A stretch of DNA of 64,000 bases from Thiocapsa bogorovii (GTDB lineage: Bacteria > Pseudomonadota > Gammaproteobacteria > Chromatiales > Chromatiaceae). Where the stretch lies: contig NZ_CP089309.1 of assembly GCF_021228795.1 (NCBI RefSeq), positions 372,001-436,000 of the forward strand. The letters are read 5' to 3'. A program made the translations under genes and the position numbers. Below the pieces are notes generated by a model. That model was not told the DNA's origin, did not search any database, and saw only the letters and a list, made by a program, of their open reading frames with translations. Of the stretch, positions 1-64,000 are shown in pieces. The stretch's first letter is position 1. Each line of letters opens with the position of its first letter.

Positions 1-582
1 GGACAGTTCGGCGAGGTCTATCTGCGCGTCGAGCCCATGGAGCGCGGTGCCGGCTTCGAGTTCGTCGATGCCGTCGTGGGCGGCGTGATCCCGAACAACT
101 TCATCCCCTCGATCGAGAAAGGCGTGCGCCAGGTGCTCGAGGAAGGCGCCATTGCTGGATTTCCGATGCACGACATCCGCGTGACGGTTTACGACGGCAA
201 ATTCCACCCTGTCGACTCCAAAGACATCGCCTTCTCGACCGCAGGGCGCAAGGCGTTCATCGAGGCTGTGGAGAAGGCTCGCCCGGTCCTGCTCGAACCG
301 ATCGTGAAGATCCGCATCACCGCGCAAGGCACCGCGATGGGCGACCTCGCGGGCGATCTCTCCAGCCGCCGCGGCCGCATCAACGGCAGCGACAGCAAGA
401 GCCGCGGCCGGATCGTCATCGAGGGCGAGGTCCCGCTTGCGGAGCTCAACGGCTACGATGCTCGCCTGAAGGCCCTGACGGGCGGTGAAGGCACCTACAG
501 CATCGAGCTGAGCCACTACGACACGGTGCCCGCCAACATCCAGAAACAGCTCGCCGACGCGTACCAGCGCGCCGAAGACTGA
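1..582 (+). CDS. Elongation factor G-like protein, C-terminal part
   Basis: The reading frame is open from base 1, so the gene starts upstream of the window; 193 residues are visible. They match domains IV and V of the EF-G translational GTPase family: GQFGEV at the start, then GGVIPNNFIP, ending with the domain V segment GDLSSRRGRI. In canonical FusA the equivalent segments read GQYGHV and GDLSRRRGM. The divergence suggests the shorter EF-G-like paralogue (FusA2 type) rather than the main translocase, but the GTPase domain is outside the window. Family members act on the ribosome. A small hairpin around 594-618 and the strong hairpin at 841-867 lie downstream. Confidence 0.85.
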   Translation, partial: GQFGEVYLRVEPMERGAGFEFVDAVVGGVIPNNFIPSIEKGVRQVLEEGAIAGFPMHDIRVTVYDGKFHPVDSKDIAFSTAGRKAFIEAVEKARPVLLEPIVKIRITAQGTAMGDLAGDLSSRRGRINGSDSKSRGRIVIEGEVPLAELNGYDARLKALTGGEGTYSIELSHYDTVPANIQKQLADAYQRAED

Positions 583-832
583 ACCGGCCCAACGCGGACC
601 GGCGACACACGTCGGTCCGTGCTCCATCGCGGGAGACGACACCCCGCCGCCATGACCCCTGCTTCGGGATCCCCCCGATCTTGTCGACGCACCCTCGGCG
701 ATGCCGCAAGCCGATAGGCATCTCGGCTTTTCGGCAACGTTGAGCACCCGGGTCAACAGGTGGACCTCGTCGCTCATGGCGTGTCGGAGCACCCACGGCC
801 CCTTGAACACCAGCGCTGACATGACTCGCGAG

Positions 833-878
833 AAAAAAAAGGGCTTGCGGCGATCAACCGTAAGCCCTTCTTTTATTT
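833..878. terminator. Bidirectional intrinsic terminator
   Basis: A 10 bp stem with one mismatch is formed by GGGCTTGCGG (841-850) and CCGTAAGCCC (858-867). A run of eight A precedes it and a T-rich tract follows, so it can act on both strands. It ends the EF-G-like transcript on the plus strand. On the minus strand it has the same form as the terminator behind tRNA-fMet at 14594-14637. Confidence 0.7.
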
Positions 879-890
879 GGTAGCGGGGGC
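835..890. repeat. Direct repeat with tRNA-fMet 3' remnant (putative att site, distal)
   Basis: This 56 bp segment repeats almost base for base the sequence at 14594-14651: A-run, hairpin, T-run, then TGGTAGCGGGGGC. The last part is the complement of the 3' end of initiator tRNA including CCA. Here the match stops after those bases and no tRNA body follows, so it is a remnant. Together the two copies bracket the restriction-modification island, as expected for attL and attR of an element integrated in a tRNA 3' end. No integrase gene was found. Confidence 0.65.
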
Positions 891-961
891 GCGCTCACGA
901 CTATTCGCCACATCGACCGACGTGAATGGGCGCGCCGGGTTATGCGCCCGACCCAGCAGCA

Positions 962-1677
962 TTAGTAGCCCCACTCTTCATGCCCCAAGGGCAGACCATT
1001 GAGCAGGTCCCGCGACTGCTGCCACTGCGGCAGATGGCGGTCCATCAGCTCGACAAACCGAGCGTTGTGATGGCGTTCCAGCAGATGCGTCAGCTCATGG
1101 ACGACGATGTACTCCAGGCACTCCGCCGGCTTCTTGGCGAGCTCGGTATTGAGACGGATCGTCCGAGCGTCGGGATTGCAGCTTCCCCAGCGGGTTTTCA
1201 TGCGCTGCACGAACAGGCGCTGGACGCGGACGCCGAGGATGGGTTCCCAGGTTCGCATCAGGGTGGCCGCAGCATCCCGGACTTGCCGGCGGTACCAGTC
1301 TGCCATGACGGCGTCCCGCTGCGCTTGGCTCGTCCCCGGCCGAATCCTCAGCACCAGCGAGCCGGGATTGATCGTCACGGTCGGCGCGGTCTCCTCCTCA
1401 ACCAGGCTCAGCAGGTAACGCCGGCCCCAAAGATAGTGGCTCTCGCGCTCCAGAACCTCGCGTGGCGTTTCCCGTGCCTGCGCATGAAGCTTTTCTGCTG
1501 GGTCCTGATCCAGCCGAGCTTGGACACGGCAAAGACCCGCAGGGTCTCCAGGCTCATGTGCGCGGGTGCGGCGAGGCGCACCCGACCGTCGGGCGGATAG
1601 ACACTGAGGTGGACGTGCTTGATGTCTTTGAAGATGACATCGACCGCGATGTCGCCGAGCTGAATCCGGTCGGTCAT
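962..1677 (-). pseudogene. SprT/YgjP-like metallopeptidase (DUF45), frameshifted
   Basis: Two minus-strand frames join into one protein of about 238 residues of the YgjP (DUF45) zinc metallopeptidase family. The N-terminal part (1677 to about 1491) holds the usual strand-rich start. The C-terminal part holds the HELTHLLERHH zinc motif and the MKTRWGSC segment typical of the family. The break falls in a four-base homopolymer at 1491-1494; one extra base there would restore the frame. It is either a real frameshift or a sequencing error. The start ATG shares one base with the hsdR stop (TGATG), so the two were translationally coupled, as is common for YgjP-like genes after type I restriction genes. 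Confidence 0.75.
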
Positions 1678-4600
1678 CAGTATTCGGTCTGCGCCTTGAT
1701 GATCAGAAAGACCCGCTCGACCTCGCTCGTGTCCTGCAATACGCCATAGAGCGCCGCCTTGATGACCTGCTCGCGGGCCTGCACACCTCGCCAGCCGTCG
1801 GGACGCACGGTCTTGGCCACCTCGTCGATCTTGAGCGCCAGATCCACGGCCACGGCAGCGGGCGCATAGGCCCCTTGATCATCGGCAGCCGGCAGCACCG
1901 CCGGAGTTGGAGCGGCAATGGACTTCAGGTTGTTGAAGAGGGCCCGCTTTCCCGGTGTATCCAGTGCCGCCGGGGTGTCTTTGGCCTGGCCGGCTGCGAC
2001 CCGCTTCGCAAGCTCCGCGATCTTCTGCAGATACTCTTCGTAGGCGATCGCCTTCGCCTTGCGCTGCGCGATGATCTCCTGCAACTGGGCGGAGATCTTG
2101 GCGTAGAAGGCCGGATCGGTCAGATGCTCCTTGATGATGGTGCGGCGGACGTTGTTCTCGATCGTCTCGGCGATCGCGTTCTTGTTACCCTGCATGCCGC
2201 CCAGGCGCATGGCAATCGCCTCGGCAATGCCGCTCTTCACGATCAGGTCCAGCAGACCCAGGTTCTCGAAGGGGGAGATCCGACGCGGATCATCCGCCTC
2301 GATATAGGTATCGATGAGATGGCGCATGTCGGCCTCGTAGGGCTTGAGGTCGAGCGTCTCGCCGCTGGCCTGTCGGACCAACTCGCGCAGCTTCAGCGCT
2401 TGGTCGAGCTGCTGCTTGATGCGGGCCATGTCCTCGCCGCTGTAACCGGCCTCCTCCAGCTCGTCGGCCATGTTGGCATAGGCCCGGACCAGGGCAACGG
2501 TCGCCATGTAAAGCGCGGCCCGTCGCGGCTCTCGGTCCTCGAGATCGCCGGGGATCTCGGTATTGCCGCAAAAATAGTGAATATGCTCCAACTCGCCCTT
2601 GGGCGGCTTTACCGGCCCAGAGGAGTGCGAAGGTTTCCAGAGCCGTGTCCAGACGCTCCTTGCCGGTCTCGAGGCGATCCCGCAAGAGGACCTGCGGATC
2701 CGCGCCGCCGGCGCTGCGGTCCAGCTCCGAGGTGTAGACCGCGATGCTGTTCTCCACCTTTTTGAAGAGATCCTTGTAGTCGACGATATAGCCGAAGTCC
2801 TTGTCGTCCCCGTCCAGCCGATTGGTCCGACAGATCGCCTGAAACAGGCCGTGGTCCTGCATGGATTTGTCGATATAGAGATAGGTACAGTGCGGCGCAT
2901 CGAAGCCGGTCAGCAGCTTGTCCACGACCACCAAGAGCTTCATGTTGGCCGGCTCTTTGACGAACAGCGTCTTGGCCTGCTGTTCGAAGGTCTCGGTTTT
3001 AGTCATCTGCGGCTTGGCGACGATGTCCTTCAGCAAGCCCTTGTAGACCTTGTAGATGAACTGCTTGTCGGTCTCGGTGTTGGCGCCGACCTCCTCCTTG
3101 GTGACATCCTTCGCCTGCGGGTTGTAGGAGGTCACGACCGCACACTTGCCCTTCAGCGGCGTCTTCTGAAACAGCATGAAATACTTGCAGGCCTCGTAGA
3201 TGCTGGAGGCCACCAGCATGGCGTTGCCGCGTTGGCTGGACAGGCGCGGCTTGAGACTGAAGTCGAAGACGATGTCGCTCACCACCCGATCCATGCGCGA
3301 GCGCGAGCTGAGCACGCTTTGCAGGGTCACCCACCGGCCCTTCAGCTCTTCCTTCTGCCAGTCGTTCAGACCCTTCGTTTTGATCTCGAACCAGGCGTCG
3401 ATCTTCTCTTTGGAGCCGAGCCGCTGGTCGATGTCGCGCGCCTCGTAAATGAGATCGAGCGCCACCTCATCCTCGACCGCCTCGCTGAACTTGTAGGTGT
3501 GGATGTAGCCGCCGAAGACCTCCAGGCTGGTGGCCTTGTCCTTCTTCAGGAGCGGCGTGCCGGTAAAGCCGATGAAGACCGCGTTGGGCATCAGGGCCTT
3601 CATCACCCGATGCAGCTTGCCGCTCTGGGTGCGATGACACTCGTCTACGAAGACGAAGACCTCGCCGACCGTCTGGCTGGGCTGTCCCTCGAGCGCCTTG
3701 ATGAAGGCATCGACGTCATCCACATCGCGGCGGCCGAACTTGTGCACCAGGGAGCAGAGCAGCCGTGGCTTGGCCTGGCCGAGCCGGGCCATCAGATCGC
3801 GCCCACTGTTGGTGCGATAGATGGATTCGCCGGCCTGGCTGAAGACGCCCTCGATCTGGCTGTCCAGCTCGTCGCGGTCGGTGATGATCACGACGCGTGC
3901 GTCGGGAAAGGTCTCCAGGATCCAACGCGCCAGCAGCACCATGACAATGCTCTTGCCGCTGCCCTGGGTGTGCCAGATAATCCCGCCTTGGCGCCGCCGC
4001 ACATGGCCCTGCGCCGCCTTGACCCCGAAGTATTGATGGGCCCTCGGCAGCTTCTTGATAACGCCGTCGAAGAGCACGAAGTCGCGCATCAGCTCGATCA
4101 GGCGCCGCTTCTCGCAGAGCTTGAGCAGATACTTGTCCAGCTTGAAACGGCTGTCGTCCGCCTCGTCCTCCTTCCAGGCGAGGAAATAGTTCTCGGGCGT
4201 GCCGATGGTGCCGTATTTCAGCCCTTGCGAGTCGTTGCCCGCGAAGACGAGCTGTATCGTGCTGTAGAACCAGGCGTTGAACTCGGGCTGCTGATTGGAC
4301 AGGCTCTGGCGGATGCCGTCGCCCATCGACACCCGACTGCTCTTCAGCTCCAGGGTGCCGATGGCGAGGCCGTTCATGTAAATGACTGCATCGGGTCGCC
4401 GTTCGGCGGCGTCCGGCGCGTGGCCCTTGAGCGTGACCTCCTCGGCAATGGCGAAGTCGTTCGCCTCCGGCACGCTCCAATCGATCAGATGGACGGTCTC
4501 GGTGACCTGACCCGCCTCGATCTTCACCGGCAACCCATAGCGCAGCAGGCTGTAGACCGCCTCATTGTTGGCATACAGGGTACGGCTTGGGTTGTCCGCC

Positions 4601-4803
4601 TCGGTGCGCAGGCGGTAGAGCGCCGTGGCGATCTGCGCCTCGGAATAACCGCGATCGGTCAGCCAGGCCGACAGCAGACCTTCCTCGATGTTGCTGTTGC
4701 TCGCCCGATCGGCCCAGTCGCCGAGATGCCGATAGCCCAACTCATCGCGGAACAGGGCGATCACCCGGTTCTGGGTGTCTCGTTCGGATTGACCGACGCT
4801 CAT
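1677..4803 (-). pseudogene. hsdR: Type I restriction enzyme R subunit HsdR, frameshifted
   Basis: The ATG at 4803 has an AGGAG box upstream and opens about 1040 residues, the normal size for HsdR. Visible in order are the PD-(D/E)xK nuclease segment with ELK near residue 152, Walker A GSGKS near 283, the DECH helicase box near 386, a FTGTP motif, and a C-terminal helical region. The frame breaks near 2618-2622: the protein runs in one frame to ETFALLW, then continues in another from PVKPPKGE. HsdR is the motor and nuclease of the R2M2S complex and cuts unmodified DNA. With hsdM also broken, the system is probably dead unless the break is a sequencing error. Confidence 0.85.
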
Positions 4804-4941
4804 GCCATCGACTCCTGAAACAGATCCATTGTGATCAGTCGCACGGCCGCGGATCGTCCTTTGACTTGGCGACGAGACGGACACCGACCGGATCATGCAT
4901 GACGTCGCTCCGGCAAACCGGAGACGAGCAGTCAGGGCGAG

Positions 4942-5310
4942 TCAGGTATACCCGCCGTCGGCGATGCGCGCCAGATAAGCCTTCACGGCCTCGGTCCGGC
5001 CGGTCTTCACTAGCTCCTCGGCGGTCTTGTCCCCGAAGGAGTGCAAGGGCTGATTGCGAAACCAGGCAAAGGCAAGTCCCGCGGAACCTGCCCAGCCCGT
5101 GGCGCGGTTGATGATCTCGACAGTGTCACGCAGCCGCGCCTGGGTCTGACGCGATCGCAGCCGACTGCGCCTGGAGACCGCATCGCGCGACAACCCGGTC
5201 GCCAAGGCCAGCTCGGTCTTGGTGACGCGTAGCCGATCGGCGAGACGATCGGTCGCGAGCATCCCGTCGTCGGTGATGACGTCATTGAGCAGCTCAGCAG
5301 GAAGCGACAT
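4942..5310 (-). CDS. Xre/MbcA/ParS-type antitoxin (DUF2384), no toxin beside it
   Basis: 122 residues from the ATG at 5310. The N-terminal half looks like a degenerate helix-turn-helix (TELALATGLSRDAVSRR). The C-terminal half has the DUF2384 toxin-binding pattern: a conserved W in AFAWFRNQPLHSFG, then EELVKTGRTEAVKAYL and a final GGYT. Such proteins neutralise RES-domain toxins and bind their own promoter. No RES toxin gene lies next to it: hsdR follows downstream (gap 138 bases) and a short plus-strand gene lies upstream. It may be an orphan, or it may regulate the hsdR promoter in front of it; the latter is inference. Confidence 0.7.
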   Translation of the reverse strand: MSLPAELLNDVITDDGMLATDRLADRLRVTKTELALATGLSRDAVSRRSRLRSRQTQARLRDTVEIINRATGWAGSAGLAFAWFRNQPLHSFGDKTAEELVKTGRTEAVKAYLARIADGGYT

Positions 5311-5475
5311 GATTCTACATCGGCAACTTGAACGATTCAGGGTTAGATGATGAGCATCGCCCGGCGGCAAGAGTCAAGACCTGAGGTTTGAAGCACGCTC
5401 GGCACCAATCCGGGTGTGCCACGCAACGGTTGGCGCTATACTCCCTACTCTAATTCACGGATAAAGAGCATCGCG

Positions 5476-5634
5476 ATGGAGACCAAACCCATCAAGAAAA
5501 TCCCGAGCAAGAAGAAGATCCTGCGCGCCGTTGCGAGCTCGACCGCGATTGAAACCGGCCAACCCGTCGAGCAACTCGAACGCCTGCTGCGGAGGAAGCG
5601 CAGTCCATTTCGGCACCTGACGCTGGCTGACTGA
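5476..5634 (+). CDS. Small basic hypothetical protein
   Basis: 52 residues with a lysine-rich start (KPIKKIPSKKK) and a C-terminus ending RHLTLAD. It is the only island gene on the plus strand apart from the IS1380 transposase, and its stop lies 11 bases from the convergent fic stop. A TATACT box is near 5438. I do not recognise a family. Size, charge and position would suit an antitoxin or DNA-binding peptide, but nothing in the sequence proves it; it could also be non-coding. Confidence 0.4.
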   Translation: METKPIKKIPSKKKILRAVASSTAIETGQPVEQLERLLRRKRSPFRHLTLAD

Positions 5635-5645
5635 TTGATTTTTCG

Positions 5646-6266
5646 TTATTGCCCCATCGCCTGATCGACCAAGCCGATCATCGCGTCGTAGTTCCGTGTC
5701 AACCCAGTTTGGATTGCGCTGAAGTAGGATGGCTTATCGGAATCCCAAAGACTGTAATCCAACGGATCCCGTCCGGCCTGCACGGCCATGACATCCGCCA
5801 ATAATCGGGCGAGCCGTCCGTTTCCTTCACGAAAAGGGTGAATCAGGATCAACTCGACGTGCGTTACCGCGATTGCATAAGCCAAACGGGCAGGTGCAAT
5901 CGTGCGACAGGGCGTCAAGCAAGCCAGATAATCCCGTTCAAAGACTTCCAGCAGCCGTGGAATCTGTGCCGCTGCCGCGAAGTGGAAGTCACCTTTGCTG
6001 AGATTGACGGATCGTTCCTCGCCGGCCCAATCGTATAGATTGCCCAGCCAGCGACGGTGCCAGGTCTTCAGATCCTGGATCTCCAGTCGTCGATCCGGAA
6101 AGGCGTCGATTAGCACCGCTTGATACAGCTTTTCCAGCAGGACCAACTCAACCTCGGCGATCTCCGCTGGATCGAAAATGCCCAACTTATTCGCCAGAAC
6201 CCGATGATTCGATCCCGGCTGGAAGGTTCCCTGCGGGCCATCGGCCTGGTAGCGATCACTGTTCAA
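5646..6266 (-). CDS. Fic domain protein (AMP transferase-like)
   Basis: The Fic core motif HPFREGNGRLAR is intact, with the catalytic His and the phosphate-binding Asn/Arg. The N-terminal part has the segment GSNHRVLANKLGI usual in Fic/cell-filamentation proteins. Fic proteins usually transfer AMP from ATP to a target protein. I chose the TTG at 6266 (206 residues) because an AAGG box sits five bases before it and family similarity begins there; ATG starts at 6311 and 6356 are possible but add non-conserved residues. The gene overlaps the 3' end of the 63-codon gene upstream by 11 bases, so the two are coupled. No inhibitory (S/T)xxxE(G/N) helix was found in either protein. Confidence 0.8.
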   Translation of the reverse strand: MNSDRYQADGPQGTFQPGSNHRVLANKLGIFDPAEIAEVELVLLEKLYQAVLIDAFPDRRLEIQDLKTWHRRWLGNLYDWAGEERSVNLSKGDFHFAAAAQIPRLLEVFERDYLACLTPCRTIAPARLAYAIAVTHVELILIHPFREGNGRLARLLADVMAVQAGRDPLDYSLWDSDKPSYFSAIQTGLTRNYDAMIGLVDQAMGQ

Positions 6267-6450
6267 CGGTGCCTTGCTCGATGCGGTCGGACTCCGGTTC
6301 CGCTGGTGCATCGGGTCCGATGCAGACGGGGCGGTCGCCCCGCCATACGACGGCATATTGACCCGACCGACGCTTGCGCTCCAGCGCGCCGTCCACAGCC
6401 TTCCTCAAAGCACTTAGGGCATTCGTCTCGTAGTCTGGTGTCTGCATCAT
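6256..6450 (-). CDS. Small protein coupled to fic
   Basis: About 63-64 residues from ATG 6450 (or the adjacent ATG 6447), with GGAG seven bases upstream. It has a charged helical N-terminal half (ALRKAVDGALERKRRSG) and a short strand-like part (YAVVWRGDRPVCIG). Its stop codon lies inside the start region of fic, giving translational coupling as in toxin-antitoxin pairs. It does not carry the VbhA-type inhibitory motif, so a role as Fic antitoxin is inferred only from position. Confidence 0.55.
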   Translation of the reverse strand: MMQTPDYETNALSALRKAVDGALERKRRSGQYAVVWRGDRPVCIGPDAPAEPESDRIEQGTVEQ

Positions 6451-6610
6451 GTCGATCTCCAGCCGGATAGTCGCTCCTTGATCGCGTGCCGCAATGACGG
6501 CCTTCCGTGCGCACCACACGCCGAGTAAGCAATCCGCACAATGGCTTTGACGATCAACGTCTCGTTGAAATCTTCGCTGATCATTAACCATTTTGACCGA
6601 ACCGGGGCGG

Positions 6611-8569
6611 TTATTCCGACACCGCGGGCCCTTCCGCCAGAATCTCCGCCTTCACATAGCGCCGAAACTCCGCGATCCCGTTGAAGCAGCGAAAGCCGGC
6701 TTGGCTCGCAATTGCGATGGTTTCGGCGGTCTCGTTCAGCAGAACGGCGACCGGCTGGCTCAGCTCTTCCTGAATGCCGCTCGGCCAGGCCAGGTCGAGG
6801 ACGGCCTTCTGCTCACCGGTATCGGGGTCCGCAAAGTCGTAGGGCAGCATGCCGCGCGGCAGGCCCATTGTCTCCATCCAAGCATTCAAGGCTTCAAGCT
6901 GGGTCTCTTCCTCTTCGCTCGTGATCCCGCCGGGCACCGTCGAGGGCTTGGGTGCCATGACCGAAGAGCCGGACAACCATCCGGTATCGCCGTGCAGCAA
7001 CTCTTCCATGCGCTGGTTGACCTCGGCGGCAAGCAACGCCTTGCGGGCTTCGAGGAAGTCGCGGAAATTCGCGATCTTCCACAGCTCGGGATCATCTGGA
7101 ATCCACTGCGACGCCAGCGCGCCGGGGTGCGCCTGCTCCACCTCTGGGAAGTAGACCTCCGGGAGCCGATCGCGGATGTCGAGGTTGGTGTCCTTGGTCA
7201 GGAAGCAGAAATTGCCCAGCGCGTTGACCTCCGGCCGCTTGAAGTCGCGCTTATAGAGCTGCGCCTTCGGGAAGATGTGATGCACCTCCAAACGACTCAT
7301 CTTGCCGAGCAAGCTCGACTTGAGCGGCAGCCCGGTTCCCCAGTCGCGTGCAAGACCCATCCGGGTGAGCAGATAGAGCACGGGATAGAAGCGTGCCCCG
7401 AGGCTCCAGCCGGTGAAGTGGCCCGGCTCGACGCGCAGCCCGCCGTGCCACAGCCGCAATTGCTCCAAGAGCTTGTCCAAACCGCCATCCGAGCCTTCCA
7501 ACGCCGCCAGATCCTGGTCGATGAAGGATTCGGTCGAGCCCGAAAAACGCCCCCACATGCCCGCTTGCACAAACCAGAACAACAGTTTGTCGCGCTCGAT
7601 CTCGCCCATCGATCCGCTGCGTCGGTCCAGGTAGCGCACCATCACCGGCACTCCGAAGCGGCCGAAGAAGACCTGGTCGTGATCCAGTCCCAGCCGTCCA
7701 CTGATCAGGTTCAGGCTGGTGTCGATGTGCTTGATCGCGCGCTTCAGACCCTCTTGGACCTCGGCTGCATTCTTTTCATGCAGGTATTGGAACTTGGCTT
7801 CACCCGTGAGGACCGTGTTGACCGAGCGCAGAAGCCAGTCGAGGCTGAAGTGATAATCGGCCTTCGCCCATTCCTTCAGCTTTGCCTTCATGGTGTCGCG
7901 CGCCTCGGGCCACTCGGCGCAGATCTTGGCCAGAGCCAGGTCGCCCTTGGAGAGCTTGGTGCCGCCGCTGTTGACTCGATTGAAGATGTCGACCACCACG
8001 TCGAGTGACTTGTCGGCGCCGGTCACCTCCTCGGTATGCAGGTCGATATCGGTCACACCGAGCAGACGACTGAGCCGACCCACATAATCGCCGACCTTCG
8101 CCGCCAACTCAGGCTGAGCAGTCAAGCGAGTCACGAACTGCCCCAGCCCGGCCGTTCCCTTCTGCATCAACTCGGTCACGTCGATCCAGAGCGGATCATC
8201 CTGCATCTTCACGGGCTGATAGAAGGCGAAGGTTTCGTTCTCCAGATGGAACCGCAAGCCTGTGAAGGTCTGGGCGTTGCCGTCGAAGAACTTGGGTGGC
8301 TTGCCGCGCACCACGCCGTAAAGCGATGTCATGCGCTGCTGGCCATCGAGCAGGAGCTTCACCACGCCAGCGGCCAATGGCCCATCCCCGCGATGCGCGG
8401 CGGTCTTGGATTCGGTCGCCCAGACCAGCAGGCCCCCGATCGGATGACGCCGGTAGAGCGAGTCGAACAGCCCACGAACCTGATCGCGATTCCAGACATA
8501 GCCGCGTTGAAACTCGGGCAGGGCCATGTGGCCGCTGTCGATATGGTCAAGGATGGTGGAGATCTTCAT
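6611..8569 (-). CDS. GmrSD-like DUF262 protein with HNH-type C-terminal domain
   Basis: 652 residues. The N-terminal DUF262 domain shows QRGYVW (residues 21-26) and the nucleotide-binding/hydrolysis motif DGQQR (75-79), as in GmrS and BrxU. A second domain has HHIFPKAQ near residue 430 followed by N...LGNFCFLTKDTN, the DUF1524/HNH-like pattern of GmrD. About 150 more C-terminal residues are rich in W and L. GmrSD enzymes are NTP-dependent nucleases that restrict modified phage DNA. The ATG overlaps the hsdS stop (ATGA), so it is co-translated with the specificity subunit. No frameshift is seen, so it may be the one working nuclease of the operon. Confidence 0.85.
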   Translation of the reverse strand: MKISTILDHIDSGHMALPEFQRGYVWNRDQVRGLFDSLYRRHPIGGLLVWATESKTAAHRGDGPLAAGVVKLLLDGQQRMTSLYGVVRGKPPKFFDGNAQTFTGLRFHLENETFAFYQPVKMQDDPLWIDVTELMQKGTAGLGQFVTRLTAQPELAAKVGDYVGRLSRLLGVTDIDLHTEEVTGADKSLDVVVDIFNRVNSGGTKLSKGDLALAKICAEWPEARDTMKAKLKEWAKADYHFSLDWLLRSVNTVLTGEAKFQYLHEKNAAEVQEGLKRAIKHIDTSLNLISGRLGLDHDQVFFGRFGVPVMVRYLDRRSGSMGEIERDKLLFWFVQAGMWGRFSGSTESFIDQDLAALEGSDGGLDKLLEQLRLWHGGLRVEPGHFTGWSLGARFYPVLYLLTRMGLARDWGTGLPLKSSLLGKMSRLEVHHIFPKAQLYKRDFKRPEVNALGNFCFLTKDTNLDIRDRLPEVYFPEVEQAHPGALASQWIPDDPELWKIANFRDFLEARKALLAAEVNQRMEELLHGDTGWLSGSSVMAPKPSTVPGGITSEEEETQLEALNAWMETMGLPRGMLPYDFADPDTGEQKAVLDLAWPSGIQEELSQPVAVLLNETAETIAIASQAGFRCFNGIAEFRRYVKAEILAEGPAVSE

Positions 8570-9696
8570 ATCAGTCGGGTTCTCCCTGTCAGCAATTCCT
8601 GCATCATGCCCTGCTTGATCCGGCGGGCCTTGGCGAGCTTGTCTTCGAGTGCGGTGATCTCGGCGTCCATGTCGGAGAGGATGGTTGCGATGGCGGTTTG
8701 TTCGGCTTGATGGGGCAGCGGAAGCCTGATCTCTCCAAGGGCAGATGCACTGATATGGACGACGGCATCACCTTGCCCGCGGCTTGCTTTCTGTCGATTG
8801 ATGCTTGGCGTATTGAGTGCGTACCCGAGGAATAGTGCGTCGACGGCACGCGGCCTCAGAATAACGAGATCGCCTCCGGCGTAGGCTTCGCAGTCCGAAA
8901 CGAAGGCAACACACTTGCCGATTTCTGCTTTCGTTTCCCCCGAACCTGCAAAGAGAATGTCCCCATTCTTCAGAAGAGTAGCTGTTTGTGCGACGTCCTG
9001 TGAAATCCAGGAACGGAATGCCTTGATGTAGTCGTGATGTTTTGTATAGATCTCGCCGTAACGCACGCATGGGATCGGCCCACTCTGGGCTTGTTCTCGG
9101 GTGATTCCGCTGCCTTTCCGGAACTCGCCCAACTCATCGAGTCGCCTAATTTTCCACTCCACATCAAACCCCGGCAACCGTCTCCTGCCGGTCAGCAGCT
9201 CCTGCATCGCGCCTTGTTTGATCTGGCGCTTCTTGGCGATGAGCTGCTCCAGGGAGTTGACGAAGGCATCCGCATCGCTCAGCGCCTCGGCGATCGCTTC
9301 CTGTTCGGCTTTGGTGGGTGGCAGGCGAACGACAATCGTATGAAGGTCATTACGATTGACTCCCGGCACTCCGCTCTTGCCGCTATGGGTGTGGAAGTCG
9401 ATTGTGAGCAGCAAGTACGAGACGAAGAGAGGATCATTCCCATGGAAATCGCTCACATAGAGCGTTGTATTCAAAGGCCAGAAATCTTGACGGACGAAGA
9501 ATACTTCTCCGATGGTGCCATAGCGCCCCGTGACAACGCCTGGGGCTTTGACCTTTGCCTCGGAGTGCGTGTCCTCAATGCCTGATGAAGTGACGATCGG
9601 AACCGTCCCCACCTTGCGAATCCGGTGTGGAAGATCAAATCCGCGCTGAAGCGTCGCGACGTTGCCAAGAGATATGGACTCCCATTGGGCGCTCAT
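8566..9696 (-). CDS. hsdS: Type I restriction-modification specificity subunit HsdS
   Basis: 376 residues with two target-recognition domains, each followed by the conserved helical spacer. The first repeat is AEQEAIAEALSDADAF...IKQGAMQELLTGRRRL and the second AEQTAIATILSDMDAE...IKQGMMQELLTGRTRL. HsdS chooses the bipartite DNA site and bridges two HsdM subunits. The start overlaps the hsdM stop (ATGA at 9693-9696) and its stop overlaps the DUF262 start, giving a coupled hsdM-hsdS-DUF262 chain. The gene itself is intact although its partner hsdM is interrupted. Confidence 0.92.
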   Translation of the reverse strand: MSAQWESISLGNVATLQRGFDLPHRIRKVGTVPIVTSSGIEDTHSEAKVKAPGVVTGRYGTIGEVFFVRQDFWPLNTTLYVSDFHGNDPLFVSYLLLTIDFHTHSGKSGVPGVNRNDLHTIVVRLPPTKAEQEAIAEALSDADAFVNSLEQLIAKKRQIKQGAMQELLTGRRRLPGFDVEWKIRRLDELGEFRKGSGITREQAQSGPIPCVRYGEIYTKHHDYIKAFRSWISQDVAQTATLLKNGDILFAGSGETKAEIGKCVAFVSDCEAYAGGDLVILRPRAVDALFLGYALNTPSINRQKASRGQGDAVVHISASALGEIRLPLPHQAEQTAIATILSDMDAEITALEDKLAKARRIKQGMMQELLTGRTRLI

Positions 9697-10400
9697 AACG
9701 AGAACCCCATCCGCTCCAAGTGCCCGTTCACCCTGGCCTCCAGCTCCGCCACCCGTTCGCTCATCTGCGGCATCGACGCCTCATAGCGCTCGGCCAGCTC
9801 CTTGACCCGCCGGGTGAGCTGCTGACTCACACGGTCCATCTCACCCTGGACAGCCGCCTCGATGGCCGCGAGCCATTTATCGTCCACGACCAACGACTTT
9901 ATCGCGTCCTCGGTCAGCTTCAGATAGTGCGCGTAGGCCTTGGCATCGAGCGCCGTCTCAGCATCCTTCAGGCGTTTCTTGAGCGCGGTCTCCTCCAGGT
10001 TCAGCGTGAGCCACCGGTCGAGCACGGCGGCCTCGTCCCTGGCCTCGGGATCGCGTCCGATCTCCTTGAGACGCGCGGCGACGCTGGCCTTGTTGACCCG
10101 GTCCAGCTCGGCGAAGGCGCCCTCCTCGCCGCCGTTCTCTTCCTCCAGCTCCGCGAGCCGTGCGGAGACGGTCTCCAACTCGGCGGCGAGCCCGTCGAGC
10201 GCGGCCTGCTCCGCGGCGAAATAGCGGGCGACGATGAGCGCCTTGGGGATCAGATCGCAGGTCCAGCCCTTGTCGCGGGACTTGCCCTTCTTGTCGGTCT
10301 CGATGATGCGGTACGTCTTGGCGGCCCAGCCGTCCGCGGCGATCAGGTAACAGTCGTCCTGTAGGGTCTCGTCCCAGTAATCGAGCAGGTGCTGATAGAT

Positions 10401-10711
10401 CCGGAGAGTCGCGTGTCGCTCGTGAATCCGTCCGGGGGCTCCTGCCGCCGGACGGACTCGCTCCTTGGCGACGACCTGTTTTGGCCCCGGTTCGCCCCGC
10501 TCCGGGCCGCGCTGCGCCACGACGTGCGCCCGAGGGGCGCGGTCGGGCTGCGCACGGCCCTGCGACGAATGGCTCGACGGCGTGTCGGATGCGCTTTGCA
10601 TACCGCCTTCGCGGCTTCGCGACCACGGCCGCTTCGCCACTGCGGCGGCACGCACGCGCCGACGCCTACCGGGGGCCGCTCGGCTTCGCTCCGCTCTCCA
10701 TGCCTCGCGGA
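10401..10711. mobile_element. ~310 bp non-coding element, copy 1 (in hsdM)
   Basis: These 311 bases are nearly identical to 11631-11940; I count one indel and one substitution. The element begins CCGGAGAGTCGCG and ends CTCTCCATGCCTCGCGGA. The flanking bases rejoin exactly into the hsdM frame (D-P-Y-D-I-Y-Q), so there is no target duplication. The ends have no clear terminal inverted repeats, only GGAGAG/CTCTCC near the tips. An internal 9 bp hairpin TCCGTCCGG/CCGGACGGA lies near the left end. It holds no gene of its own. It could be a non-autonomous relative of the single-strand (IS200/IS605-like) class or a new type. Confidence 0.75.
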
Positions 10712-11447
10712 GTCGTAGGGGTCGACGAGGGGCTGATCCCGGTAGTGCGCGAGCAGACCCTCGGAGAGCCAGCCGATGATCTGCTTGGGATGGCAGCTGG
10801 GTTCGAGCGCCTTGAGCTTGGCGGCGCTCGGGCCACGCCAGGCGGAGAAGTGGGCATCCATCCCGGCAATGAAGGCGGAGAACTCGGGGTGCGCGTAGAT
10901 GAGGGTCCTGATGGCGGTCTTGTCCGCTGTGATGGCGGGCGCCAGGTCGAGATAACCGGGACGGTTCGGGCTGAAGAGCGTGTCCCGGAGCCCGGGGCAG
11001 ACGGTCCAGTAGGCGGCGAGTGCGTCGACATCGGCGACCGGGATGCCGCCCTGAAGATGCGCGGCGATGTCCTGCACGTCCTCCGGGGTCTGGCTGTCGA
11101 TGTAGCGCGGCAGGTTGAGGTTGAAGTCGTTCTTCTCGATCTCGTCGAGCCCGACCAGGCGCGCGTAGCGCGGGACCTCGATCCGGCGGTTGAAGATGTC
11201 GACGATCTTGTGGATGTCTTGGGCGCGCAGTCGGTTCTTGGGGCCGTCCTTCATGAAGCCGGTGCTGGCGTCGAGCATGAAGATGCCGCGACGTGCCTGG
11301 GAATCGCGCTTGTCGATCACGACGATGACGGCGGGGATGCCGGTGCCGTAGAAGAGGTTTGCGGGCAGACCGATCAACCTAAAAAGAGCAGTTAAACCTT
11401 GCCTCGAGTGATCCAAGCCGCTGAAATATCGGCGCAAGGAGGTCCCC

Positions 11448-13299
11448 ATGAGCAACCCGATCCCTCACCCGCAGGGTGAACCCGAAACCACCGCATTGGT
11501 ACCGCATGCCGGCCCGGTTGCGGTGGACACCTTTGGCGGGCGCGTCCACGTCGAGTGGGATGCGCAGGCGGCGGTCACCCCGCTGGGGCAGCTGCCGTTC
11601 TTCACCGAGCTTTTGCGCCTGGGCGGGCGCCCGGAGAGTCGCGTGTCGCTCGTGAATCCGTCCGGGGGCTCCTGCCGCCGGACGGACTCGCTCCTTGGCG
11701 ACGACCTGTTTTGGCCCCGGTTCGCCCCGCTCCGGGCCGCGCTGCGCCACGACGTGCGCCCGAGGGCGCGGTCGGGCTGCGCACGGCCCTGCGACGAACG
11801 GCTCGACGGCGTGTCGGATGCGCTTTGCATACCGCCTTCGCGGCTTCGCGACCACGGCCGCTTCGCCACTGCGGCGGCACGCACGCGCCGACGCCTACCG
11901 GGGGCCGCTCGGCTTCGCTCCGCTCTCCATGCCTCGCGGATTCGATGCCTGGGTCGAGAGCTGCCCGCTGAAGCTGACCAGCCCGAACGCCCCGAGCACG
12001 CGCGACGTTCTGGGTACCGCCATCCTGGCGGTGCTGTCCGGGCATCAGCGCTATGCCCACATCAGTGCCCTGCGCGGCGACACCATCAACGCCGCCCTGC
12101 TGGGCATGGAGGCGGTGGTGAGCGAGGACTCGGTGCGCCGCAACCTCGGCAAGCTCGATGAAGCCGACGGGGTGGCCTGGTTGCAGAACCACCTGGACGC
12201 CTGCGTGGCGCCGGTGCCGGGCGTGCCCTGGATTCTCGATGCCGACGTGACGGTCAAGCCGCTCTACGGGCATCAAGAGGGTGCGGTCAAAGGCTACAAT
12301 CCGCACAAGCCGGGTCGGCCCTCGCACACCTACCATACCTATTTCGTCGCCGGTCTGCGTCTGATCCTGGACGTGGAGGTGCTGGCCGGCAACCAAACCG
12401 CGTCCAAGTACAGCGCGCCGGGGCTGTGGGAGTTGCTCGCGCGCCTGCCGCGGGCGCACTGGCCGCTGTGCATTCGCGGCGACCGCGATTGGGGCACCCA
12501 AGCCAACATGGCGCGTGCCGAGCAGGAGGGGATCCCGTATCTGTTCAAGCTGCGCATGACCTCCAAGGTCAAGCAGACCGTCGAGCGCCTGATGCGCGAT
12601 GCCGAGTGGTGCGATGCCGGTCAAGGCTGGCAGGGGGCCGAGACGACCCTGCGTCTGTCGGGCTGGAGCCGTGCCCGGCGCGCCGTCGTGCTGCGCCGGC
12701 GCATCAAGGCCGACCTGGCCGTCGTCGAGCAGGGTGATCCCGAGCAGCTGCGCCTGAGCTTCGCCGAGCTCACCGACGAGACGATCGTCTACGAGTACGC
12801 CGTGCTGGTGACCTCGCTGCCCCATGAGATCCTGAGCGTGGCGCAACTCTATCGCGATCGCGCCGACGCGGAGAATCCCTTCGACGAGCTCAAGAACCAT
12901 TGGGGCTGGGGCGGCTTCACCACCCGCGACATCAAGCGCTGCCGCTTCATGGCGCGCATCACCGCCTTGACCTACAACTGGTGGAGCCTGTTCGTGCGCC
13001 TGGCCGACCCGACTCGGCACACCGAGGCGATCACCAGCCGCCCGCTGCTGCTCAGCGCACCGGCACGACTGACCCGTCACGGCGGGCAGAGGCGCCTGAC
13101 CATCAGCCATCCCCATGCCGAAGCCGGGTGGGTGGAGGCGACCTGCCGCGAGATCACGGCCTTCTTCAACACGCTGCGCCGAACTGCGGAGCAGTTGAGT
13201 CCCCTGCAACGCTGGTACCGGCTCCTCTCGCGGGCGCTGGTGAAGTATCTCAACGGCCGCCAATTGCAGCCGCCGGCGGTGTTACCGGCGCCGGCGTAG
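11448..13299 (+). pseudogene. IS1380-family transposase, interrupted
   Basis: The start ATG at 11448 follows a GGAGG box. The first 61 codons run to LLRLGGR and then enter the 310 bp element. After it the frame continues from FDAWVES to the stop at 13299. Without the insert the protein would be 513 residues, right for the family. DDE-type features are visible: WILDADVTVKPLYGH and the GYNPHKPGR segment characteristic of IS1380, then RGDRDWG, and YRDRADAENPFDELK near the C-terminus. The insert length (310) is not a multiple of three, so the product is broken and the IS is probably immobile by itself. Confidence 0.88.
11631..11940. mobile_element. ~310 bp non-coding element, copy 2 (in the IS1380 transposase)
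   Basis: Same sequence and orientation as copy 1, one base shorter. It sits between codons CGC and TTC of the transposase, and removing it rejoins the frame exactly (GGR/FDAW) with no duplicated target bases. Being inside an IS that itself sits in hsdM, it moved after, or together with, the arrival of the IS. Shared bases at the flanks are limited to TCG just after the right end in both copies. Confidence 0.75.
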
Positions 13300-14503
13300 C
13301 CGCCGAACCGCCGGTATGTGTACTCGCCCGCGGGCCGAAAACGCTCCGCGACGGGCGCTAACTGCTCCTTTTAGGATCAAGCCGGCGATATAGCCTCGGC
13401 GGACCAGATTGCGGCGGATCTCGGCCTCGGCATTGCCGCGGAACAGGACACCATGGGGCAGGATGCAGGCCCCCGTGCCGGTGCTCTTGAGCGAGCGGAC
13501 GATATGCAGCAGGTAGGCATAGTCGCCCTGCTTGGCCGGCGGCGCGCCGAAGTGGCTGAAGCGCTCGAAGGGATCCTCGAGGGGGTTGAGTCCGGTGCTC
13601 CAGCGCTTGTCCGAAAAGGGCGGATTGGCGACGACATAGTCGAAGGTCTTCAAGCTGCCGCCATCGCGGAACTTGGGGTCCGTGAGGGTGTTGCCCTGCA
13701 CGATGAGCGCCGTGGGGTTGTCGTGCAGGATCATGTTCATGCGGGCGAGCCCGCTGGTCGCCGCGTCCTTCTCCTGACCGTAGAGCGTGACCGGGGTGCG
13801 CGCCTCGTCGGAGACCTTCAGCAGGAGCGACCCAGACCCGCAGGTCGGGTCGTATACCGTGGTTGCGGCGCTGGTGGGCGCATCGCGAATCCCCAGGATC
13901 TGCGCGATGACCCGGCTCACCTCGGCCGGGGTGAGGAACTGCCCCTTGCTCTTACCGCTGTCGATGGCGAAGTGACGCATCAGAAATTCGTAGGCGTCAC
14001 CCAGGATGTCGTCGCCCTCGGCGCGATTCTTCGAAAAATCGAGCGCCTTGTGCTCGAAGATGGCGATCAGGTTGGTGAGCCGCTCGACCATCTCCTTGCC
14101 CGAGCCGAGCTTGGAGGGGTCGTTGAAGTCCGGCATGGCGGACAGCCGGTTGGCGTTGGCCAACGGGGCGATGATCCGCTTGTTGATCTGATCGCCGATG
14201 TCGGGCTTGCCCTTGAGCGAGACCATGTCACGGAAGCTCGCGCCTGGCGGGATGACGATCGGGGCGTAGGGCTGTCCGGCGTACTTGTCGCTGACATACT
14301 TGATGAAGAGCAGCACCAGGACGTAGTCCTTGTACTGACTGGCATCCATGCCGCCGCGCAGCTCGTCGCAACTTGACCAAAGGGAGGAATACAGCTCGGA
14401 CTTCTTCAGGGCCATGGGCAGTTTCCTTGCTGCTCGGAGGAAAACGCGGCGGCGGTTCGATGACACGACATGTCGCCCTGCCACCTGGCGATGACGTCGT
14501 CCG

Positions 14504-14519
14504 GGGAAATCGATTTCCC
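14504..14519. promoter_or_regulatory. 16 bp perfect palindrome upstream of hsdM
   Basis: GGGAAATCGATTTCCC is a perfect dyad 89 bases before the hsdM start, between it and the tRNA boundary. It could be an operator for the island operon. No cognate regulator is identified; the DUF2384 protein of the island is one candidate, by inference only. Confidence 0.35.
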
Positions 14520-14593
14520 TCCTGCGCCCGCGTTCCCGTTGATCCGCGTATCAGATTTTCGGCGCCATAGTGGCTACATAAAAGTGACGCAAC

Positions 14594-14715
<122 letters not shown>

Positions 14716-14854
14716 ACTGAGTCGACAAGGTTACAGTGGAAGAGCCGAAAGCGCAAGCCCTTTCGATCGTCGATTTGCTCGAACTGCATCCAACCTCCCC
14801 TTCGGGCGCTTCACGATCTGCATTCGAAGTCAGGATGCTGCCGAGGGTCGCGGC

Positions 14855-15337
14855 TCAGTCTGACCCTGGAGACACCGCCAGCTTGCTCGGCTTGAACCGC
14901 TGCATGTAGGGGTTGTCGTGGCGTCGCTCGACGATGAGATAGGGGCGCTTGGCTTTCTCGTGACACTGGTTGCAGGCACCGAGGAGCCGGTTGTAATCGG
15001 CATCGACGAGGGCCTCGTCGCCTGATTCGAAGGATGTCTCAAGGGTTTCGAAGCTCGGTACGAGGATCTCTTTGACGAGATTGCCGATGGGCACGCCATC
15101 GGCCTCGTCGATGTCTTCGATCTTCTCGATCACCTCTTCGACCTCGTGGATGTAGTAGGCGATGAGCGGCTTGTTTCCGGCATCGACGGAGAGACCGAGC
15201 TTGTGCGCGTAGTATTGGAGGCGGCCCATCCAAGTCACCAGTCCGAGATCATGCTCTTCGTCGCCGGCAAGGACCGGCAAGGGTCCGGTCAGGAGGGCGG
15301 CGGCCAAGATCACCGGGATGCTTGTCGTTCGGATCAT
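14855..15337 (-). CDS. Periplasmic monohaem c-type cytochrome (c'-like)
   Basis: 160 residues after a GAGGA box. A signal peptide (residues 1-24, ending PVLA) is followed by a mostly helical protein with one haem motif CNQCH at 122-126, near the C-terminus. C-terminal CxxCH and all-helical content fit the cytochrome c'/c-556-like class, but the residues around the haem are not typical enough to name a subtype. It probably carries electrons in the periplasm. The next gene on the same strand, upstream at 15573-17009, is another c-type cytochrome; a composite repeat separates them. Confidence 0.8.
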   Translation of the reverse strand: MIRTTSIPVILAAALLTGPLPVLAGDEEHDLGLVTWMGRLQYYAHKLGLSVDAGNKPLIAYYIHEVEEVIEKIEDIDEADGVPIGNLVKEILVPSFETLETSFESGDEALVDADYNRLLGACNQCHEKAKRPYLIVERRHDNPYMQRFKPSKLAVSPGSD

Positions 15338-15382
15338 GTGAGGTGTCCTCTTTTCTGATGCGTTGAAGGTGTTCCGACGGCC

Positions 15383-15575
15383 TAAGCCGCGTCCAGAGCG
15401 AGACGCTCATTTTCGAGCGAGATCGAAGTTTGGCGCATCCACGACCCTTAGCGGAAACGCGGCTTAAAATCATATATTTTTTAATATCTTAAACCGCGCA
15501 AGTTCCAGCATTCGTCGAGTGCTACCGGGGCCAATCCCTTCCCAAAACATCGCGTATCGCGCTGGGCGCGGTTTA
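15383..15575. repeat. Composite palindromic repeat (84 bp module + 86 bp module)
   Basis: The 84 bp module (15383-15466) begins TAAGCCGCGTCCAGAGC and ends ACGCGGCTTA. An AT-rich spacer follows, then the 86 bp module (15490-15575), TAAACCGCGC to GCGCGGTTTA. The last bases contain the TAA stop of the cytochrome gene ending at 15573. Confidence 0.85.
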
Positions 15576-17009
15576 AAGGGTCTTGAGATACTCGAGCAGC
15601 GCCAGACGCTCGGATTCGGTCAGATCGTCGCCGAAGGTGTGGCCCTGATTGCCGTAGCCCGGGAGACCGGTGTCGTAGATGTGGTTGCGCTCCTCCCAGC
15701 TCATGGCGCCGGCCTTGCCGTGGTCCAACGTTCGATAGGCCCAACCTAGACCGACTTCATCATAGAGGGGCCGGTCCTCGCCTTCCCGGTCGAACCGCCA
15801 GAAGGTCGGGCGCGAGCGGCTGTCGAGCAAGGATGCAATCGTCGGCACCGAGCCGTTGTGCAGATAGGGTGCAGTCGCCCAGACCCCGTCGAGCGGCGGT
15901 GCGACATACCCCAGCGCCGGTGCGGCCTGCGAGAGCTGGCCGTAGAAGGATCTTCCGAACCACTTCAGGAAGCGGTCGGCATCGCTGAAACCCTTGCGCG
16001 CGACCTCGGGATCGGTCTCGACCTTGCCGAGCGCAATGACGCGATTGGGATAGGTCGGCTGCTCGCCGTAGGTCCCGTGACACTCCTTACAGGTCTTGTC
16101 GAAGACCGCAGCGCCGCGTTCGGCGAGCGCCCTATCGATGACGAAAGGGTACTCGGGCGGCTGTAGGCTTGCCAGATAGGCACGCACGTCGACGAACCAA
16201 GCATCGATCTCGGCGGCCTCCTCGACAGAATCGGTGCAGGTGGTCGAGGCGAGGATCATGTAGCGGACGTGGTCGCCGCGCCCTTCGCCGTTGTAGAACA
16301 TCGCGTGTTTTTTGCCCATGTTCCACCACGGCGGAACGCTCACCGGCAGCGGGTTCTGCGGCGGCGGCTCGATGAGAGGCGTGTCGGACCAGGCCAGCGT
16401 CTCCGGGTCGCGGTGCGCCATCAAGGCCAGAGTCAGGTTGTTCGCGGAGTTTACGCCGACGGTGTCCGTCATCATGTAGTCGGCGATTGCACCGATCCGA
16501 TCGGCCCAGCGCCGCCACTCCGTCGCTTCGGGTCCGTCATCGACCAGCGCGGCGGACGCCTCGATCCCGATCAAGGGATCGATGGTCAGATCGAGAAACG
16601 CGTTCCCCAGACCCATGATCAGCTCCCCGTTGAAGGTCGACGCATGGCAGGCCAGACAGTTCGAGGTCACGATCTCGACACCCGAGGCGGCCACATGGGA
16701 GGTCAGCATGTACGGCAGCCCGGCATTGCGTCCCGTGCGGCCCGGGAACTGCGGACCCGCATCCTGCGCGGCACCTCGGGTCTTGAGATAGGCGTTGTAA
16801 GGCAGACCACAGGTGACGACCGAGCGGTTGAGGAGCGCATCGTAACCCTTCTCGGGATCCCCCGGACGCTGGGGCGATGCCGGAATCTCCCCGACCTCGG
16901 CCTTGTAGACGCCGTCCTTCTCGGTCGGACCGCGATCGCAGCCGAGCAAGGACAATGTCAGCAGGATCAGCGGGACGTGAATCGACGGATACCGGATATT
17001 AAATAGCAT
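15573..17009 (-). CDS. Di-haem c-type cytochrome lipoprotein
   Basis: 478 residues from the ATG at 17009. A lipoprotein signal with lipobox LSLLGC puts the modified cysteine at residue 24. Haem motifs are CLACH (118-122) and CKECH (about 306-310). The C-terminal part has PLDGVWATAPYLHNGSVPT, typical of di-haem peroxidase-like cytochrome domains. A redox role at the periplasmic face is likely; the substrate is unknown. The stop codon lies inside the adjacent palindromic repeat, and another copy of the same repeat family begins 11 bases upstream of the start. Confidence 0.8.
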   Translation of the reverse strand: MLFNIRYPSIHVPLILLTLSLLGCDRGPTEKDGVYKAEVGEIPASPQRPGDPEKGYDALLNRSVVTCGLPYNAYLKTRGAAQDAGPQFPGRTGRNAGLPYMLTSHVAASGVEIVTSNCLACHASTFNGELIMGLGNAFLDLTIDPLIGIEASAALVDDGPEATEWRRWADRIGAIADYMMTDTVGVNSANNLTLALMAHRDPETLAWSDTPLIEPPPQNPLPVSVPPWWNMGKKHAMFYNGEGRGDHVRYMILASTTCTDSVEEAAEIDAWFVDVRAYLASLQPPEYPFVIDRALAERGAAVFDKTCKECHGTYGEQPTYPNRVIALGKVETDPEVARKGFSDADRFLKWFGRSFYGQLSQAAPALGYVAPPLDGVWATAPYLHNGSVPTIASLLDSRSRPTFWRFDREGEDRPLYDEVGLGWAYRTLDHGKAGAMSWEERNHIYDTGLPGYGNQGHTFGDDLTESERLALLEYLKTL

Positions 17010-17020
17010 AGTGACCCGGT

Positions 17021-17213
17021 TAAACCGCGCCCGGTACGGTATGCGCAATGTGTTGGAGTGGCTTGGCCGCACCGGCTCCGAAGACTCTCGGAGCCGGCGC
17101 GGTTTAACATACTCGAAAATATTAAGTTCTAAACCGCGTCTCACTGGAATCAAGGATATCTCCGAAGCCAAACGCACAATGAAAATGACGCATATCGCTC
17201 TGGACGCGGTTTA
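17021..17213. repeat. Composite palindromic repeat, inverted orientation
   Basis: The 86 bp module (17021-17106) comes first and the 84 bp module (17130-17213) second, so the whole unit is reversed relative to the copy at 15383. The 86 bp module carries an inner hairpin CCGGCTCCGA/TCGGAGCCGG. Module lengths and spacer (23 bp) equal those of the other full copies. Confidence 0.85.
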
Positions 17214-17257
17214 GGATGACCCGGCTGTGATGATCGGGTTCGATTGAAAGGACAAGA

Positions 17258-18424
17258 TCAGATCCCGGACGGCGCAACCACCTCGGCCGTCGTCTCGATC
17301 CGCCCGTGACCGGCGATGGCCTCTTCGCCCAGAAGACCCTCGGCGCGCACCGCACCGCTCCAGAGTCGGACCCTATCGTCAGCCTCTTGATCCCGCGCCA
17401 GAGGGACAAGCTCCAGATCAAGATCCAGGATCGGGATGCTCAACCTCCAAGCCACCGGGTAGCGCGCCCCGCTGCGCGGGCTCAGCCAGTGCTCGACCGG
17501 CTCAAGCCGGATCTCGCGGCGCCGAAAACCCTGCACCCGCCCGTCGGCGAGGATCAAGGCGCAGGCCGGGATGGGTGTACCCGTACCGTCTTCACGGCGC
17601 AACTGGAGACAGACCAGCTCGCGGTCCTGGTCGAGCTGGATCGCGAACCGGTTCAAACCGACCTGCCCCCCGCTCGTCGGCAGCATCCCCCAAGCATGAT
17701 CGAGCCAGACCTGCCCCTTCATCGACCGGGGCTCGCCGTTCAGGGTCAGGGTACCGGCGGCCGCCATGCGCGGAAGCAGATACGCCTGCAGCCCCGACGC
17801 GCCGATATCGCGCCCCAAGAGGCCCAGATCGGCGAAGGCGACCGGGGGCTTCACGGCGACCAGATCCAAGTTCAAGGCCGGCCCCTCGCCCCCCATGACC
17901 AGACGCATCCGCGGCCGGTCCGTTTCGCCGTCGGACAGCGACAGAGACCAGTCCTCGACCCAGACCGACCCGAGCCGCGCGTCGGCTCCGGCAAGTCCAG
18001 AGGCAGCGCGCGTCAACCGCTCAGCCGAATGCACCTCAGGCTCGTCGGCCCGAATCAGCGTGAGTCGACCTCGGAAAACGGCGTTGGCCGCCCAGGCAGA
18101 TGCACGCGGCGGTGGATCCGCAGCGAGCGCAAAACGTGTGATGCCGAGCTGAAAGTCGTAGCGCCGCCCCTCGGCGTCGGTGAGCTGTCCGAACAGATTC
18201 CACAGCTCACCGGGATACTCGGAATGGGCGCCATGATCCGCGGGGAAGTGCAAGGGCTTGTCCTCGACGACGTCGACAACGCCGTCCGCACCTGGATCGA
18301 GATCGAATAGCGCATCCAGCGAAGACCCCGGCAGCGATTCAGGCCCCCGAGACCCGAGCGTCCAGAGGGAAGCGAGGCCCGCGAGCAGAGCCAACAGACC
18401 GATCAAGACCAAAAGAGGCTTCAT
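17258..18424 (-). CDS. AttH/CrtC-like lipocalin-domain protein
   Basis: 388 residues from the ATG at 18424. One N-terminal membrane/signal helix (LLVLIGLLALLAGLASL) precedes a beta-rich protein. The segments LHFPADHGAHSEYPGELWN and WLDHAWG are the hallmarks of the AttH/carotenoid 1,2-hydratase-like lipocalin family. Members are often exported and coupled to lipoprotein or ABC systems; the reaction is not known here. Its start lies seven bases after the M48 peptidase stop, so the two form an operon. Confidence 0.75.
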   Translation of the reverse strand: MKPLLVLIGLLALLAGLASLWTLGSRGPESLPGSSLDALFDLDPGADGVVDVVEDKPLHFPADHGAHSEYPGELWNLFGQLTDAEGRRYDFQLGITRFALAADPPPRASAWAANAVFRGRLTLIRADEPEVHSAERLTRAASGLAGADARLGSVWVEDWSLSLSDGETDRPRMRLVMGGEGPALNLDLVAVKPPVAFADLGLLGRDIGASGLQAYLLPRMAAAGTLTLNGEPRSMKGQVWLDHAWGMLPTSGGQVGLNRFAIQLDQDRELVCLQLRREDGTGTPIPACALILADGRVQGFRRREIRLEPVEHWLSPRSGARYPVAWRLSIPILDLDLELVPLARDQEADDRVRLWSGAVRAEGLLGEEAIAGHGRIETTAEVVAPSGI

Positions 18425-18431
18425 GACCGCA

Positions 18432-19214
18432 TCAACGCCGTGCGGCTTCATATTCAGCGATCGCCTGCGGGAGGAACCGCCGGATCTGCGCGATGCGTGC
18501 ATCGTCGAGCGGATGCGTGCTCAGGAACTCCGGGGTCGAAGTACGGCTGCCCCGGTTTTGTGCCTGAAAGCGCTCCCAGAACCCGACCGCCTCGGTCGGA
18601 TCAAAACCGGCTCGGGCCATATAGAGCAGTCCGACTCGATCGGCCTCGTACTCCTGGGTGCGTGAATACGGAAGCATCACACCGACCTCGGTGCCGACCC
18701 CGTAGGCCTGCATGGCCAGGTCACGGGTGACCGCGGGTTGGCTGCCGAGCGCCGCGGTCAGTGCGGTGCCGCCCAGCTGTACGAGCAGGTCCTGAGACAT
18801 CCGCTCAGCCCCGTGGCGGGCGGTCACATGCGCGATCTCGTGTGCAATCACGGTGGCGAGTCCGGCCTCGGTTTGCGTGATCGGCAAGATGCCGGTGTTG
18901 ACGCCGATCTTGCCGCCGGGCAGCGCGAATGCATTGGGCTCGTCGGACTCGAACAGCACGAACTCCCAGTCCGCATTCGGGATGCTCACGACGCTCGCGA
19001 TGCGCCTGCCGACGGATTGGAGCTCGGCATTCGCGTGTCGGTCTCGCGAGACGGGCGTTTGCTGCTTGATCTTCTGAAACAACTGGAGACCCAGTTGAGC
19101 CTCTTGCGCACTGTCGATCAAGAGGACCTGGCGTCGACCGGTCTCGGGCGCTGTGGCGCAACCGGCAACCGCCGCCAAGATGCAGGACGCGACCAGGAGG
19201 CGATGTAATTGCAA
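18432..19214 (-). CDS. M48-family metallopeptidase lipoprotein
   Basis: About 260 residues. The zinc motif HEIAH is followed by the third ligand region EYEADRVG, as in the M48B (BepA/LoiP-like) group. A signal with lipobox AVAGC is visible. I place the start at TTG 19214, just before the signal helix, since no ATG lies close; an upstream ATG at 19301 would add a long arginine-rich tail. It probably degrades or remodels envelope proteins in the periplasm. It is followed by the AttH-like gene. Confidence 0.8.
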   Translation of the reverse strand: MQLHRLLVASCILAAVAGCATAPETGRRQVLLIDSAQEAQLGLQLFQKIKQQTPVSRDRHANAELQSVGRRIASVVSIPNADWEFVLFESDEPNAFALPGGKIGVNTGILPITQTEAGLATVIAHEIAHVTARHGAERMSQDLLVQLGGTALTAALGSQPAVTRDLAMQAYGVGTEVGVMLPYSRTQEYEADRVGLLYMARAGFDPTEAVGFWERFQAQNRGSRTSTPEFLSTHPLDDARIAQIRRFLPQAIAEYEAARR

Positions 19215-19414
19215 CGACGCGAGCTGCCGCGTCGCCGCAAGCGCACTTCGACGCGGTTGGCGCGTGCGAGGACCGCGGCGCACGCATCGGCCGGACATCC
19301 GGCGGGCTTGCAAGAAGACTCGTGTACGGCTTCGCGATTCCATGTCCGGAGAGTGGGGGCACGCCACTCGGCACACCAGAGGCTCGGCCGAGCGCACTGC
19401 GCATCGGCGCCCGA

Positions 19415-21841
19415 TCAGGTCTCGGGCGCGTCGTAGTAGCTCAGGTCGAGCCAGCCGGCAGAATCGCCGCGGTGCTCGACATTCCAGCGATTGATCCAAT
19501 CGTAGAAGGGCCAAAAAAGCGCGCTGTCGCGCAAGATCCCGTAGCACGAGGCAAACCGACTCCAGTCGTCTTTGCTCTCGACGGCACGCAGATCCGTCAG
19601 GAAGCGGCCCGCATCGGCAAGGTCCAGATCGATGAAGAGGTTCGGGAAGCCGTTGACTAGGGTCGGATAGATACTGAGGGTGTCCTCGTCCGGGAGCGCC
19701 TGGCCGTTTTGAAACACGAGGGTATATTGGGACTTGTAAACGCGGTTCGCCACCAGCGAATAGACCCGATGGCGATCCTGCGCCGCACCCTCTGCACCGT
19801 TTAGTCTCAGCACCAGGACGCTCGGGAGCTGAGGCACGAAGTGCTGACCTTGGACCGCCGTCAGCCTGGAGACGGCCGCTTCCCAGTCGTCGAAGTCCTT
19901 GATCGGCGCATCGACGGCGAGCTCGGGCTTGACTCGAGGGTTGAGCCGATCAGGCAGACCGCTGATGCGCGGTCCCAGGCGGCGAGCGATCTGCTCGACC
20001 AGGTCGACCAGCGGATCCGGCCCGTGAACATCGACCCGGGTCGGCTGGTTTGCGGTCTCGAACGGGATCAGGCTCAGGGCCACCGAGCCGATACCGCGCG
20101 TCCATTGCCGGCGGATCCGCTCGCGTTCCTCAGGCGGCAGCAACCCGAGGAAGCCGTCCTCGAACTCCTGGCGCAGCATGTTGAAGAACAGCAGGGTTTC
20201 GAGCTTCCGCCCGTCGCCGGCCCAGTATTCGAAGCTGGCCACGGTGTCGTAATAGAGCCGCTCGAGGCCGCTGTAGCCCATCAACCAGAAGGTCTGCGGA
20301 AGACCTCCCTGCGCACCCTGAAGCACGGAGACGTTGGTCTCGTGGCGCAGCAGGGTGAGCCATGCGTTGCGGTTTTCGCCCTCGCCGTCCCAGATCGCAT
20401 CGAGTGACCATCCCTCGGGATCGAGCCGTGCCCGAGTCTTGGCATAGGCATCGAGATAGGCCGCGTTGCCGTCGAGCGAACGGTCCATGAAGAGATCCCA
20501 GTCGTCGAGGCCCAAACGGGGATCCCGCACCGAGATGTCGTATGCGGGATCCAGGAAGAAGACCCAGAACTGATCCTTGACCGCGTAGGTCGCGATCTGA
20601 CCGTTGCAGACCGGCCCATAGGTGATCCCGCCGACGATGACCTCGGCATTCTCGAGCAGGAAGCGATAGCGGGACTCGGCAGGGATCGCCGCGAAGACGC
20701 GAAAGGGATTGCCGATATCCCAAGGCGGATCGAGATCCGCATCGGCGGCCCAATCAGGCGACAGAAAAAGATCGGTGAGATCCGCCATGTCGTCCCGCGA
20801 GAGCCGCCAGACGAAGAGGCTCTTCTGCACCGGTGCCGTCGTCACCTTCTGCAGCCTGTACCAGAAGCGCTCGACGCCGGGATCCCCGTAGGGCAGCGCC
20901 GTCGAGATCAGCTCGATCGGCGATCTCTCCACTACCGAGGGACCGGCCCGGCCGTCGTCGAGAATAGGCGCGGGCGGTGTGGCGGATCGCACCAAGCGGA
21001 AACGATCCCCCGGACTGTCTTCGAGAACGATGGTGGCGAGGAAGACGTGCTCGAAGATGAAGCGACTGACCAAGGCTTGGCGGGGATCCGGGCCGTTGAA
21101 GAAGGACTCCCATGCGGCGACGGCCGCCGGGTTGGCGACCTTTTGCGCTCGAGCCTCCTCCGCCTCGGTCGGGCCGGGCGAGCCCTGTGCGATCCAGTCC
21201 CGCAAGATCGCAAAGTCGGCCTTCGCGAGCGCCGGCAGGCCGAAGGGCATCCCCAGACCGGGGTGCTCCTGCAACCTGGCCGCGAGCGCATCGGCGCTCG
21301 ACGGACAGGTCCCCGCAAAGCGCTGCAGCCGAAACGGATCCACGGACGCGCGCGAGAAGCCGGGGTCGTTGTAGCGCATGCCCGCGTCGATCATCCGATA
21401 GAGGATGGAGTCGTCGAGATTGGTCTGCGCCGACGCGGTACGCGCCAGGATGGGGTAGAAGCCGCGCTCGCGCCATTCCGCCGTGGAATCGGCAGCGTCC
21501 ATATCGGTGCGCGGATCCGCGGTCAAACGCGCAGAGTATGGGTTGTGACCAAAGCCGCCGCGGTCGACGCCGCGGAAGGAATCCAGCTTGACGTTGCAGG
21601 GAGAGCCCAGACAGCCGTGGCACGCGATGCAGCGGCGGTCGAAGATGGGTTGGACTTGCGTGCTGTAGTGCGGCGTCTCGGAGCCCACAGACTCGGCCGC
21701 AGCATGGTCTAACGACTCGCGGGCGGTGTCCTGCGGCTCCGCTGCGCGGAGCGGCGAAGCGAGCAGCAGCACCGCGAAGGCGATGGTGAGGGCGACTCGA
21801 GAATGCCGTATCGAGCCTTGGGTTCGTGCGTCAAGGTGCAT
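19415..21841 (-). CDS. cti: Fatty acid cis/trans isomerase
   Basis: 808 residues from the ATG at 21841, preceded by GAGG. A signal peptide (to about residue 33, ending LRA) is followed by one haem motif CIACH (71-75) within CIACHGCLGSPC, the signature of Cti. The length matches the family. Cti is a periplasmic cytochrome c-type enzyme that converts cis-unsaturated acyl chains of membrane lipids to trans during solvent, heat or salt stress. The M48 peptidase lies 200 bases downstream. A cyclopropane synthase, which uses the same acyl double bonds, is encoded at 40604. Confidence 0.9.
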   Translation of the reverse strand: MHLDARTQGSIRHSRVALTIAFAVLLLASPLRAAEPQDTARESLDHAAAESVGSETPHYSTQVQPIFDRRCIACHGCLGSPCNVKLDSFRGVDRGGFGHNPYSARLTADPRTDMDAADSTAEWRERGFYPILARTASAQTNLDDSILYRMIDAGMRYNDPGFSRASVDPFRLQRFAGTCPSSADALAARLQEHPGLGMPFGLPALAKADFAILRDWIAQGSPGPTEAEEARAQKVANPAAVAAWESFFNGPDPRQALVSRFIFEHVFLATIVLEDSPGDRFRLVRSATPPAPILDDGRAGPSVVERSPIELISTALPYGDPGVERFWYRLQKVTTAPVQKSLFVWRLSRDDMADLTDLFLSPDWAADADLDPPWDIGNPFRVFAAIPAESRYRFLLENAEVIVGGITYGPVCNGQIATYAVKDQFWVFFLDPAYDISVRDPRLGLDDWDLFMDRSLDGNAAYLDAYAKTRARLDPEGWSLDAIWDGEGENRNAWLTLLRHETNVSVLQGAQGGLPQTFWLMGYSGLERLYYDTVASFEYWAGDGRKLETLLFFNMLRQEFEDGFLGLLPPEERERIRRQWTRGIGSVALSLIPFETANQPTRVDVHGPDPLVDLVEQIARRLGPRISGLPDRLNPRVKPELAVDAPIKDFDDWEAAVSRLTAVQGQHFVPQLPSVLVLRLNGAEGAAQDRHRVYSLVANRVYKSQYTLVFQNGQALPDEDTLSIYPTLVNGFPNLFIDLDLADAGRFLTDLRAVESKDDWSRFASCYGILRDSALFWPFYDWINRWNVEHRGDSAGWLDLSYYDAPET

Positions 21842-22043
21842 CCGACAAACCTCGCAACGGGTGCCGTCGGAACCCTCGGCTGATGCGACGGGCCGGCGGA
21901 CGGGATCGTGATCAGTGTTTCCGCCGACGGGCACCATGTCGGTGCAGGCCATGCGAGGTGTGCGCTTCGCTGAGCCTATCCGGCCTAAAGACCGGCGAGT
22001 CGAGTACAACCCGCACATCACGGGGCAGGAGTCGCGAAATGGC

Positions 22044-23214
<1,171 letters not shown>

Positions 23215-24345
23215 TTAGAGCCCGATCTTGTCGATGAAGCTCTTCACGCTGTCCAACCAGGAATGCGACTGCGGACTGTGCCGTGAACCGCCCTCCTGCA
23301 CACTGGCCTCGAACTCGCGCAGCAGATCCTTCTGACGCTCGGTGAGGTTCACCGGCGTCTCGACCGTGACGCGACAGATGAGATCACCGATCGCGCCGCC
23401 ACGCACGGGTTTCACCCCCTTGCCGCGCACACGGAACATCTTGCCCGTCTGTGTGCCCGCCGGGATCTTGAGCATCACCTTGCCGTCGAGTGTCGGGACC
23501 TCGAGCTCGCCACCGAGTGCGGCGGTCACGAAACCGATCGGCACCTCGCAGTGCAGATGGCTGTCCTCGCGGGTAAAGATCGGGTGCGCCTTGACCTGGA
23601 TCTGAACATAAAGATCACCGGGCGGTCCTCCGAACTCGCCGCGCTCGCCCTCACCGGCAAGGCGAATCCGGTCGCCGGTATCCACGCCCGCGGGCACGCG
23701 AACCGAGAGGGTCTTCTCCTCCTGGATCCGACCCCGACCCCGACAATGTCCGCAGGCCTCCTCGATGACGGTTCCCGTCCCCCGACAGGTCGGACAGGTT
23801 TGCTGAATCGAGAAGAAGCCCTGCTGCATGCGCACCTGGCCGCTTCCTCCGCAGGTGGTGCAGGTCTTCGGCTTGGTGCCCGGCTTGGCCCCGGTTCCCC
23901 CGCAGAACTGGCAGTCCACCTGAACCGGGATGCGGAACTTGGCCTCCTTGCCGTTGACGGCATCCTCGAGACTGAGCGACAAGTCGTAGCGCAAATCCAC
24001 TCCGCGCTGCGTGCGTCGAGCACCCGAGCGACCGCCGAAGATGTCCCCGAAGACGTCCCCGAAGATATCGGAGAAGGCCCCGCCGTCCCCGCCGGGACCG
24101 CCGAACCCGCCCGCGCCGGCATCCACGCCCGCATGGCCGAACTGGTCGTAGGCCGAGCGCTTCTTCGGATCGCTCAGGACGTCGTACGCCACCTTGGCCT
24201 CTTTGAACTTGGCCTCGGTATCCGCGTCGCCGGTGTTGCGATCCGGGTGATACTTCATCGCCAGGCGGCGGAAGGCCTTCTTGAGGTCGGCCTCGCTCGC
24301 ATTGCGCGAGACGCCCAAGACCTCGTAATAATCGCGTTTTGCCAT
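23215..24345 (-). CDS. dnaJ: Chaperone protein DnaJ
   Basis: 376 residues. The J domain has the HPD motif (YHPDRN), then a Gly/Phe-rich linker. The zinc domain has four repeats: [24 protein letters not shown] and CGHCRGRG. DnaJ delivers unfolded proteins to DnaK and stimulates its ATPase. It is the last heat-shock gene of the hrcA-grpE-dnaK-dnaJ cluster; 320 bases with a decayed repeat separate it from dnaK. Confidence 0.97.
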
Positions 24346-24665
24346 TGAATCCTAAACCGCGTCCAGAGTCATAACCGATGGTGTTCCAGGAACGGCCTCT
24401 TGAGGGTACGAGAGGTCGCGATGCATGACGCGGCTTCGATCGAATCCGAAAACGACGCATACCGCTCCAGACGCGTCTCTACATCGGCCGATTCATGCAA
24501 AGACGAGCCGGTTCGGAAACAGCATTTGCGCCCTCGAAGCGGCGATTCCGCGTCGAGGGCACTGCAGCGTGACCGGTGACGGAGCCGAACATCTTGCCGA
24601 AACCGTCGAGCGCCTGTCGAGACGCGCGCGTCTCGGTCGTGGTTTCGAGCCGTCGGCCGCTTGAT
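24346..24665. other. Intergenic region between dnaK and dnaJ
   Basis: No gene is seen. The dnaJ-proximal half holds a decayed palindromic repeat (24353-24476). I see no clear promoter or terminator in the remainder. Confidence 0.5.
24353..24476. repeat. Decayed palindromic repeat
   Basis: It begins like the 84 bp module (TAAACCGCGTCCAGAGTC) and ends with ACGACGCATACCGCTCCAGACGCG, but it has extra interior sequence and has lost the closing GGTTTA. Confidence 0.5.
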
Positions 24666-26615
<1,950 letters not shown>

Positions 26616-26660
26616 AAATAAGGTGTCTTGTGTCGCCGAACGGCCTCTAAGTTGCCTCTG

Positions 26661-26689
26661 AGGTTGGGGGAAACCCCTATCCGTTCAAG
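26661..26689 (-). promoter_or_regulatory. Candidate sigma-32 promoter of dnaK
   Basis: On the minus strand CTTGAAC (26683-26689) is followed after 13 bases by CCCCAACCT. The consensus is CTTGAAA and CCCCATNT with a spacer near 13. It lies about 45 bases upstream of the dnaK start and next to the grpE stop. Confidence 0.45.
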
Positions 26690-26695
26690 CCGATA

Positions 26696-27307
26696 TCAGG
26701 AGGCCTCCTGAGAGACCATAACCAGTGCCGGACGCACCAAGCGCCCGTTGAGCGTGTAGCCTTTCTGCATGACCGCGACGACCGTGTTGGGCGGCAGGTC
26801 CGAGCGGGGCTGCATCGTCATCGCTTGATGAAACTCCGGGTCGAAGGGTTGCTCGATCGGATCCACCGGGACCACGCCGAACCGCTCCATGACGTCCCCC
26901 ATGAGCTTCGATGTCAGCTCCATACCTTCGCGAATCTTGGCGATATCCGCCCCTTCGGCCAGGGCCGCATCGTGACCGAGGTCCAGGCTGTCGCGTACCT
27001 GCAGGAGCTCGCGCACGAAGCTATCCAGGGCGTATTTGTGGGCCTTCTCCAACTCGACGGCATGGCGGCGCCGGAGGTTCTCCATCTCGGCACGCACCCG
27101 CAGTGCCTGATCGCGGAGCGATTCCGCCTCCGCGCGGGCAGCGGACAGTTGCGACTGGAGATCCTCGAGCGTCGGCGCCTCCGCAGCACTCGCACGATCG
27201 GCCTCGGCCTCACCCGCACGGAACGCCGAGGCGTCCTCGAGAAGGGCCTCCTCCTCCGCCGCTGTCGACGCGTTCGATTCGGTCTGTTTTTCTGATTCCG
27301 TACTCAT
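26696..27307 (-). CDS. grpE: Nucleotide exchange factor GrpE
   Basis: 203 residues from the ATG MSTESEKQ at 27307. An acidic N-terminus is followed by a long coiled coil (LRDQALRVRAEMENLRRRH) and the C-terminal beta domain ending in the conserved GYTLNGRLVRPALV. It releases ADP from DnaK. It lies between hrcA and dnaK on the same strand. Confidence 0.96.
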   Translation of the reverse strand: MSTESEKQTESNASTAAEEEALLEDASAFRAGEAEADRASAAEAPTLEDLQSQLSAARAEAESLRDQALRVRAEMENLRRRHAVELEKAHKYALDSFVRELLQVRDSLDLGHDAALAEGADIAKIREGMELTSKLMGDVMERFGVVPVDPIEQPFDPEFHQAMTMQPRSDLPPNTVVAVMQKGYTLNGRLVRPALVMVSQEAS

Positions 27308-27391
27308 TACCGTCTCCCGTATCCCGGTTCGCCGCCTTGCCGCGACGCAATTCGGCGTCGCGGCCGCACACGACCGATCCAAAGCCTGAAA

Positions 27392-28444
27392 CTATTGTCT
27401 GAGCGCCGCCGCCAGCAGTCGAGCGGTGACGTCCACGATCGGGATGACGCGCTGATAGTCCATACGCGTCGGGCCGATCACGCCCAGCACCCCGACAACC
27501 TCGTCGTCCACCCGGTAGGTCTGGGTCACGACGCTGCAGTCGCCTAACAGCGAATAACCCGACTCCTCGCCGATGAAGATCTGGACGCCGTCCGCGGCGA
27601 TGCACCGATCGAGGATGTGCAGAATCTCGCGCTTCTCGTTGAAGGCATCGAAAAGCTGCCTGAGCCGCTCCATGCTGGCCAGCTCCCCGAACTCCATTAA
27701 ATTGGTCTGACCGGCGATGAAGCAGTCATCCTTGCGCTCGGCCGACTCGACGACCTCATGGGCCAGCATGACCGCGCGCATCATGAGCCGATCCATGTTG
27801 CGATGCGTGCTCTTGAGGTCCTCGACGAGGCGCTTGCGCACGTCCTTGATGTCTTGGCCGGTAAAGATCTCGTTCAGGTAGTTTGACGCCTGCTCCAATT
27901 GCGAGGCGCTGAAGGGGCGCTCGGTCGCAATGATGCGGTTGTGGACTTCGCCCTCGCTGGTCACGAGGATGGCCAAGACCCGCGTCCCCGACAAGGGTAA
28001 CAGTTCGATTTGGCGAAACACATTGCGCTCGTGCCGCGGCAGCATGACGACACCAGCCAGGTGCGTGATACCGGACAAGAGCGTCGATGCCGTCTCCACG
28101 AGCGATTTGGCGTCGGACCGGGTATCGAACCGGGTGCGCAGACTGGCGATGTCATCCTCCGACGGCGGACGCACGGTCAGGAGGGTATCGACGAATAAGC
28201 GATACCCGGCGACCGTGGGAACCCGCCCGGCGGAGGTGTGGGGCGAGACCACAAGTCCCAGATCCTCCAGATCCGCCATGACATTGCGGACCGTGGCGGG
28301 ACTCAGGTCCAACCCGGTGTCCTTCGCCAAAGTCCGCGAGCCGACGGGCTGACCTTCCCGAATGTATCGCTCCACGAGCGCCTTCAGGAAATGGAGCGCA
28401 CGTTCGCTGACCTGGCCCTCGGTATTACGTGTCTCGCTTGACAA
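27392..28444 (-). CDS. hrcA: Heat-inducible transcription repressor HrcA
   Basis: About 350 residues. The winged-helix domain contains GSRTLAKDTGLDLSPATVRN, followed by the GAF-like HrcA domain ending in DVTARLLAAAL. No ATG lies near the start of family similarity; I chose the TTG at 28444 (LSSETRNTEGQV). HrcA binds CIRCE and represses chaperone genes when free GroEL is plentiful. A perfect CIRCE is present upstream, so the gene is most likely autoregulated together with grpE-dnaK-dnaJ. Confidence 0.93.
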   Translation of the reverse strand: MSSETRNTEGQVSERALHFLKALVERYIREGQPVGSRTLAKDTGLDLSPATVRNVMADLEDLGLVVSPHTSAGRVPTVAGYRLFVDTLLTVRPPSEDDIASLRTRFDTRSDAKSLVETASTLLSGITHLAGVVMLPRHERNVFRQIELLPLSGTRVLAILVTSEGEVHNRIIATERPFSASQLEQASNYLNEIFTGQDIKDVRKRLVEDLKSTHRNMDRLMMRAVMLAHEVVESAERKDDCFIAGQTNLMEFGELASMERLRQLFDAFNEKREILHILDRCIAADGVQIFIGEESGYSLLGDCSVVTQTYRVDDEVVGVLGVIGPTRMDYQRVIPIVDVTARLLAAALRQ

Positions 28445-28697
28445 GGTGCGTCTGCCATGAAGCCGGCGGTAATAGGGATCTCGACCACGTCGAGCCACAT
28501 CGTTCGGCCGCACTCGGCCGGACCGGAAGTGTCTGTTCCCGCAGAACACGCGCTCGGCGGGTCTGCTCGTGATCTCGCTGTTTCCCGAGACCGCAGTCGA
28601 GAACGACTCTCGACAACGAGCCGAATCTCAACAGAATCCGCCCCCGCGGTTCGGCGCCGATCGGCCTCGAGCAGACCCGAGTCGCCCGTGGCGTGTT

Positions 28698-28724
28698 TTA
28701 GCACTCACCTCAGCAGAGTGCTAA
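28698..28724. promoter_or_regulatory. CIRCE operator (perfect)
   Basis: TTAGCACTC, nine bases, GAGTGCTAA: both 9-mer arms match the CIRCE consensus exactly. It sits just downstream of the hrcA promoter -10 box, where bound HrcA would block transcription. Confidence 0.95.
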
Positions 28725-28730
28725 CACGGC

Positions 28731-28759
28731 AATTTAGGGATTCGGGCCAAGCCTGTCAA
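28731..28759 (-). promoter_or_regulatory. Sigma-70 promoter of hrcA operon
   Basis: On the minus strand TTGACA (28754-28759), a 17-base spacer and TAAATT (28731-28736). The start point would fall inside the CIRCE element. Confidence 0.75.
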
Positions 28760-28850
28760 GGCTGGTCGGCGCGCCTATTGGCGCTACCCCTCGCCCATGC
28801 TAGCTTTAACCTTCGATCGTCCTTCCGGATCCCAGCCTCTGACAGACCTC

Positions 28851-29744
28851 ATGCCGCAATTCAGCACCGTCGGCATCATCGCGAAACAAGGCGACCCGGA
28901 GAAGGTGGTCGGGACGTTGCGTCATCTCGGCGCCTACCTGCGTTCTCGACGCCTCCACGTGCTCCTCGATGCCGAGAGCGCCCATCTGCTCGGCGCGGAG
29001 GTGGGAACGGCGGTCCCGGTCCCGGACCTCGGCGCGCAATGCGATCTCGTCATCGTGGTCGGCGGAGACGGGACCCTGCTGCACGCCGCGCGTATGATGG
29101 CGGCCTACGGGATTCCGCTGGTCGGGATCAACCTCGGACGGCTCGGGTTCCTGGTCGACGTCTCGCCGCAAGACATCGAGTCCGCGCTCGACCCGATCCT
29201 CGCCGGTGAATACCAATCCGACCGCCGCGCCATGTTGTCGGTGCGCGTGATCGCCGACGATGGGCTCGAGCGCAGCTACTCGGCCCTGAACGACGTCGTT
29301 GTACACAAATGGAATACGGCTCGTATGATCGAGTTGGAGGTGGACATCGACGGCGTCTTCGTCTCCGCTCAACGCTCCGACGGTCTGATCATCGCCACGC
29401 CGACCGGGTCGACAGCCTACGCGCTCTCAGGCGGGGGCCCGCTTGTGGATCCTGCCCTAAATGCGCTCTTGCTGGTGCCCATCTGCCCACACGATCTCAG
29501 CAACCGACCCCTCGTGGTTCCAGGCGATCGGCGGATCGCAGTCAGGGTGCGCGGGCTCGATCAGGGTCATGTGCAGGTGACCTGCGATGGACAGGCGGAC
29601 CTGCAGCTGCCCCCGCGCGCGACGATTCAGGTGGAGCGACATCGACATTCCGCCCATCTGCTCCACCCGCGGGGCCACGATCACTATCAGATCCTGCGGG
29701 CGAAACTCGGCTGGGGCGGCCATCTGACCCCAATCGGGGCCTGA
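28851..29744 (+). CDS. nadK: NAD kinase
   Basis: 297 residues from ATG 28851 (MPQFSTVGIIAK). Signature motifs are GGDGTLLHAAR, NLGRLGFLVD and PTGSTAYALSGGGP. It phosphorylates NAD to NADP in the cytoplasm. It is divergent from hrcA, with CIRCE 127 bases upstream, and recN begins 21 bases after its stop, so nadK-recN form an operon, an arrangement common in gammaproteobacteria. Confidence 0.96.
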   Translation: MPQFSTVGIIAKQGDPEKVVGTLRHLGAYLRSRRLHVLLDAESAHLLGAEVGTAVPVPDLGAQCDLVIVVGGDGTLLHAARMMAAYGIPLVGINLGRLGFLVDVSPQDIESALDPILAGEYQSDRRAMLSVRVIADDGLERSYSALNDVVVHKWNTARMIELEVDIDGVFVSAQRSDGLIIATPTGSTAYALSGGGPLVDPALNALLLVPICPHDLSNRPLVVPGDRRIAVRVRGLDQGHVQVTCDGQADLQLPPRATIQVERHRHSAHLLHPRGHDHYQILRAKLGWGGHLTPIGA

Positions 29745-29765
29745 GGTGCCGGCGGACGTTTTTCG

Positions 29766-31439
29766 ATGTTGACACACATCCTTGTCAAAGACCTCGCCAT
29801 CGTCAGCTCGCTCGAGCTCGAGTGCGCCTCGGGCATGACGGCGCTCACCGGCGAGACAGGCGCGGGCAAGTCGATCATGATCGATGCCTTGGGTCTCGCG
29901 CTCGGCGATAAGGCGGACGCCGCGATGATCCGCGCGGGCTGCGAGCGCGCCGAGATCGTCGCCGGTTTCGACGTGGCGGGGGTCCCCGGCGCGCGCGCCT
30001 GGCTCGCCGAGCAGGATCTCGACGAGGACGGTGATTGTCTGGTGCGCCGCTTAATCGTGCGCGACGGACGCTCGCGCGCCTATGTCAACGGTCGACCCGC
30101 CACCGGCGCTCAACTGCGCGACCTCGGCGACCTCTTGGTCGACATCCACGGACAGCACGCGCACCAATCGCTCCTGCGAGCGAATGCGCAGCGCGACCTC
30201 TTGGACGCCTACGGCGGTCATGCCGACCTCGCGCAAGCGGTCGCGTCGGCGTTTCGCGACTATCGCGCACTCGATCAGCAGCTCGGTGCACTGGAGGCGG
30301 CGCGACAGGAACGGGCCGAGCGGCTCGATCTGCTGCGCTTTCACGTCGAAGAGCTCTCGGCACTCGGACTGAGCGCGGCGGAGATCGAGAATCTCGATCG
30401 AGAGCAGCGACGCTTGAGCCACCTGGGGCGCCTCCAGGAGACCGCGGCGCGTGTCCTCGATAGTCTCTCCGAGGCCGAACCGGCGATCTGTGATCAGCTG
30501 CGCTCGGCCGGCTCCGACCTGGCCGATCTGGCCGAAATCGATCAGACCCTGGTCGAGCCCCGCGACCTGCTGGAAACCGCGGCAATCCATGCCGGCGAGG
30601 CCGCCGCCAGCCTGCGCCACTATCTCGACAGTCTGGAGGTCGATCCGGCCGCCCTCGAAGCGGTCGAGACCCGGATCGCACAGATTCACGACCTCGCGCG
30701 GAAATTCCGCGTCCTGCCCGTCGATCTGCCGAACGCCTTGGCTGCGCGTCAGGCGGAGCTGGAATCACTTGAACAGGCCGATCTGCGCCTCGGCGACCTG
30801 CGCGCTTCGCGCGACACCGCGCTGCATGACTTTCTCGATCGAGCGCGCGCGCTCGGGGACGCAAGGGCGGAGGCCGCGGAACGCCTGAACAGGACCGTCA
30901 CGGAAGCCATGCAACAGCTCGGCATGGCGGGCGGTCGCTTCGCCGTGGACATCGAGGCACTTCCTCCGGAACGCGCCGGCACTGGCGGTCTAGAGCGCAT
31001 CGCTTTTCTGGTCAGCGCCAATCCGGGACAACCGTTGCAGCCGCTCGCAAAGGTCGCCTCGGGCGGCGAGCTCTCGCGTATCAGTCTCGGCATCCAGGTC
31101 GCGACCGCCGAGTGCGGAAGCGTCCCGACCCTGGTGTTCGACGAGGTCGATGTCGGCATCGGCGGCGGGATCGCAGAGATCGTCGGACGCCTGTTGCGCC
31201 GACTCGGCGACTCGCGCCAGGTGCTCTGCGTGACCCATCTCCCGCAGGTCGCCGCCCAAGCGCACCAACAACTTCGCGTGCGCAAGGAGACCCTCGACGG
31301 CCAGACCTACACCCGCATCGAGACACTCGACCCGGATGGGCGGGTCGACGAGATCGCCCGCATGCTCGGCGGCACCAAGATCACGGCACGCACCCGTGAC
31401 CACGCCTGCGAGATGCTCGGCTTAGACATGATGTTTTGA
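29766..31439 (+). CDS. recN: DNA repair protein RecN
   Basis: 557 residues, full length. Walker A GETGAGKS, the ABC signature SGGELSR and Walker B LVFDEVDVGIGG are all present, with long coiled-coil arms between. RecN is the SMC-like ATPase of double-strand break repair. The last codons run directly into a small inverted repeat and an IS110-family element, which did not damage the gene. Confidence 0.96.
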   Translation: MLTHILVKDLAIVSSLELECASGMTALTGETGAGKSIMIDALGLALGDKADAAMIRAGCERAEIVAGFDVAGVPGARAWLAEQDLDEDGDCLVRRLIVRDGRSRAYVNGRPATGAQLRDLGDLLVDIHGQHAHQSLLRANAQRDLLDAYGGHADLAQAVASAFRDYRALDQQLGALEAARQERAERLDLLRFHVEELSALGLSAAEIENLDREQRRLSHLGRLQETAARVLDSLSEAEPAICDQLRSAGSDLADLAEIDQTLVEPRDLLETAAIHAGEAAASLRHYLDSLEVDPAALEAVETRIAQIHDLARKFRVLPVDLPNALAARQAELESLEQADLRLGDLRASRDTALHDFLDRARALGDARAEAAERLNRTVTEAMQQLGMAGGRFAVDIEALPPERAGTGGLERIAFLVSANPGQPLQPLAKVASGGELSRISLGIQVATAECGSVPTLVFDEVDVGIGGGIAEIVGRLLRRLGDSRQVLCVTHLPQVAAQAHQQLRVRKETLDGQTYTRIETLDPDGRVDEIARMLGGTKITARTRDHACEMLGLDMMF

Positions 31440-31444
31440 TCTGC

Positions 31445-31479
31445 CCGTCCTCAACGCACGTGGGTTATGTTGAGGACGG
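31445..31479. repeat. Inverted repeat between recN and the IS110 transposase
   Basis: CCGTCCTCAAC (31445-31455) and GTTGAGGACGG (31469-31479) form an 11 bp perfect stem with a 13-base loop. It lacks a T-tract. It may be the recN terminator or a subterminal structure of the insertion element. Confidence 0.6.
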
Positions 31480-31518
31480 ACATCCACCGACACAGAGCCA
31501 CATTGAGGGGAGCAGGTC

Positions 31519-32748
31519 ATGCAAGAGTTTAGCGCAGTGGAGCATCGGATTGAGACGGCATCGGCGCCGGCAGCGCTGTCGGCGGCGAGCGCGTCTGGCG
31601 AGGCGAAGCAGCACGCGGCCTACATCGGCCTGGACGTGCACAAGGAGACGATTGCGATCGCCGTGGCCGAGCCGGGACGCGCGGAGCCGATCTACCGCGG
31701 GGAGATCGCCAACACACCGAAGAAGGTCGAGAAGCTCATCGGCCAGCTGAGCGAGCACTATGATGGCGGGTTGCTGTTGTTTTGCTACGAGGCCGGGCCG
31801 TGCGGCTACGGGCTCTACCGCCAACTCATCGGCAGCGGTCACGACTGCCAGGTGATTGCGCCGTCGCAGATCCCGAAGAAGGCGGGCGATCGTATCAAGA
31901 CCGACCGGCGGGATGCGCTGAAGCTCGCGCGGTTGCTGCGCAGCGGCGATCTCACCGCGGTGTGGGTGCCCGACCGGGAACAAGAGCGCATGCGCGATCT
32001 GAGCCGTGCTCGCGATGATCTCAAGGCACAGGAGTGCAAGGCGCGCCAGCAGCTCAACGCCTTCCTGCTGCGTCACGGCCAGCACTGGCCCAAGGGCAAG
32101 AGCCGCTGGACACCGGCACACGAGAACTGGCTGGCGGGGTTGAAGATGGACGACCCTTGGGAGCAGATCGTGTTGCAGACCTATATCGACGCCGAGCGTG
32201 CCGCCGGCGAGCGTGTTGCCCAGCTCACCGATCAGCTCATGCGCGCGCTGCCCGAGTGGTCGCTGGCGCCGGTGGTCGGCTCCCTGGTGGCGCTGCGCGG
32301 CATCGACAAGCTCGCCGCCATCGTGCTGCTGGCCGAGCTCGGCGACATCAGCCGCTTTGAGTCGCCCAAGCAGCTGATGGCCTTCCTCGGGCTGGTGCCC
32401 AGCGAGCATTCCTCGGGCGGGCGGCGACGCCAAGGTGCGATCACGCTCACCGGCAACAACCATGCCCGGCGCATGCTGGTGGAGTCGGCCTGGAGCTATC
32501 GTTTCCCCGCGCGCCAGACCAAGCATCTCAAGTCCAAAGCGGTGAATGCCTCGCCGCAGGCCAAAGGCATCGCCTGGAAGGCCCAGGTGCGCCTGTGCGG
32601 GCGCTATCGCAGCATGACGCGCGCCGGCAAGAACACCAAACTGGTGTGCGTGGCCATCGCCCGCGAACTCGTCGGCTTCCTCTGGGACATCGTGCGCGGG
32701 GAGATGCCTCGGCTGACCCAAGTGCAGGCGGCGGGGATGAACGCATGA
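31519..32748 (+). CDS. IS110-family transposase (DEDD type)
   Basis: 409 residues. The N-terminal RuvC-like part shows IGLDVHKETIAI with the first catalytic Asp at residue 39, the Glu in FCYEAGP, and KTDRRDALKLARLL. The C-terminal Transposase_20 domain has LRGIDKLAAIVLLAELGD and the HSSGG...NNHARRMLVE segment with the nucleophile serine region. A GGGGAGCAGG box precedes the start. Members work as RNA-guided recombinases without target duplication. Only 79 bases lie between recN and this gene, but about 800 non-coding bases follow it, so any guide RNA would sit on the 3' side, as in the IS1111 group. Confidence 0.93.
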   Translation: MQEFSAVEHRIETASAPAALSAASASGEAKQHAAYIGLDVHKETIAIAVAEPGRAEPIYRGEIANTPKKVEKLIGQLSEHYDGGLLLFCYEAGPCGYGLYRQLIGSGHDCQVIAPSQIPKKAGDRIKTDRRDALKLARLLRSGDLTAVWVPDREQERMRDLSRARDDLKAQECKARQQLNAFLLRHGQHWPKGKSRWTPAHENWLAGLKMDDPWEQIVLQTYIDAERAAGERVAQLTDQLMRALPEWSLAPVVGSLVALRGIDKLAAIVLLAELGDISRFESPKQLMAFLGLVPSEHSSGGRRRQGAITLTGNNHARRMLVESAWSYRFPARQTKHLKSKAVNASPQAKGIAWKAQVRLCGRYRSMTRAGKNTKLVCVAIARELVGFLWDIVRGEMPRLTQVQAAGMNA

Positions 32749-33555
32749 GGGGTTGTGCTTCTTGGACCGCCTCGCGTAGCGGTGATGACCCCCAACCGAT
32801 CGGGCGATGAGACCGACAACAGACACATTGACTCAGGGCATCCGCGGCCGGTGTGGAGAACCCTTGTTCCGGCTATACCGGTGGCGCACGGGAGAATCCC
32901 TGCACGGGCATTCCGCGCGCCGATCCCTGCTTTTAGAGAAAGGCCAGCTCCGCGACGCAGTGAAGTCCGGTGGTACCCAATCCACGTATATCAGCATGAT
33001 CCACCGTCGCAGTCTGCCGCCGGGTGTCCTGAGCCAATGTGTTTGCACCGACGATACCGTCGGCCTATGGATATGTGGACGAGTCCGCATCCCTGCGGAC
33101 CGGCCCGAGCTAAAGCCGTATGGACAACCCATGGACCGCGCCGAGGCCTCGGCGCAAGACGCCAGCATCGCGCAGGCGCGGCCCACAGGTTGCCCACACT
33201 CTCGGGCCTCTCGCCCACATACCCACAGGCCCTGCAACAGATTGCTGAACAGTAGAAAGAAGAGGTGCACTACGAGAAACCAGTGCCGATAGTTGACAGG
33301 TCAAAACATATGAGCTGGTTGATTTTGGATAAGGTGCAAACTGCCACGTGAAAGGCGAAGGTTGCGAGGATCGCCGTATGCGGGTGATCGACTCCGGTCG
33401 CCCGCCAGCACACGGGAAGCGCGATGGCTCGAACTTTTGCGTGTCGAGTCGCCGCTAAAGCACCTTTTTAGAGCCTTGGCCTCGATCCACGGACGATCCG
33501 CTCTTCGCTGCCCGCCTTTCACCTTATTTCCGACAAAGAATTCAGGAGTAGACGC
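32749..33555. other. 807-base non-coding stretch, probable right end of the IS110 element
   Basis: No gene is recognisable; open frames on both strands (up to 161 codons) lack any family feature. The part next to the transposase is the likely place of the element end and of a guide RNA gene, but the right boundary cannot be fixed because this family leaves no target duplication. The last 100 bases must contain the promoter and ribosome site (CAGGAG near 33541) of the epimerase gene. Confidence 0.5.
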
Positions 33556-34563
33556 ATGAAAGTCATGGTGACCGGCAGCGCCGGTTTTATCGGCTCGGCC
33601 CTGTCCCTACGCCTCCTCGACCGCGGCGACGCGGTGATCGGAATCGATAATCTGAACGACTACTACGACGTCGCGCTGAAGGAGGCACGACTTGCCCGCA
33701 CGCTCTCCTTCGAAGGCTTCCGCGACGAGCGCGTCGACATCGAGGACGGTGCACGCATGCGCGAGCTCTTTGCCATGCACCGCCCGAACCGGGTCGTGCA
33801 CCTCGCCGCGCAGGCCGGCGTGCGCTACTCCATCGAAAACCCGATGGCCTACGTCAACACCAACCTGGTCGGCTTCGGGCACATCCTGGAAGGCTGTCGA
33901 GATGTCGGCGTCGAGCATCTGGTCTATGCCTCGAGCAGCTCGGTCTACGGCGCCAACACCTCCATGCCCTTCTCGATCCATCACAACGTCGATCACCCCT
34001 TGAGCCTCTATGCCGCCAGCAAGAAGGCCAACGAGCTCATGGCCCACACCTACAGCCACCTGTATCGGATCCCCACCACCGGCCTGCGCTTCTTCACCGT
34101 CTATGGTCCCTGGGGACGGCCCGACATGGCGCTCTTCAAGTTCACCCGCGCCATCCTCGCCGGCGAGCCGATCGACGTCTTCAACTACGGCAAACACCGT
34201 CGTGACTTCACCTTCGTCGACGACATCGTGGAAGGGGTCATCCGCGTCCTGGACCGAGTGCCGAGCGGCGATCCGAGCTGGTCCGGCGCACAGCCCGATC
34301 CCGCCACGAGTCAGGCGCCCTATCGCATTTACAACATCGGCAACAACAAGCCGGTTGAGCTGATGGACTACATCGGCTTCCTCGAGGAGGCACTCGGCCG
34401 CAAGGCCCAGCTCAACCTGCTGCCCCTGCAACCCGGCGATGTTCCCGACACCTATGCCGACGTGACGGATCTGGTGCACGACACCGGCTATTGCCCGGAT
34501 ACGCCGGTCGCGGAGGGCGTGGCGCGGTTCGTGGAGTGGTATCGGGGGTTCTACCGGATCTAA
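33556..34563 (+). CDS. UDP-glucuronate 4-epimerase-type NAD-dependent epimerase
   Basis: 335 residues of the extended SDR family. The Rossmann motif TGSAGFIGS is at residues 6-14, the [13 protein letters not shown] segment is typical of UDP-glucuronate/UDP-galacturonate epimerases, and the catalytic YAASKKANE is present. The product feeds capsule or LPS synthesis. It stands alone, without other polysaccharide genes nearby. Its TAA stop is the first three bases of a composite palindromic repeat. Confidence 0.88.
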
Positions 34564-34753
34564 ACCGCGTCCAGAGCGAGATGCTCACTTTCGCGTGAAT
34601 TCGACGTTGGGTGCATCCACGGCTCTTAGCGGAGACGCGGTTTAGAATTTTATATTTTTTAATACCTTGAACCGCGCCGACTCCGACACTTATCGGAGCC
34701 GGCGCGGCCAAGCCAATTCAACACACTACGCAAACCGCGCTGGGCGCGGTTTA
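34561..34753. repeat. Composite palindromic repeat (84 + 86 bp)
   Basis: 84 bp module 34561-34644, AT-rich spacer of 23 bp, 86 bp module 34668-34753 with the inner hairpin around CTCCGACACTTATCGGAG. The order is the same as at 15383. The first TAA is the epimerase stop. Confidence 0.85.
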
Positions 34754-34887
34754 CGTGATTCTTTTTTGTTCGGGCACGGCGCCGGGAAGGCCGCCTGGCG
34801 TCACCCTGGATTCTACGAGAGAAGACAGCCACGCAGGACCTCCGCAGACACTGCCGCGCCGACAGGCTCGATTCGAGGATCCAACCC

Positions 34888-36090
34888 ATGCCCCGTGTGC
34901 CCAAGATCGACATGGCCGAGGTCACCCGCCTCACCCGTGAAGGGCGGCTTCAAGAGGCGATGGGGTTGCTGCGCGGTGCAACGCTCGATGCGCCCGGATC
35001 GGACGGCGGGCGCACAGGCTCGGCGCCCGATTCCGATCGCGACCCGAGCGCCGAAGAGCATTCGGCCGAGCATCGGAGTATCCCCGGAATGCCGGAGATC
35101 CCGCCGGCGCTGCGCGGACTGCTGGATCGAATGAAGCAACGTGTCGGCGAGCACATCCCCGGGCGGATCGCCCGACCGCCGATCGCACCCGAGCCGGCGG
35201 CTCTTCCGGAGGGGGCCCGATTCGAGGAGCATCTCTATTCCGACGCGGCGGGCACGCTCGTCTACAAGCTCTACATCCCGAGCGGCTACCACAAGCAACC
35301 GTTGCCTTTGGTGGTGATGCTGCACGGATGCAACCAGTCGCCCGACGACTTTGCCGCGGGAACCCGCATGAACAGCCTGGCCGAGCAGGAGTTGTTCCTG
35401 GTCGCCTATCCGGCGCAATCACTCTCGACCAGCGCAACCAAATGCTGGAGCTGGTTCAACCCCGAAGACCAGCAGCGCGGTCGCGGCGAGCCTGCGCTGA
35501 TCGCGGGCATCACCCGCGAGATCATGCGCGATTACGCTGTGGATCCCGATCGCGTCTACATCGCCGGACTCTCCGCAGGGGGTGCTGCCGCATCGATCAT
35601 GGGGGCCACTTACCCGGACCTCTACGCCGCCATCGGAGTGCACTCAGGACTGGCTTACGGCGCGGCCGACGACATGGCATCGGCACTCGCGGCGATGCAT
35701 CAGGGCGGAATGCCCACATCCTTCGCGGATCAGCGATACCGCGGATCCGACGGCACGGCGCCCTTGGTCCCGACCATCGTCTTCCACGGTGATTCCGACA
35801 GCACGGTCAACCCGGTCAACGCCGATCAGGTCATCGCCGCTTCTCCGGGGGTCGCGCAGTTACGTGAATCGCGCATTCCGGGTGAATCGGCCGGGGGAAT
35901 CCGCTACACCCGCAGCCTCTACACCGACGAGAACGGTCGCGCGCCGCTGGAGCAGTGGATCCTGCACGGCGCAGGCCATGCTTGGTCGGGGGGCAGCCCC
36001 GACGGCTCCTATACCGAGCCCCGAGGATCAGACGCAAGCCGGGAAATGCTGCGGTTCTTCATGCAGCACGCCCGCAGCGCCGCAGCCTGA
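34888..36090 (+). CDS. PHB depolymerase-family esterase
   Basis: 400 residues, alpha/beta-hydrolase. The oxyanion segment LHGCNQSPDDFA and the lipase box GLSAGG (Ser near residue 229) match the poly(3-hydroxybutyrate) depolymerase/feruloyl esterase group; the catalytic His lies in GAGHAWSGG. The first 100 residues are low-complexity and charged, and no signal peptide is seen, so it is probably intracellular and could act on storage polyester, which purple bacteria make; that link is inference. The stop codon lies within a 26 bp perfect hairpin. Confidence 0.85.
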   Translation: MPRVPKIDMAEVTRLTREGRLQEAMGLLRGATLDAPGSDGGRTGSAPDSDRDPSAEEHSAEHRSIPGMPEIPPALRGLLDRMKQRVGEHIPGRIARPPIAPEPAALPEGARFEEHLYSDAAGTLVYKLYIPSGYHKQPLPLVVMLHGCNQSPDDFAAGTRMNSLAEQELFLVAYPAQSLSTSATKCWSWFNPEDQQRGRGEPALIAGITREIMRDYAVDPDRVYIAGLSAGGAAASIMGATYPDLYAAIGVHSGLAYGAADDMASALAAMHQGGMPTSFADQRYRGSDGTAPLVPTIVFHGDSDSTVNPVNADQVIAASPGVAQLRESRIPGESAGGIRYTRSLYTDENGRAPLEQWILHGAGHAWSGGSPDGSYTEPRGSDASREMLRFFMQHARSAAA

Positions 36091-36124
36091 GCGCAACCGC
36101 GCTCAGGCTGCGGCGCTGCGGGCG
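36069..36124. terminator. Very strong hairpin at the esterase 3' end
   Basis: The 26-base arms (36069-36094 and 36099-36124) are perfect complements with an AACC loop. The left arm is inside the coding sequence and spans the stop codon. No T-tract follows directly. It could end transcription or protect the mRNA 3' end. Confidence 0.7.
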
Positions 36125-36268
36125 ATTGGAATAGACCTTTTGCGGCACGAACCGGACCAGCTTATGCCGCCGGTGATCAGCGGTCGGTTTTCGGCGATCG
36201 GAAGGAACGAATTCCCTTGCCCCGGACTGTGCTTCTGCCGAGCCGTGCGAGGCACAAAGTGCTCTTCC

Positions 36269-36352
36269 TAAACCGCGTTCCCGCTGAGCGCCGTGGATGC
36301 ACCAAACGTCGAACTCACGCCAAAGTGAGCATCTGGCTCTGGACGCGGTTTA
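36269..36352. repeat. 84 bp palindromic repeat, single module
   Basis: TAAACCGCGTTCC to GGACGCGGTTTA, in the orientation opposite to the copy at 38867. It ends four bases before the rdgC stop. Confidence 0.85.
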
Positions 36353-36355
36353 GGT

Positions 36356-37351
36356 TCACTCGACCCACGGCGGCGGCTCCGCCGACGAAGGTGCGCTCAC
36401 CGCGGGCGCCGTTTCGGTCTGCGGAACCGGAGCCGGCGTGCCCCCTGCATCCTCGTCGCCGACGAGGCCGAAGATCGCGTCCAGCCGTGCGATCAACTCG
36501 CGCAGTTGCAGTGAGAGGATGGCGAGCTCGGCGTCCATGCGCGCCGCGGGCTCGAGGTCGCCGTCGTCGAGCTCGTTGAGCAGGGCATCGCCCACGCGCA
36601 GGCGTTTCAGCGACATGTCCTCGGCCAAGACGAAATCGAGCCGCTCGTCCCAGCTCAGAGCCAGCTTCAGCACCTGCTTGCCGACACGCAGATGGGCGAG
36701 GATCTCTTCGCTGCCGAGATCCTGTCCGCGACAGCGGATCAGGCTCGCCGTGTCGCTGACGTCGCGTAGCTCGCAGGCATCCCCGATCTGAAAATCACTC
36801 GGCGCATCGCCGTTCAGCAACCAACCGGTCATCACCTTAGGCGGCTCCATCCGAGGAGCAGGGGGACGGGCCGGAAGGGTCTCGATGGTCTCGCGCAACA
36901 GCGAGATCACCTCCTCGGCCTGCCGATCGCTCCCGGAGTCCACCACGAGCCAACCCGCCTCGGTGTCGACATAAAGTAGCGTGCGGCGTGAGCGTGTAAA
37001 GGCCCGCGGGAGCATTTCGGCCATGATCTGCTCGCGCAATCGACGTCGTTCGGCACGGCCCACGTCGCGAGCCTCCGCCGTCTCGAGATCGTTCACACGC
37101 TCCTCGAGGGCCTCGGCGACCGCGGCCGAGGGGAGCAGGCGCTCCTGCTTGCGCGCGCAGATCAGGAAACAGCCCGAGACCGCATGAACCAAGGCCGTCG
37201 AGCCATCGCCGAGCGGCGCAGACCAGCCCATCGTCGCAGTCTCGAGGGGACCGCAGGGCCGAAAACGACGCTCGTCGAGACGGGTCTCGAGTGCGTCGGC
37301 ATCCAGACCGAACGGGCGTCCCAGTCGATACAGTCGTACATTCTTGAACAT
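36356..37351 (-). CDS. rdgC: Recombination-associated protein RdgC
   Basis: 331 residues. The start MFKNVRLYRL and the segment CGPLETATMGWSAPLG are characteristic. RdgC forms a ring around double-stranded DNA and limits RecA loading; it is found on the nucleoid. The C-terminal tail is proline- and alanine-rich and longer than in E. coli. It is convergent with the esterase gene, with a hairpin and an 84 bp repeat between them. Confidence 0.93.
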   Translation of the reverse strand: MFKNVRLYRLGRPFGLDADALETRLDERRFRPCGPLETATMGWSAPLGDGSTALVHAVSGCFLICARKQERLLPSAAVAEALEERVNDLETAEARDVGRAERRRLREQIMAEMLPRAFTRSRRTLLYVDTEAGWLVVDSGSDRQAEEVISLLRETIETLPARPPAPRMEPPKVMTGWLLNGDAPSDFQIGDACELRDVSDTASLIRCRGQDLGSEEILAHLRVGKQVLKLALSWDERLDFVLAEDMSLKRLRVGDALLNELDDGDLEPAARMDAELAILSLQLRELIARLDAIFGLVGDEDAGGTPAPVPQTETAPAVSAPSSAEPPPWVE

Positions 37352-37549
37352 TTTCAGCCCCGGTCAAAAAGGCCGGGATTATGACCGAGCCTCGCCGAAC
37401 TGCAAGCGCCGGGGCGTGCTGTCGGCGCAACGGGTCGCCAATCCGCGCAAGCGACCGGGATGGCGATGGAGGTCGGAATGCGGGTGCACACCGACCCGAA
37501 AACACGGATTCACAACGCGCCCGGCATGCCGTGTTGAAGCCGGTATACT

Positions 37550-38869
37550 GTGTCCCAGATCGACCCATCGCCAAGCTCGGAATCCAAGGTGGATGAACTC
37601 TCGTTACCCGGCCTGTTTCTCGCGTTGCTCCTGTTGCTCATGCTCTCGGGCTTCTTCTCCGGATCGGAGACGGCCCTGCTCACCATCAACCGCTACAAGC
37701 TCAAACACCTGGCGGACGGCGGTCACCGGGGCGCCCGCATGGCGCGCGCGCTGTTGGAGAGACCCGACCGCTTGATCGGGCTCATCCTGCTCGGGAACAA
37801 CTTCGTCAACATCATGGCATCCTCCCTGGCGACCATCATCGCCTTGCGTCTCGGTGGCGAGGCAGCGATCGGAATCGCCGCCGGGCTCTTGACCCTGGTC
37901 ATCCTGATCTTCGCCGAGGTCGCGCCCAAGACCTATGCCACGCTGCATCCGGAGCGCCTCGCCTTTCCGGCGGCCTACGTCTACAAGCCGCTCCTCAAGC
38001 TGCTCTATCCGATCGTCTGGTTCGTCAATCTCTTCACCAACGGTCTGCTCCGGCTGATGGGGATCACGCCGGAAGGCGCACCGGGCACGGCGCTGAGCCG
38101 CGAGGAGCTACGGACCGTGGTCAGCGAAGCCGGTGCCATGATCCCCGAGCGCAGCCGCTCCATGCTGCTCGGCATCTTGGATCTCGAGCGCGCCACGGTC
38201 GAGGACATCATGATCCCGCGCAACGAGGTGGAAGGGATCGACATCCAGGACAGCGAAGACGAGATCCTGCACGCCATCGGCAACTCCAGCTACACGCGGA
38301 TGCCGCTCTTCGACGGCAGCATCGACAATGTGATCGGCGTCTTCCACGCCAAGCATGCCCTGCATGCACTCCTCGAGCAGGGCCTGGGCAAGGAGCATCT
38401 GCGTGCGATCGCGCGCGAGCCCTACTATGTCCCCGAAGGCACGCCGCTCTACCAGCAGCTACTCAATTTCCAGCGCGGGAAGCGGCGCGTCGGTCTGGTG
38501 GTCGACGAATACGGCGATTTTCTCGGACTCATCACACTGACCGATCTGCTCGAAGAGATCGTCGGGGAGTTCACGACCGACCCGGCGGACAGCATCCCGG
38601 AGATCCATCGCGCCGAAGACGGCAGCCTCTTGGTCGACGGCAGCATCACCGTGCGCGATCTCAACCGGGCGCTGCGCTGGACACTTCCCACCGACGGCCC
38701 CCGAACGTTGAACGGGCTGATCCTCGAATACCTCGAGACCATCCCCGAGCCCGGTACCAGTCTCAAGCTGCACGATCACCCGATCGAGATCCTGCAAACG
38801 GCGGACAACGGGGTGAAGACCGTGAAGGTCGTCACCCGTCCGGCCCGCAAGGCGCGGACGCTCGTTTAA
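37550..38869 (+). CDS. HlyC/CorC-family transporter (DUF21 + CBS + CorC_HlyC)
   Basis: Up to 439 residues. The N-terminal DUF21 membrane domain (SGFFSGSETALLTINRYKL) has about four membrane segments, followed by two CBS domains (MIPRNEVEGIDI; LVVDEYGDFLGLITLTDLLE) and a C-terminal transporter-associated domain. The organisation is that of YfjD/CorB, implicated in magnesium or cobalt efflux. The GTG at 37550 is the longest start; GTG 37589 just before DELSLPG is also plausible. Its TAA stop begins an 84 bp repeat. Confidence 0.9.
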   Translation: MSQIDPSPSSESKVDELSLPGLFLALLLLLMLSGFFSGSETALLTINRYKLKHLADGGHRGARMARALLERPDRLIGLILLGNNFVNIMASSLATIIALRLGGEAAIGIAAGLLTLVILIFAEVAPKTYATLHPERLAFPAAYVYKPLLKLLYPIVWFVNLFTNGLLRLMGITPEGAPGTALSREELRTVVSEAGAMIPERSRSMLLGILDLERATVEDIMIPRNEVEGIDIQDSEDEILHAIGNSSYTRMPLFDGSIDNVIGVFHAKHALHALLEQGLGKEHLRAIAREPYYVPEGTPLYQQLLNFQRGKRRVGLVVDEYGDFLGLITLTDLLEEIVGEFTTDPADSIPEIHRAEDGSLLVDGSITVRDLNRALRWTLPTDGPRTLNGLILEYLETIPEPGTSLKLHDHPIEILQTADNGVKTVKVVTRPARKARTLV

Positions 38870-38950
38870 ACCGCGTCCAGAGCGAGATGCTCACTGTCGA
38901 GTGAGCTCAAGTTACGGTGCATCCACTGCCCTTAGCGGGGACGCGGTTTA
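38867..38950. repeat. 84 bp palindromic repeat, single module
   Basis: TAAACCGCGTCCAGAGC to GGGGACGCGGTTTA. Its first bases are the stop codon of the CorC-like gene, and its end lies six bases before the radA stop on the other strand. Confidence 0.88.
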
Positions 38951-38956
38951 ATCGCC

Positions 38957-40318
38957 TCAGACCCCGTCGAGGGCCTCGGCGAGGGTCTTCACGGCCGTGA
39001 TCTCCAACCCATCCACACCCTCTTTGGGAACATTCCCGACCGGTACGATGGCCCGACGCACACCGTGCTTGGCTGCCTCGCGTAACCGATCCGGACCATT
39101 CGGGACCGGACGCACCTCGCCCGAGAGGCCGACCTCGCCGAAGACCGCGAGGTCCAACGGAAGCGGCCGGTCCCGATAGCTCGACAGCACCGCCATCACG
39201 AGCGGCAGATCGACGGCGGTCTCGGTGATCCGCACCCCGCCGACCACGTTGACGAAGACATCCTGGTTGAACATGGCCACCCCGCCGTGACGGTGCAGCA
39301 CCGCCAGCAGCATCGACAGGCGGTTGCCGTCGAGCCCCAAGGCCACCCGTCGCGGATTGGCGAGCGGGCTCTCGTCCACCAGCGCCTGCACCTCGACCAA
39401 GAGCGGGCGCGTCCCCTCGCGGGTCACCATGACCAGACTGCCCGGGACCGCCTCGTCGTGGCGAGAAAGAAAGATCGCGGAGGGGTTCTTCACCTCGCGC
39501 AGGCCGCGGTCGCCCATCGCGAAGACCCCGAGCTCATGCACCGCGCCGAAGCGATTCTTCACCGAGCGCACCAGGCGAAAGGCGCCGCCGGGCTCGCCCT
39601 CGAAATAGAGCACGGTGTCGACCATGTGCTCCAACACTCGCGGTCCGGCGAGCGTGCCGTCCTTGGTCACATGGCCGACGAGGAAGACCACCGTATCCCG
39701 CTGCTTGGCGAATCGGACCAGCTGCGCCGCCGCCTCGCGCACCTGCGAGACAGAGCCGGGGGCAGACTGCAGCGCATCGGTATAGAGGGTCTGGATGGAA
39801 TCGACGACCAGCACCCGCGGCCGTTCCTGCGACGCGGCCGCGAGGATCGACTCGACGTTGGTCTCGGCAAGCAGACGGATGCCCTCGCCCGCCAGTCCGA
39901 GCCGATGGGCGCGTAGCCCGATCTGCTGGGGCGACTCCTCGCCGCTGACATAGAGCACCGGCAGGTGGCGTGCAAGCGAGGCACTCGCCTGCAGCAAGAG
40001 GGTCGACTTGCCGATCCCCGGATCCCCGCCGATCAAGACCACCGAGCCCGTCACCAGGCCGCCGCCCAACACGCGATCGAGCTCGCCGATCCCGCTCTGG
40101 ATGCGCACCCGATCTTCGGGGCTGACCTCGGCCAAGCTCTCCACGCGCGGTGACTCGGCCGCGCCCGCGTAGCCGCCGCGCACGGCGGGACGTGCGATCT
40201 CCGCGGTCTCCACCATGCTGTTCCAGGCCCCGCAGTCCGGGCACTGACCCGCCCACTTCGGCTGACGCGCACCGCAGGCGTTGCAGACATAGCTGCTGCG
40301 GGTCTTTCGGTTGCTCAT
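38957..40318 (-). CDS. radA: DNA repair protein RadA
   Basis: 453 residues. The N-terminal zinc finger is CNACG...CPDCG; Walker A is GGDPGIGKSTLL; the RadA motif KNRFG is present, followed by a Lon-protease-like C-terminal domain. RadA speeds branch migration in recombination. The gene is convergent with the CorC-like gene across an 84 bp repeat. Confidence 0.96.
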   Translation of the reverse strand: MSNRKTRSSYVCNACGARQPKWAGQCPDCGAWNSMVETAEIARPAVRGGYAGAAESPRVESLAEVSPEDRVRIQSGIGELDRVLGGGLVTGSVVLIGGDPGIGKSTLLLQASASLARHLPVLYVSGEESPQQIGLRAHRLGLAGEGIRLLAETNVESILAAASQERPRVLVVDSIQTLYTDALQSAPGSVSQVREAAAQLVRFAKQRDTVVFLVGHVTKDGTLAGPRVLEHMVDTVLYFEGEPGGAFRLVRSVKNRFGAVHELGVFAMGDRGLREVKNPSAIFLSRHDEAVPGSLVMVTREGTRPLLVEVQALVDESPLANPRRVALGLDGNRLSMLLAVLHRHGGVAMFNQDVFVNVVGGVRITETAVDLPLVMAVLSSYRDRPLPLDLAVFGEVGLSGEVRPVPNGPDRLREAAKHGVRRAIVPVGNVPKEGVDGLEITAVKTLAEALDGV

Positions 40319-40603
40319 CTGAGAGGTCCGTTCGGATCAATGCACACGCGCCATTGTAGGCCGATTCGGCTCGGCGAAGCCGTAGACGGGTTGACCGTCC
40401 GGCGCGCTCGGGGTGAAACGGCCCCGAGCCGATCTCACCTCCGCGCGCTGCGCCGTTCGGAAGCGCTCTTCGCGATCCTGTTCGCCCGGCACGACCCTTG
40501 ACCGAAACCCTCCCGAACACTACTTTTTTCCACGTAAAGACTTTGAATTCCCCGTCCTTTACACGTCGGCGGCAACGCCCGACCAAGCGCGAGGATATGC
40601 AAC

Positions 40604-41872
40604 ATGAAGTCTGACAAGAACCCATTATCGAACGGCGCCGCATCGGTCGATCGGGGCACATGGACAGACACCGACAGCGTATGGCCGATAGAGACCTGGC
40701 TGTTCAATCGATTCATGCAGCTCATCGGGGAACCCGCCATCAGCGTCGTCTTCTGGGATGACCGGGAGCACTACCGGTGTCCTCGGGCCAACCCGGTCGC
40801 ACGCATGCGCTTCGCCGACCGATCCACCTTTTGGCGACTCTTCGCCAATCCGAACCTGGAGTTCGGGGACGGCTACAGCTCGGGGCGCATACGCATCGAG
40901 GGGGACTTGGTCGCCTTCATCGAAGCGCTCTACGAGGCCAAGATCAAGCGGACCCGGCCCGGCATCCTCCAGCAGTTCGTCAAGCGGGGATTCGTCCGAG
41001 CGCGACGCAACAGCCTCACGGATTCGCGAGACAACATCCAACATCACTACGATCTGGGAAACGACTTCTATCGACTCTGGCTCGACGAAGAGATGGCCTA
41101 CACCTGCGCCTATTTCGCCGATCCGAGCGTCACCCTCGAGCAGGCCCAGGCCGCGAAGCTCGACCATATCGCGCGCAAGTTACAGCTGCGACCCGGCGAG
41201 GAGGTGGTCGAGGCCGGCTGCGGTTGGGGCGGCCTTGCACGGCACTTTGCGCGTCGTTACGGCGTTAGAGTCCGGGCCTACAACATCTCGCCCTCGCAGA
41301 TCGCCTATGCGCGCGAACGGGCGAAGGCCGAGGGGCTGGCCGACCGGATCGACTATATCGAGGACGACTACCGCAATATCCAAGGGACCTACGATGCCTT
41401 CGTCTCGGTCGGCATGCTCGAGCATGTCGGTGCCGAGCACTACGCGACCTTGGGCCAGGTTGTCGATCGCGTCCTCAAGGACGACGGACGCGGCCTGATC
41501 CATTCGATCGGCCAAATCCGCCCCGAGCCGCCCAGCGCCTGGAACGAACGGCGTATCTTCCCCGGGGCCAACCCTCCGACGCTGCGCCGGATGATGGACA
41601 TCTTCGAGGGTCCGGGTCTCTCGGTGGTCGACGTGGAGAACATCCGACTCCACTACGCCAAGACGATCGAGCATTGGCTGGCCCGTTACGAGGCCCATGA
41701 GGCGGAGGTCCGCGAGATGTTCGACGACTTCTTCGTCCGGGCGTGGCGGCTCTATCTGGCAGCGTCGATAGCCAGCTTCCGCGCCGGCGCTTTGGAGCTC
41801 TATCAGGTTCTATTCTCTCGCCCGGGAAAGAACGACATGGCCTGGACACGTGCTCACCTCTATCGGGATTAA
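40604..41872 (+). CDS. cfa: Cyclopropane-fatty-acyl-phospholipid synthase
   Basis: 422 residues. The SAM-binding motif VVEAGCGWGGLARHFA and the preceding NIQHHYDLGNDFYRLWLDE, with the C-terminal RRIFPGANPPTLRRMM, are diagnostic of CFA synthase. It adds a methylene group to acyl double bonds of membrane phospholipids, and so competes with Cti encoded at 19415. The stop TAA is shared with a composite repeat. Confidence 0.95.
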   Translation: MKSDKNPLSNGAASVDRGTWTDTDSVWPIETWLFNRFMQLIGEPAISVVFWDDREHYRCPRANPVARMRFADRSTFWRLFANPNLEFGDGYSSGRIRIEGDLVAFIEALYEAKIKRTRPGILQQFVKRGFVRARRNSLTDSRDNIQHHYDLGNDFYRLWLDEEMAYTCAYFADPSVTLEQAQAAKLDHIARKLQLRPGEEVVEAGCGWGGLARHFARRYGVRVRAYNISPSQIAYARERAKAEGLADRIDYIEDDYRNIQGTYDAFVSVGMLEHVGAEHYATLGQVVDRVLKDDGRGLIHSIGQIRPEPPSAWNERRIFPGANPPTLRRMMDIFEGPGLSVVDVENIRLHYAKTIEHWLARYEAHEAEVREMFDDFFVRAWRLYLAASIASFRAGALELYQVLFSRPGKNDMAWTRAHLYRD

Positions 41873-42061
41873 ACCGCGTCCAGAGCGGCACGCGTCGTTT
41901 TCGCTGTGCGTTTGGCTTCGGAGATATTCTCGATCCCTGTGAGACGCGGTTTAAAATTTCAGATTTTGAATGCCTTAAACCGCGCCAACTCCGAGAGCCG
42001 TCGGAGCCGGTCCGGCCAAATCACTCCAACAAACGACGCATATCGCAATGGGCGCGGTTTA
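41870..42061. repeat. Composite palindromic repeat (84 + 86 bp)
   Basis: 84 bp module 41870-41953 and 86 bp module 41976-42061, same order as at 15383 and 34561; spacer 22 bp. The first TAA is the cfa stop codon. Confidence 0.85.
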
Positions 42062-42124
42062 AGCGTCCGCGCATCCGGCAGGCGGCGACCGACCCGACAG
42101 AGGAGATCCTCGCGAGGACGGCTC

Positions 42125-43141
42125 ATGATCAAGACGAACGTCATCATCGTCGGCGGCGGGCCCGCGGGCTCGTCGTGTGCCTGGCAGCTGCGCCGGCGCG
42201 GTCTCGATAGCCTGATCCTCGACAAGGCGGTCTTCCCGCGACCCAAGCTCTGCGCCGGTTGGATCACGCCGGAGGTCGTCGCGGATCTGGAGATGGACAT
42301 CGCGGCCTATCCGCATCGCCTCCTGACCTTCGAGGTGACCCGTGCACACCTGTTCGGCATCGGTCTGACGATGCGATCGCCGCAACACTCGATTCGCCGC
42401 GTCGAGTTCGACCACTGGCTGCTCGAGCGTTCGGGGGCCGAGGTCATCAGGCACCAGGTCAAGCACGTCGAGCGCACGCCGAACGGCTACCGTATCGATG
42501 ACCGCTTCGAATGCGTGGCACTCGTCGGGGCCGGCGGCACGGCATGCCCGGTGTATCGATCGCTGTTTCGCGAGATCAATCCGCGGGCAAGGGGGCTGCA
42601 AGTCGCCGCGCTGGAGCAGGAGCTGCCCTACACCTGGCAGGATCGCGACTGTCATCTGTGGTTCTTCGAGAAGGGCCTGCCGGGCTACAGTTGGTATGTC
42701 CCCAAACAGGACGGCTATCTGAATCTCGGCGTCGGGGGCATGACGCAGCGTATGCAGGATACAGGCGCGAGCATTCACCGACATTGGGAACACTTCGTCA
42801 CCTCCTTGCGCCGGCGCAAGCTGATCGACGAGGGGTTGGCGCTCGAACCCTGGGGCTATTCCTATTACCTGCGCGACGGGGTACAGAAAATCCGGCACGA
42901 AAACGCCTTCCTGGTCGGCGATGCCGCCGGGCTCGCCACCCGCGACATGGCCGAAGGTATCGGTCCGGCGATCCGCAGCGGGATCCTGGCGGCCAACGCC
43001 ATCGCCGACGGCGGCGAATACAGCCTGGAATCGGTCTCGCCCTACAGCTTGGGTGCAGGTCTGCCGCGCCGTGCGTTGGAATACGGGCTGTCGAGGCGGT
43101 GGGCCGCGAGTCCGGCCGCCAAGGTGCATGATCCAGGTTAG
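42125..43141 (+). CDS. Geranylgeranyl reductase-like FAD-dependent oxidoreductase
   Basis: 338 residues from ATG 42125, preceded by GAGGA. The FAD motif GGGPAGS is at the N-terminus, PRPKLCAGWITP fits the substrate-side motif of the family, and GDAAGLATRDMAEGIGPAIRSG binds FAD near the C-terminus. ChlP/BchP relatives saturate isoprenoid side chains. This one is shorter than BchP and sits after cfa, away from any bacteriochlorophyll genes, so another isoprenoid or a lipid is as likely a substrate. Confidence 0.82.
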   Translation: MIKTNVIIVGGGPAGSSCAWQLRRRGLDSLILDKAVFPRPKLCAGWITPEVVADLEMDIAAYPHRLLTFEVTRAHLFGIGLTMRSPQHSIRRVEFDHWLLERSGAEVIRHQVKHVERTPNGYRIDDRFECVALVGAGGTACPVYRSLFREINPRARGLQVAALEQELPYTWQDRDCHLWFFEKGLPGYSWYVPKQDGYLNLGVGGMTQRMQDTGASIHRHWEHFVTSLRRRKLIDEGLALEPWGYSYYLRDGVQKIRHENAFLVGDAAGLATRDMAEGIGPAIRSGILAANAIADGGEYSLESVSPYSLGAGLPRRALEYGLSRRWAASPAAKVHDPG

Positions 43142-43175
43142 AATTCCCTCACCTCAACCCAAGCGACGAGATCCC

Positions 43176-44123
43176 ATGGCCGGGGCCAGCCTGCTGACAC
43201 TGCTCGACGATATCGCAACCGTCCTCGACGACATCTCGGTAATGACCAAGGTCGCCGCGCGCAAGACCGCGGGCGTGCTCGGCGACGATCTGGCGCTAAA
43301 CGCCCAGCAGGTCCTCGGGATACGCGCCGAGCGCGAGCTGCCGGTGGTCTGGGCAGTGGCCCTCGGCTCGCTCAAAAACAAGCTGATCCTGATTCCGGCG
43401 GCGCTCCTCATCAGCGCCGTGGCACCCTGGGCCATCACGCCGCTCCTAATGCTCGGCGGGGCCTTTCTCTGCTACGAGGGCTTCGAGAAGCTGGCCCACG
43501 CCTTTCTGCATGCCGAAGAGGAGGATGACCGTCATGCGGAGCTGACGCGGACCCTCCTCGACCCGACCGTCGACATGGCGGCCTTCGAGAAAGACAGGAT
43601 CCGTGGGGCAATCCGCACCGATTTCGTGCTCTCGGCCGAGATCATCGTCATTACGCTCGGGATCGTCGCCGGCGCCTCGTTCGGCGTGCAGGTCGCGGTC
43701 TTGACCGGCGTCGGTTTCCTGATGACCGTCGGCGTTTACGGCCTAGTCGCGGGCATCGTCAAGATGGACGACGCAGGGTTCTACCTGCAGCAACGCATGG
43801 GCGAGGATATCGGGACGCGAATCGCGCGTCGGTTCGGTGGTCTGCTTCTTGCCGCTGCACCGCGCCTGATGCGCATCCTTGCGGTCGTCGGGACCGCAGC
43901 CATGTTCCTCGTCGGAGGCGGGATCCTGGTCCACGGGACCCCGGGAACCCACGACATCCTGCATCTCTTGAGCCATGGCGCTGCCGCTGTTCCGGCGATC
44001 GGCCCATTCCTGGAGGTCCTGGCCGCACCGCTGTTCAATGCGCTGGTCGGCGTGCTTGCAGGCGCCGTCATCCTCGGAGGCATCACCGCGGGCTCACGCG
44101 TCGTCGGTGCTTTCCGAACCTGA
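43176..44123 (+). CDS. DUF808 (YedI-like) membrane protein
   Basis: 315 residues. The N-terminal LLTLLDDIATVLDDISVM and AARKTAGVLGDDLALNAQQV are the DUF808 signature. Several hydrophobic helices follow (LILIPAALLISAVAPWAI; IIVITLGIVAGASFGV; the C-terminal pair), so it is an inner-membrane protein. Function unknown in the family. It starts 34 bases after the FAD oxidoreductase stop and is probably co-transcribed with it and with the phosphatase gene downstream. Confidence 0.88.
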   Translation: MAGASLLTLLDDIATVLDDISVMTKVAARKTAGVLGDDLALNAQQVLGIRAERELPVVWAVALGSLKNKLILIPAALLISAVAPWAITPLLMLGGAFLCYEGFEKLAHAFLHAEEEDDRHAELTRTLLDPTVDMAAFEKDRIRGAIRTDFVLSAEIIVITLGIVAGASFGVQVAVLTGVGFLMTVGVYGLVAGIVKMDDAGFYLQQRMGEDIGTRIARRFGGLLLAAAPRLMRILAVVGTAAMFLVGGGILVHGTPGTHDILHLLSHGAAAVPAIGPFLEVLAAPLFNALVGVLAGAVILGGITAGSRVVGAFRT

Positions 44124-44166
44124 GTCGGCGACCGTCCCATTCGGAGAACGCAGAGAGAAACCCGCG

Positions 44167-44793
44167 ATGCTGTCGACACCCCTGATGCGCACTCGGCTTT
44201 TCGGATACCGCAGCCGCTGTCTCCTGTTTGCGGTCCTTTGGGGGATCCTCGGCTCGGCGGCGACCGCAGCGCAGGATGTGAAGGACGTGGATCTTGCCGC
44301 ACACATGCGGAACGGCGGTGCGGTTCTGCTGCTGCGCCACGCCTCCGCGCCGGGGACGGGTGATCCGGAAGGATTTCGTCTTGACGACTGCGCGACCCAG
44401 CGCAACCTCAGCGACGCCGGGCGCGAGCAGGCAAGATCCATCGGGGCTTGGCTGCGCGCGCGCGGGATCGAGCAAGCGCGGGTCTACTCAAGCGAATGGT
44501 GCCGGTGTTTGGAGACCGCCGAACTGTTGGGGCTCGGGCCGGTCACGCGGCTACCGGCCCTCAACTCCTTCTTCGCGCGCCAAAAGGATCGCGAGCCAAA
44601 TCTGGTCGCACTCGAGGCATTCCTCGAAGACCAACCCCCGAACGGCGAACCCATCGTGCTGGTGACGCATCAGGTGACGGTCACGGCGCTTACCGGCATC
44701 TATCCCGCCTCGGGAGAAGCGGTGCTGATGCGGCTGTCCGATCAGGATCCGGGCAAGCTCAAGACGCTCGGACGGATGAGCTTCGGTCCCTGA
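44167..44793 (+). CDS. Histidine phosphatase family protein, exported
   Basis: 208 residues. The catalytic motif LLLRHASAPG carries the phospho-accepting His in place of the usual RHG; a second His lies in LVTHQVTVTALTG. An N-terminal signal peptide (LLFAVLWGILGSAATAA) points to the periplasm. The substrate is unknown. The gap to the DUF808 gene is 43 bases. Confidence 0.82.
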   Translation: MLSTPLMRTRLFGYRSRCLLFAVLWGILGSAATAAQDVKDVDLAAHMRNGGAVLLLRHASAPGTGDPEGFRLDDCATQRNLSDAGREQARSIGAWLRARGIEQARVYSSEWCRCLETAELLGLGPVTRLPALNSFFARQKDREPNLVALEAFLEDQPPNGEPIVLVTHQVTVTALTGIYPASGEAVLMRLSDQDPGKLKTLGRMSFGP

Positions 44794-44870
44794 CCCCGAC
44801 ACAACACGACCAGGGGCCAGTATTCATAAGAGCGGCCCGTCGGAATAAGCGCCCGGGGTGGACGAACGGT

Positions 44871-44949
44871 GTAGGGTGGACAAGCGCAGCGCAGTCCACC
44901 AGCGTCGGTGCAGGACCGCGTGGACTTCGCTCCCGCTCTTCCACCCTAC
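44871..44949. repeat. Imperfect palindrome of the GTAGGGTGGA type
   Basis: It begins GTAGGGTGGACAAGCGCAGC and ends in the complement TCCACCCTAC, with a second arm GTCCACC in between. Such intergenic palindromes recur in many proteobacterial genomes. Confidence 0.55.
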
Positions 44950-44978
44950 GGGCGCTCGCCCACCCTAAACCGCGCGAG

Positions 44979-45629
44979 TCAGGCCGCAGCCGCCAGCCCG
45001 TCCGGACCCAGGCGCGCCTTCAGCTCCTTGATCCGCCTCGGGACGGACTCGGGGTGGCTCTGCGCGCCCTTGAGCTGCTCGGCGAAGAGCTCGGTCTCCG
45101 CCCGGCCAACCTGCGTGAGCAGTCGACCGAAGATCACGTTGACCTCGCCGGCCTCCAGCTCGTTCGTCACCTTGAATGCCTCTTCCAAGTTCATCTCGGG
45201 GACGCGGTGCTCGACCTCGCGCAACGCGTTCAGTGATTCGCGCATCTCTTGGTCGCGCACACTGGGCACGAACTCCACCTCGCGGTTCACGGCGACCTGG
45301 TGGAGACAGGCGAGCATCAGCCGCCCGTGCTCCATCTCCTCGTCACGCAGATCCAGGAAGAAACGGTGCACGTCGGGATTGGATTTGAAGCGCTCGGCCA
45401 TGGCCGCGTAGATATGCGCCACTCGGAACTCGAAGAGTGCCGAAAGCTTGTAGGCGTTGCCGACGGCACCGGGCATGGGCACGCGCCGCGCCTGGTACTT
45501 CTCGGCGATACGCTGCAGCAGCGTCTTGTCCTTGCTCAACAGCATCCCGACGAAGACATCGAGTCCGAACAGTTGAATGATCTTGACGGGGTGTTTGAGG
45601 CAGAAGCCTCGGTCGATCACGGCTTGCAT
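44979..45629 (-). CDS. Ferritin-like domain protein
   Basis: 216 residues, all helical. A carboxylate motif DEEMEHGRLML and a second EFRVAHIYAAM suggest a di-iron four-helix bundle of the ferritin/rubrerythrin superfamily; ELEAGEVNVIFGRL could give the third helix. I considered the tRNA hydroxylase MiaE but its typical motifs are not visible. The role could be oxidative-stress or iron related; no neighbour tells more. Confidence 0.65.
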   Translation of the reverse strand: MQAVIDRGFCLKHPVKIIQLFGLDVFVGMLLSKDKTLLQRIAEKYQARRVPMPGAVGNAYKLSALFEFRVAHIYAAMAERFKSNPDVHRFFLDLRDEEMEHGRLMLACLHQVAVNREVEFVPSVRDQEMRESLNALREVEHRVPEMNLEEAFKVTNELEAGEVNVIFGRLLTQVGRAETELFAEQLKGAQSHPESVPRRIKELKARLGPDGLAAAA

Positions 45630-45768
45630 CTGGGATCTCCGGTCTCGGTTCCGATTCGCCCGTTCGGCGCGGTCTGTCCGGACGAGTCGACGGGCGGACA
45701 GCCGTCCGTGTCGGATTGGGTTGTCCTCGAATCAGGATAGCCGATTCGCGCAAGGCGCATGAGCCGAA

Positions 45769-46233
45769 TCATTCCCGGCCGCCGGCCCGGTCGCCATCGA
45801 GCCGCAGCGGTGCCGGCAAGCCCTCCGCTCGATAGCGGCGATAATCCGCCAGCACCAGGGCGTGGTCGAAAGCCAAGACCGGGGGAAGCGCATCCGGTGA
45901 AAAGATCTGCAGGGCACGCGCATCGTCCAGCGCCCGCGGCTCGCCCCGCGCCTCGGCCACATAGACCGCGGTGACCGTATGGCTGCGCGGATCACGCGCC
46001 GGATCCGAATAGAGCCCGAGCAAGGCACGCAGGGTCACCGCGAGCCCGGTCTCTTCGGCGGCCTCTCGGATCGCCGCCGCCTCCATGCGCTCGCCGACAT
46101 CCACGAAACCACCGGGTATGGCCCATCCGAAAGGCGGATTGAGACGCTCGATCAGCACGACGGGGCGGCCGGGTCGGTCGATCAGCTCGATGATGGCGTC
46201 GGCGGCAAGCAAGGGGGTGACGGGAGCAGACAT
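45769..46233 (-). CDS. Nudix hydrolase
   Basis: 154 residues from the ATG at 46233. The Nudix box starts at Gly41 (GGFVDVGERMEAAA) and continues IREAAEETGL, with all metal-binding Glu residues in place. The preceding ERLNPPFGWAIP and the aromatic-rich C-terminus fit the ADP-ribose/NADH-type pyrophosphatase branch, but the substrate cannot be fixed. Confidence 0.88.
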   Translation of the reverse strand: MSAPVTPLLAADAIIELIDRPGRPVVLIERLNPPFGWAIPGGFVDVGERMEAAAIREAAEETGLAVTLRALLGLYSDPARDPRSHTVTAVYVAEARGEPRALDDARALQIFSPDALPPVLAFDHALVLADYRRYRAEGLPAPLRLDGDRAGGRE

Positions 46234-46617
46234 CGGGGCTTTCCTGGCAATCGGGTCAATCGTGATGCGGCCACTGTAACGCGTGCCGCGACATCGTCCA
46301 ACGACTGTGCCTGTCGGGGCGAGTCCGGTTTCTCCCCATTGAATACCCCACGCATCGTCACCCCTCTGCACCCGGGGCTTCCAACCCGAAGCCGGCCGCA
46401 TCCACACCGGTCAAGGTTCGACCACCGCCGAGATCGGCTCCGCTCACCCGCGGCTTAGCCGATGCCCGCACAGCTTATCCACATGGGCAGACACAGGCCC
46501 CGGGGACAATCGGTGAAGGGTCCGATGCCGCTGCGTCTCGATACAACTGACACGGATCAATGCCGGAAGGCCCCGCAGCGGCTAGGGTCCGATCCCCGAC
46601 ACCTTGCGGAGATCCCG
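46234..46617. other. Intergenic region between nudix and dioxygenase genes
   Basis: No gene is seen. The dioxygenase reading frame is open back to 46462, so some of this could be coding if an upstream start is used. A single TTATCCACA (46475-46483) matches the DnaA box, but one box alone is not evidence of an origin. Confidence 0.45.
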
Positions 46618-47490
46618 GTGAGCAACCCCTTCGACCTCGACGACGATCATGCCTATCAGCGCTGGAAAGAGCGCAAGCTCGCCGCCGCCCCGACCGCACT
46701 GAAGGACCTCGTTGTCGAGATCGGTGATCCGCGCGCGCTGAGCGACGCCGAGCATGCAGCCATTCTCGAGCGCTGTCGCCGAGCCAACATGGCCATCTAC
46801 ATCGGCACCACCGGCGACGACCCGGACAAGGCGATCCCGATCACGCTCGGCGCACGCTTCGGCTTGCACCGGCTCGACCACAACCGCGGGGCCGACGAGG
46901 ATGCCGTCACCTCGCTCACCGTGCAGACCGACGCCGCGCACCGCAACTACATCCCCTACTCCAATCGCCCCATCGCCTGGCACACCGACGGCTACTACAA
47001 CAGCCCGGAGCGGCAGATCTACGGCCTGCTCCTGCACTGCGTCCAACCCGCCGAGACGGGCGGCGAGAACGCCCTGCTCGACCACGAGATCGCCTATATC
47101 CTCATGCGTGATCGCAACCCGGAGCATCTCCGCACCCTGATGCACCCGGCCTGTATGACCATCCCCGCCAATGTCGTCGACGGTGTCGAGCTCCGTGCTC
47201 AGCAGACAGGACCCGTCTTCTCGATCCGCCCGGACGGACGTCTGCACATGCGCTACACGGACCGCAGCCGCAACATCTCCTGGCGTGACGATCCTGCGAC
47301 CGGAGCTGCCGTGACCTGCCTCAAGGAGATCCTGCGGACGCAGTCGCCCTGGCACCTCGAAGGTCGACTCGAGTCCGGCTGGGGTCTGATCTCGAACAAC
47401 GTTCTCCACACCCGCACCGGCTTCACCGACGGTCGGACGCCACGCCTGTTGTATCGCGCTCGCTATTACGACCGTCTCGCCGAGACGTGA
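46618..47490 (+). CDS. TauD/TfdA-family Fe(II)/2-oxoglutarate dioxygenase
   Basis: 290 residues from GTG 46618, chosen because GGAG lies six bases before it and family similarity begins at FDLDDDHAYQRWK; ATG starts at 46462 and 46525 are in frame. The iron ligands HxD are His122 and Asp124 in WHTDGYY, and the distal His lies in NNVLHTRTGF. The TauD/TfdA fold hydroxylates organic acids; the natural substrate is unknown. It precedes the TRAP cluster by 119 bases, so it might act on the imported compound; that is inference. Confidence 0.82.
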   Translation: MSNPFDLDDDHAYQRWKERKLAAAPTALKDLVVEIGDPRALSDAEHAAILERCRRANMAIYIGTTGDDPDKAIPITLGARFGLHRLDHNRGADEDAVTSLTVQTDAAHRNYIPYSNRPIAWHTDGYYNSPERQIYGLLLHCVQPAETGGENALLDHEIAYILMRDRNPEHLRTLMHPACMTIPANVVDGVELRAQQTGPVFSIRPDGRLHMRYTDRSRNISWRDDPATGAAVTCLKEILRTQSPWHLEGRLESGWGLISNNVLHTRTGFTDGRTPRLLYRARYYDRLAET

Positions 47491-47609
47491 CGAACGCGCA
47501 TAGCGGCAGAGTCGACTCCCGTTGACGCCTAGGCCGCGATGCGGCACCCTCGCCTATCCCCCGATAGGACGCCGTAACGGGGCCATAAAAAAACCTTGGG
47601 GTAATTACA

Positions 47610-49808
47610 ATGGCGCAATCGGATCAGTCGCTCGATGGCCTGAACAGCGAGGAGCGCAAAAAGGTCCAGGAGTTGATGCAGAAGGATGCAAAGGCGGAGC
47701 GACGGGTCCGCGGACCCTGGCTCTGGCTGACATCGCTGTTGGGTGCGGCGATGGTGTTGATCTATTTCTACGGCGCCGGGTTTCAGGCGCTCGACACCCA
47801 ATATCACTTGGGCGTCTATGTCCTCATCACCTTTGTCCTGGTGTTCCTGCTTTATCCTGCGGGCGGACGCTTTGCCGTCGGGACCATGTCCGTCTGGACC
47901 GCCGCGATGCTGGCGGTCTTGGTCAGCTGTTTCTGGGTCTTCGACTCCCCCACCGCCTTCTACGACCAAATCACCCTCTTTCGCGAGACCTGGGAATACG
48001 ACGGCTTCGCGAAGGCGTGGGCCGATGACTTCGGCGCACTGCGGACCTCGCTGATCCTGGTCCTGCCGTTCGCCGTCGTCCTGTTGCCGCTCGATCAATG
48101 GCTGGCCCGACGCTTCCGGCAAAGCCCCACCGCGAGCGATGTCCTGATGGCGGCGATCGTCGCCGGCACCGTGGTCTATTGGATCAGCCAGTTCGAGGCG
48201 CTGAACTACCGTGCCGGTGCCGAGAATCAGGTCGACATGCTGGTGAGCATCATCGGGTTGATCTTATCGCTGGAGGTCTGCAGACGGGTGCTCGGTTGGT
48301 CGATCACCTTGATCGGCATCGCCATGATCGCCTTTGCACTGTTCGGACCTTACCTGCCCGAGCTCTTCGCGCATCGCGGCTTCCGTTTCGAACGACTGGC
48401 GACCTCGCTCTTTCTCACCACCAACGGGGTCTTCGGGGTGATGGCGAGCGTGCTCGCCACCTATGTGATCCTCTTCATCTTCTTCGGCGCCTTTCTGCAG
48501 AAGTCCGGAGCCGGCAAGTTCTTCATCGATCTGCCATTGGCGCTGACCGGACGCTCGACCGGCGGACCCGCAAAGGTCGCGGTCGTCTCCTCGGCGCTGT
48601 TCGGCTCGGTCTCCGGCAGTGCGATCGCGAACACCGTCTCCTCGGGCTCCTTCACGATCCCCATGATGAAGCGCGCGGGATTCAAGCCGCATGTCGCGGG
48701 GGCGATCGAGCCGGCTGCTTCCATCGGCGGCATGTTCCTGCCTCCGATCATGGGTGCGGGCGGCTTCCTGATGGCGGAGCTGACCGGGATGCCCTACTCG
48801 CAGATCATGCTCCTGTCGGTCGGCCCGGCCATCCTGTATTTCCTTTCGGTCTTCTTCATGGTCCATTTCGAGGCCAAGAAGCAGGGTCTGGTCGGTATCC
48901 CGGGCGAAACGATCCCGGACTGGAGGCCGGTGCTCAAGAGCGGCTGGTTCTACGCGCTGCCGTTGGTGATCATCACCGCCTTGATGCTGATGGGCCGCTC
49001 GCCCGGCAATGCCGCCTTCTGGGCCACACTGTCCTGCATCCTGGTGAGCTGGGTACACCCGAGCACGCGGATGGGGCCACGCGCGATCTGGGAGGCCATC
49101 CAGCTGGGTGCGCGCAACACGCTGATCATCGGTGCAACGCTGGGCGTGATCGGCATCATCGTCGGCGTCATCTCCCTGACGGGGATGGGGCTGAAGTTCT
49201 CGGATCTTGTGATCTCGATGGCCGGCGACAGCCTGTTCCTGGCCCTGGTGCTGATCGCGATCGCCTCCTTGGTGCTCGGCATGGGCGTGCCGGTGACCGC
49301 CGCCTACCTGATCGTCGCGGTGCTCGCGGTGCCGGCACTCGGGCATTTCGGCGTGGCGGCCATCGCGGCGCACATGATCGTCTACTGGCTGTCTCAGGAC
49401 TCCAACATCACCCCTCCCGTGTGTGTCGCGGCCTATGCGGGGGCGGCCATTGCGGGGGCCGACCCCTGGAAAACCGGCTGGACGGCCTTCCGATTCGCCA
49501 AGATGCTCTACGTCATGCCGCTGTTGTTCGCCTACGTGCCAGCCATTCTCCTGGACGGAACGACCTGGGAGATCGTCAGTGCCTTCTTCTCGGCGACCTT
49601 GGGAACAATCGCGTTCGGTGCCTTCGCCATGGGCTTCCTGCGCCGCAGTACCACGCTCGTCGAATGGGTGGTGTTGGGGATCGCAACCTTCTTGCTCTAT
49701 TGGCCGGGATTCGTCACGGACGCCGCCGGGTTGGCGCTGGTTGCACTGGTCTGGTGGCTGCAACGCGATGCCGCTTCAACACCTTTGAGCCCCGCCGTAA
49801 GGACCTAG
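47610..49808 (+). CDS. TRAP transporter fused permease (4TM/12TM)
   Basis: 732 residues with about 16 or more membrane helices. The N-terminal third is the small DctQ-like permease and the rest the large DctM-like permease, with the typical GSVSGSAIANTVSSGSFTIP segment. Fused permeases go with TAXI-type binding proteins, and one is encoded just downstream. It imports organic acids or similar solutes by sodium gradient. The order is permease, universal stress protein, binding protein, all on the plus strand. Confidence 0.94.
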   Translation: MAQSDQSLDGLNSEERKKVQELMQKDAKAERRVRGPWLWLTSLLGAAMVLIYFYGAGFQALDTQYHLGVYVLITFVLVFLLYPAGGRFAVGTMSVWTAAMLAVLVSCFWVFDSPTAFYDQITLFRETWEYDGFAKAWADDFGALRTSLILVLPFAVVLLPLDQWLARRFRQSPTASDVLMAAIVAGTVVYWISQFEALNYRAGAENQVDMLVSIIGLILSLEVCRRVLGWSITLIGIAMIAFALFGPYLPELFAHRGFRFERLATSLFLTTNGVFGVMASVLATYVILFIFFGAFLQKSGAGKFFIDLPLALTGRSTGGPAKVAVVSSALFGSVSGSAIANTVSSGSFTIPMMKRAGFKPHVAGAIEPAASIGGMFLPPIMGAGGFLMAELTGMPYSQIMLLSVGPAILYFLSVFFMVHFEAKKQGLVGIPGETIPDWRPVLKSGWFYALPLVIITALMLMGRSPGNAAFWATLSCILVSWVHPSTRMGPRAIWEAIQLGARNTLIIGATLGVIGIIVGVISLTGMGLKFSDLVISMAGDSLFLALVLIAIASLVLGMGVPVTAAYLIVAVLAVPALGHFGVAAIAAHMIVYWLSQDSNITPPVCVAAYAGAAIAGADPWKTGWTAFRFAKMLYVMPLLFAYVPAILLDGTTWEIVSAFFSATLGTIAFGAFAMGFLRRSTTLVEWVVLGIATFLLYWPGFVTDAAGLALVALVWWLQRDAASTPLSPAVRT

Positions 49809-49937
49809 ATGAGCGGGAGAACTGCGCGCAAGACCAGAACACGGGGTCCTTCGCCGCGGAGGTCTTCGCCGGCATCGGCGGAGACACGTCGCGTTCCGAA
49901 GACCCGATCCGTTTTCTCCAACCGCAGGTGAATCCCG

Positions 49938-50375
49938 ATGGCCGAGATCAAGACCCTACTCTTCGCAACCGATTTCTCGAAAGGCTCCGCCCGCGCATGC
50001 GATCTCGCACGCTCCTTGGCGGATACCTGCGGGGCGTCCCTGACGCTCCTGCATGTGATCAACGAGTTTTCCGATCGTAATGCACGCAAGGTCTCCGCCG
50101 AGGTCTACGAAAAGCTCGCGGCGGAAATCGAGAAACATGCCGTCGAGGACATGCAGGAGTTTCGTGACCGCTATTTCAAGGACATGCCGGTCACCACCGC
50201 GATCGCGGTCGGCAAGAGCCACGAGGAGATCATCCGACAGGCCAAGAAGATCGGCGCCGACTTGATCCTGATGGGAACCCAGGGCCGCGCGGGAATCGAG
50301 AAGATGCTGATGGGCTCGACGGCCGAGAGGGTAGTTCGCAGCTCGCCTATTCCGGTATTGACGGTCCGGGAATAA
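49938..50375 (+). CDS. Universal stress protein (UspA family)
   Basis: 145 residues. The ATP-binding signature G-2x-G-9x-G-S is intact in GTQGRAGIEKMLMGST. It lies inside the TRAP cluster between permease and binding protein, as TeaD does in the ectoine TRAP operon of Halomonas, where it regulates the transporter; a like role here is inference. Confidence 0.9.
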   Translation: MAEIKTLLFATDFSKGSARACDLARSLADTCGASLTLLHVINEFSDRNARKVSAEVYEKLAAEIEKHAVEDMQEFRDRYFKDMPVTTAIAVGKSHEEIIRQAKKIGADLILMGTQGRAGIEKMLMGSTAERVVRSSPIPVLTVRE

Positions 50376-50424
50376 GATTGAGCGGCAGCACGAGTATCAA
50401 TTCACACCAATGAGGAAGCGACGA

Positions 50425-51432
50425 ATGAAAGAGACCAGAACCCAAACACGCAAGCTCAAGGCCTTCACGGGTGTCGCCGTCGCCGCAATGGCCGTCGTCA
50501 TCGCAACCGCGCCGATCGCGCAGGCGACGGTTCAACGCCTGGCCTTCTCGGGCGGCCCTGACGGGGGCACCTTCCAATTCTTCTCCAACGGGATCGCGAC
50601 GCTGCTGTCGCGCAACGTCGAGGGCGTCGACGTCTCCAATATGGCCTCGGCAGGCTCGGTCGAGAATCTGCGACGCGTCAACTCGCGCGATGCAGACTTC
50701 GGAATCGTCTACTCGGGCGACCTCTATCTCGGCCTGAAGGGTGAATTGACCAACGACACGACGAAATACCGCAACGCACGTGCGGTCTCCTTCCTCTACG
50801 GCGCCCCGGCCCATCTCATCGTTCTCGAGAGCTCGGGGATCACCGACGTCGCCCAACTCGAAGGCAAACAGGTCGCCGTCGGACCGGCCGGTTCGGGCGC
50901 CGCGGCATCCGCTCAGCGCTTCTTCGAGAGCCTGGGCCTTTGGGACAAAATCCGTCCGCAGTTCATCGGATACAACCAAGGCGCATCCGCCTTGGGCGAC
51001 CGCCAAATCGACGCGCTCTGGGTCTTCGCCGGCTTTCCGAACGCCTCCGTCATTCAAGCGGCGACCAGCAACAAGATCCGCCTGCTTCAGGTCTGGGAGG
51101 CCGCCCAACAAGGCAGTCTGCCGCAGGATCATCCCTACTACGTAAAGGTCACCATTCCGGCCGAGACCTATTCGGGCGTGGACTACGACGTCGAAACCAT
51201 CTCCGACGGTGCGCTCTGGGTCGCCGGCCGCCATGTCCCCGACGAGCTCGTGTACGAGGCGCTTGGCGAGGTTTACTCCGAGGACGGTCTCGCCTTCATG
51301 CACAGCGTCTCCAAGGCCGCGACCGCCATGACCCTAGAGAGCGGCTTGGAGGGCGTGGCCACACCCGTGCACGCCGGTGCGCAAAAATTCTGGACCGAGA
51401 AAGGCAAAACCCTGACCATCGCCCAGAAGTAA
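50425..51432 (+). CDS. TAXI-family TRAP transporter binding protein
   Basis: 335 residues from ATG 50425, with AGGAAG six bases before it; the ATG at 50410 is less well placed. A signal peptide ends near AIAQA. The TAXI pattern GGPDGGTFQFFSNGIATLL and VGPAGSGAAASAQRF are visible. It binds the solute in the periplasm and hands it to the fused permease. Glutamate-like ligands are known for the family; this one's ligand is not known. Confidence 0.9.
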   Translation: MKETRTQTRKLKAFTGVAVAAMAVVIATAPIAQATVQRLAFSGGPDGGTFQFFSNGIATLLSRNVEGVDVSNMASAGSVENLRRVNSRDADFGIVYSGDLYLGLKGELTNDTTKYRNARAVSFLYGAPAHLIVLESSGITDVAQLEGKQVAVGPAGSGAAASAQRFFESLGLWDKIRPQFIGYNQGASALGDRQIDALWVFAGFPNASVIQAATSNKIRLLQVWEAAQQGSLPQDHPYYVKVTIPAETYSGVDYDVETISDGALWVAGRHVPDELVYEALGEVYSEDGLAFMHSVSKAATAMTLESGLEGVATPVHAGAQKFWTEKGKTLTIAQK

Positions 51433-51652
51433 GCCGCACTGCTCGGTGCGCTGCCGCCTCAAGCGCGCACCGAGCAGGAGGTCTCGAGGACGGGTCATCC
51501 GAAGGGTTTCGCGCAAACCCTGCAAAGTGTATGGTTACGCCGCGTGACGACGTCACGACAGTGTCGAGTCGGTTCGCCCTCAAGCACCCAGGCGATCGGA
51601 GGGCGCATCGACATCGAATCCTCACAGACCATCACTGCAAGAGGTGCCTCGC

Positions 51653-51844
51653 ATGGAATTAACCAAAAACATCGGTGAGAAAGACCGTAAGATTCGACTT
51701 GCCGCCGGCGTCCTGATCATGCTCTGGGGCGTGTTCGCCGGCACCTGGCTCGGCCTCCTCGGGCTGGTCCTGATGGGAACCGCATTCGTGCGGTCCTGCC
51801 CGGCCTACAGCATCATGACGATGAGCACCGTCGAGAAGCAATAG
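51653..51844 (+). CDS. DUF2892 (YgaP-type) small membrane protein
   Basis: 63 residues with two membrane helices (LAAGVLIMLWGVFAG; LGLLGLVLMGTAFV) and a conserved cysteine in FVRSCPAY. The N-terminal NIGEKDRKIRL is typical of DUF2892. AGAGGTG precedes the start. Family members accompany sulfurtransferases or oxidative-stress genes; none is adjacent here. Confidence 0.85.
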   Translation: MELTKNIGEKDRKIRLAAGVLIMLWGVFAGTWLGLLGLVLMGTAFVRSCPAYSIMTMSTVEKQ

Positions 51845-51900
51845 ATCGCTCTCGTCTCGCGCGTCGCTTTCCCGCGGCGCCGCGCAGGGCCCGACTCCGC

Positions 51901-52644
51901 TCATCCGCCCGCCAATCCGAGCCAGTCCAATACAGAAGGCAGCAGCGCGGCAGTCAAAAAGGCCGACAGCGCCATCGCCAGACCCGAGAAGGCACCCATC
52001 GTCGGGCTGACCTGGAACGCCCGTGCGGTCCCGATACCGTGCGAGGCGACGCCCATGGCGACCCCTTTGACCGCATCGTCGCGAATCCGCAGCAGTCTCA
52101 GCACGCCGGTGCCGAAGACCGCGCCCACGATGCCGGTACTCACCACGAGAACCGCCGTGAGCGACGGGATCCCGCCGAGCTTCTCCGAGATGCCCATCGC
52201 CACCGGTGCCGTGACGGATTTGGGTGCCAGAGAGATCTGAGTGGCGGTGTCGGCACCGAGCCAGGCTGCAAGCCCGATTGCACTCAAGCTCGCGGTCAGC
52301 ACCCCGACCAGCAGGGCCGCACCGATCGGCACGGCCAGGGCACCGAGCCGCTCGCGCTGTCGATACAGCGGGATGGCCAGCGAGACCGTCGCCGGACCGA
52401 GCAGGAAGTGGACGAATTGCGCGCCGTCGAAATAGACCGCGTAGGGCGTCCCGGTCAGCGTCAGGATCCCGATCAAGAGCGCGACCGCCACCGCAACCGG
52501 ATTCAGGAGCGGATTGCTGCGCCCGAGCCGATACAGCCGGTCGGCCGCCAGATAGCAGACCAATGTCGCCGACAACCACAGCAGCGGCGAGGCCGCAAGA
52601 TAGACCCAAATCTCGGTGAAGGGAGCGTCAGTCACCGACGGCAC
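51901..52644 (-). CDS. lrgB: LrgB-family membrane protein
   Basis: 247 residues, about six or more membrane helices. The segment LAPKSVTAPVAMGISEKLGG is the LrgB/YohK signature, and GVASHGIGTARAFQ is also conserved. LrgAB/CidAB are holin-like proteins linked to murein hydrolase control and, in some bacteria, pyruvate uptake. The start overlaps the lrgA 3' end by 17 bases. Confidence 0.92.
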   Translation of the reverse strand: MPSVTDAPFTEIWVYLAASPLLWLSATLVCYLAADRLYRLGRSNPLLNPVAVAVALLIGILTLTGTPYAVYFDGAQFVHFLLGPATVSLAIPLYRQRERLGALAVPIGAALLVGVLTASLSAIGLAAWLGADTATQISLAPKSVTAPVAMGISEKLGGIPSLTAVLVVSTGIVGAVFGTGVLRLLRIRDDAVKGVAMGVASHGIGTARAFQVSPTMGAFSGLAMALSAFLTAALLPSVLDWLGLAGG

Positions 52645-53005
52645 CGCGACGACGTCGGCTGACCGTCGCCAGGAGCCGCTGCGTGCCAGCCATCGTCAAG
52701 GCCGTGACGGCGAGCGTGACGAGTGTGCCGAGCAGCAGCGCCGCTGCGATTGCGGGCCACTGACCCTGAATACGCTCCCAGTGCAACATCACGCCAACCC
52801 CGGCGGGGACGAACAAGAGCGAGAAATGCGCGAGCAATGCATCGGCCGTGCGCCCGACCTCCTCCGAGACCCCGCCGCGCAGGAACAGCCACACCAGCAG
52901 AAGCAACATCCCGAGCACAGGCCCCGGGACGGGCAAACCGGTCAGCAGCACGACGGTCTCACCGGCGAGCTGGCAGAGTAGGATCAGGGTCAGGGCCTGC
53001 AGCAT
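52628..53005 (-). CDS. lrgA: LrgA/CidA-family holin-like protein
   Basis: 125 residues, four membrane helices, with PVPGPVLGMLLLLVWL and FVPAGVGVM, both typical of LrgA. It overlaps lrgB and starts only 31 bases after the stop of the NAGGN-cluster peptidase, so it may be the tail of that operon. Confidence 0.9.
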   Translation of the reverse strand: MLQALTLILLCQLAGETVVLLTGLPVPGPVLGMLLLLVWLFLRGGVSEEVGRTADALLAHFSLLFVPAGVGVMLHWERIQGQWPAIAAALLLGTLVTLAVTALTMAGTQRLLATVSRRRRGAVGD

Positions 53006-53036
53006 CGTCCTATCCGCGTCTCGACCGATCCGCGTC

Positions 53037-54155
53037 TCAACCGGGCTGAATCGGAAAGCCCGTGCGCGGACCCATCTCGAAGCGATCGCGGTTGAAGAGC
53101 GGCGGACCCTGCATATAGACGCTCACGAGCCGAGCGAGCGACTCCAGCGCATCGAAGTGGATGCGCTCGTACCCGTGCGAGGCATCGATACCGAAGGTCA
53201 CGAGCGCGGTTCGCACGTCGTTGCCGGCGGTGAGGGCTGCGGCACTGTCGGAGCGATAGTATTTAAAGACGTCGCGCTGATGCGGAATCGCGAACTCCTG
53301 GCAGAGCTGGATGATGCGATGAGTCAGGTGATAATCGAAAGGGCCGACCTCGTCTGCCATGGCGATGGTCACGCCGAATTCGCTCGAATTCTGCCCCGGA
53401 GCCGTCGTACCGTTGTCGATGGTCAGCATCTCGGCCACGTCCTGCTGGAGCGCGGCCGACGCCCCGGACCCCACCTCCTCTGAGATGGTGAAGAGCGGAT
53501 GACAGTCGACCGGGAGCTCAAGCCCCTCGCGCCGCACCGCCTCGATCGCCGCGAGCAGGACCGCGGTGCCGGCCTTGTCGTCGAGATGGCGTGAGTTGAT
53601 GAAGCCGGTGTCGGTGATCTCGGGATTGGTGTCGATCGCCAGGAAATCGCCGACATGCACGCCCAGACGCAGGAGGTCGTCGATATTGCGCACCCGCGCA
53701 TCGATGCGAAACTCCACGAAATCCCAGCCGCCGGGCTGATTGTCGATCTCGGGGGCGAAGGTGTGGCCCGACGCTTTGAGCGGCAGGATGGTCCCGCGCC
53801 ACTGGCAGTTGTCGGTGAAGAGCGTTGCACGCGCGCCCTCGGCAAAGCGCGCATTCCAGTGCCCGACCGGCACCAGTTGCAGACGGCCGTTCTCCTTGAG
53901 CGACTTCACCATGGCGCCGAGCGTGTCGATATGGGCCACGATGGCGCGGTCGGGCTGGGAGACGTCGCCGCGCAGGGTCGCGCGGATGGCGCCCCGGCGG
54001 GTCAGCTCGAAGGGGACCTCCAAGCGCTCGAGCTCCTCGCACACCAGATGAACCACGCGGTCCGTATAGCCGGCGGGACTCGGCGTATGCAGTAGCTTGA
54101 GCAGGATCTCGACCAGGTATCGCGTATCGATGGCGGGCAACTTCAAGACTTTCAC
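53037..54155 (-). CDS. NAGGN-system M42-family peptidase
   Basis: 372 residues of the M42/M20-like co-catalytic metallopeptidase fold. Metal-ligand motifs are VAHIDTLG, HLDDKAG and the catalytic SEEVGSGA. In organisms that make N-acetylglutaminylglutamine amide, a peptidase of this kind is the third gene of the cluster. It presumably cleaves the dipeptide or a precursor when osmolarity falls; this is not proven. Its start overlaps the ngg stop (ATGA at 54152-54155). Confidence 0.88.
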   Translation of the reverse strand: MKVLKLPAIDTRYLVEILLKLLHTPSPAGYTDRVVHLVCEELERLEVPFELTRRGAIRATLRGDVSQPDRAIVAHIDTLGAMVKSLKENGRLQLVPVGHWNARFAEGARATLFTDNCQWRGTILPLKASGHTFAPEIDNQPGGWDFVEFRIDARVRNIDDLLRLGVHVGDFLAIDTNPEITDTGFINSRHLDDKAGTAVLLAAIEAVRREGLELPVDCHPLFTISEEVGSGASAALQQDVAEMLTIDNGTTAPGQNSSEFGVTIAMADEVGPFDYHLTHRIIQLCQEFAIPHQRDVFKYYRSDSAAALTAGNDVRTALVTFGIDASHGYERIHFDALESLARLVSVYMQGPPLFNRDRFEMGPRTGFPIQPG

Positions 54156-55888
54156 TCCCGGGCGGCGGTCTGAGGGAACAGTAGGTCGACGAAGCGCTCG
54201 GCGGTCGGTTGGGGCTCGTGATTGGCCAAGCCGGGCCGCTCGTTCGCTTCGATGATCACATAATCGGTCCCGCGCACCGAAGGCACAAGGAAGTCGAGAC
54301 CCGTGACCGGGATCGCCAGCGCCCGGGCCGCGGCAACGGCGGCCTTGCCGAGAACGGGGTTGAGTTGTGCGGTGACGTCGTGGATGGTCCCGCCGGTGTG
54401 AAGATTCGCGGTCTTACGCACCGCCAGCACCTCGCCCTTCGGCAGGATCGCCTCCAGGTCGTAGCCGGCGGAGACGACGCATCGCTTGGTCTCGTCGTCC
54501 AGCGGGATGTTGCTCTCCCCGCCCGTTGCCGCGCGACGGCGTCGGCTTTGGGCCTGAATGAGGTCGCGTACGCTATGCTGACCGGTTCCGGTCACCTGCG
54601 CCGGTCGACGGATCGCGGCGGCAACGACCTTGTTGTCGATGACAACGATGCGCAGGTCGTCGCCCGCGACATATTCCTCCAGGATGACCTGATCACAGAC
54701 CCGCCGCGCCGCGGCGATCGCACGCTCGAGGGTCTCGGGATCGCGCACGTCGACGCTGATCCCGGCACCCTGCTCGCCGCGCACGGGCTTGACCACCACG
54801 CGGCCGAGCTTGGAGAGAAACGCCTCGGCCTGATCCAACGCCTCGAAACGCGTCTGCTCCGGGACCCGCAGACCGGCGTTGCGCAACAGCCGATGGGTGA
54901 CCGCCTTATCGTCGCAGCGACTCATGGCCACCGCGCTGGTCAGCTCGCTGAGACTCTCGCGACACACGATGCGGCGTCCACCGAGCACAAGGGCGAAATA
55001 GCCGCCCTCGGCATCCAGCACCTCGACCGCGATCCCCCGCCGTCGCGCCTCGTTGACGATGATGGTGGCGTAAGGATTGAGCTTGGTCTCCGGCTGCTGA
55101 CCCATAAAGAGCGGCTCGTTGTATGCATTCTTGTTCTTCAACGCAAAGGCCGGAATCCGCTCGAAGCCGAGCTTGCGGTAGAGCCGGATCGCCCGGGTAT
55201 TGTCGTGAATGACCGAAAGGTCCAGGAAGCCGCGACCGCGCGCCTGATAGTACTCGATCACTTGTCGCACCAAGGCGTCGCCCACGCCCGGGTATGGCGA
55301 CTGCGCATCGACGGCAAGTGCCCAAAGGCTTGCACCGTTCTCCGGATCGGAAAAAGCCGCCACGTGATCGACGCCGTTCACCGCGCCCAGGATCCGGCCG
55401 TCTTGCTCATCCTCCGCCACCCAGTAGCTGAGGATCTTCGAGGTGCGTTCCGACCAAATGAAGTCCGCACTCGGCGACACCATGCGACGCATGATGTAGA
55501 GCCGATGAATCGCCTCGGCATCTTCACGGTGATTGAGCAACCGGACATGAAACCCTTTAGGCCGACGCGGCGAGCACTGATAGCGCTCGAACCAGAGCCG
55601 AAAGGTATGTGACGGATCGAGAAACAGGTCTTGAGGCGCGTAGGAGAGCACCACGTGCGGATCGCTCAAATAGAGCGCGACGTCGCGTTTGCCGCGATGC
55701 TCCTCCTGAAGCGCCTCAGCGATGGCCTTGGGGTCAGTGAAGGTCTGACCGAAGAGCAGACGCCCCCATCCGCAGTCGACGATTGCGGGCTGACCGAGCG
55801 CCTGATCCGCGCGCGGCCGGCGGTCCCAATTCTTGAGCGACGGAGCACGACTGCGCTCGAATCGATGACGCATCCGATCTCTGCTCAT
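54152..55888 (-). CDS. ngg: N-acetylglutaminylglutamine synthetase
   Basis: 578 residues from ATG 55888. The first half has a GNAT acetyltransferase fold (ALAVDAQSPYPGVGDALVRQ). The second half is an ATP-grasp ligase related to cyanophycin synthetase, with VVVKPVRGEQGAGISV and LDFLVPSVRGTDYVIIEAN. It acetylates glutamine and joins a second glutamine to make the dipeptide precursor of the osmolyte NAGGN. It lies five bases after asnO and overlaps the M42 peptidase gene. Confidence 0.92.
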   Translation of the reverse strand: MSRDRMRHRFERSRAPSLKNWDRRPRADQALGQPAIVDCGWGRLLFGQTFTDPKAIAEALQEEHRGKRDVALYLSDPHVVLSYAPQDLFLDPSHTFRLWFERYQCSPRRPKGFHVRLLNHREDAEAIHRLYIMRRMVSPSADFIWSERTSKILSYWVAEDEQDGRILGAVNGVDHVAAFSDPENGASLWALAVDAQSPYPGVGDALVRQVIEYYQARGRGFLDLSVIHDNTRAIRLYRKLGFERIPAFALKNKNAYNEPLFMGQQPETKLNPYATIIVNEARRRGIAVEVLDAEGGYFALVLGGRRIVCRESLSELTSAVAMSRCDDKAVTHRLLRNAGLRVPEQTRFEALDQAEAFLSKLGRVVVKPVRGEQGAGISVDVRDPETLERAIAAARRVCDQVILEEYVAGDDLRIVVIDNKVVAAAIRRPAQVTGTGQHSVRDLIQAQSRRRRAATGGESNIPLDDETKRCVVSAGYDLEAILPKGEVLAVRKTANLHTGGTIHDVTAQLNPVLGKAAVAAARALAIPVTGLDFLVPSVRGTDYVIIEANERPGLANHEPQPTAERFVDLLFPQTAARE

Positions 55889-55893
55889 GAGTG

Positions 55894-57669
55894 TCAGACC
55901 CCTTGTTCCTGCAGCCACATCTCCAACAGCGCGACCTGCCACAACTTGGAGCCGCGCAGCGGGGTTAGATGATCGTCCGGCGCCGCCAACAGCTCCTCGA
56001 TATAGGCCGGTTGGAAGAGACCGCGCTCGCGGGCGCGCGGGGAATGCAGCAGATCGCGCACGGTCTCCAAGACCTCACCGCGCAAGTACTTGAGCGCCGG
56101 CACCGGGAAATAGCCCTTGGGCCGGTCGATGACCGACGTCGGAATCAGACGTCGACCGATGGCCTTGAGCACGCCTTTGCCCTCGTCGCAGAGCTTGTGC
56201 TGATCGGGCATGCGCGCAGCCAGCTCGACCAGCTCATGGTCCAGGAAGGGCACACGGGCCTCCAGCCCCCACGCCATCGTCATGTTGTCGACACGCTTGA
56301 CCGGGTCGTCGACCAACATGATCTGCTGGTCGATCCGCAGCGCCTTGTCGACCGGCGCATCCGCACCGGCGCAGGCGAAATGCGCGGCAATGAAGGCGCG
56401 GCTCGCGTCCTCGCCGTGAAAGCGCGGATCGACCGCGCGCCGATAGTCCTCATGCGTGCGATCGCAAAAGGCCTGCGCATAGTCGGCGACCGGATCCGTG
56501 CTGCCGAGCATCGGCGGATACCAGTGATAACCGGCGAAGACCTCGTCCGCACCCTGCCCGCTCTGCACCACCTTCACATGCTTGGCAACCTCTTGGGAGA
56601 GCAGATAGAAGCCGATGACGTCGTGGCTGACCATAGGCTCTGCCATGGCACGCACGCAGTTGGGCAGCTCGGGCAGGAGACGCGAGGCCGAGTCGACCCG
56701 GATCTTGTGGTGACGGGTCGCGAAGGTGTCGGCGATGATGTCCGAGTACTGGAACTCGTCGCCCACCTCGGAGCCGACGGTCTCGAAGCCGACCGAGAAG
56801 GTGTTGATGCCGCGCTGGCCTTGCTCGGCCAATAGGGCCACGATGAGGCTGGAATCCAACCCGCCGGAGAGCAACACGCCGACATCGACATCCGCCACCA
56901 GACGGCGCGCCACCGCGGTGCGCAGCGCCGACAGAGTGAGCTCTTGCCAATCCTCGAAGGACAGATCGCGTTCTTCGGGGCGCGGCACGAAGTGGATATC
57001 CCAGTAGCAACGGTCACGTTGGCGCCCGTCCCGCTCGATGGTCCGAATCGTCGCAGGCGCGAGCTTGCGCACGCCGCTCAGGATGGTATGCGGCGCCGGA
57101 ACCACGGCGTGGAAATGCATGTAATGATGCAGGGCGACCGGGTCGATCTCGGTGGAGACGCCCCCGCCCGCAAGCACCGCCGGCAAGGTCGATGCAAAGC
57201 GCAGCCCGCCCGGCACCTCGGCGTAATAGAGCGGCTTGATCCCGAGGCGGTCGCGGACCAGGGTCAGTCGTCCGGAGTCCCGCTCGGCGACGGCGAAGGC
57301 GAACATGCCGTGGAAGCGATCCACGCAGGCATCGCCCCAGGCATGAAACGCCTTCAGGACCACCTCCGTGTCGCCATGCGAGAAGAACCGATAGCCTTTG
57401 CCTTCCAGCTCGGCACGCAGCTCTTTATAGTTGTAGATGCAGCCGTTGAAGGCGACCGAGAGCCCCAGCTCGCTGTCGACCATGGGTTGCGCCGCATGGT
57501 TGCTGAGGTCGATGATCGAGAGCCGGCGATGCGCAAGCGCGACCCGTCCCTGCTGCCAGAGGCCGTTGCCGTCCGGACCGCGCGGGATGATGGCCGCACT
57601 CATGGCGCTCAAGGCGCCGAGGTCGATCGGGTTGTCGTCAAAGCGGATCTCACCGCAAAGTCCACACAT
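55894..57669 (-). CDS. asnO: N-acetylglutaminylglutamine amidotransferase (asparagine synthase-like)
   Basis: 591 residues. The start MCGLCGEIRF exposes Cys2, the N-terminal nucleophile of the glutaminase domain. The synthetase domain has the PP-loop SGGLDSSLIVALLAEQ. It forms the terminal amide of N-acetylglutaminylglutamine amide, an osmoprotectant known from Sinorhizobium, Pseudomonas and halotolerant purple bacteria. It is first in the minus-strand run asnO-ngg-M42 peptidase-lrgA-lrgB. Confidence 0.92.
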   Translation of the reverse strand: MCGLCGEIRFDDNPIDLGALSAMSAAIIPRGPDGNGLWQQGRVALAHRRLSIIDLSNHAAQPMVDSELGLSVAFNGCIYNYKELRAELEGKGYRFFSHGDTEVVLKAFHAWGDACVDRFHGMFAFAVAERDSGRLTLVRDRLGIKPLYYAEVPGGLRFASTLPAVLAGGGVSTEIDPVALHHYMHFHAVVPAPHTILSGVRKLAPATIRTIERDGRQRDRCYWDIHFVPRPEERDLSFEDWQELTLSALRTAVARRLVADVDVGVLLSGGLDSSLIVALLAEQGQRGINTFSVGFETVGSEVGDEFQYSDIIADTFATRHHKIRVDSASRLLPELPNCVRAMAEPMVSHDVIGFYLLSQEVAKHVKVVQSGQGADEVFAGYHWYPPMLGSTDPVADYAQAFCDRTHEDYRRAVDPRFHGEDASRAFIAAHFACAGADAPVDKALRIDQQIMLVDDPVKRVDNMTMAWGLEARVPFLDHELVELAARMPDQHKLCDEGKGVLKAIGRRLIPTSVIDRPKGYFPVPALKYLRGEVLETVRDLLHSPRARERGLFQPAYIEELLAAPDDHLTPLRGSKLWQVALLEMWLQEQGV

Positions 57670-58279
57670 GAGGCTCTCCTGAAGGTCCGGAGTACAGGAG
57701 GCCATCGGCTGGAAGACGCGGGAGCACGCGGACGTGCGTCGGCGTCGCCCTGGCTCGGTCGCTGCACTCGGATGGCACGAAATCGATTCGGGTGGGGCGG
57801 TTTATGGGCGAGAGGCGCTTAGGGATCGAACCCGACGCAGGGATCGGAGACACAGGACCGGCGCCGTTTGAAGGCGATACTGAAGCGGGGTGGAAAGACC
57901 TGCGGAATCGGCATCGTCGTTTGTCCGCTGATCTGGAAATTCACGATGAACACGCATAGATGATACCGAATGCGGGCGCTTCTGGCCACCGCGCGACCAC
58001 CAGGGAAGCGCCGGAACACCCGCCGAACGAACGCGGCGGATCGCCTCGTGCAGCACGGCAGATGTGCGGAGACCATTCGTAGTCGTTGTCGTCATCGTGG
58101 TCGCACCGATGGTCGATGACGACAGCGAGAATGACAATGATCTTGGACGGTCTCGGAGTCTCTTCACTGCTCCACGCGTTCCATTTGTCCGGCGCGGCCC
58201 CACCCTCTTGTCCAGAATCTGTTCAAGTCGACATCCGGCGAGCGCCGAGTCACATCACCAGGACCATTTAGGCAACACC
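57670..58279. other. 610-base divergent intergenic region asnO/folE
   Basis: No gene is supported: open frames on the minus strand up to 133 codons lack conserved features. It must contain the promoters of the NAGGN run and of folE. I see no clear operator or repeat. Confidence 0.45.
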
Positions 58280-58918
58280 ATGGCAGAGAAACCCAAGCTC
58301 ACTCAGGTTTTCACCAACAGCCATTACGCCGGAAGCTTCGAGGCGGAATCCGACGAGGAGGTCTACGACGCCCGCAAAGAGTCGCTCGTGAAAAGCATGC
58401 TCGGCGAGATCGGCGAAGACCCGAACCGCGAGGGTCTGCGCCGCACCCCCTTGAGGGTCGCCAAAGCCATGGACTTCCTCACCAGCGGCTACTCCATGTC
58501 CGCCGAGGAGATCATCAAGAAGGCCCTCTTCGAGGAAGACGTCAGGGAGATGGTGGTCGTGCGCGATATCGAGTTCTACTCGATGTGCGAGCACCACATG
58601 CTGCCGTTCTTCGGACACGCACATGTCGGCTATCTGCCCAACGGCAAGGTCGTCGGTCTGAGCAAGATCGCCCGCGTGGTCGACGTCTTCGCGCGACGGC
58701 TGCAGGTCCAAGAACGCCTGACCAGCCAGGTCGCCGATGCCCTCATGGAGCACCTCGAGGCGCACGGTGTCGCCGTCGTCATGGAAGCCAGTCACACCTG
58801 CATGATGATGCGCGGGGTACAGAAACAACGCAGTTCGACCGTCTCCAGTGCCATGCGCGGAACCTTCGAGACCGATCCGCGCACCCGCTCCGAGTTTATG
58901 TCGTTCATCAAGGGCTGA
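58280..58918 (+). CDS. folE: GTP cyclohydrolase I
   Basis: 212 residues. The zinc ligands Cys103 and His106 lie in [10 protein letters not shown] and Cys174 in SHTCMMMRG, so it is the canonical zinc type. It makes 7,8-dihydroneopterin triphosphate, the first step to folate and related pterins. It stands alone, divergent from the NAGGN genes. Confidence 0.96.
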
Positions 58919-58927
58919 TTGCGGTGC

Positions 58928-58992
58928 GTCGGACCTGAGTCCGACCCGGCCGGCGGCTGTCCTCGGCGACCCTTGTCGGGCTGAAGCCCGAC
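58928..58992. terminator. Two similar hairpins after folE
   Basis: GTCGGACCTGAGTCCGAC (58928-58945) and GTCGGGCTGAAGCCCGAC (58975-58992) are two versions of one 7 bp hairpin with a CTGA-type loop. They lie between convergent folE and the DAHP synthase gene, and could act as terminators or belong to a small palindrome family. Confidence 0.5.
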
Positions 58993-59061
58993 CCACAGGC
59001 GGTTGCGGGGCAATCCCTGAGCCGGGGGATGCTCGAACCGATCGGGTGAATCGCGTAGCGT

Positions 59062-60138
59062 TCAGATCATGCGGCGCGACAAAACGGCGTCGGGCAGCGC
59101 TGCGTGCGCGTCGCGGATCATCCGCTCGGTCGTCGCCCAGTCGACACAGGCGTCGGTCACCGAGCAGCCGTATCGCAGCTGATCGAGATCCGGCGGGATC
59201 GACTGCTGCCCGGCCTCGATGAAGCTCTCCACCATCAGACCGACAATCGAGCGGTTTCCGCCGTAAATCTGATTCACGCAATCGTGCATCACCAGCGGCT
59301 GAAGCTCCGGTTGCTTGAAGCTGTTGGCATGAGAACAGTCGATCACGATGTTCGCGGGTAGACCCGCCTTGCTCAACGCCTGCTCGGCCATCGCGACACT
59401 GACGGTGTCGTAGTTGGGGCGATTGCCCCCGCCGCGCAGCACCAGATGTCCGTAGCGGTTGCCGCGGGTCCTGACGACGCTGGTCAAGCCTTGCGCATTG
59501 ATGCCGAGAAAGCTGTGTGGCTGTGCCGCCGAGAGGATCGCGTTGATCGCGGTGTCGACCGAGCCATCGGTCCCGTTCTTGAATCCGACCGGCGTCGACA
59601 GCCCGGAGGACATCTCCCGATGGGTCTGCGACTCCGAGGTCCGCGCACCGATCGCCGTCCAACAGATCAGGTCCCACAGATATTGCGGGGCGATGGAATC
59701 GAGCGCCTCGGTCGCGGTGGGCAGACCAAGCTCGGTGACCTCGAGCAGGAATTGCCGCGCCTTTTCCATGCCCTCGGCGATGCTGAAGGTATCGTTCAGG
59801 TTCGGATCGTTGATGTAGCCCTTCCATCCCGTGGTCGTGCGCGGCTTCTGGAAATAGACCCGCATCACCAACACCAAACGGTCCGAGACCGCATCGGCCA
59901 AGGCCTTGAGCCGCCGCGCGTAATCCAGACCGGCGACCGGGTCATGGATCGAACAAGGCCCGACGACGACAAAGATCCGAGGATCACGCCGACCCAGGAT
60001 CGCCTGCAGGGTCTCGCGACCTGCAAGCACGGTCGCCGATGCTGCATCGGAGATCGGCACGGCACGATGGATCTCCAGCGGAGAAGGCATCGGATCGAAG
60101 CCGCTGACGTTGAGATTTTCCGTTTTCTGCACGGGCAT
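59062..60138 (-). CDS. 3-deoxy-7-phosphoheptulonate synthase (class I)
   Basis: 358 residues of the AroF/G/H family. Motifs include VVVGPCSIHDP, MRVYFQKPRTTTGWKG and the C-terminal DCSHANSFKQ. It condenses phosphoenolpyruvate and erythrose 4-phosphate, the first step to aromatic amino acids. The sequence alone does not tell which aromatic acid inhibits it. Confidence 0.95.
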   Translation of the reverse strand: MPVQKTENLNVSGFDPMPSPLEIHRAVPISDAASATVLAGRETLQAILGRRDPRIFVVVGPCSIHDPVAGLDYARRLKALADAVSDRLVLVMRVYFQKPRTTTGWKGYINDPNLNDTFSIAEGMEKARQFLLEVTELGLPTATEALDSIAPQYLWDLICWTAIGARTSESQTHREMSSGLSTPVGFKNGTDGSVDTAINAILSAAQPHSFLGINAQGLTSVVRTRGNRYGHLVLRGGGNRPNYDTVSVAMAEQALSKAGLPANIVIDCSHANSFKQPELQPLVMHDCVNQIYGGNRSIVGLMVESFIEAGQQSIPPDLDQLRYGCSVTDACVDWATTERMIRDAHAALPDAVLSRRMI

Positions 60139-60447
60139 TCACCTTGGAATTCAAACGAAGGGCCGGGGTCTCGTCGACCCAACGGCCGGGCACGAGGATT
60201 CTCCGCGGTAGCGCGGATCCCTGTCCATGAGAAAACCGGCCTTTGACCCTCAAGCGCCGGGGCATTGCGCAATCCACCTCTCTGGCGGATCCTGATCGCC
60301 GCCGGAAAATGGCTATAAAGCCTCTTTCAGGGCCTCGCTCATTCAACCGAGCCCAGTACGGTATACGTCATGCGTTGGACGGGTTTGGCCGCGCCAGCTT
60401 CAGCAGGATGACCACCCAATCGTTCTCGCGCTGTAATCCTGTGTCGA
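60139..60447. other. Intergenic region with a repeat remnant
   Basis: No gene is seen; the stretch holds a partial copy of the 86 bp repeat (60343-60402) and the DAHP synthase leader, in which I find no clear attenuator. Confidence 0.45.
60343..60402. repeat. Partial 86 bp palindromic repeat
   Basis: The stretch TCAACCGAGCCCAGTACGG and the following bases align with the first two thirds of the module at 17021; the second half is missing. Confidence 0.5.
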
Positions 60448-60993
60448 TCAATACGCGATCGGCTGAAAATCCGCCGGAACATCGAGCTCGAAAACCTGAT
60501 CATGGATGCGGGCCACATAGAAGCCTTCGCGCAGCGCCCGCTCGCGCAGCTCGGCCGAAAGATCGACGGCGGCGAGGATGCCGTAGAGCCGTTTGTCGCC
60601 ATGCTCGGGGAAAAATTGCCGAAAACGCGTCAGCAACGCCTTCATTTGGGCGATCGACTCCTCGCGCGCGTGGCTCTTCACCTCCACCACGTAAGCCGCA
60701 TTGATCGGACCGTTGGCATAAGAAAGCACATCGATTTCAAGGTGCCGGCCGTCTTTGGTGACGCGCACGCTGGGGCTGACCACCTCCATGCCGAAGCGCG
60801 TGCGCAGGATGTTTTCCATCGAGGGCAAGGCCAGACCTTCGGTGGAGCTGCCGAATTTCTCGCCTAAGCCGCCAATCTGCTTGCCGAGCTCTCTGATCTG
60901 ATGATCGGTGTCTTTCATGCGGCGATCGGTCTCCTGCTGCGATTGAGTCAACTCCCGCAACAAGCTCCAAACCTCCTCTGGCGTCGTCGCCAT
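60448..60993 (-). CDS. DUF3782-like protein with PD-(D/E)xK nuclease fold
   Basis: 181 residues. A coiled-coil N-terminus (LTQSQQETDRRMKDTDHQI) is followed by a small nuclease-like domain with LEIDVLSY and VVEVKSHA, the D...ExK core. Such proteins are frequent, in many paralogues, in cyanobacteria and purple sulfur bacteria; the function is unknown. The catalytic residues look intact. Confidence 0.7.
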   Translation of the reverse strand: MATTPEEVWSLLRELTQSQQETDRRMKDTDHQIRELGKQIGGLGEKFGSSTEGLALPSMENILRTRFGMEVVSPSVRVTKDGRHLEIDVLSYANGPINAAYVVEVKSHAREESIAQMKALLTRFRQFFPEHGDKRLYGILAAVDLSAELRERALREGFYVARIHDQVFELDVPADFQPIAY

Positions 60994-61064
60994 GATCAGT
61001 GCCCTCGCGTCGATGCGGCGATGAAAACTCGGAACTGCGCTCCGCGGACCTCGCCGCTTGGGGC

Positions 61065-61098
61065 GGCGCGGGAGGCGCGGGAGGCGCGGGAGGCGCGG
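61065..61098. repeat. Short 9 bp tandem repeat
   Basis: GGCGCGGGA is repeated three times in full and once in part. It lies between two minus-strand genes, in non-coding DNA. Confidence 0.7.
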
Positions 61099-61128
61099 CC
61101 CCGAGACCGCAACCCGCTGCGATCGTGG

Positions 61129-62295
61129 TCAAGACGAGTGCTCGAGCTCGCTTTCCGACTCCCGTCCATTGATATAGCCTAGCAGGATCAAACAAAGATC
61201 CCGATGCTCGCCGAACCCACGACGCAAATTAGCCAGGAATAAGGTGTTGTCGTCCTTGGCCATCAACAGCAGCAGTAAGTCCAGCATCGCGAGATCCTCT
61301 TCGGCGTCGATCCAAGCCCAAGCGCGCTCGGTCAGGGTGATGCCGGCACCATTGATCATCTCGATGAGCCTACGATGACGTTTTTGCACATCGGACTGCA
61401 TCGCGTCATCCAACTGAGCACGCCATGACGCCCAGGTTGACGCAATCGCCGTCCCAAGTTGACTCAACATCGCCTCCTGCACGGTCGAGAGCACATCACC
61501 GGGCCGATATCGCACGAAGGACTCTCCGTCGCCGGTTTCCACGTCCCGCTCTGAAGCCCGGGTGGTCCGTTCGGCCCATTGCCCGAGTCCTCGCAGATCC
61601 TGCGCCAGTGCAGCAGTCTCACGGTCGATGACCTGCGCACAGGTTTCGGCATCATCGGGAAAGTGCTGCCGCAAACAGGCGATCACGGCATCCGCGCCCA
61701 AGCGGTATCGACAGTTGCGCGCACTCAGGCCGGCCATGTCCAGGAAGGCGTTCCCGAACTGCGAATAGACGCTGGACGAAACGGAGTCAGGCAGGTCCAG
61801 TCGATCGAGTCCGTCGATCGGTTCCGGCTCCCGCGTAAGACCCGTCGCCACCAAAGCGGATGCGAGTTGAGCGGGCGTCCACCGCGGCCCGGCATCATGG
61901 AGACAGGCCGCCTGGATCAATCCGTCGAGATCCTGCGTGCTGTCGATCCAGATTCTGAAGGTTCTTATCACGCCAAGCGTGACATTGCCGTCATACGCAG
62001 CGGCCTCACGCGCCAGCCATTCCACGAGGATGTCCAGTGCGAGCCGCTTGTGCAACACCCTCAGGGCATCCTCGGTGTCGATCACGGTGCCGAGGTAACG
62101 CCCGATCGACTCGACGCTTGGCTCCGGCTCGACCACGGCCGAGCAGAGGCGCTCCGCATCGAACAACAGGGGAAGCGAAGGTCGTATCCCGCAGTGCTCG
62201 GCCAGCATTGCGATGGACTCGACGCATTGGGCTGCGTTGATATCCCCGTTAACCAGGGCCCGTTCCGGGAATCGCCACTCGCACTTCACGCCCAT
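61129..62295 (-). CDS. Hypothetical protein, divergent from the repressor gene
   Basis: About 388 residues, predicted helical, soluble, acidic; no known motif recognised. It is rich in W-containing segments such as WASWRAQLDDAM and AWAWIDAEEDLAML. The start at ATG 62295 touches the start of the XRE/S24 gene on the other strand, so the true start may be internal. Position suggests control by that repressor. The frame is open without interruption and its codon use is like its neighbours. Confidence 0.6.
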   Translation of the reverse strand: MGVKCEWRFPERALVNGDINAAQCVESIAMLAEHCGIRPSLPLLFDAERLCSAVVEPEPSVESIGRYLGTVIDTEDALRVLHKRLALDILVEWLAREAAAYDGNVTLGVIRTFRIWIDSTQDLDGLIQAACLHDAGPRWTPAQLASALVATGLTREPEPIDGLDRLDLPDSVSSSVYSQFGNAFLDMAGLSARNCRYRLGADAVIACLRQHFPDDAETCAQVIDRETAALAQDLRGLGQWAERTTRASERDVETGDGESFVRYRPGDVLSTVQEAMLSQLGTAIASTWASWRAQLDDAMQSDVQKRHRRLIEMINGAGITLTERAWAWIDAEEDLAMLDLLLLLMAKDDNTLFLANLRRGFGEHRDLCLILLGYINGRESESELEHSS

Positions 62296-62995
62296 GATGA
62301 AGCCGATGGTGAAGGTCGAGGCGGCCGTGCGGGCGCGCGGTGAAACGCTCGCCGCGTTTGCGAGCCGCATCGGTGTTCGAAGTCAGGACATCAACAACTG
62401 GAAGACACGCGGCATTCCCCGAACCAAGCAAAAGCGGGTCGCGGACGCGCTAGGCTGGACATTGGACGACCTCCTGTCCGAGGACGACACCCTGGTGCTC
62501 GAGCCGAGATCGTCGGCGAGTCCCACTCGCCACCCCGAGATCCGCGAAACCGCAACGGGCTATCCGGCGCCAGGCGGTCGATGGCTCCGTTTGCCGCAAC
62601 GTCGGATGACCGTCGATCCGGAAACCGGATCGCTGTCGCTCGATGACACAAGCGCAGGGCCGACCTGTTCGGAGCCATGGGTCGCACGAGCAAAGGTGTG
62701 CACCGAGAATCTCGCGTTGCTCGAAGCCCACGGCGACACCATGGCGCCCCTGATCCGGGATGGCGATCTGCTCGTCGTCGATTTGAACGATCGCGAGATC
62801 GCAGAGGGCGCCGTCTTCGTCGTTCGTTATGGGGGAGCCTTACGATCTCGGCGGATTGACCTGCGCTACGACGGCTCGCTCATCCTGCGCTGCGAAGATC
62901 AGGCCCGCTATCCGGACGAGCTGGTCCCCCGCGCCGATCGCGACCGCCACGTTCAGGTCATCGGCCGTGTTCTGTGGCGCGCCGGCGCCATCTGA
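62294..62995 (+). CDS. XRE/S24-type phage-like repressor with altered catalytic residues
   Basis: 233 residues. The N-terminal helix-turn-helix is TLAAFASRIGVRSQDINNW. The C-terminal LexA/S24 domain has GDTMAPLIRDGDLLVVD, where the nucleophile position usually Ser is Thr149, and RSRRIDL, where the usual Lys is Arg. It keeps the fold but both members of the Ser-Lys dyad are replaced, so RecA-driven self-cleavage is unlikely. Start codons ATG at 62294, 62297 and 62306 are all possible. No other phage gene is adjacent. Confidence 0.8.
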   Translation: MMKPMVKVEAAVRARGETLAAFASRIGVRSQDINNWKTRGIPRTKQKRVADALGWTLDDLLSEDDTLVLEPRSSASPTRHPEIRETATGYPAPGGRWLRLPQRRMTVDPETGSLSLDDTSAGPTCSEPWVARAKVCTENLALLEAHGDTMAPLIRDGDLLVVDLNDREIAEGAVFVVRYGGALRSRRIDLRYDGSLILRCEDQARYPDELVPRADRDRHVQVIGRVLWRAGAI

Positions 62996-63097
62996 GCGCG
63001 AACGGCCAAACAAGTGTCGAATCCGTTAGAACCGCCGCCTTGCCGGCACGTACACCCGGTGGCATAGTCATGGCAAGCGGATCAACAAAATCATCCC

Positions 63098-63556
63098 ATG
63101 AGCTCAAGTGTCGCCCTCTATGACGCCCTGACCAGCGCACCCGACGATCGCGCCCGCGCGCGCGTCATCGCCGAGGCGTTCGAACGTCTCGAAGAGCGTT
63201 ATCCCCATCTCCCGGACCTCGCCACGCAGGGACATGTGCGCGAGTCTGAGTTGCGGCTGCAGAAGGAAATCGAGCAAGTGCGGGCCGGGCTACGCGAGAC
63301 CGAGCTCCGCCTAAAGAAAGACATCGAGCAAGTACGCGCCGAACTCAAGGCGGACATCGAGCAAGTACGCGCCGAGCTCAAGGCGGACATCGAGCAAATC
63401 CGTGCCGATCTACAAACTACCGAGTTGCGTCTGCTCAAGGAGATCGAGCAGGTCCGTGGCGAAATCACCCGCACCAAGCTCGATCTGCTCAAGTGGATCG
63501 TGCCACTGATGCTTGCCCAGGTCGCGGCCATCGCCGCGCTCGTGAAATTACTCTGA
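63098..63556 (+). CDS. Coiled-coil protein with C-terminal membrane anchor (DUF1640-like)
   Basis: 152 residues. The middle is a long coiled coil built of near-identical 11-residue units (DIEQVRAELKA), followed by one C-terminal membrane helix (WIVPLMLAQVAAIAALV). This is the layout of the DUF1640/CCDC90 family. Two units are encoded by 33 bp direct DNA repeats at 63320-63385. The function is unknown. Confidence 0.75.
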   Translation: MSSSVALYDALTSAPDDRARARVIAEAFERLEERYPHLPDLATQGHVRESELRLQKEIEQVRAGLRETELRLKKDIEQVRAELKADIEQVRAELKADIEQIRADLQTTELRLLKEIEQVRGEITRTKLDLLKWIVPLMLAQVAAIAALVKLL

Positions 63557-64000
63557 TCCGCGCCAAGGACGCGGGTCTCGCCGAGATCACGTACCTGAGA
63601 AGCCGGCTCAGGCCAGCGGTCAAAGCCAGTATCGCTGACCGAAACGCTCCCCGGCCCGGTGGTCGAGGTACAGATCCATCCTTGCTTTTCTTCTGGACAG
63701 GCCGCTTTTGGACCCGACCGAGACTCGGCGATCGCGATCCGATCGCCCGCGTCCCGGTCAGACACAATGTCGATGCTCGCGCAGCAGATCGCGGTCGCCA
63801 CCCCCGTCGTGATCCTGCTCCGAAAGGCATCCCCTCGCGCCACCGATCGGCGGCGTCACGGCTCTTCCGATGTAGGGTGCGCCGAGGGAACCGCACCGAT
63901 GTCCGGTCCGATCGTCGCACGGTGCGGTTCGTCCCTCGGCGCACCCTATGCGCTGATCTCGATCGCACCAGACCAGGCCCCGGCCGCGATTGGCGCTTGC
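63557..64000. other. Non-coding right end of the window
   Basis: No gene is supported on either strand. It holds one palindromic intergenic repeat (63873-63948). Confidence 0.5.
63873..63948. repeat. Intergenic palindrome of the TAGGGTGCGCCGAGG type
   Basis: TAGGGTGCGCCGAGGGAACC is mirrored, with a 2-base bulge, by the complement ending CCTCGGCGCACCCTA. Arms of about 26 bases surround a loop of about 21 bases. Confidence 0.65.

Follow-up and report, generated by a model that had tools for sequence, protein, structure and literature searches.

The palindromic repeats in the 64-kb stretch of Thiocapsa bogorovii DNA analysed here (Chromatiaceae; the whole stretch is called the window, and the genome it comes from its own genome) belong, with a probability of about 0.9, to an IS630/Tc1-mariner-type MITE family of purple sulfur bacteria, whose mobility probably depends on an IS630-type transposase. 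The mobile unit is a pair of modules, A-spacer-B, and we assigned it to the MITEs and not to the REPINs because of its TA duplication, its YTAR target and the terminal repeats that it shares with IS630 elements. The family is present in most of the Thiocapsa genomes examined. The assignment places a repeat that is highly abundant in purple sulfur bacteria in a known transposon superfamily and gives it a plausible transposase family.

The motif TAAACCGCG occurs 38 times in the window at up to one mismatch, compared with 9.9 expected occurrences and a maximum of 17 in 100 shuffles. A detector for pairs of complementary ends, 78-94 bp apart, revealed 12 palindromic modules of 84-86 bp, forming eight clusters, and none in the reversed sequence. 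It recovered all positions listed in a first-pass annotation of this DNA except for a partial B on the minus strand (60343-60402), a truncated copy with only the outer part, which alignment confirmed as real: 46 of its 60 bases are identical to B at 17021, while the runner-up place on the same strand reached 31/60. The order A-spacer-B, which the annotation gave for four units, holds on the plus strand at 15383 (A of the A1 subtype, 84 bp, ends TAAGCC/GGCTTA, 15383-15466; spacer, 23 bp, 15467-15489; B, 86 bp, 15490-15575), at 34561 (A1, 34561-34644; spacer, 23 bp, 34645-34667; B of the inner-hairpin subtype, 86 bp, 34668-34753) and at 41870 (A of the A2 subtype, 41870-41953; spacer, 22 bp, 41954-41975; B, 86 bp, 41976-42061), but the unit at 17021 is inverted; lying on the minus strand, it reads B (17021-17106), spacer (23 bp, 17107-17129) and A (A2, 17130-17213) in plus-strand order. 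A solitary A (A1) at 36269-36352 is likewise inverted (minus strand, with 3 bp between it and the stop codon of a gene on that strand), and another solitary A is located on the plus strand at 38867-38950. Diverged modules were found at 23126-23211 (86 bp, minus strand, ends TGAACC/GGTTCA), a site filled in G002, G004, and G010 and carrying a B-type module in G008, and at 24353-24437 (A-like, 85 bp, plus strand, right end decayed), a site filled in G002, G008, and G010.

A and B are relatives of each other in inverted arrangement. The similarity of their ends, already remarked upon, amounts to 21-24 identical positions in the outer 30 bp of the four window units, and in another genus the A model matches the partner module on the opposite strand. 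The AT-rich spacer of 22-23 bp was likewise borne out: it has 85% A+T, measures 22 or 23 bp in all but 24 of the 128 adjacent pairs (104) and is conserved in sequence too. Module lengths had been described as fixed, which is nearly but not strictly the case: in a 464-kb sample of the own genome, 79 of 87 modules measured 84-86 bp and the rest 81-93 bp. These modules form 64 clusters; since the sample was chosen in motif-dense stretches, module density is overestimated by it. Throughout the own genome, one 17-base end is present in 105 copies at up to one mismatch, and searches with the A and B models gave at least 135-151 matches per genome for each model in eight of 11 genomes of the genus and 0-9 in the remaining three. 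Exact motif matches in Mesorhizobium (L108) and Heliobacterium (L126) showed no module by the detector and were taken as chance. An Rfam search of the window at the gathering score returned one tRNA and nothing else, and in a plasmid megablast of 14600-18000 a tRNA was the sole matching part among the 20 of 153 records listed. Neither the paired unit of about 192 bp nor the single module of about 85 bp contains a transposase gene.

Comparison with sister species uncovered how the unit arrives. The unit at 17021-17213 is absent from G004, where the empty site (...cccggt-TA-ggatg) has a single TA and both flanks align up to the edge; the window therefore carries a 191-bp insertion with a TA duplication, the left copy at 17021-17022 and the right copy at 17212-17213. 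Mobilisation as a unit, as the first-pass annotation had supposed, is thus seen directly, the A-spacer-B pair having been inserted whole. This is the one empty site that is perfect in every base, the others being off by at least one. At 41870, the unit is missing in G002 and G008, which show TGA there; G008 has TG instead of TA, with flanks that are exact against G004's copy of the unit, while 14 bases remain unaligned against the window's own right flank. A TG target for symmetric TG..CA ends was rejected, as the right end would read TG and not CA. At 38867, CTAAGG in G010 faces CTA[AACC...GGTT]TAAGG in G001, an agreement of about four bases on the right side and hence weak as a test of TA. 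The flanks of 269 of 277 clusters conform to YTAR, as do those of 61 of the 64 clusters in the own-genome sample (TTAA 26, CTAG 19, CTAA 8, TTAG 8); IS630 reportedly prefers CTAG, according to Tenzen and Ohtsubo in 1991. A paired unit of A, spacer and inverted relative B is shown by the comparison with G004 to have inserted at TA and duplicated it.

The transposase family is suggested by a 1277-bp IS630-family element of another Thiocapsa genome (L242:1371-2647), the ends of which correspond to the module terminal repeat. Its transposase scored 155.2 bits with the NCBIfam IS630 equivalog NF033545 (cut-off 100) and carries DDE_3 and HTH_33; transposases with NF033545/DDE_3 between such ends were found in G006 and other Chromatiaceae, and relatives of the element in 7 of 146 Chromatiaceae genomes. 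All 15 relative loci fetched, which include several copies or parts of one element, display an end starting with TAAACC and differing from the module end by 2-9 mismatches in 26 positions (at most seven in 13 loci). The best of them, from L282, is identical to the A2 consensus at 30 of 35 bases, while 207 non-module TAA sites used as a control matched the three ends under test at no more than 21, 17, and 21 bases, respectively; the resemblance is clear only in about the outermost 35 bp. Among the DDE_3 loci compared, comprising 30 of the 48 matches in the genus, 29 were other loci, of which 27 had a best match with 8-10 mismatches in 24 positions, L241 had seven without the TAAACC start, and L243 had four, owing to a degenerate B-spacer-A unit next to the gene. 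IS630 genes of the own genome were rejected as the parent: a protein search for the cognate transposase gave no hit there at 1e-20, and none of the four DDE_3 loci has matching ends. Abundance of IS and MITE is uncoupled, G006 holding the IS yet only one A-model match. From the shared ends, we infer that an IS630-family transposase would bind the outer ends of the unit and move it in trans by cut and paste. Of the earlier suggestion that one RAYT enzyme serves both modules, the single enzyme is still tenable, as the shared ends could be used by one, but the enzyme class was wrong.

REPINs are inverted pairs of palindromic units that are intergenic, reach high copy numbers and are not known to make a TA duplication. 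The repeats described here are also high in copy, intergenic and palindromic, with related modules in an inverted pair, and their own genome contains 17 Y1_Tnp matches (14 above the cut-off), but a REPIN-like origin with mobilisation by RAYT, the Y1 tyrosine transposase, is barely credible: it is contradicted by the TA duplication, the YTAR target and the ends in common with an IS630 transposase gene, which point to another class of enzyme. When ten of the 17 Y1 loci were examined for a solitary gene flanked by a copy of the repeat, nine had no module within 1.5 kb and none had modules on both sides; a diverged module lies some 1.3 kb from L041, and L046 has one exact TAAACCGCG, unpaired. REPIN units are smaller, too, REPs being given as 20-40 bp in the accessible text (PMC3733652) versus modules of roughly 85 bp built on a single long-range stem, of which the 10-bp outer stem is the common part. 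The view that the repeats are old structured elements of 3' UTRs, acting as bidirectional terminators or stabilising mRNA, which selection maintains and recombination alone spreads, would explain the position at gene 3' ends, the lack of any of the 64 clusters within a called gene, the greater fold stability of the 12 window modules over shuffles on both strands (z -2.3 to -6.9) and the symmetric changes of the outermost stem pair among modules. It is nevertheless improbable in view of the presence and absence of units among sister species with TA duplication, the many copies of a single 17-base end and the result for 45 A and 45 B sequences, in which a common inner structure was sought and only the outer ten pairs were common; the latter also speaks against an RNA gene. 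Selection on the hairpin after insertion agrees with the MITE explanation as well.

That A and B are separate MITEs, lying side by side by chance, is very improbable, even though either module is bounded by complementary ends of its own, 150 of the 277 clusters consist of a single module and one single module (G004 stretch 13821-13905, with pairs in G002 and G010) faces a gap in G001, an imprecise one with six bases unaligned. Against this stand the 103 of 128 adjacent pairs that share one order and orientation with a conserved spacer, and the exact and near-empty sites, all of which belong to pairs; clean empty sites with TA duplication were not seen for solitary modules among the sister-species comparisons. 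Moreover, single A and single B are complementary halves of one ancestral pair at 15383, the orthologous site holding A-B in the window, G002, and G004, only A in G001 and only B in G010. At 38867, the window keeps A alone and has probably lost spacer and B by deletion, since G001, G003, and G004 hold A-spacer-B there. Both modules carry TAAACCGCG at their 5' ends and CGCGGTTTA at their 3' ends as direct repeats, and the site comparisons show that solitary A or B are products of deletion between these internal repeats. The modules do not behave as independent common terminators either, the pair having transposed whole and the singles stemming from deletion. Through simple deletion, one two-module element gives rise to pairs, solitary A and solitary B as three classes of repeat, and annotation of repeats could be misled by this pattern.

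Insertions on stop codons are enriched over noncoding YTAR sites. In the 464-kb sample, 27 of the 64 clusters lie exactly on a stop codon, compared with 53 of 371 empty noncoding YTAR sites (Fisher 1.8e-6, odds ratio 4.4) and 94 of 1549 noncoding TA sites, with stops called by a simple codon-usage gene caller and with the caveat that insertion ahead of a stop could look like insertion at it. At 41870 and 38867, a relative without the unit has a stop at the matching place. In the window, the TAA of the A modules at 34561, 38867, and 41870 is the stop of the genes 33556-34563, 37589-38869, and 40715-41872, respectively, and the outer end of B at 15490-15575 is the TAA stop of the minus-strand gene 15573-17009. 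Because the element is palindromic and the duplicated TA is followed by AA at its start, the TA of TAA or TAG and the element's first base A give TAA on either strand. As YTAR includes TAA and TAG, an insertion in a stop codon would recreate TAA and would survive because the gene product is unchanged; a stop-containing target rule together with stop-rebuilding ends provides a testable reason for short elements at gene ends. That target preference and the loss of harmful insertions account for the bias, without any particular fit on the part of the element, seems rather unlikely: with preference alone, an expectation of 94/1549 rises to 53/371, but the observed share is still about three times the latter, and the ends as such lead to a restored TAA on both strands. 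We tentatively regard it as possible that the element is a stop-codon docking device, which enters the TA of TAA or TAG, restores a TAA on each strand and then functions as the gene's 3'-end hairpin or is tolerated as one, its stem pairing including the duplicated target bases being kept by selection. Retention of the resident stem as such a hairpin is the weaker part and is suggested by the symmetric changes of the outermost pair. Module ends supply 22 of the 69 TAA stops in the 464-kb sample, which, if the docking reading is true, makes roughly one in three of these stops the end of a transposon.

TA-type bacterial MITEs include Nezha of cyanobacteria and the Correia elements of Neisseria, for which we know of no module pairing or stop-codon bias. 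In a literature search covering mainly open-access papers, an IS630-type MITE in stop codons was not described in the text accessible, and no paper found dealt with Thiocapsa and MITEs together. As far as the accessible text goes, RUP of pneumococcus is similar to the Thiocapsa unit in being a small non-coding MITE with IS630-Spn1-like terminal repeats and a TA target, but it is a single A+T-rich unit of 107 bp, present in 108-110 copies, with a proposed preference for IS elements and not for stops (PMC2229807, PMC3049150), whereas the Thiocapsa element joins two related palindromic modules through a spacer, has given rise to deletion derivatives and is strongly biased towards stop codons. IS630/ISY100 of the Tc1/mariner family also duplicates its TA target (PMC2170065), but is autonomous, while the Thiocapsa target is YTAR. 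MITEPsy1 of Pseudomonas syringae is a short MITE of 100 bp with a similar target (CTAG or YTAA) and ISPsy2 (marked 'IS5?') as its proposed parent, but it duplicates 4 bp and has six copies (PMC3189936).

Judged from sequence, the palindromic repeats, modules A (84 bp) and B (86 bp), are best classed as an IS630-type MITE inserting at TA, and all four features of such elements that were tested were found. The clearest case is the A-spacer-B unit at 17021-17213. At this site, the Thiocapsa relative G004 carries only cccggt-TA-ggatg, with both flanks aligned up to the edge, and the unit reads as a 191-bp insertion with TA duplication. At 41870, relative G008 has TG vs the TA of the filled copies, its flanks matching those of the G004 copy exactly; G002 likewise shows a TGA stop there. 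Near-empty sites, with 3 or 4 bases unmatched, were seen for G010 20915 against G001, G002 19540 against G010, and fetched locus L277:15811 against G002. A further unit, L302:5839-6030, has GGTAACC in both flanks, while G002 and G010 have no unit and one partial copy each; these flanking duplications possibly record a second event at the site. Every empty or near-empty site so far listed (17021, 41870, 20915, 19540, L277:15811, and L302:5839) belongs to a pair. Of 277 clusters, each of one or more modules, 269 have flanking Y and R, and the 64 targets of our own-genome sample comprise TTAA (26), CTAG (19), CTAA (8), TTAG (8), and three others, bases being evenly used beside noncoding TA.

Our module detector required two ends resembling TAAACCGCG, spaced 78-94 bp apart, that pair over 11 bases with no more than 2 mismatches. 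It found 12 modules forming 8 clusters in the window, none in the reversed window sequence, and 87 (control 0) in the 464-kb own-genome sample, which consists of the window and four 100-kb stretches chosen for dense matches; 79 of the 87 are 84-86 bp long. In loci obtained mostly by the motif, with any length from 40 to 400 allowed, singles peaked at 83-87 and pairs peaked at 190-194. Across 2.09 Mb from several genomes (the window and loci numbered L050 or higher; overlapping loci were kept, identical clusters entered once and orthologous copies separately) there were 405 modules in 277 clusters, 150 of them single-module (94 A, 42 B, 14 mixed). Among 128 adjacent pairs, 103 had A followed by B in one fixed orientation, the gap measured 22-23 bp in 104, and the A-B spacer averaged 85% A+T (n = 100). 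B is an inverted relative of A: 21-24 of their outer 30 bases are identical in the four window units, and in G159, from another genus, the partner module is matched by the A model on the opposite strand at equal spacing. In 45 A sequences, and likewise 45 B, selected for diversity, the structure in common is confined to the outer 10 base pairs. On either strand, folding of the 12 modules in the window is more stable than that of shuffled sequences (z between -2.3 and -6.9), as is largely expected from palindromic ends alone.

Single modules are taken as deletion derivatives of pairs. At 15383, A-spacer-B is present in the window, G004, and G002; G001 has A alone and G010 B alone, both halves being cut at internal direct repeats. 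In the window, A stands alone at 38867, where G001, G003, and G004 have pairs. A further candidate deletion site is L277:17179, where the own genome and G004 have a pair and G010 one 85-bp module. Opposite the single module at G004 13821-13905, G001 has a gap with 6 unaligned bases, and G002 and G010 have pairs there; at none of the sites compared between Thiocapsa genomes did a solitary module face a clean empty site.

A DDE_3 search of 11 genus genomes gave 48 matches, and 30 loci were fetched (L232-L261). Only one, L242 in G006, holds an element bounded by A-like repeats: 1277 bp long, it encodes a 293-aa transposase scoring as IS630 family and is bounded by TA and inverted repeats starting like module A. 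At locus L243, an A-like end near a DDE_3 fragment belongs to a decayed B-spacer-A unit. Relatives of the L242 transposase were detected in 7 of the 146 family genomes searched; the six Thiocapsa genomes listed in that sample had none (G006 lay outside that draw). The ends of these relatives carry TAAACC.CGTCCAGAGCGGGATGCGTAATTTTCAT, in some cases diverged, and match the consensus of A subtype A2 at 24-30 of 35 positions (right-assigned) or 23-25 (left), with 22 for an L286 end of uncertain assignment. In a control limited to three right ends, non-module TAA sites of the window (n = 207) matched at no more than 21 of 35 positions. By these ends, the parent family of the repeats is identified as IS630.

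The first-pass annotation had proposed REPIN-like modules moved by a RAYT transposase. The own genome does have 17 Y1_Tnp matches (14 above cut-off), but no Y1 gene linked to the repeats was seen at 10 fetched loci (L040-L049) and the repeats failed on two tested REPIN features, so that we abandon this origin. Against the MITE reading stand its single perfect empty site (17021-17213 vs G004) and the uncoupling of IS and MITE abundance, G006 carrying the IS yet one A-model match. An L242-type transposase together with abundant MITEs in one genome was seen only as broken copies (G159), and the transposase that moved the own-genome copies was not found in that genome, none of its four DDE_3 loci having module-like ends. 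Also counting against it, the stop-codon sites 41870, 34561, 23126, and 38867 carry different or inverted modules across Thiocapsa species (orthologs in L200-L205), which would require repeated insertion or replacement. The nearest known relative in kind of these IS630-type MITEs is RUP; pairing, deletion derivatives, and stop-codon fit set them apart from known ones.

Genes were called with a purpose-built codon-usage scorer (363 genes, 78-83% coding). No cluster of the own-genome sample lies within a called gene (0/64), and in 27 of 64 one end is the exact stop codon of one. For comparison, 94 of 1549 TA sites in noncoding DNA, and 53 of 371 YTAR sites there, fall on such stops; against YTAR the odds ratio is 4.4 (Fisher 1.8e-6). 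Module ends supply 22 of 69 TAA and 5 of 244 TGA stops in the sampled stretches, absolute shares inflated by the choice of motif-dense stretches, and 4 of 12 TAA stops in the window alone. The arrangement Y-TA-[AACC...GGTT]-TA-R lets TAA be read from either side, which would restore the stop. The IS630 element of L242 also sits exactly on a stop: the 447-aa frame upstream of it (L242:30-1373) takes its TAA from the element's terminal repeat.

The duplicated target, which holds the outermost pair of a unit, is not carried by transposition. In the 2.09 Mb set, with orthologs separate, this pair is TG..CA in 21 clusters vs 16 with TG on one side, a comparison in which the detector's limit of 2 end mismatches favours symmetric cases; 23126-23211 is among the 21. 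The own-genome table reads 6, 1, 2, and 55 (Fisher 2.5e-6). Without the end-mismatch rule, TG/TG numbered 38 vs 18 one-sided (571 pairs, about 100 expected by chance, control 105). Such symmetric change points either to maintenance of the pairing or to templated palindrome repair. One old site reads TG/TG, TG/TG, TG/TA, CA/TG, and TA/TG in five species, and its symmetry may be ancestral and now decaying.

Exact TAAACCGCGTCCAGAGC was found in at least 120 stretches in a scan of named genomes; among the matches listed, most were from Thiocapsa, others from Thiobaca, Thiocystis, and one Chromatiaceae MAG, a distribution by which the own genome is assigned to Thiocapsa (Chromatiaceae). At up to 1 mismatch, the own genome (5.65 Mb, single contig, the window at 372001-436000) has 105 matches (control 2). 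The motif also occurs in 9 of 10 further genomes examined from the genus (with 1 to 366 matches each), in 2 of 24 other family genera sampled, and in none of 21 genomes from other families. Outside Thiocapsa, two other Chromatiaceae genera, G159 (L286, L306, L316) and G028 (L305), have at least 145 A-model matches each among the best 150 candidates scored, and a relative of the IS630 transposase is present in G159 too, in broken form.
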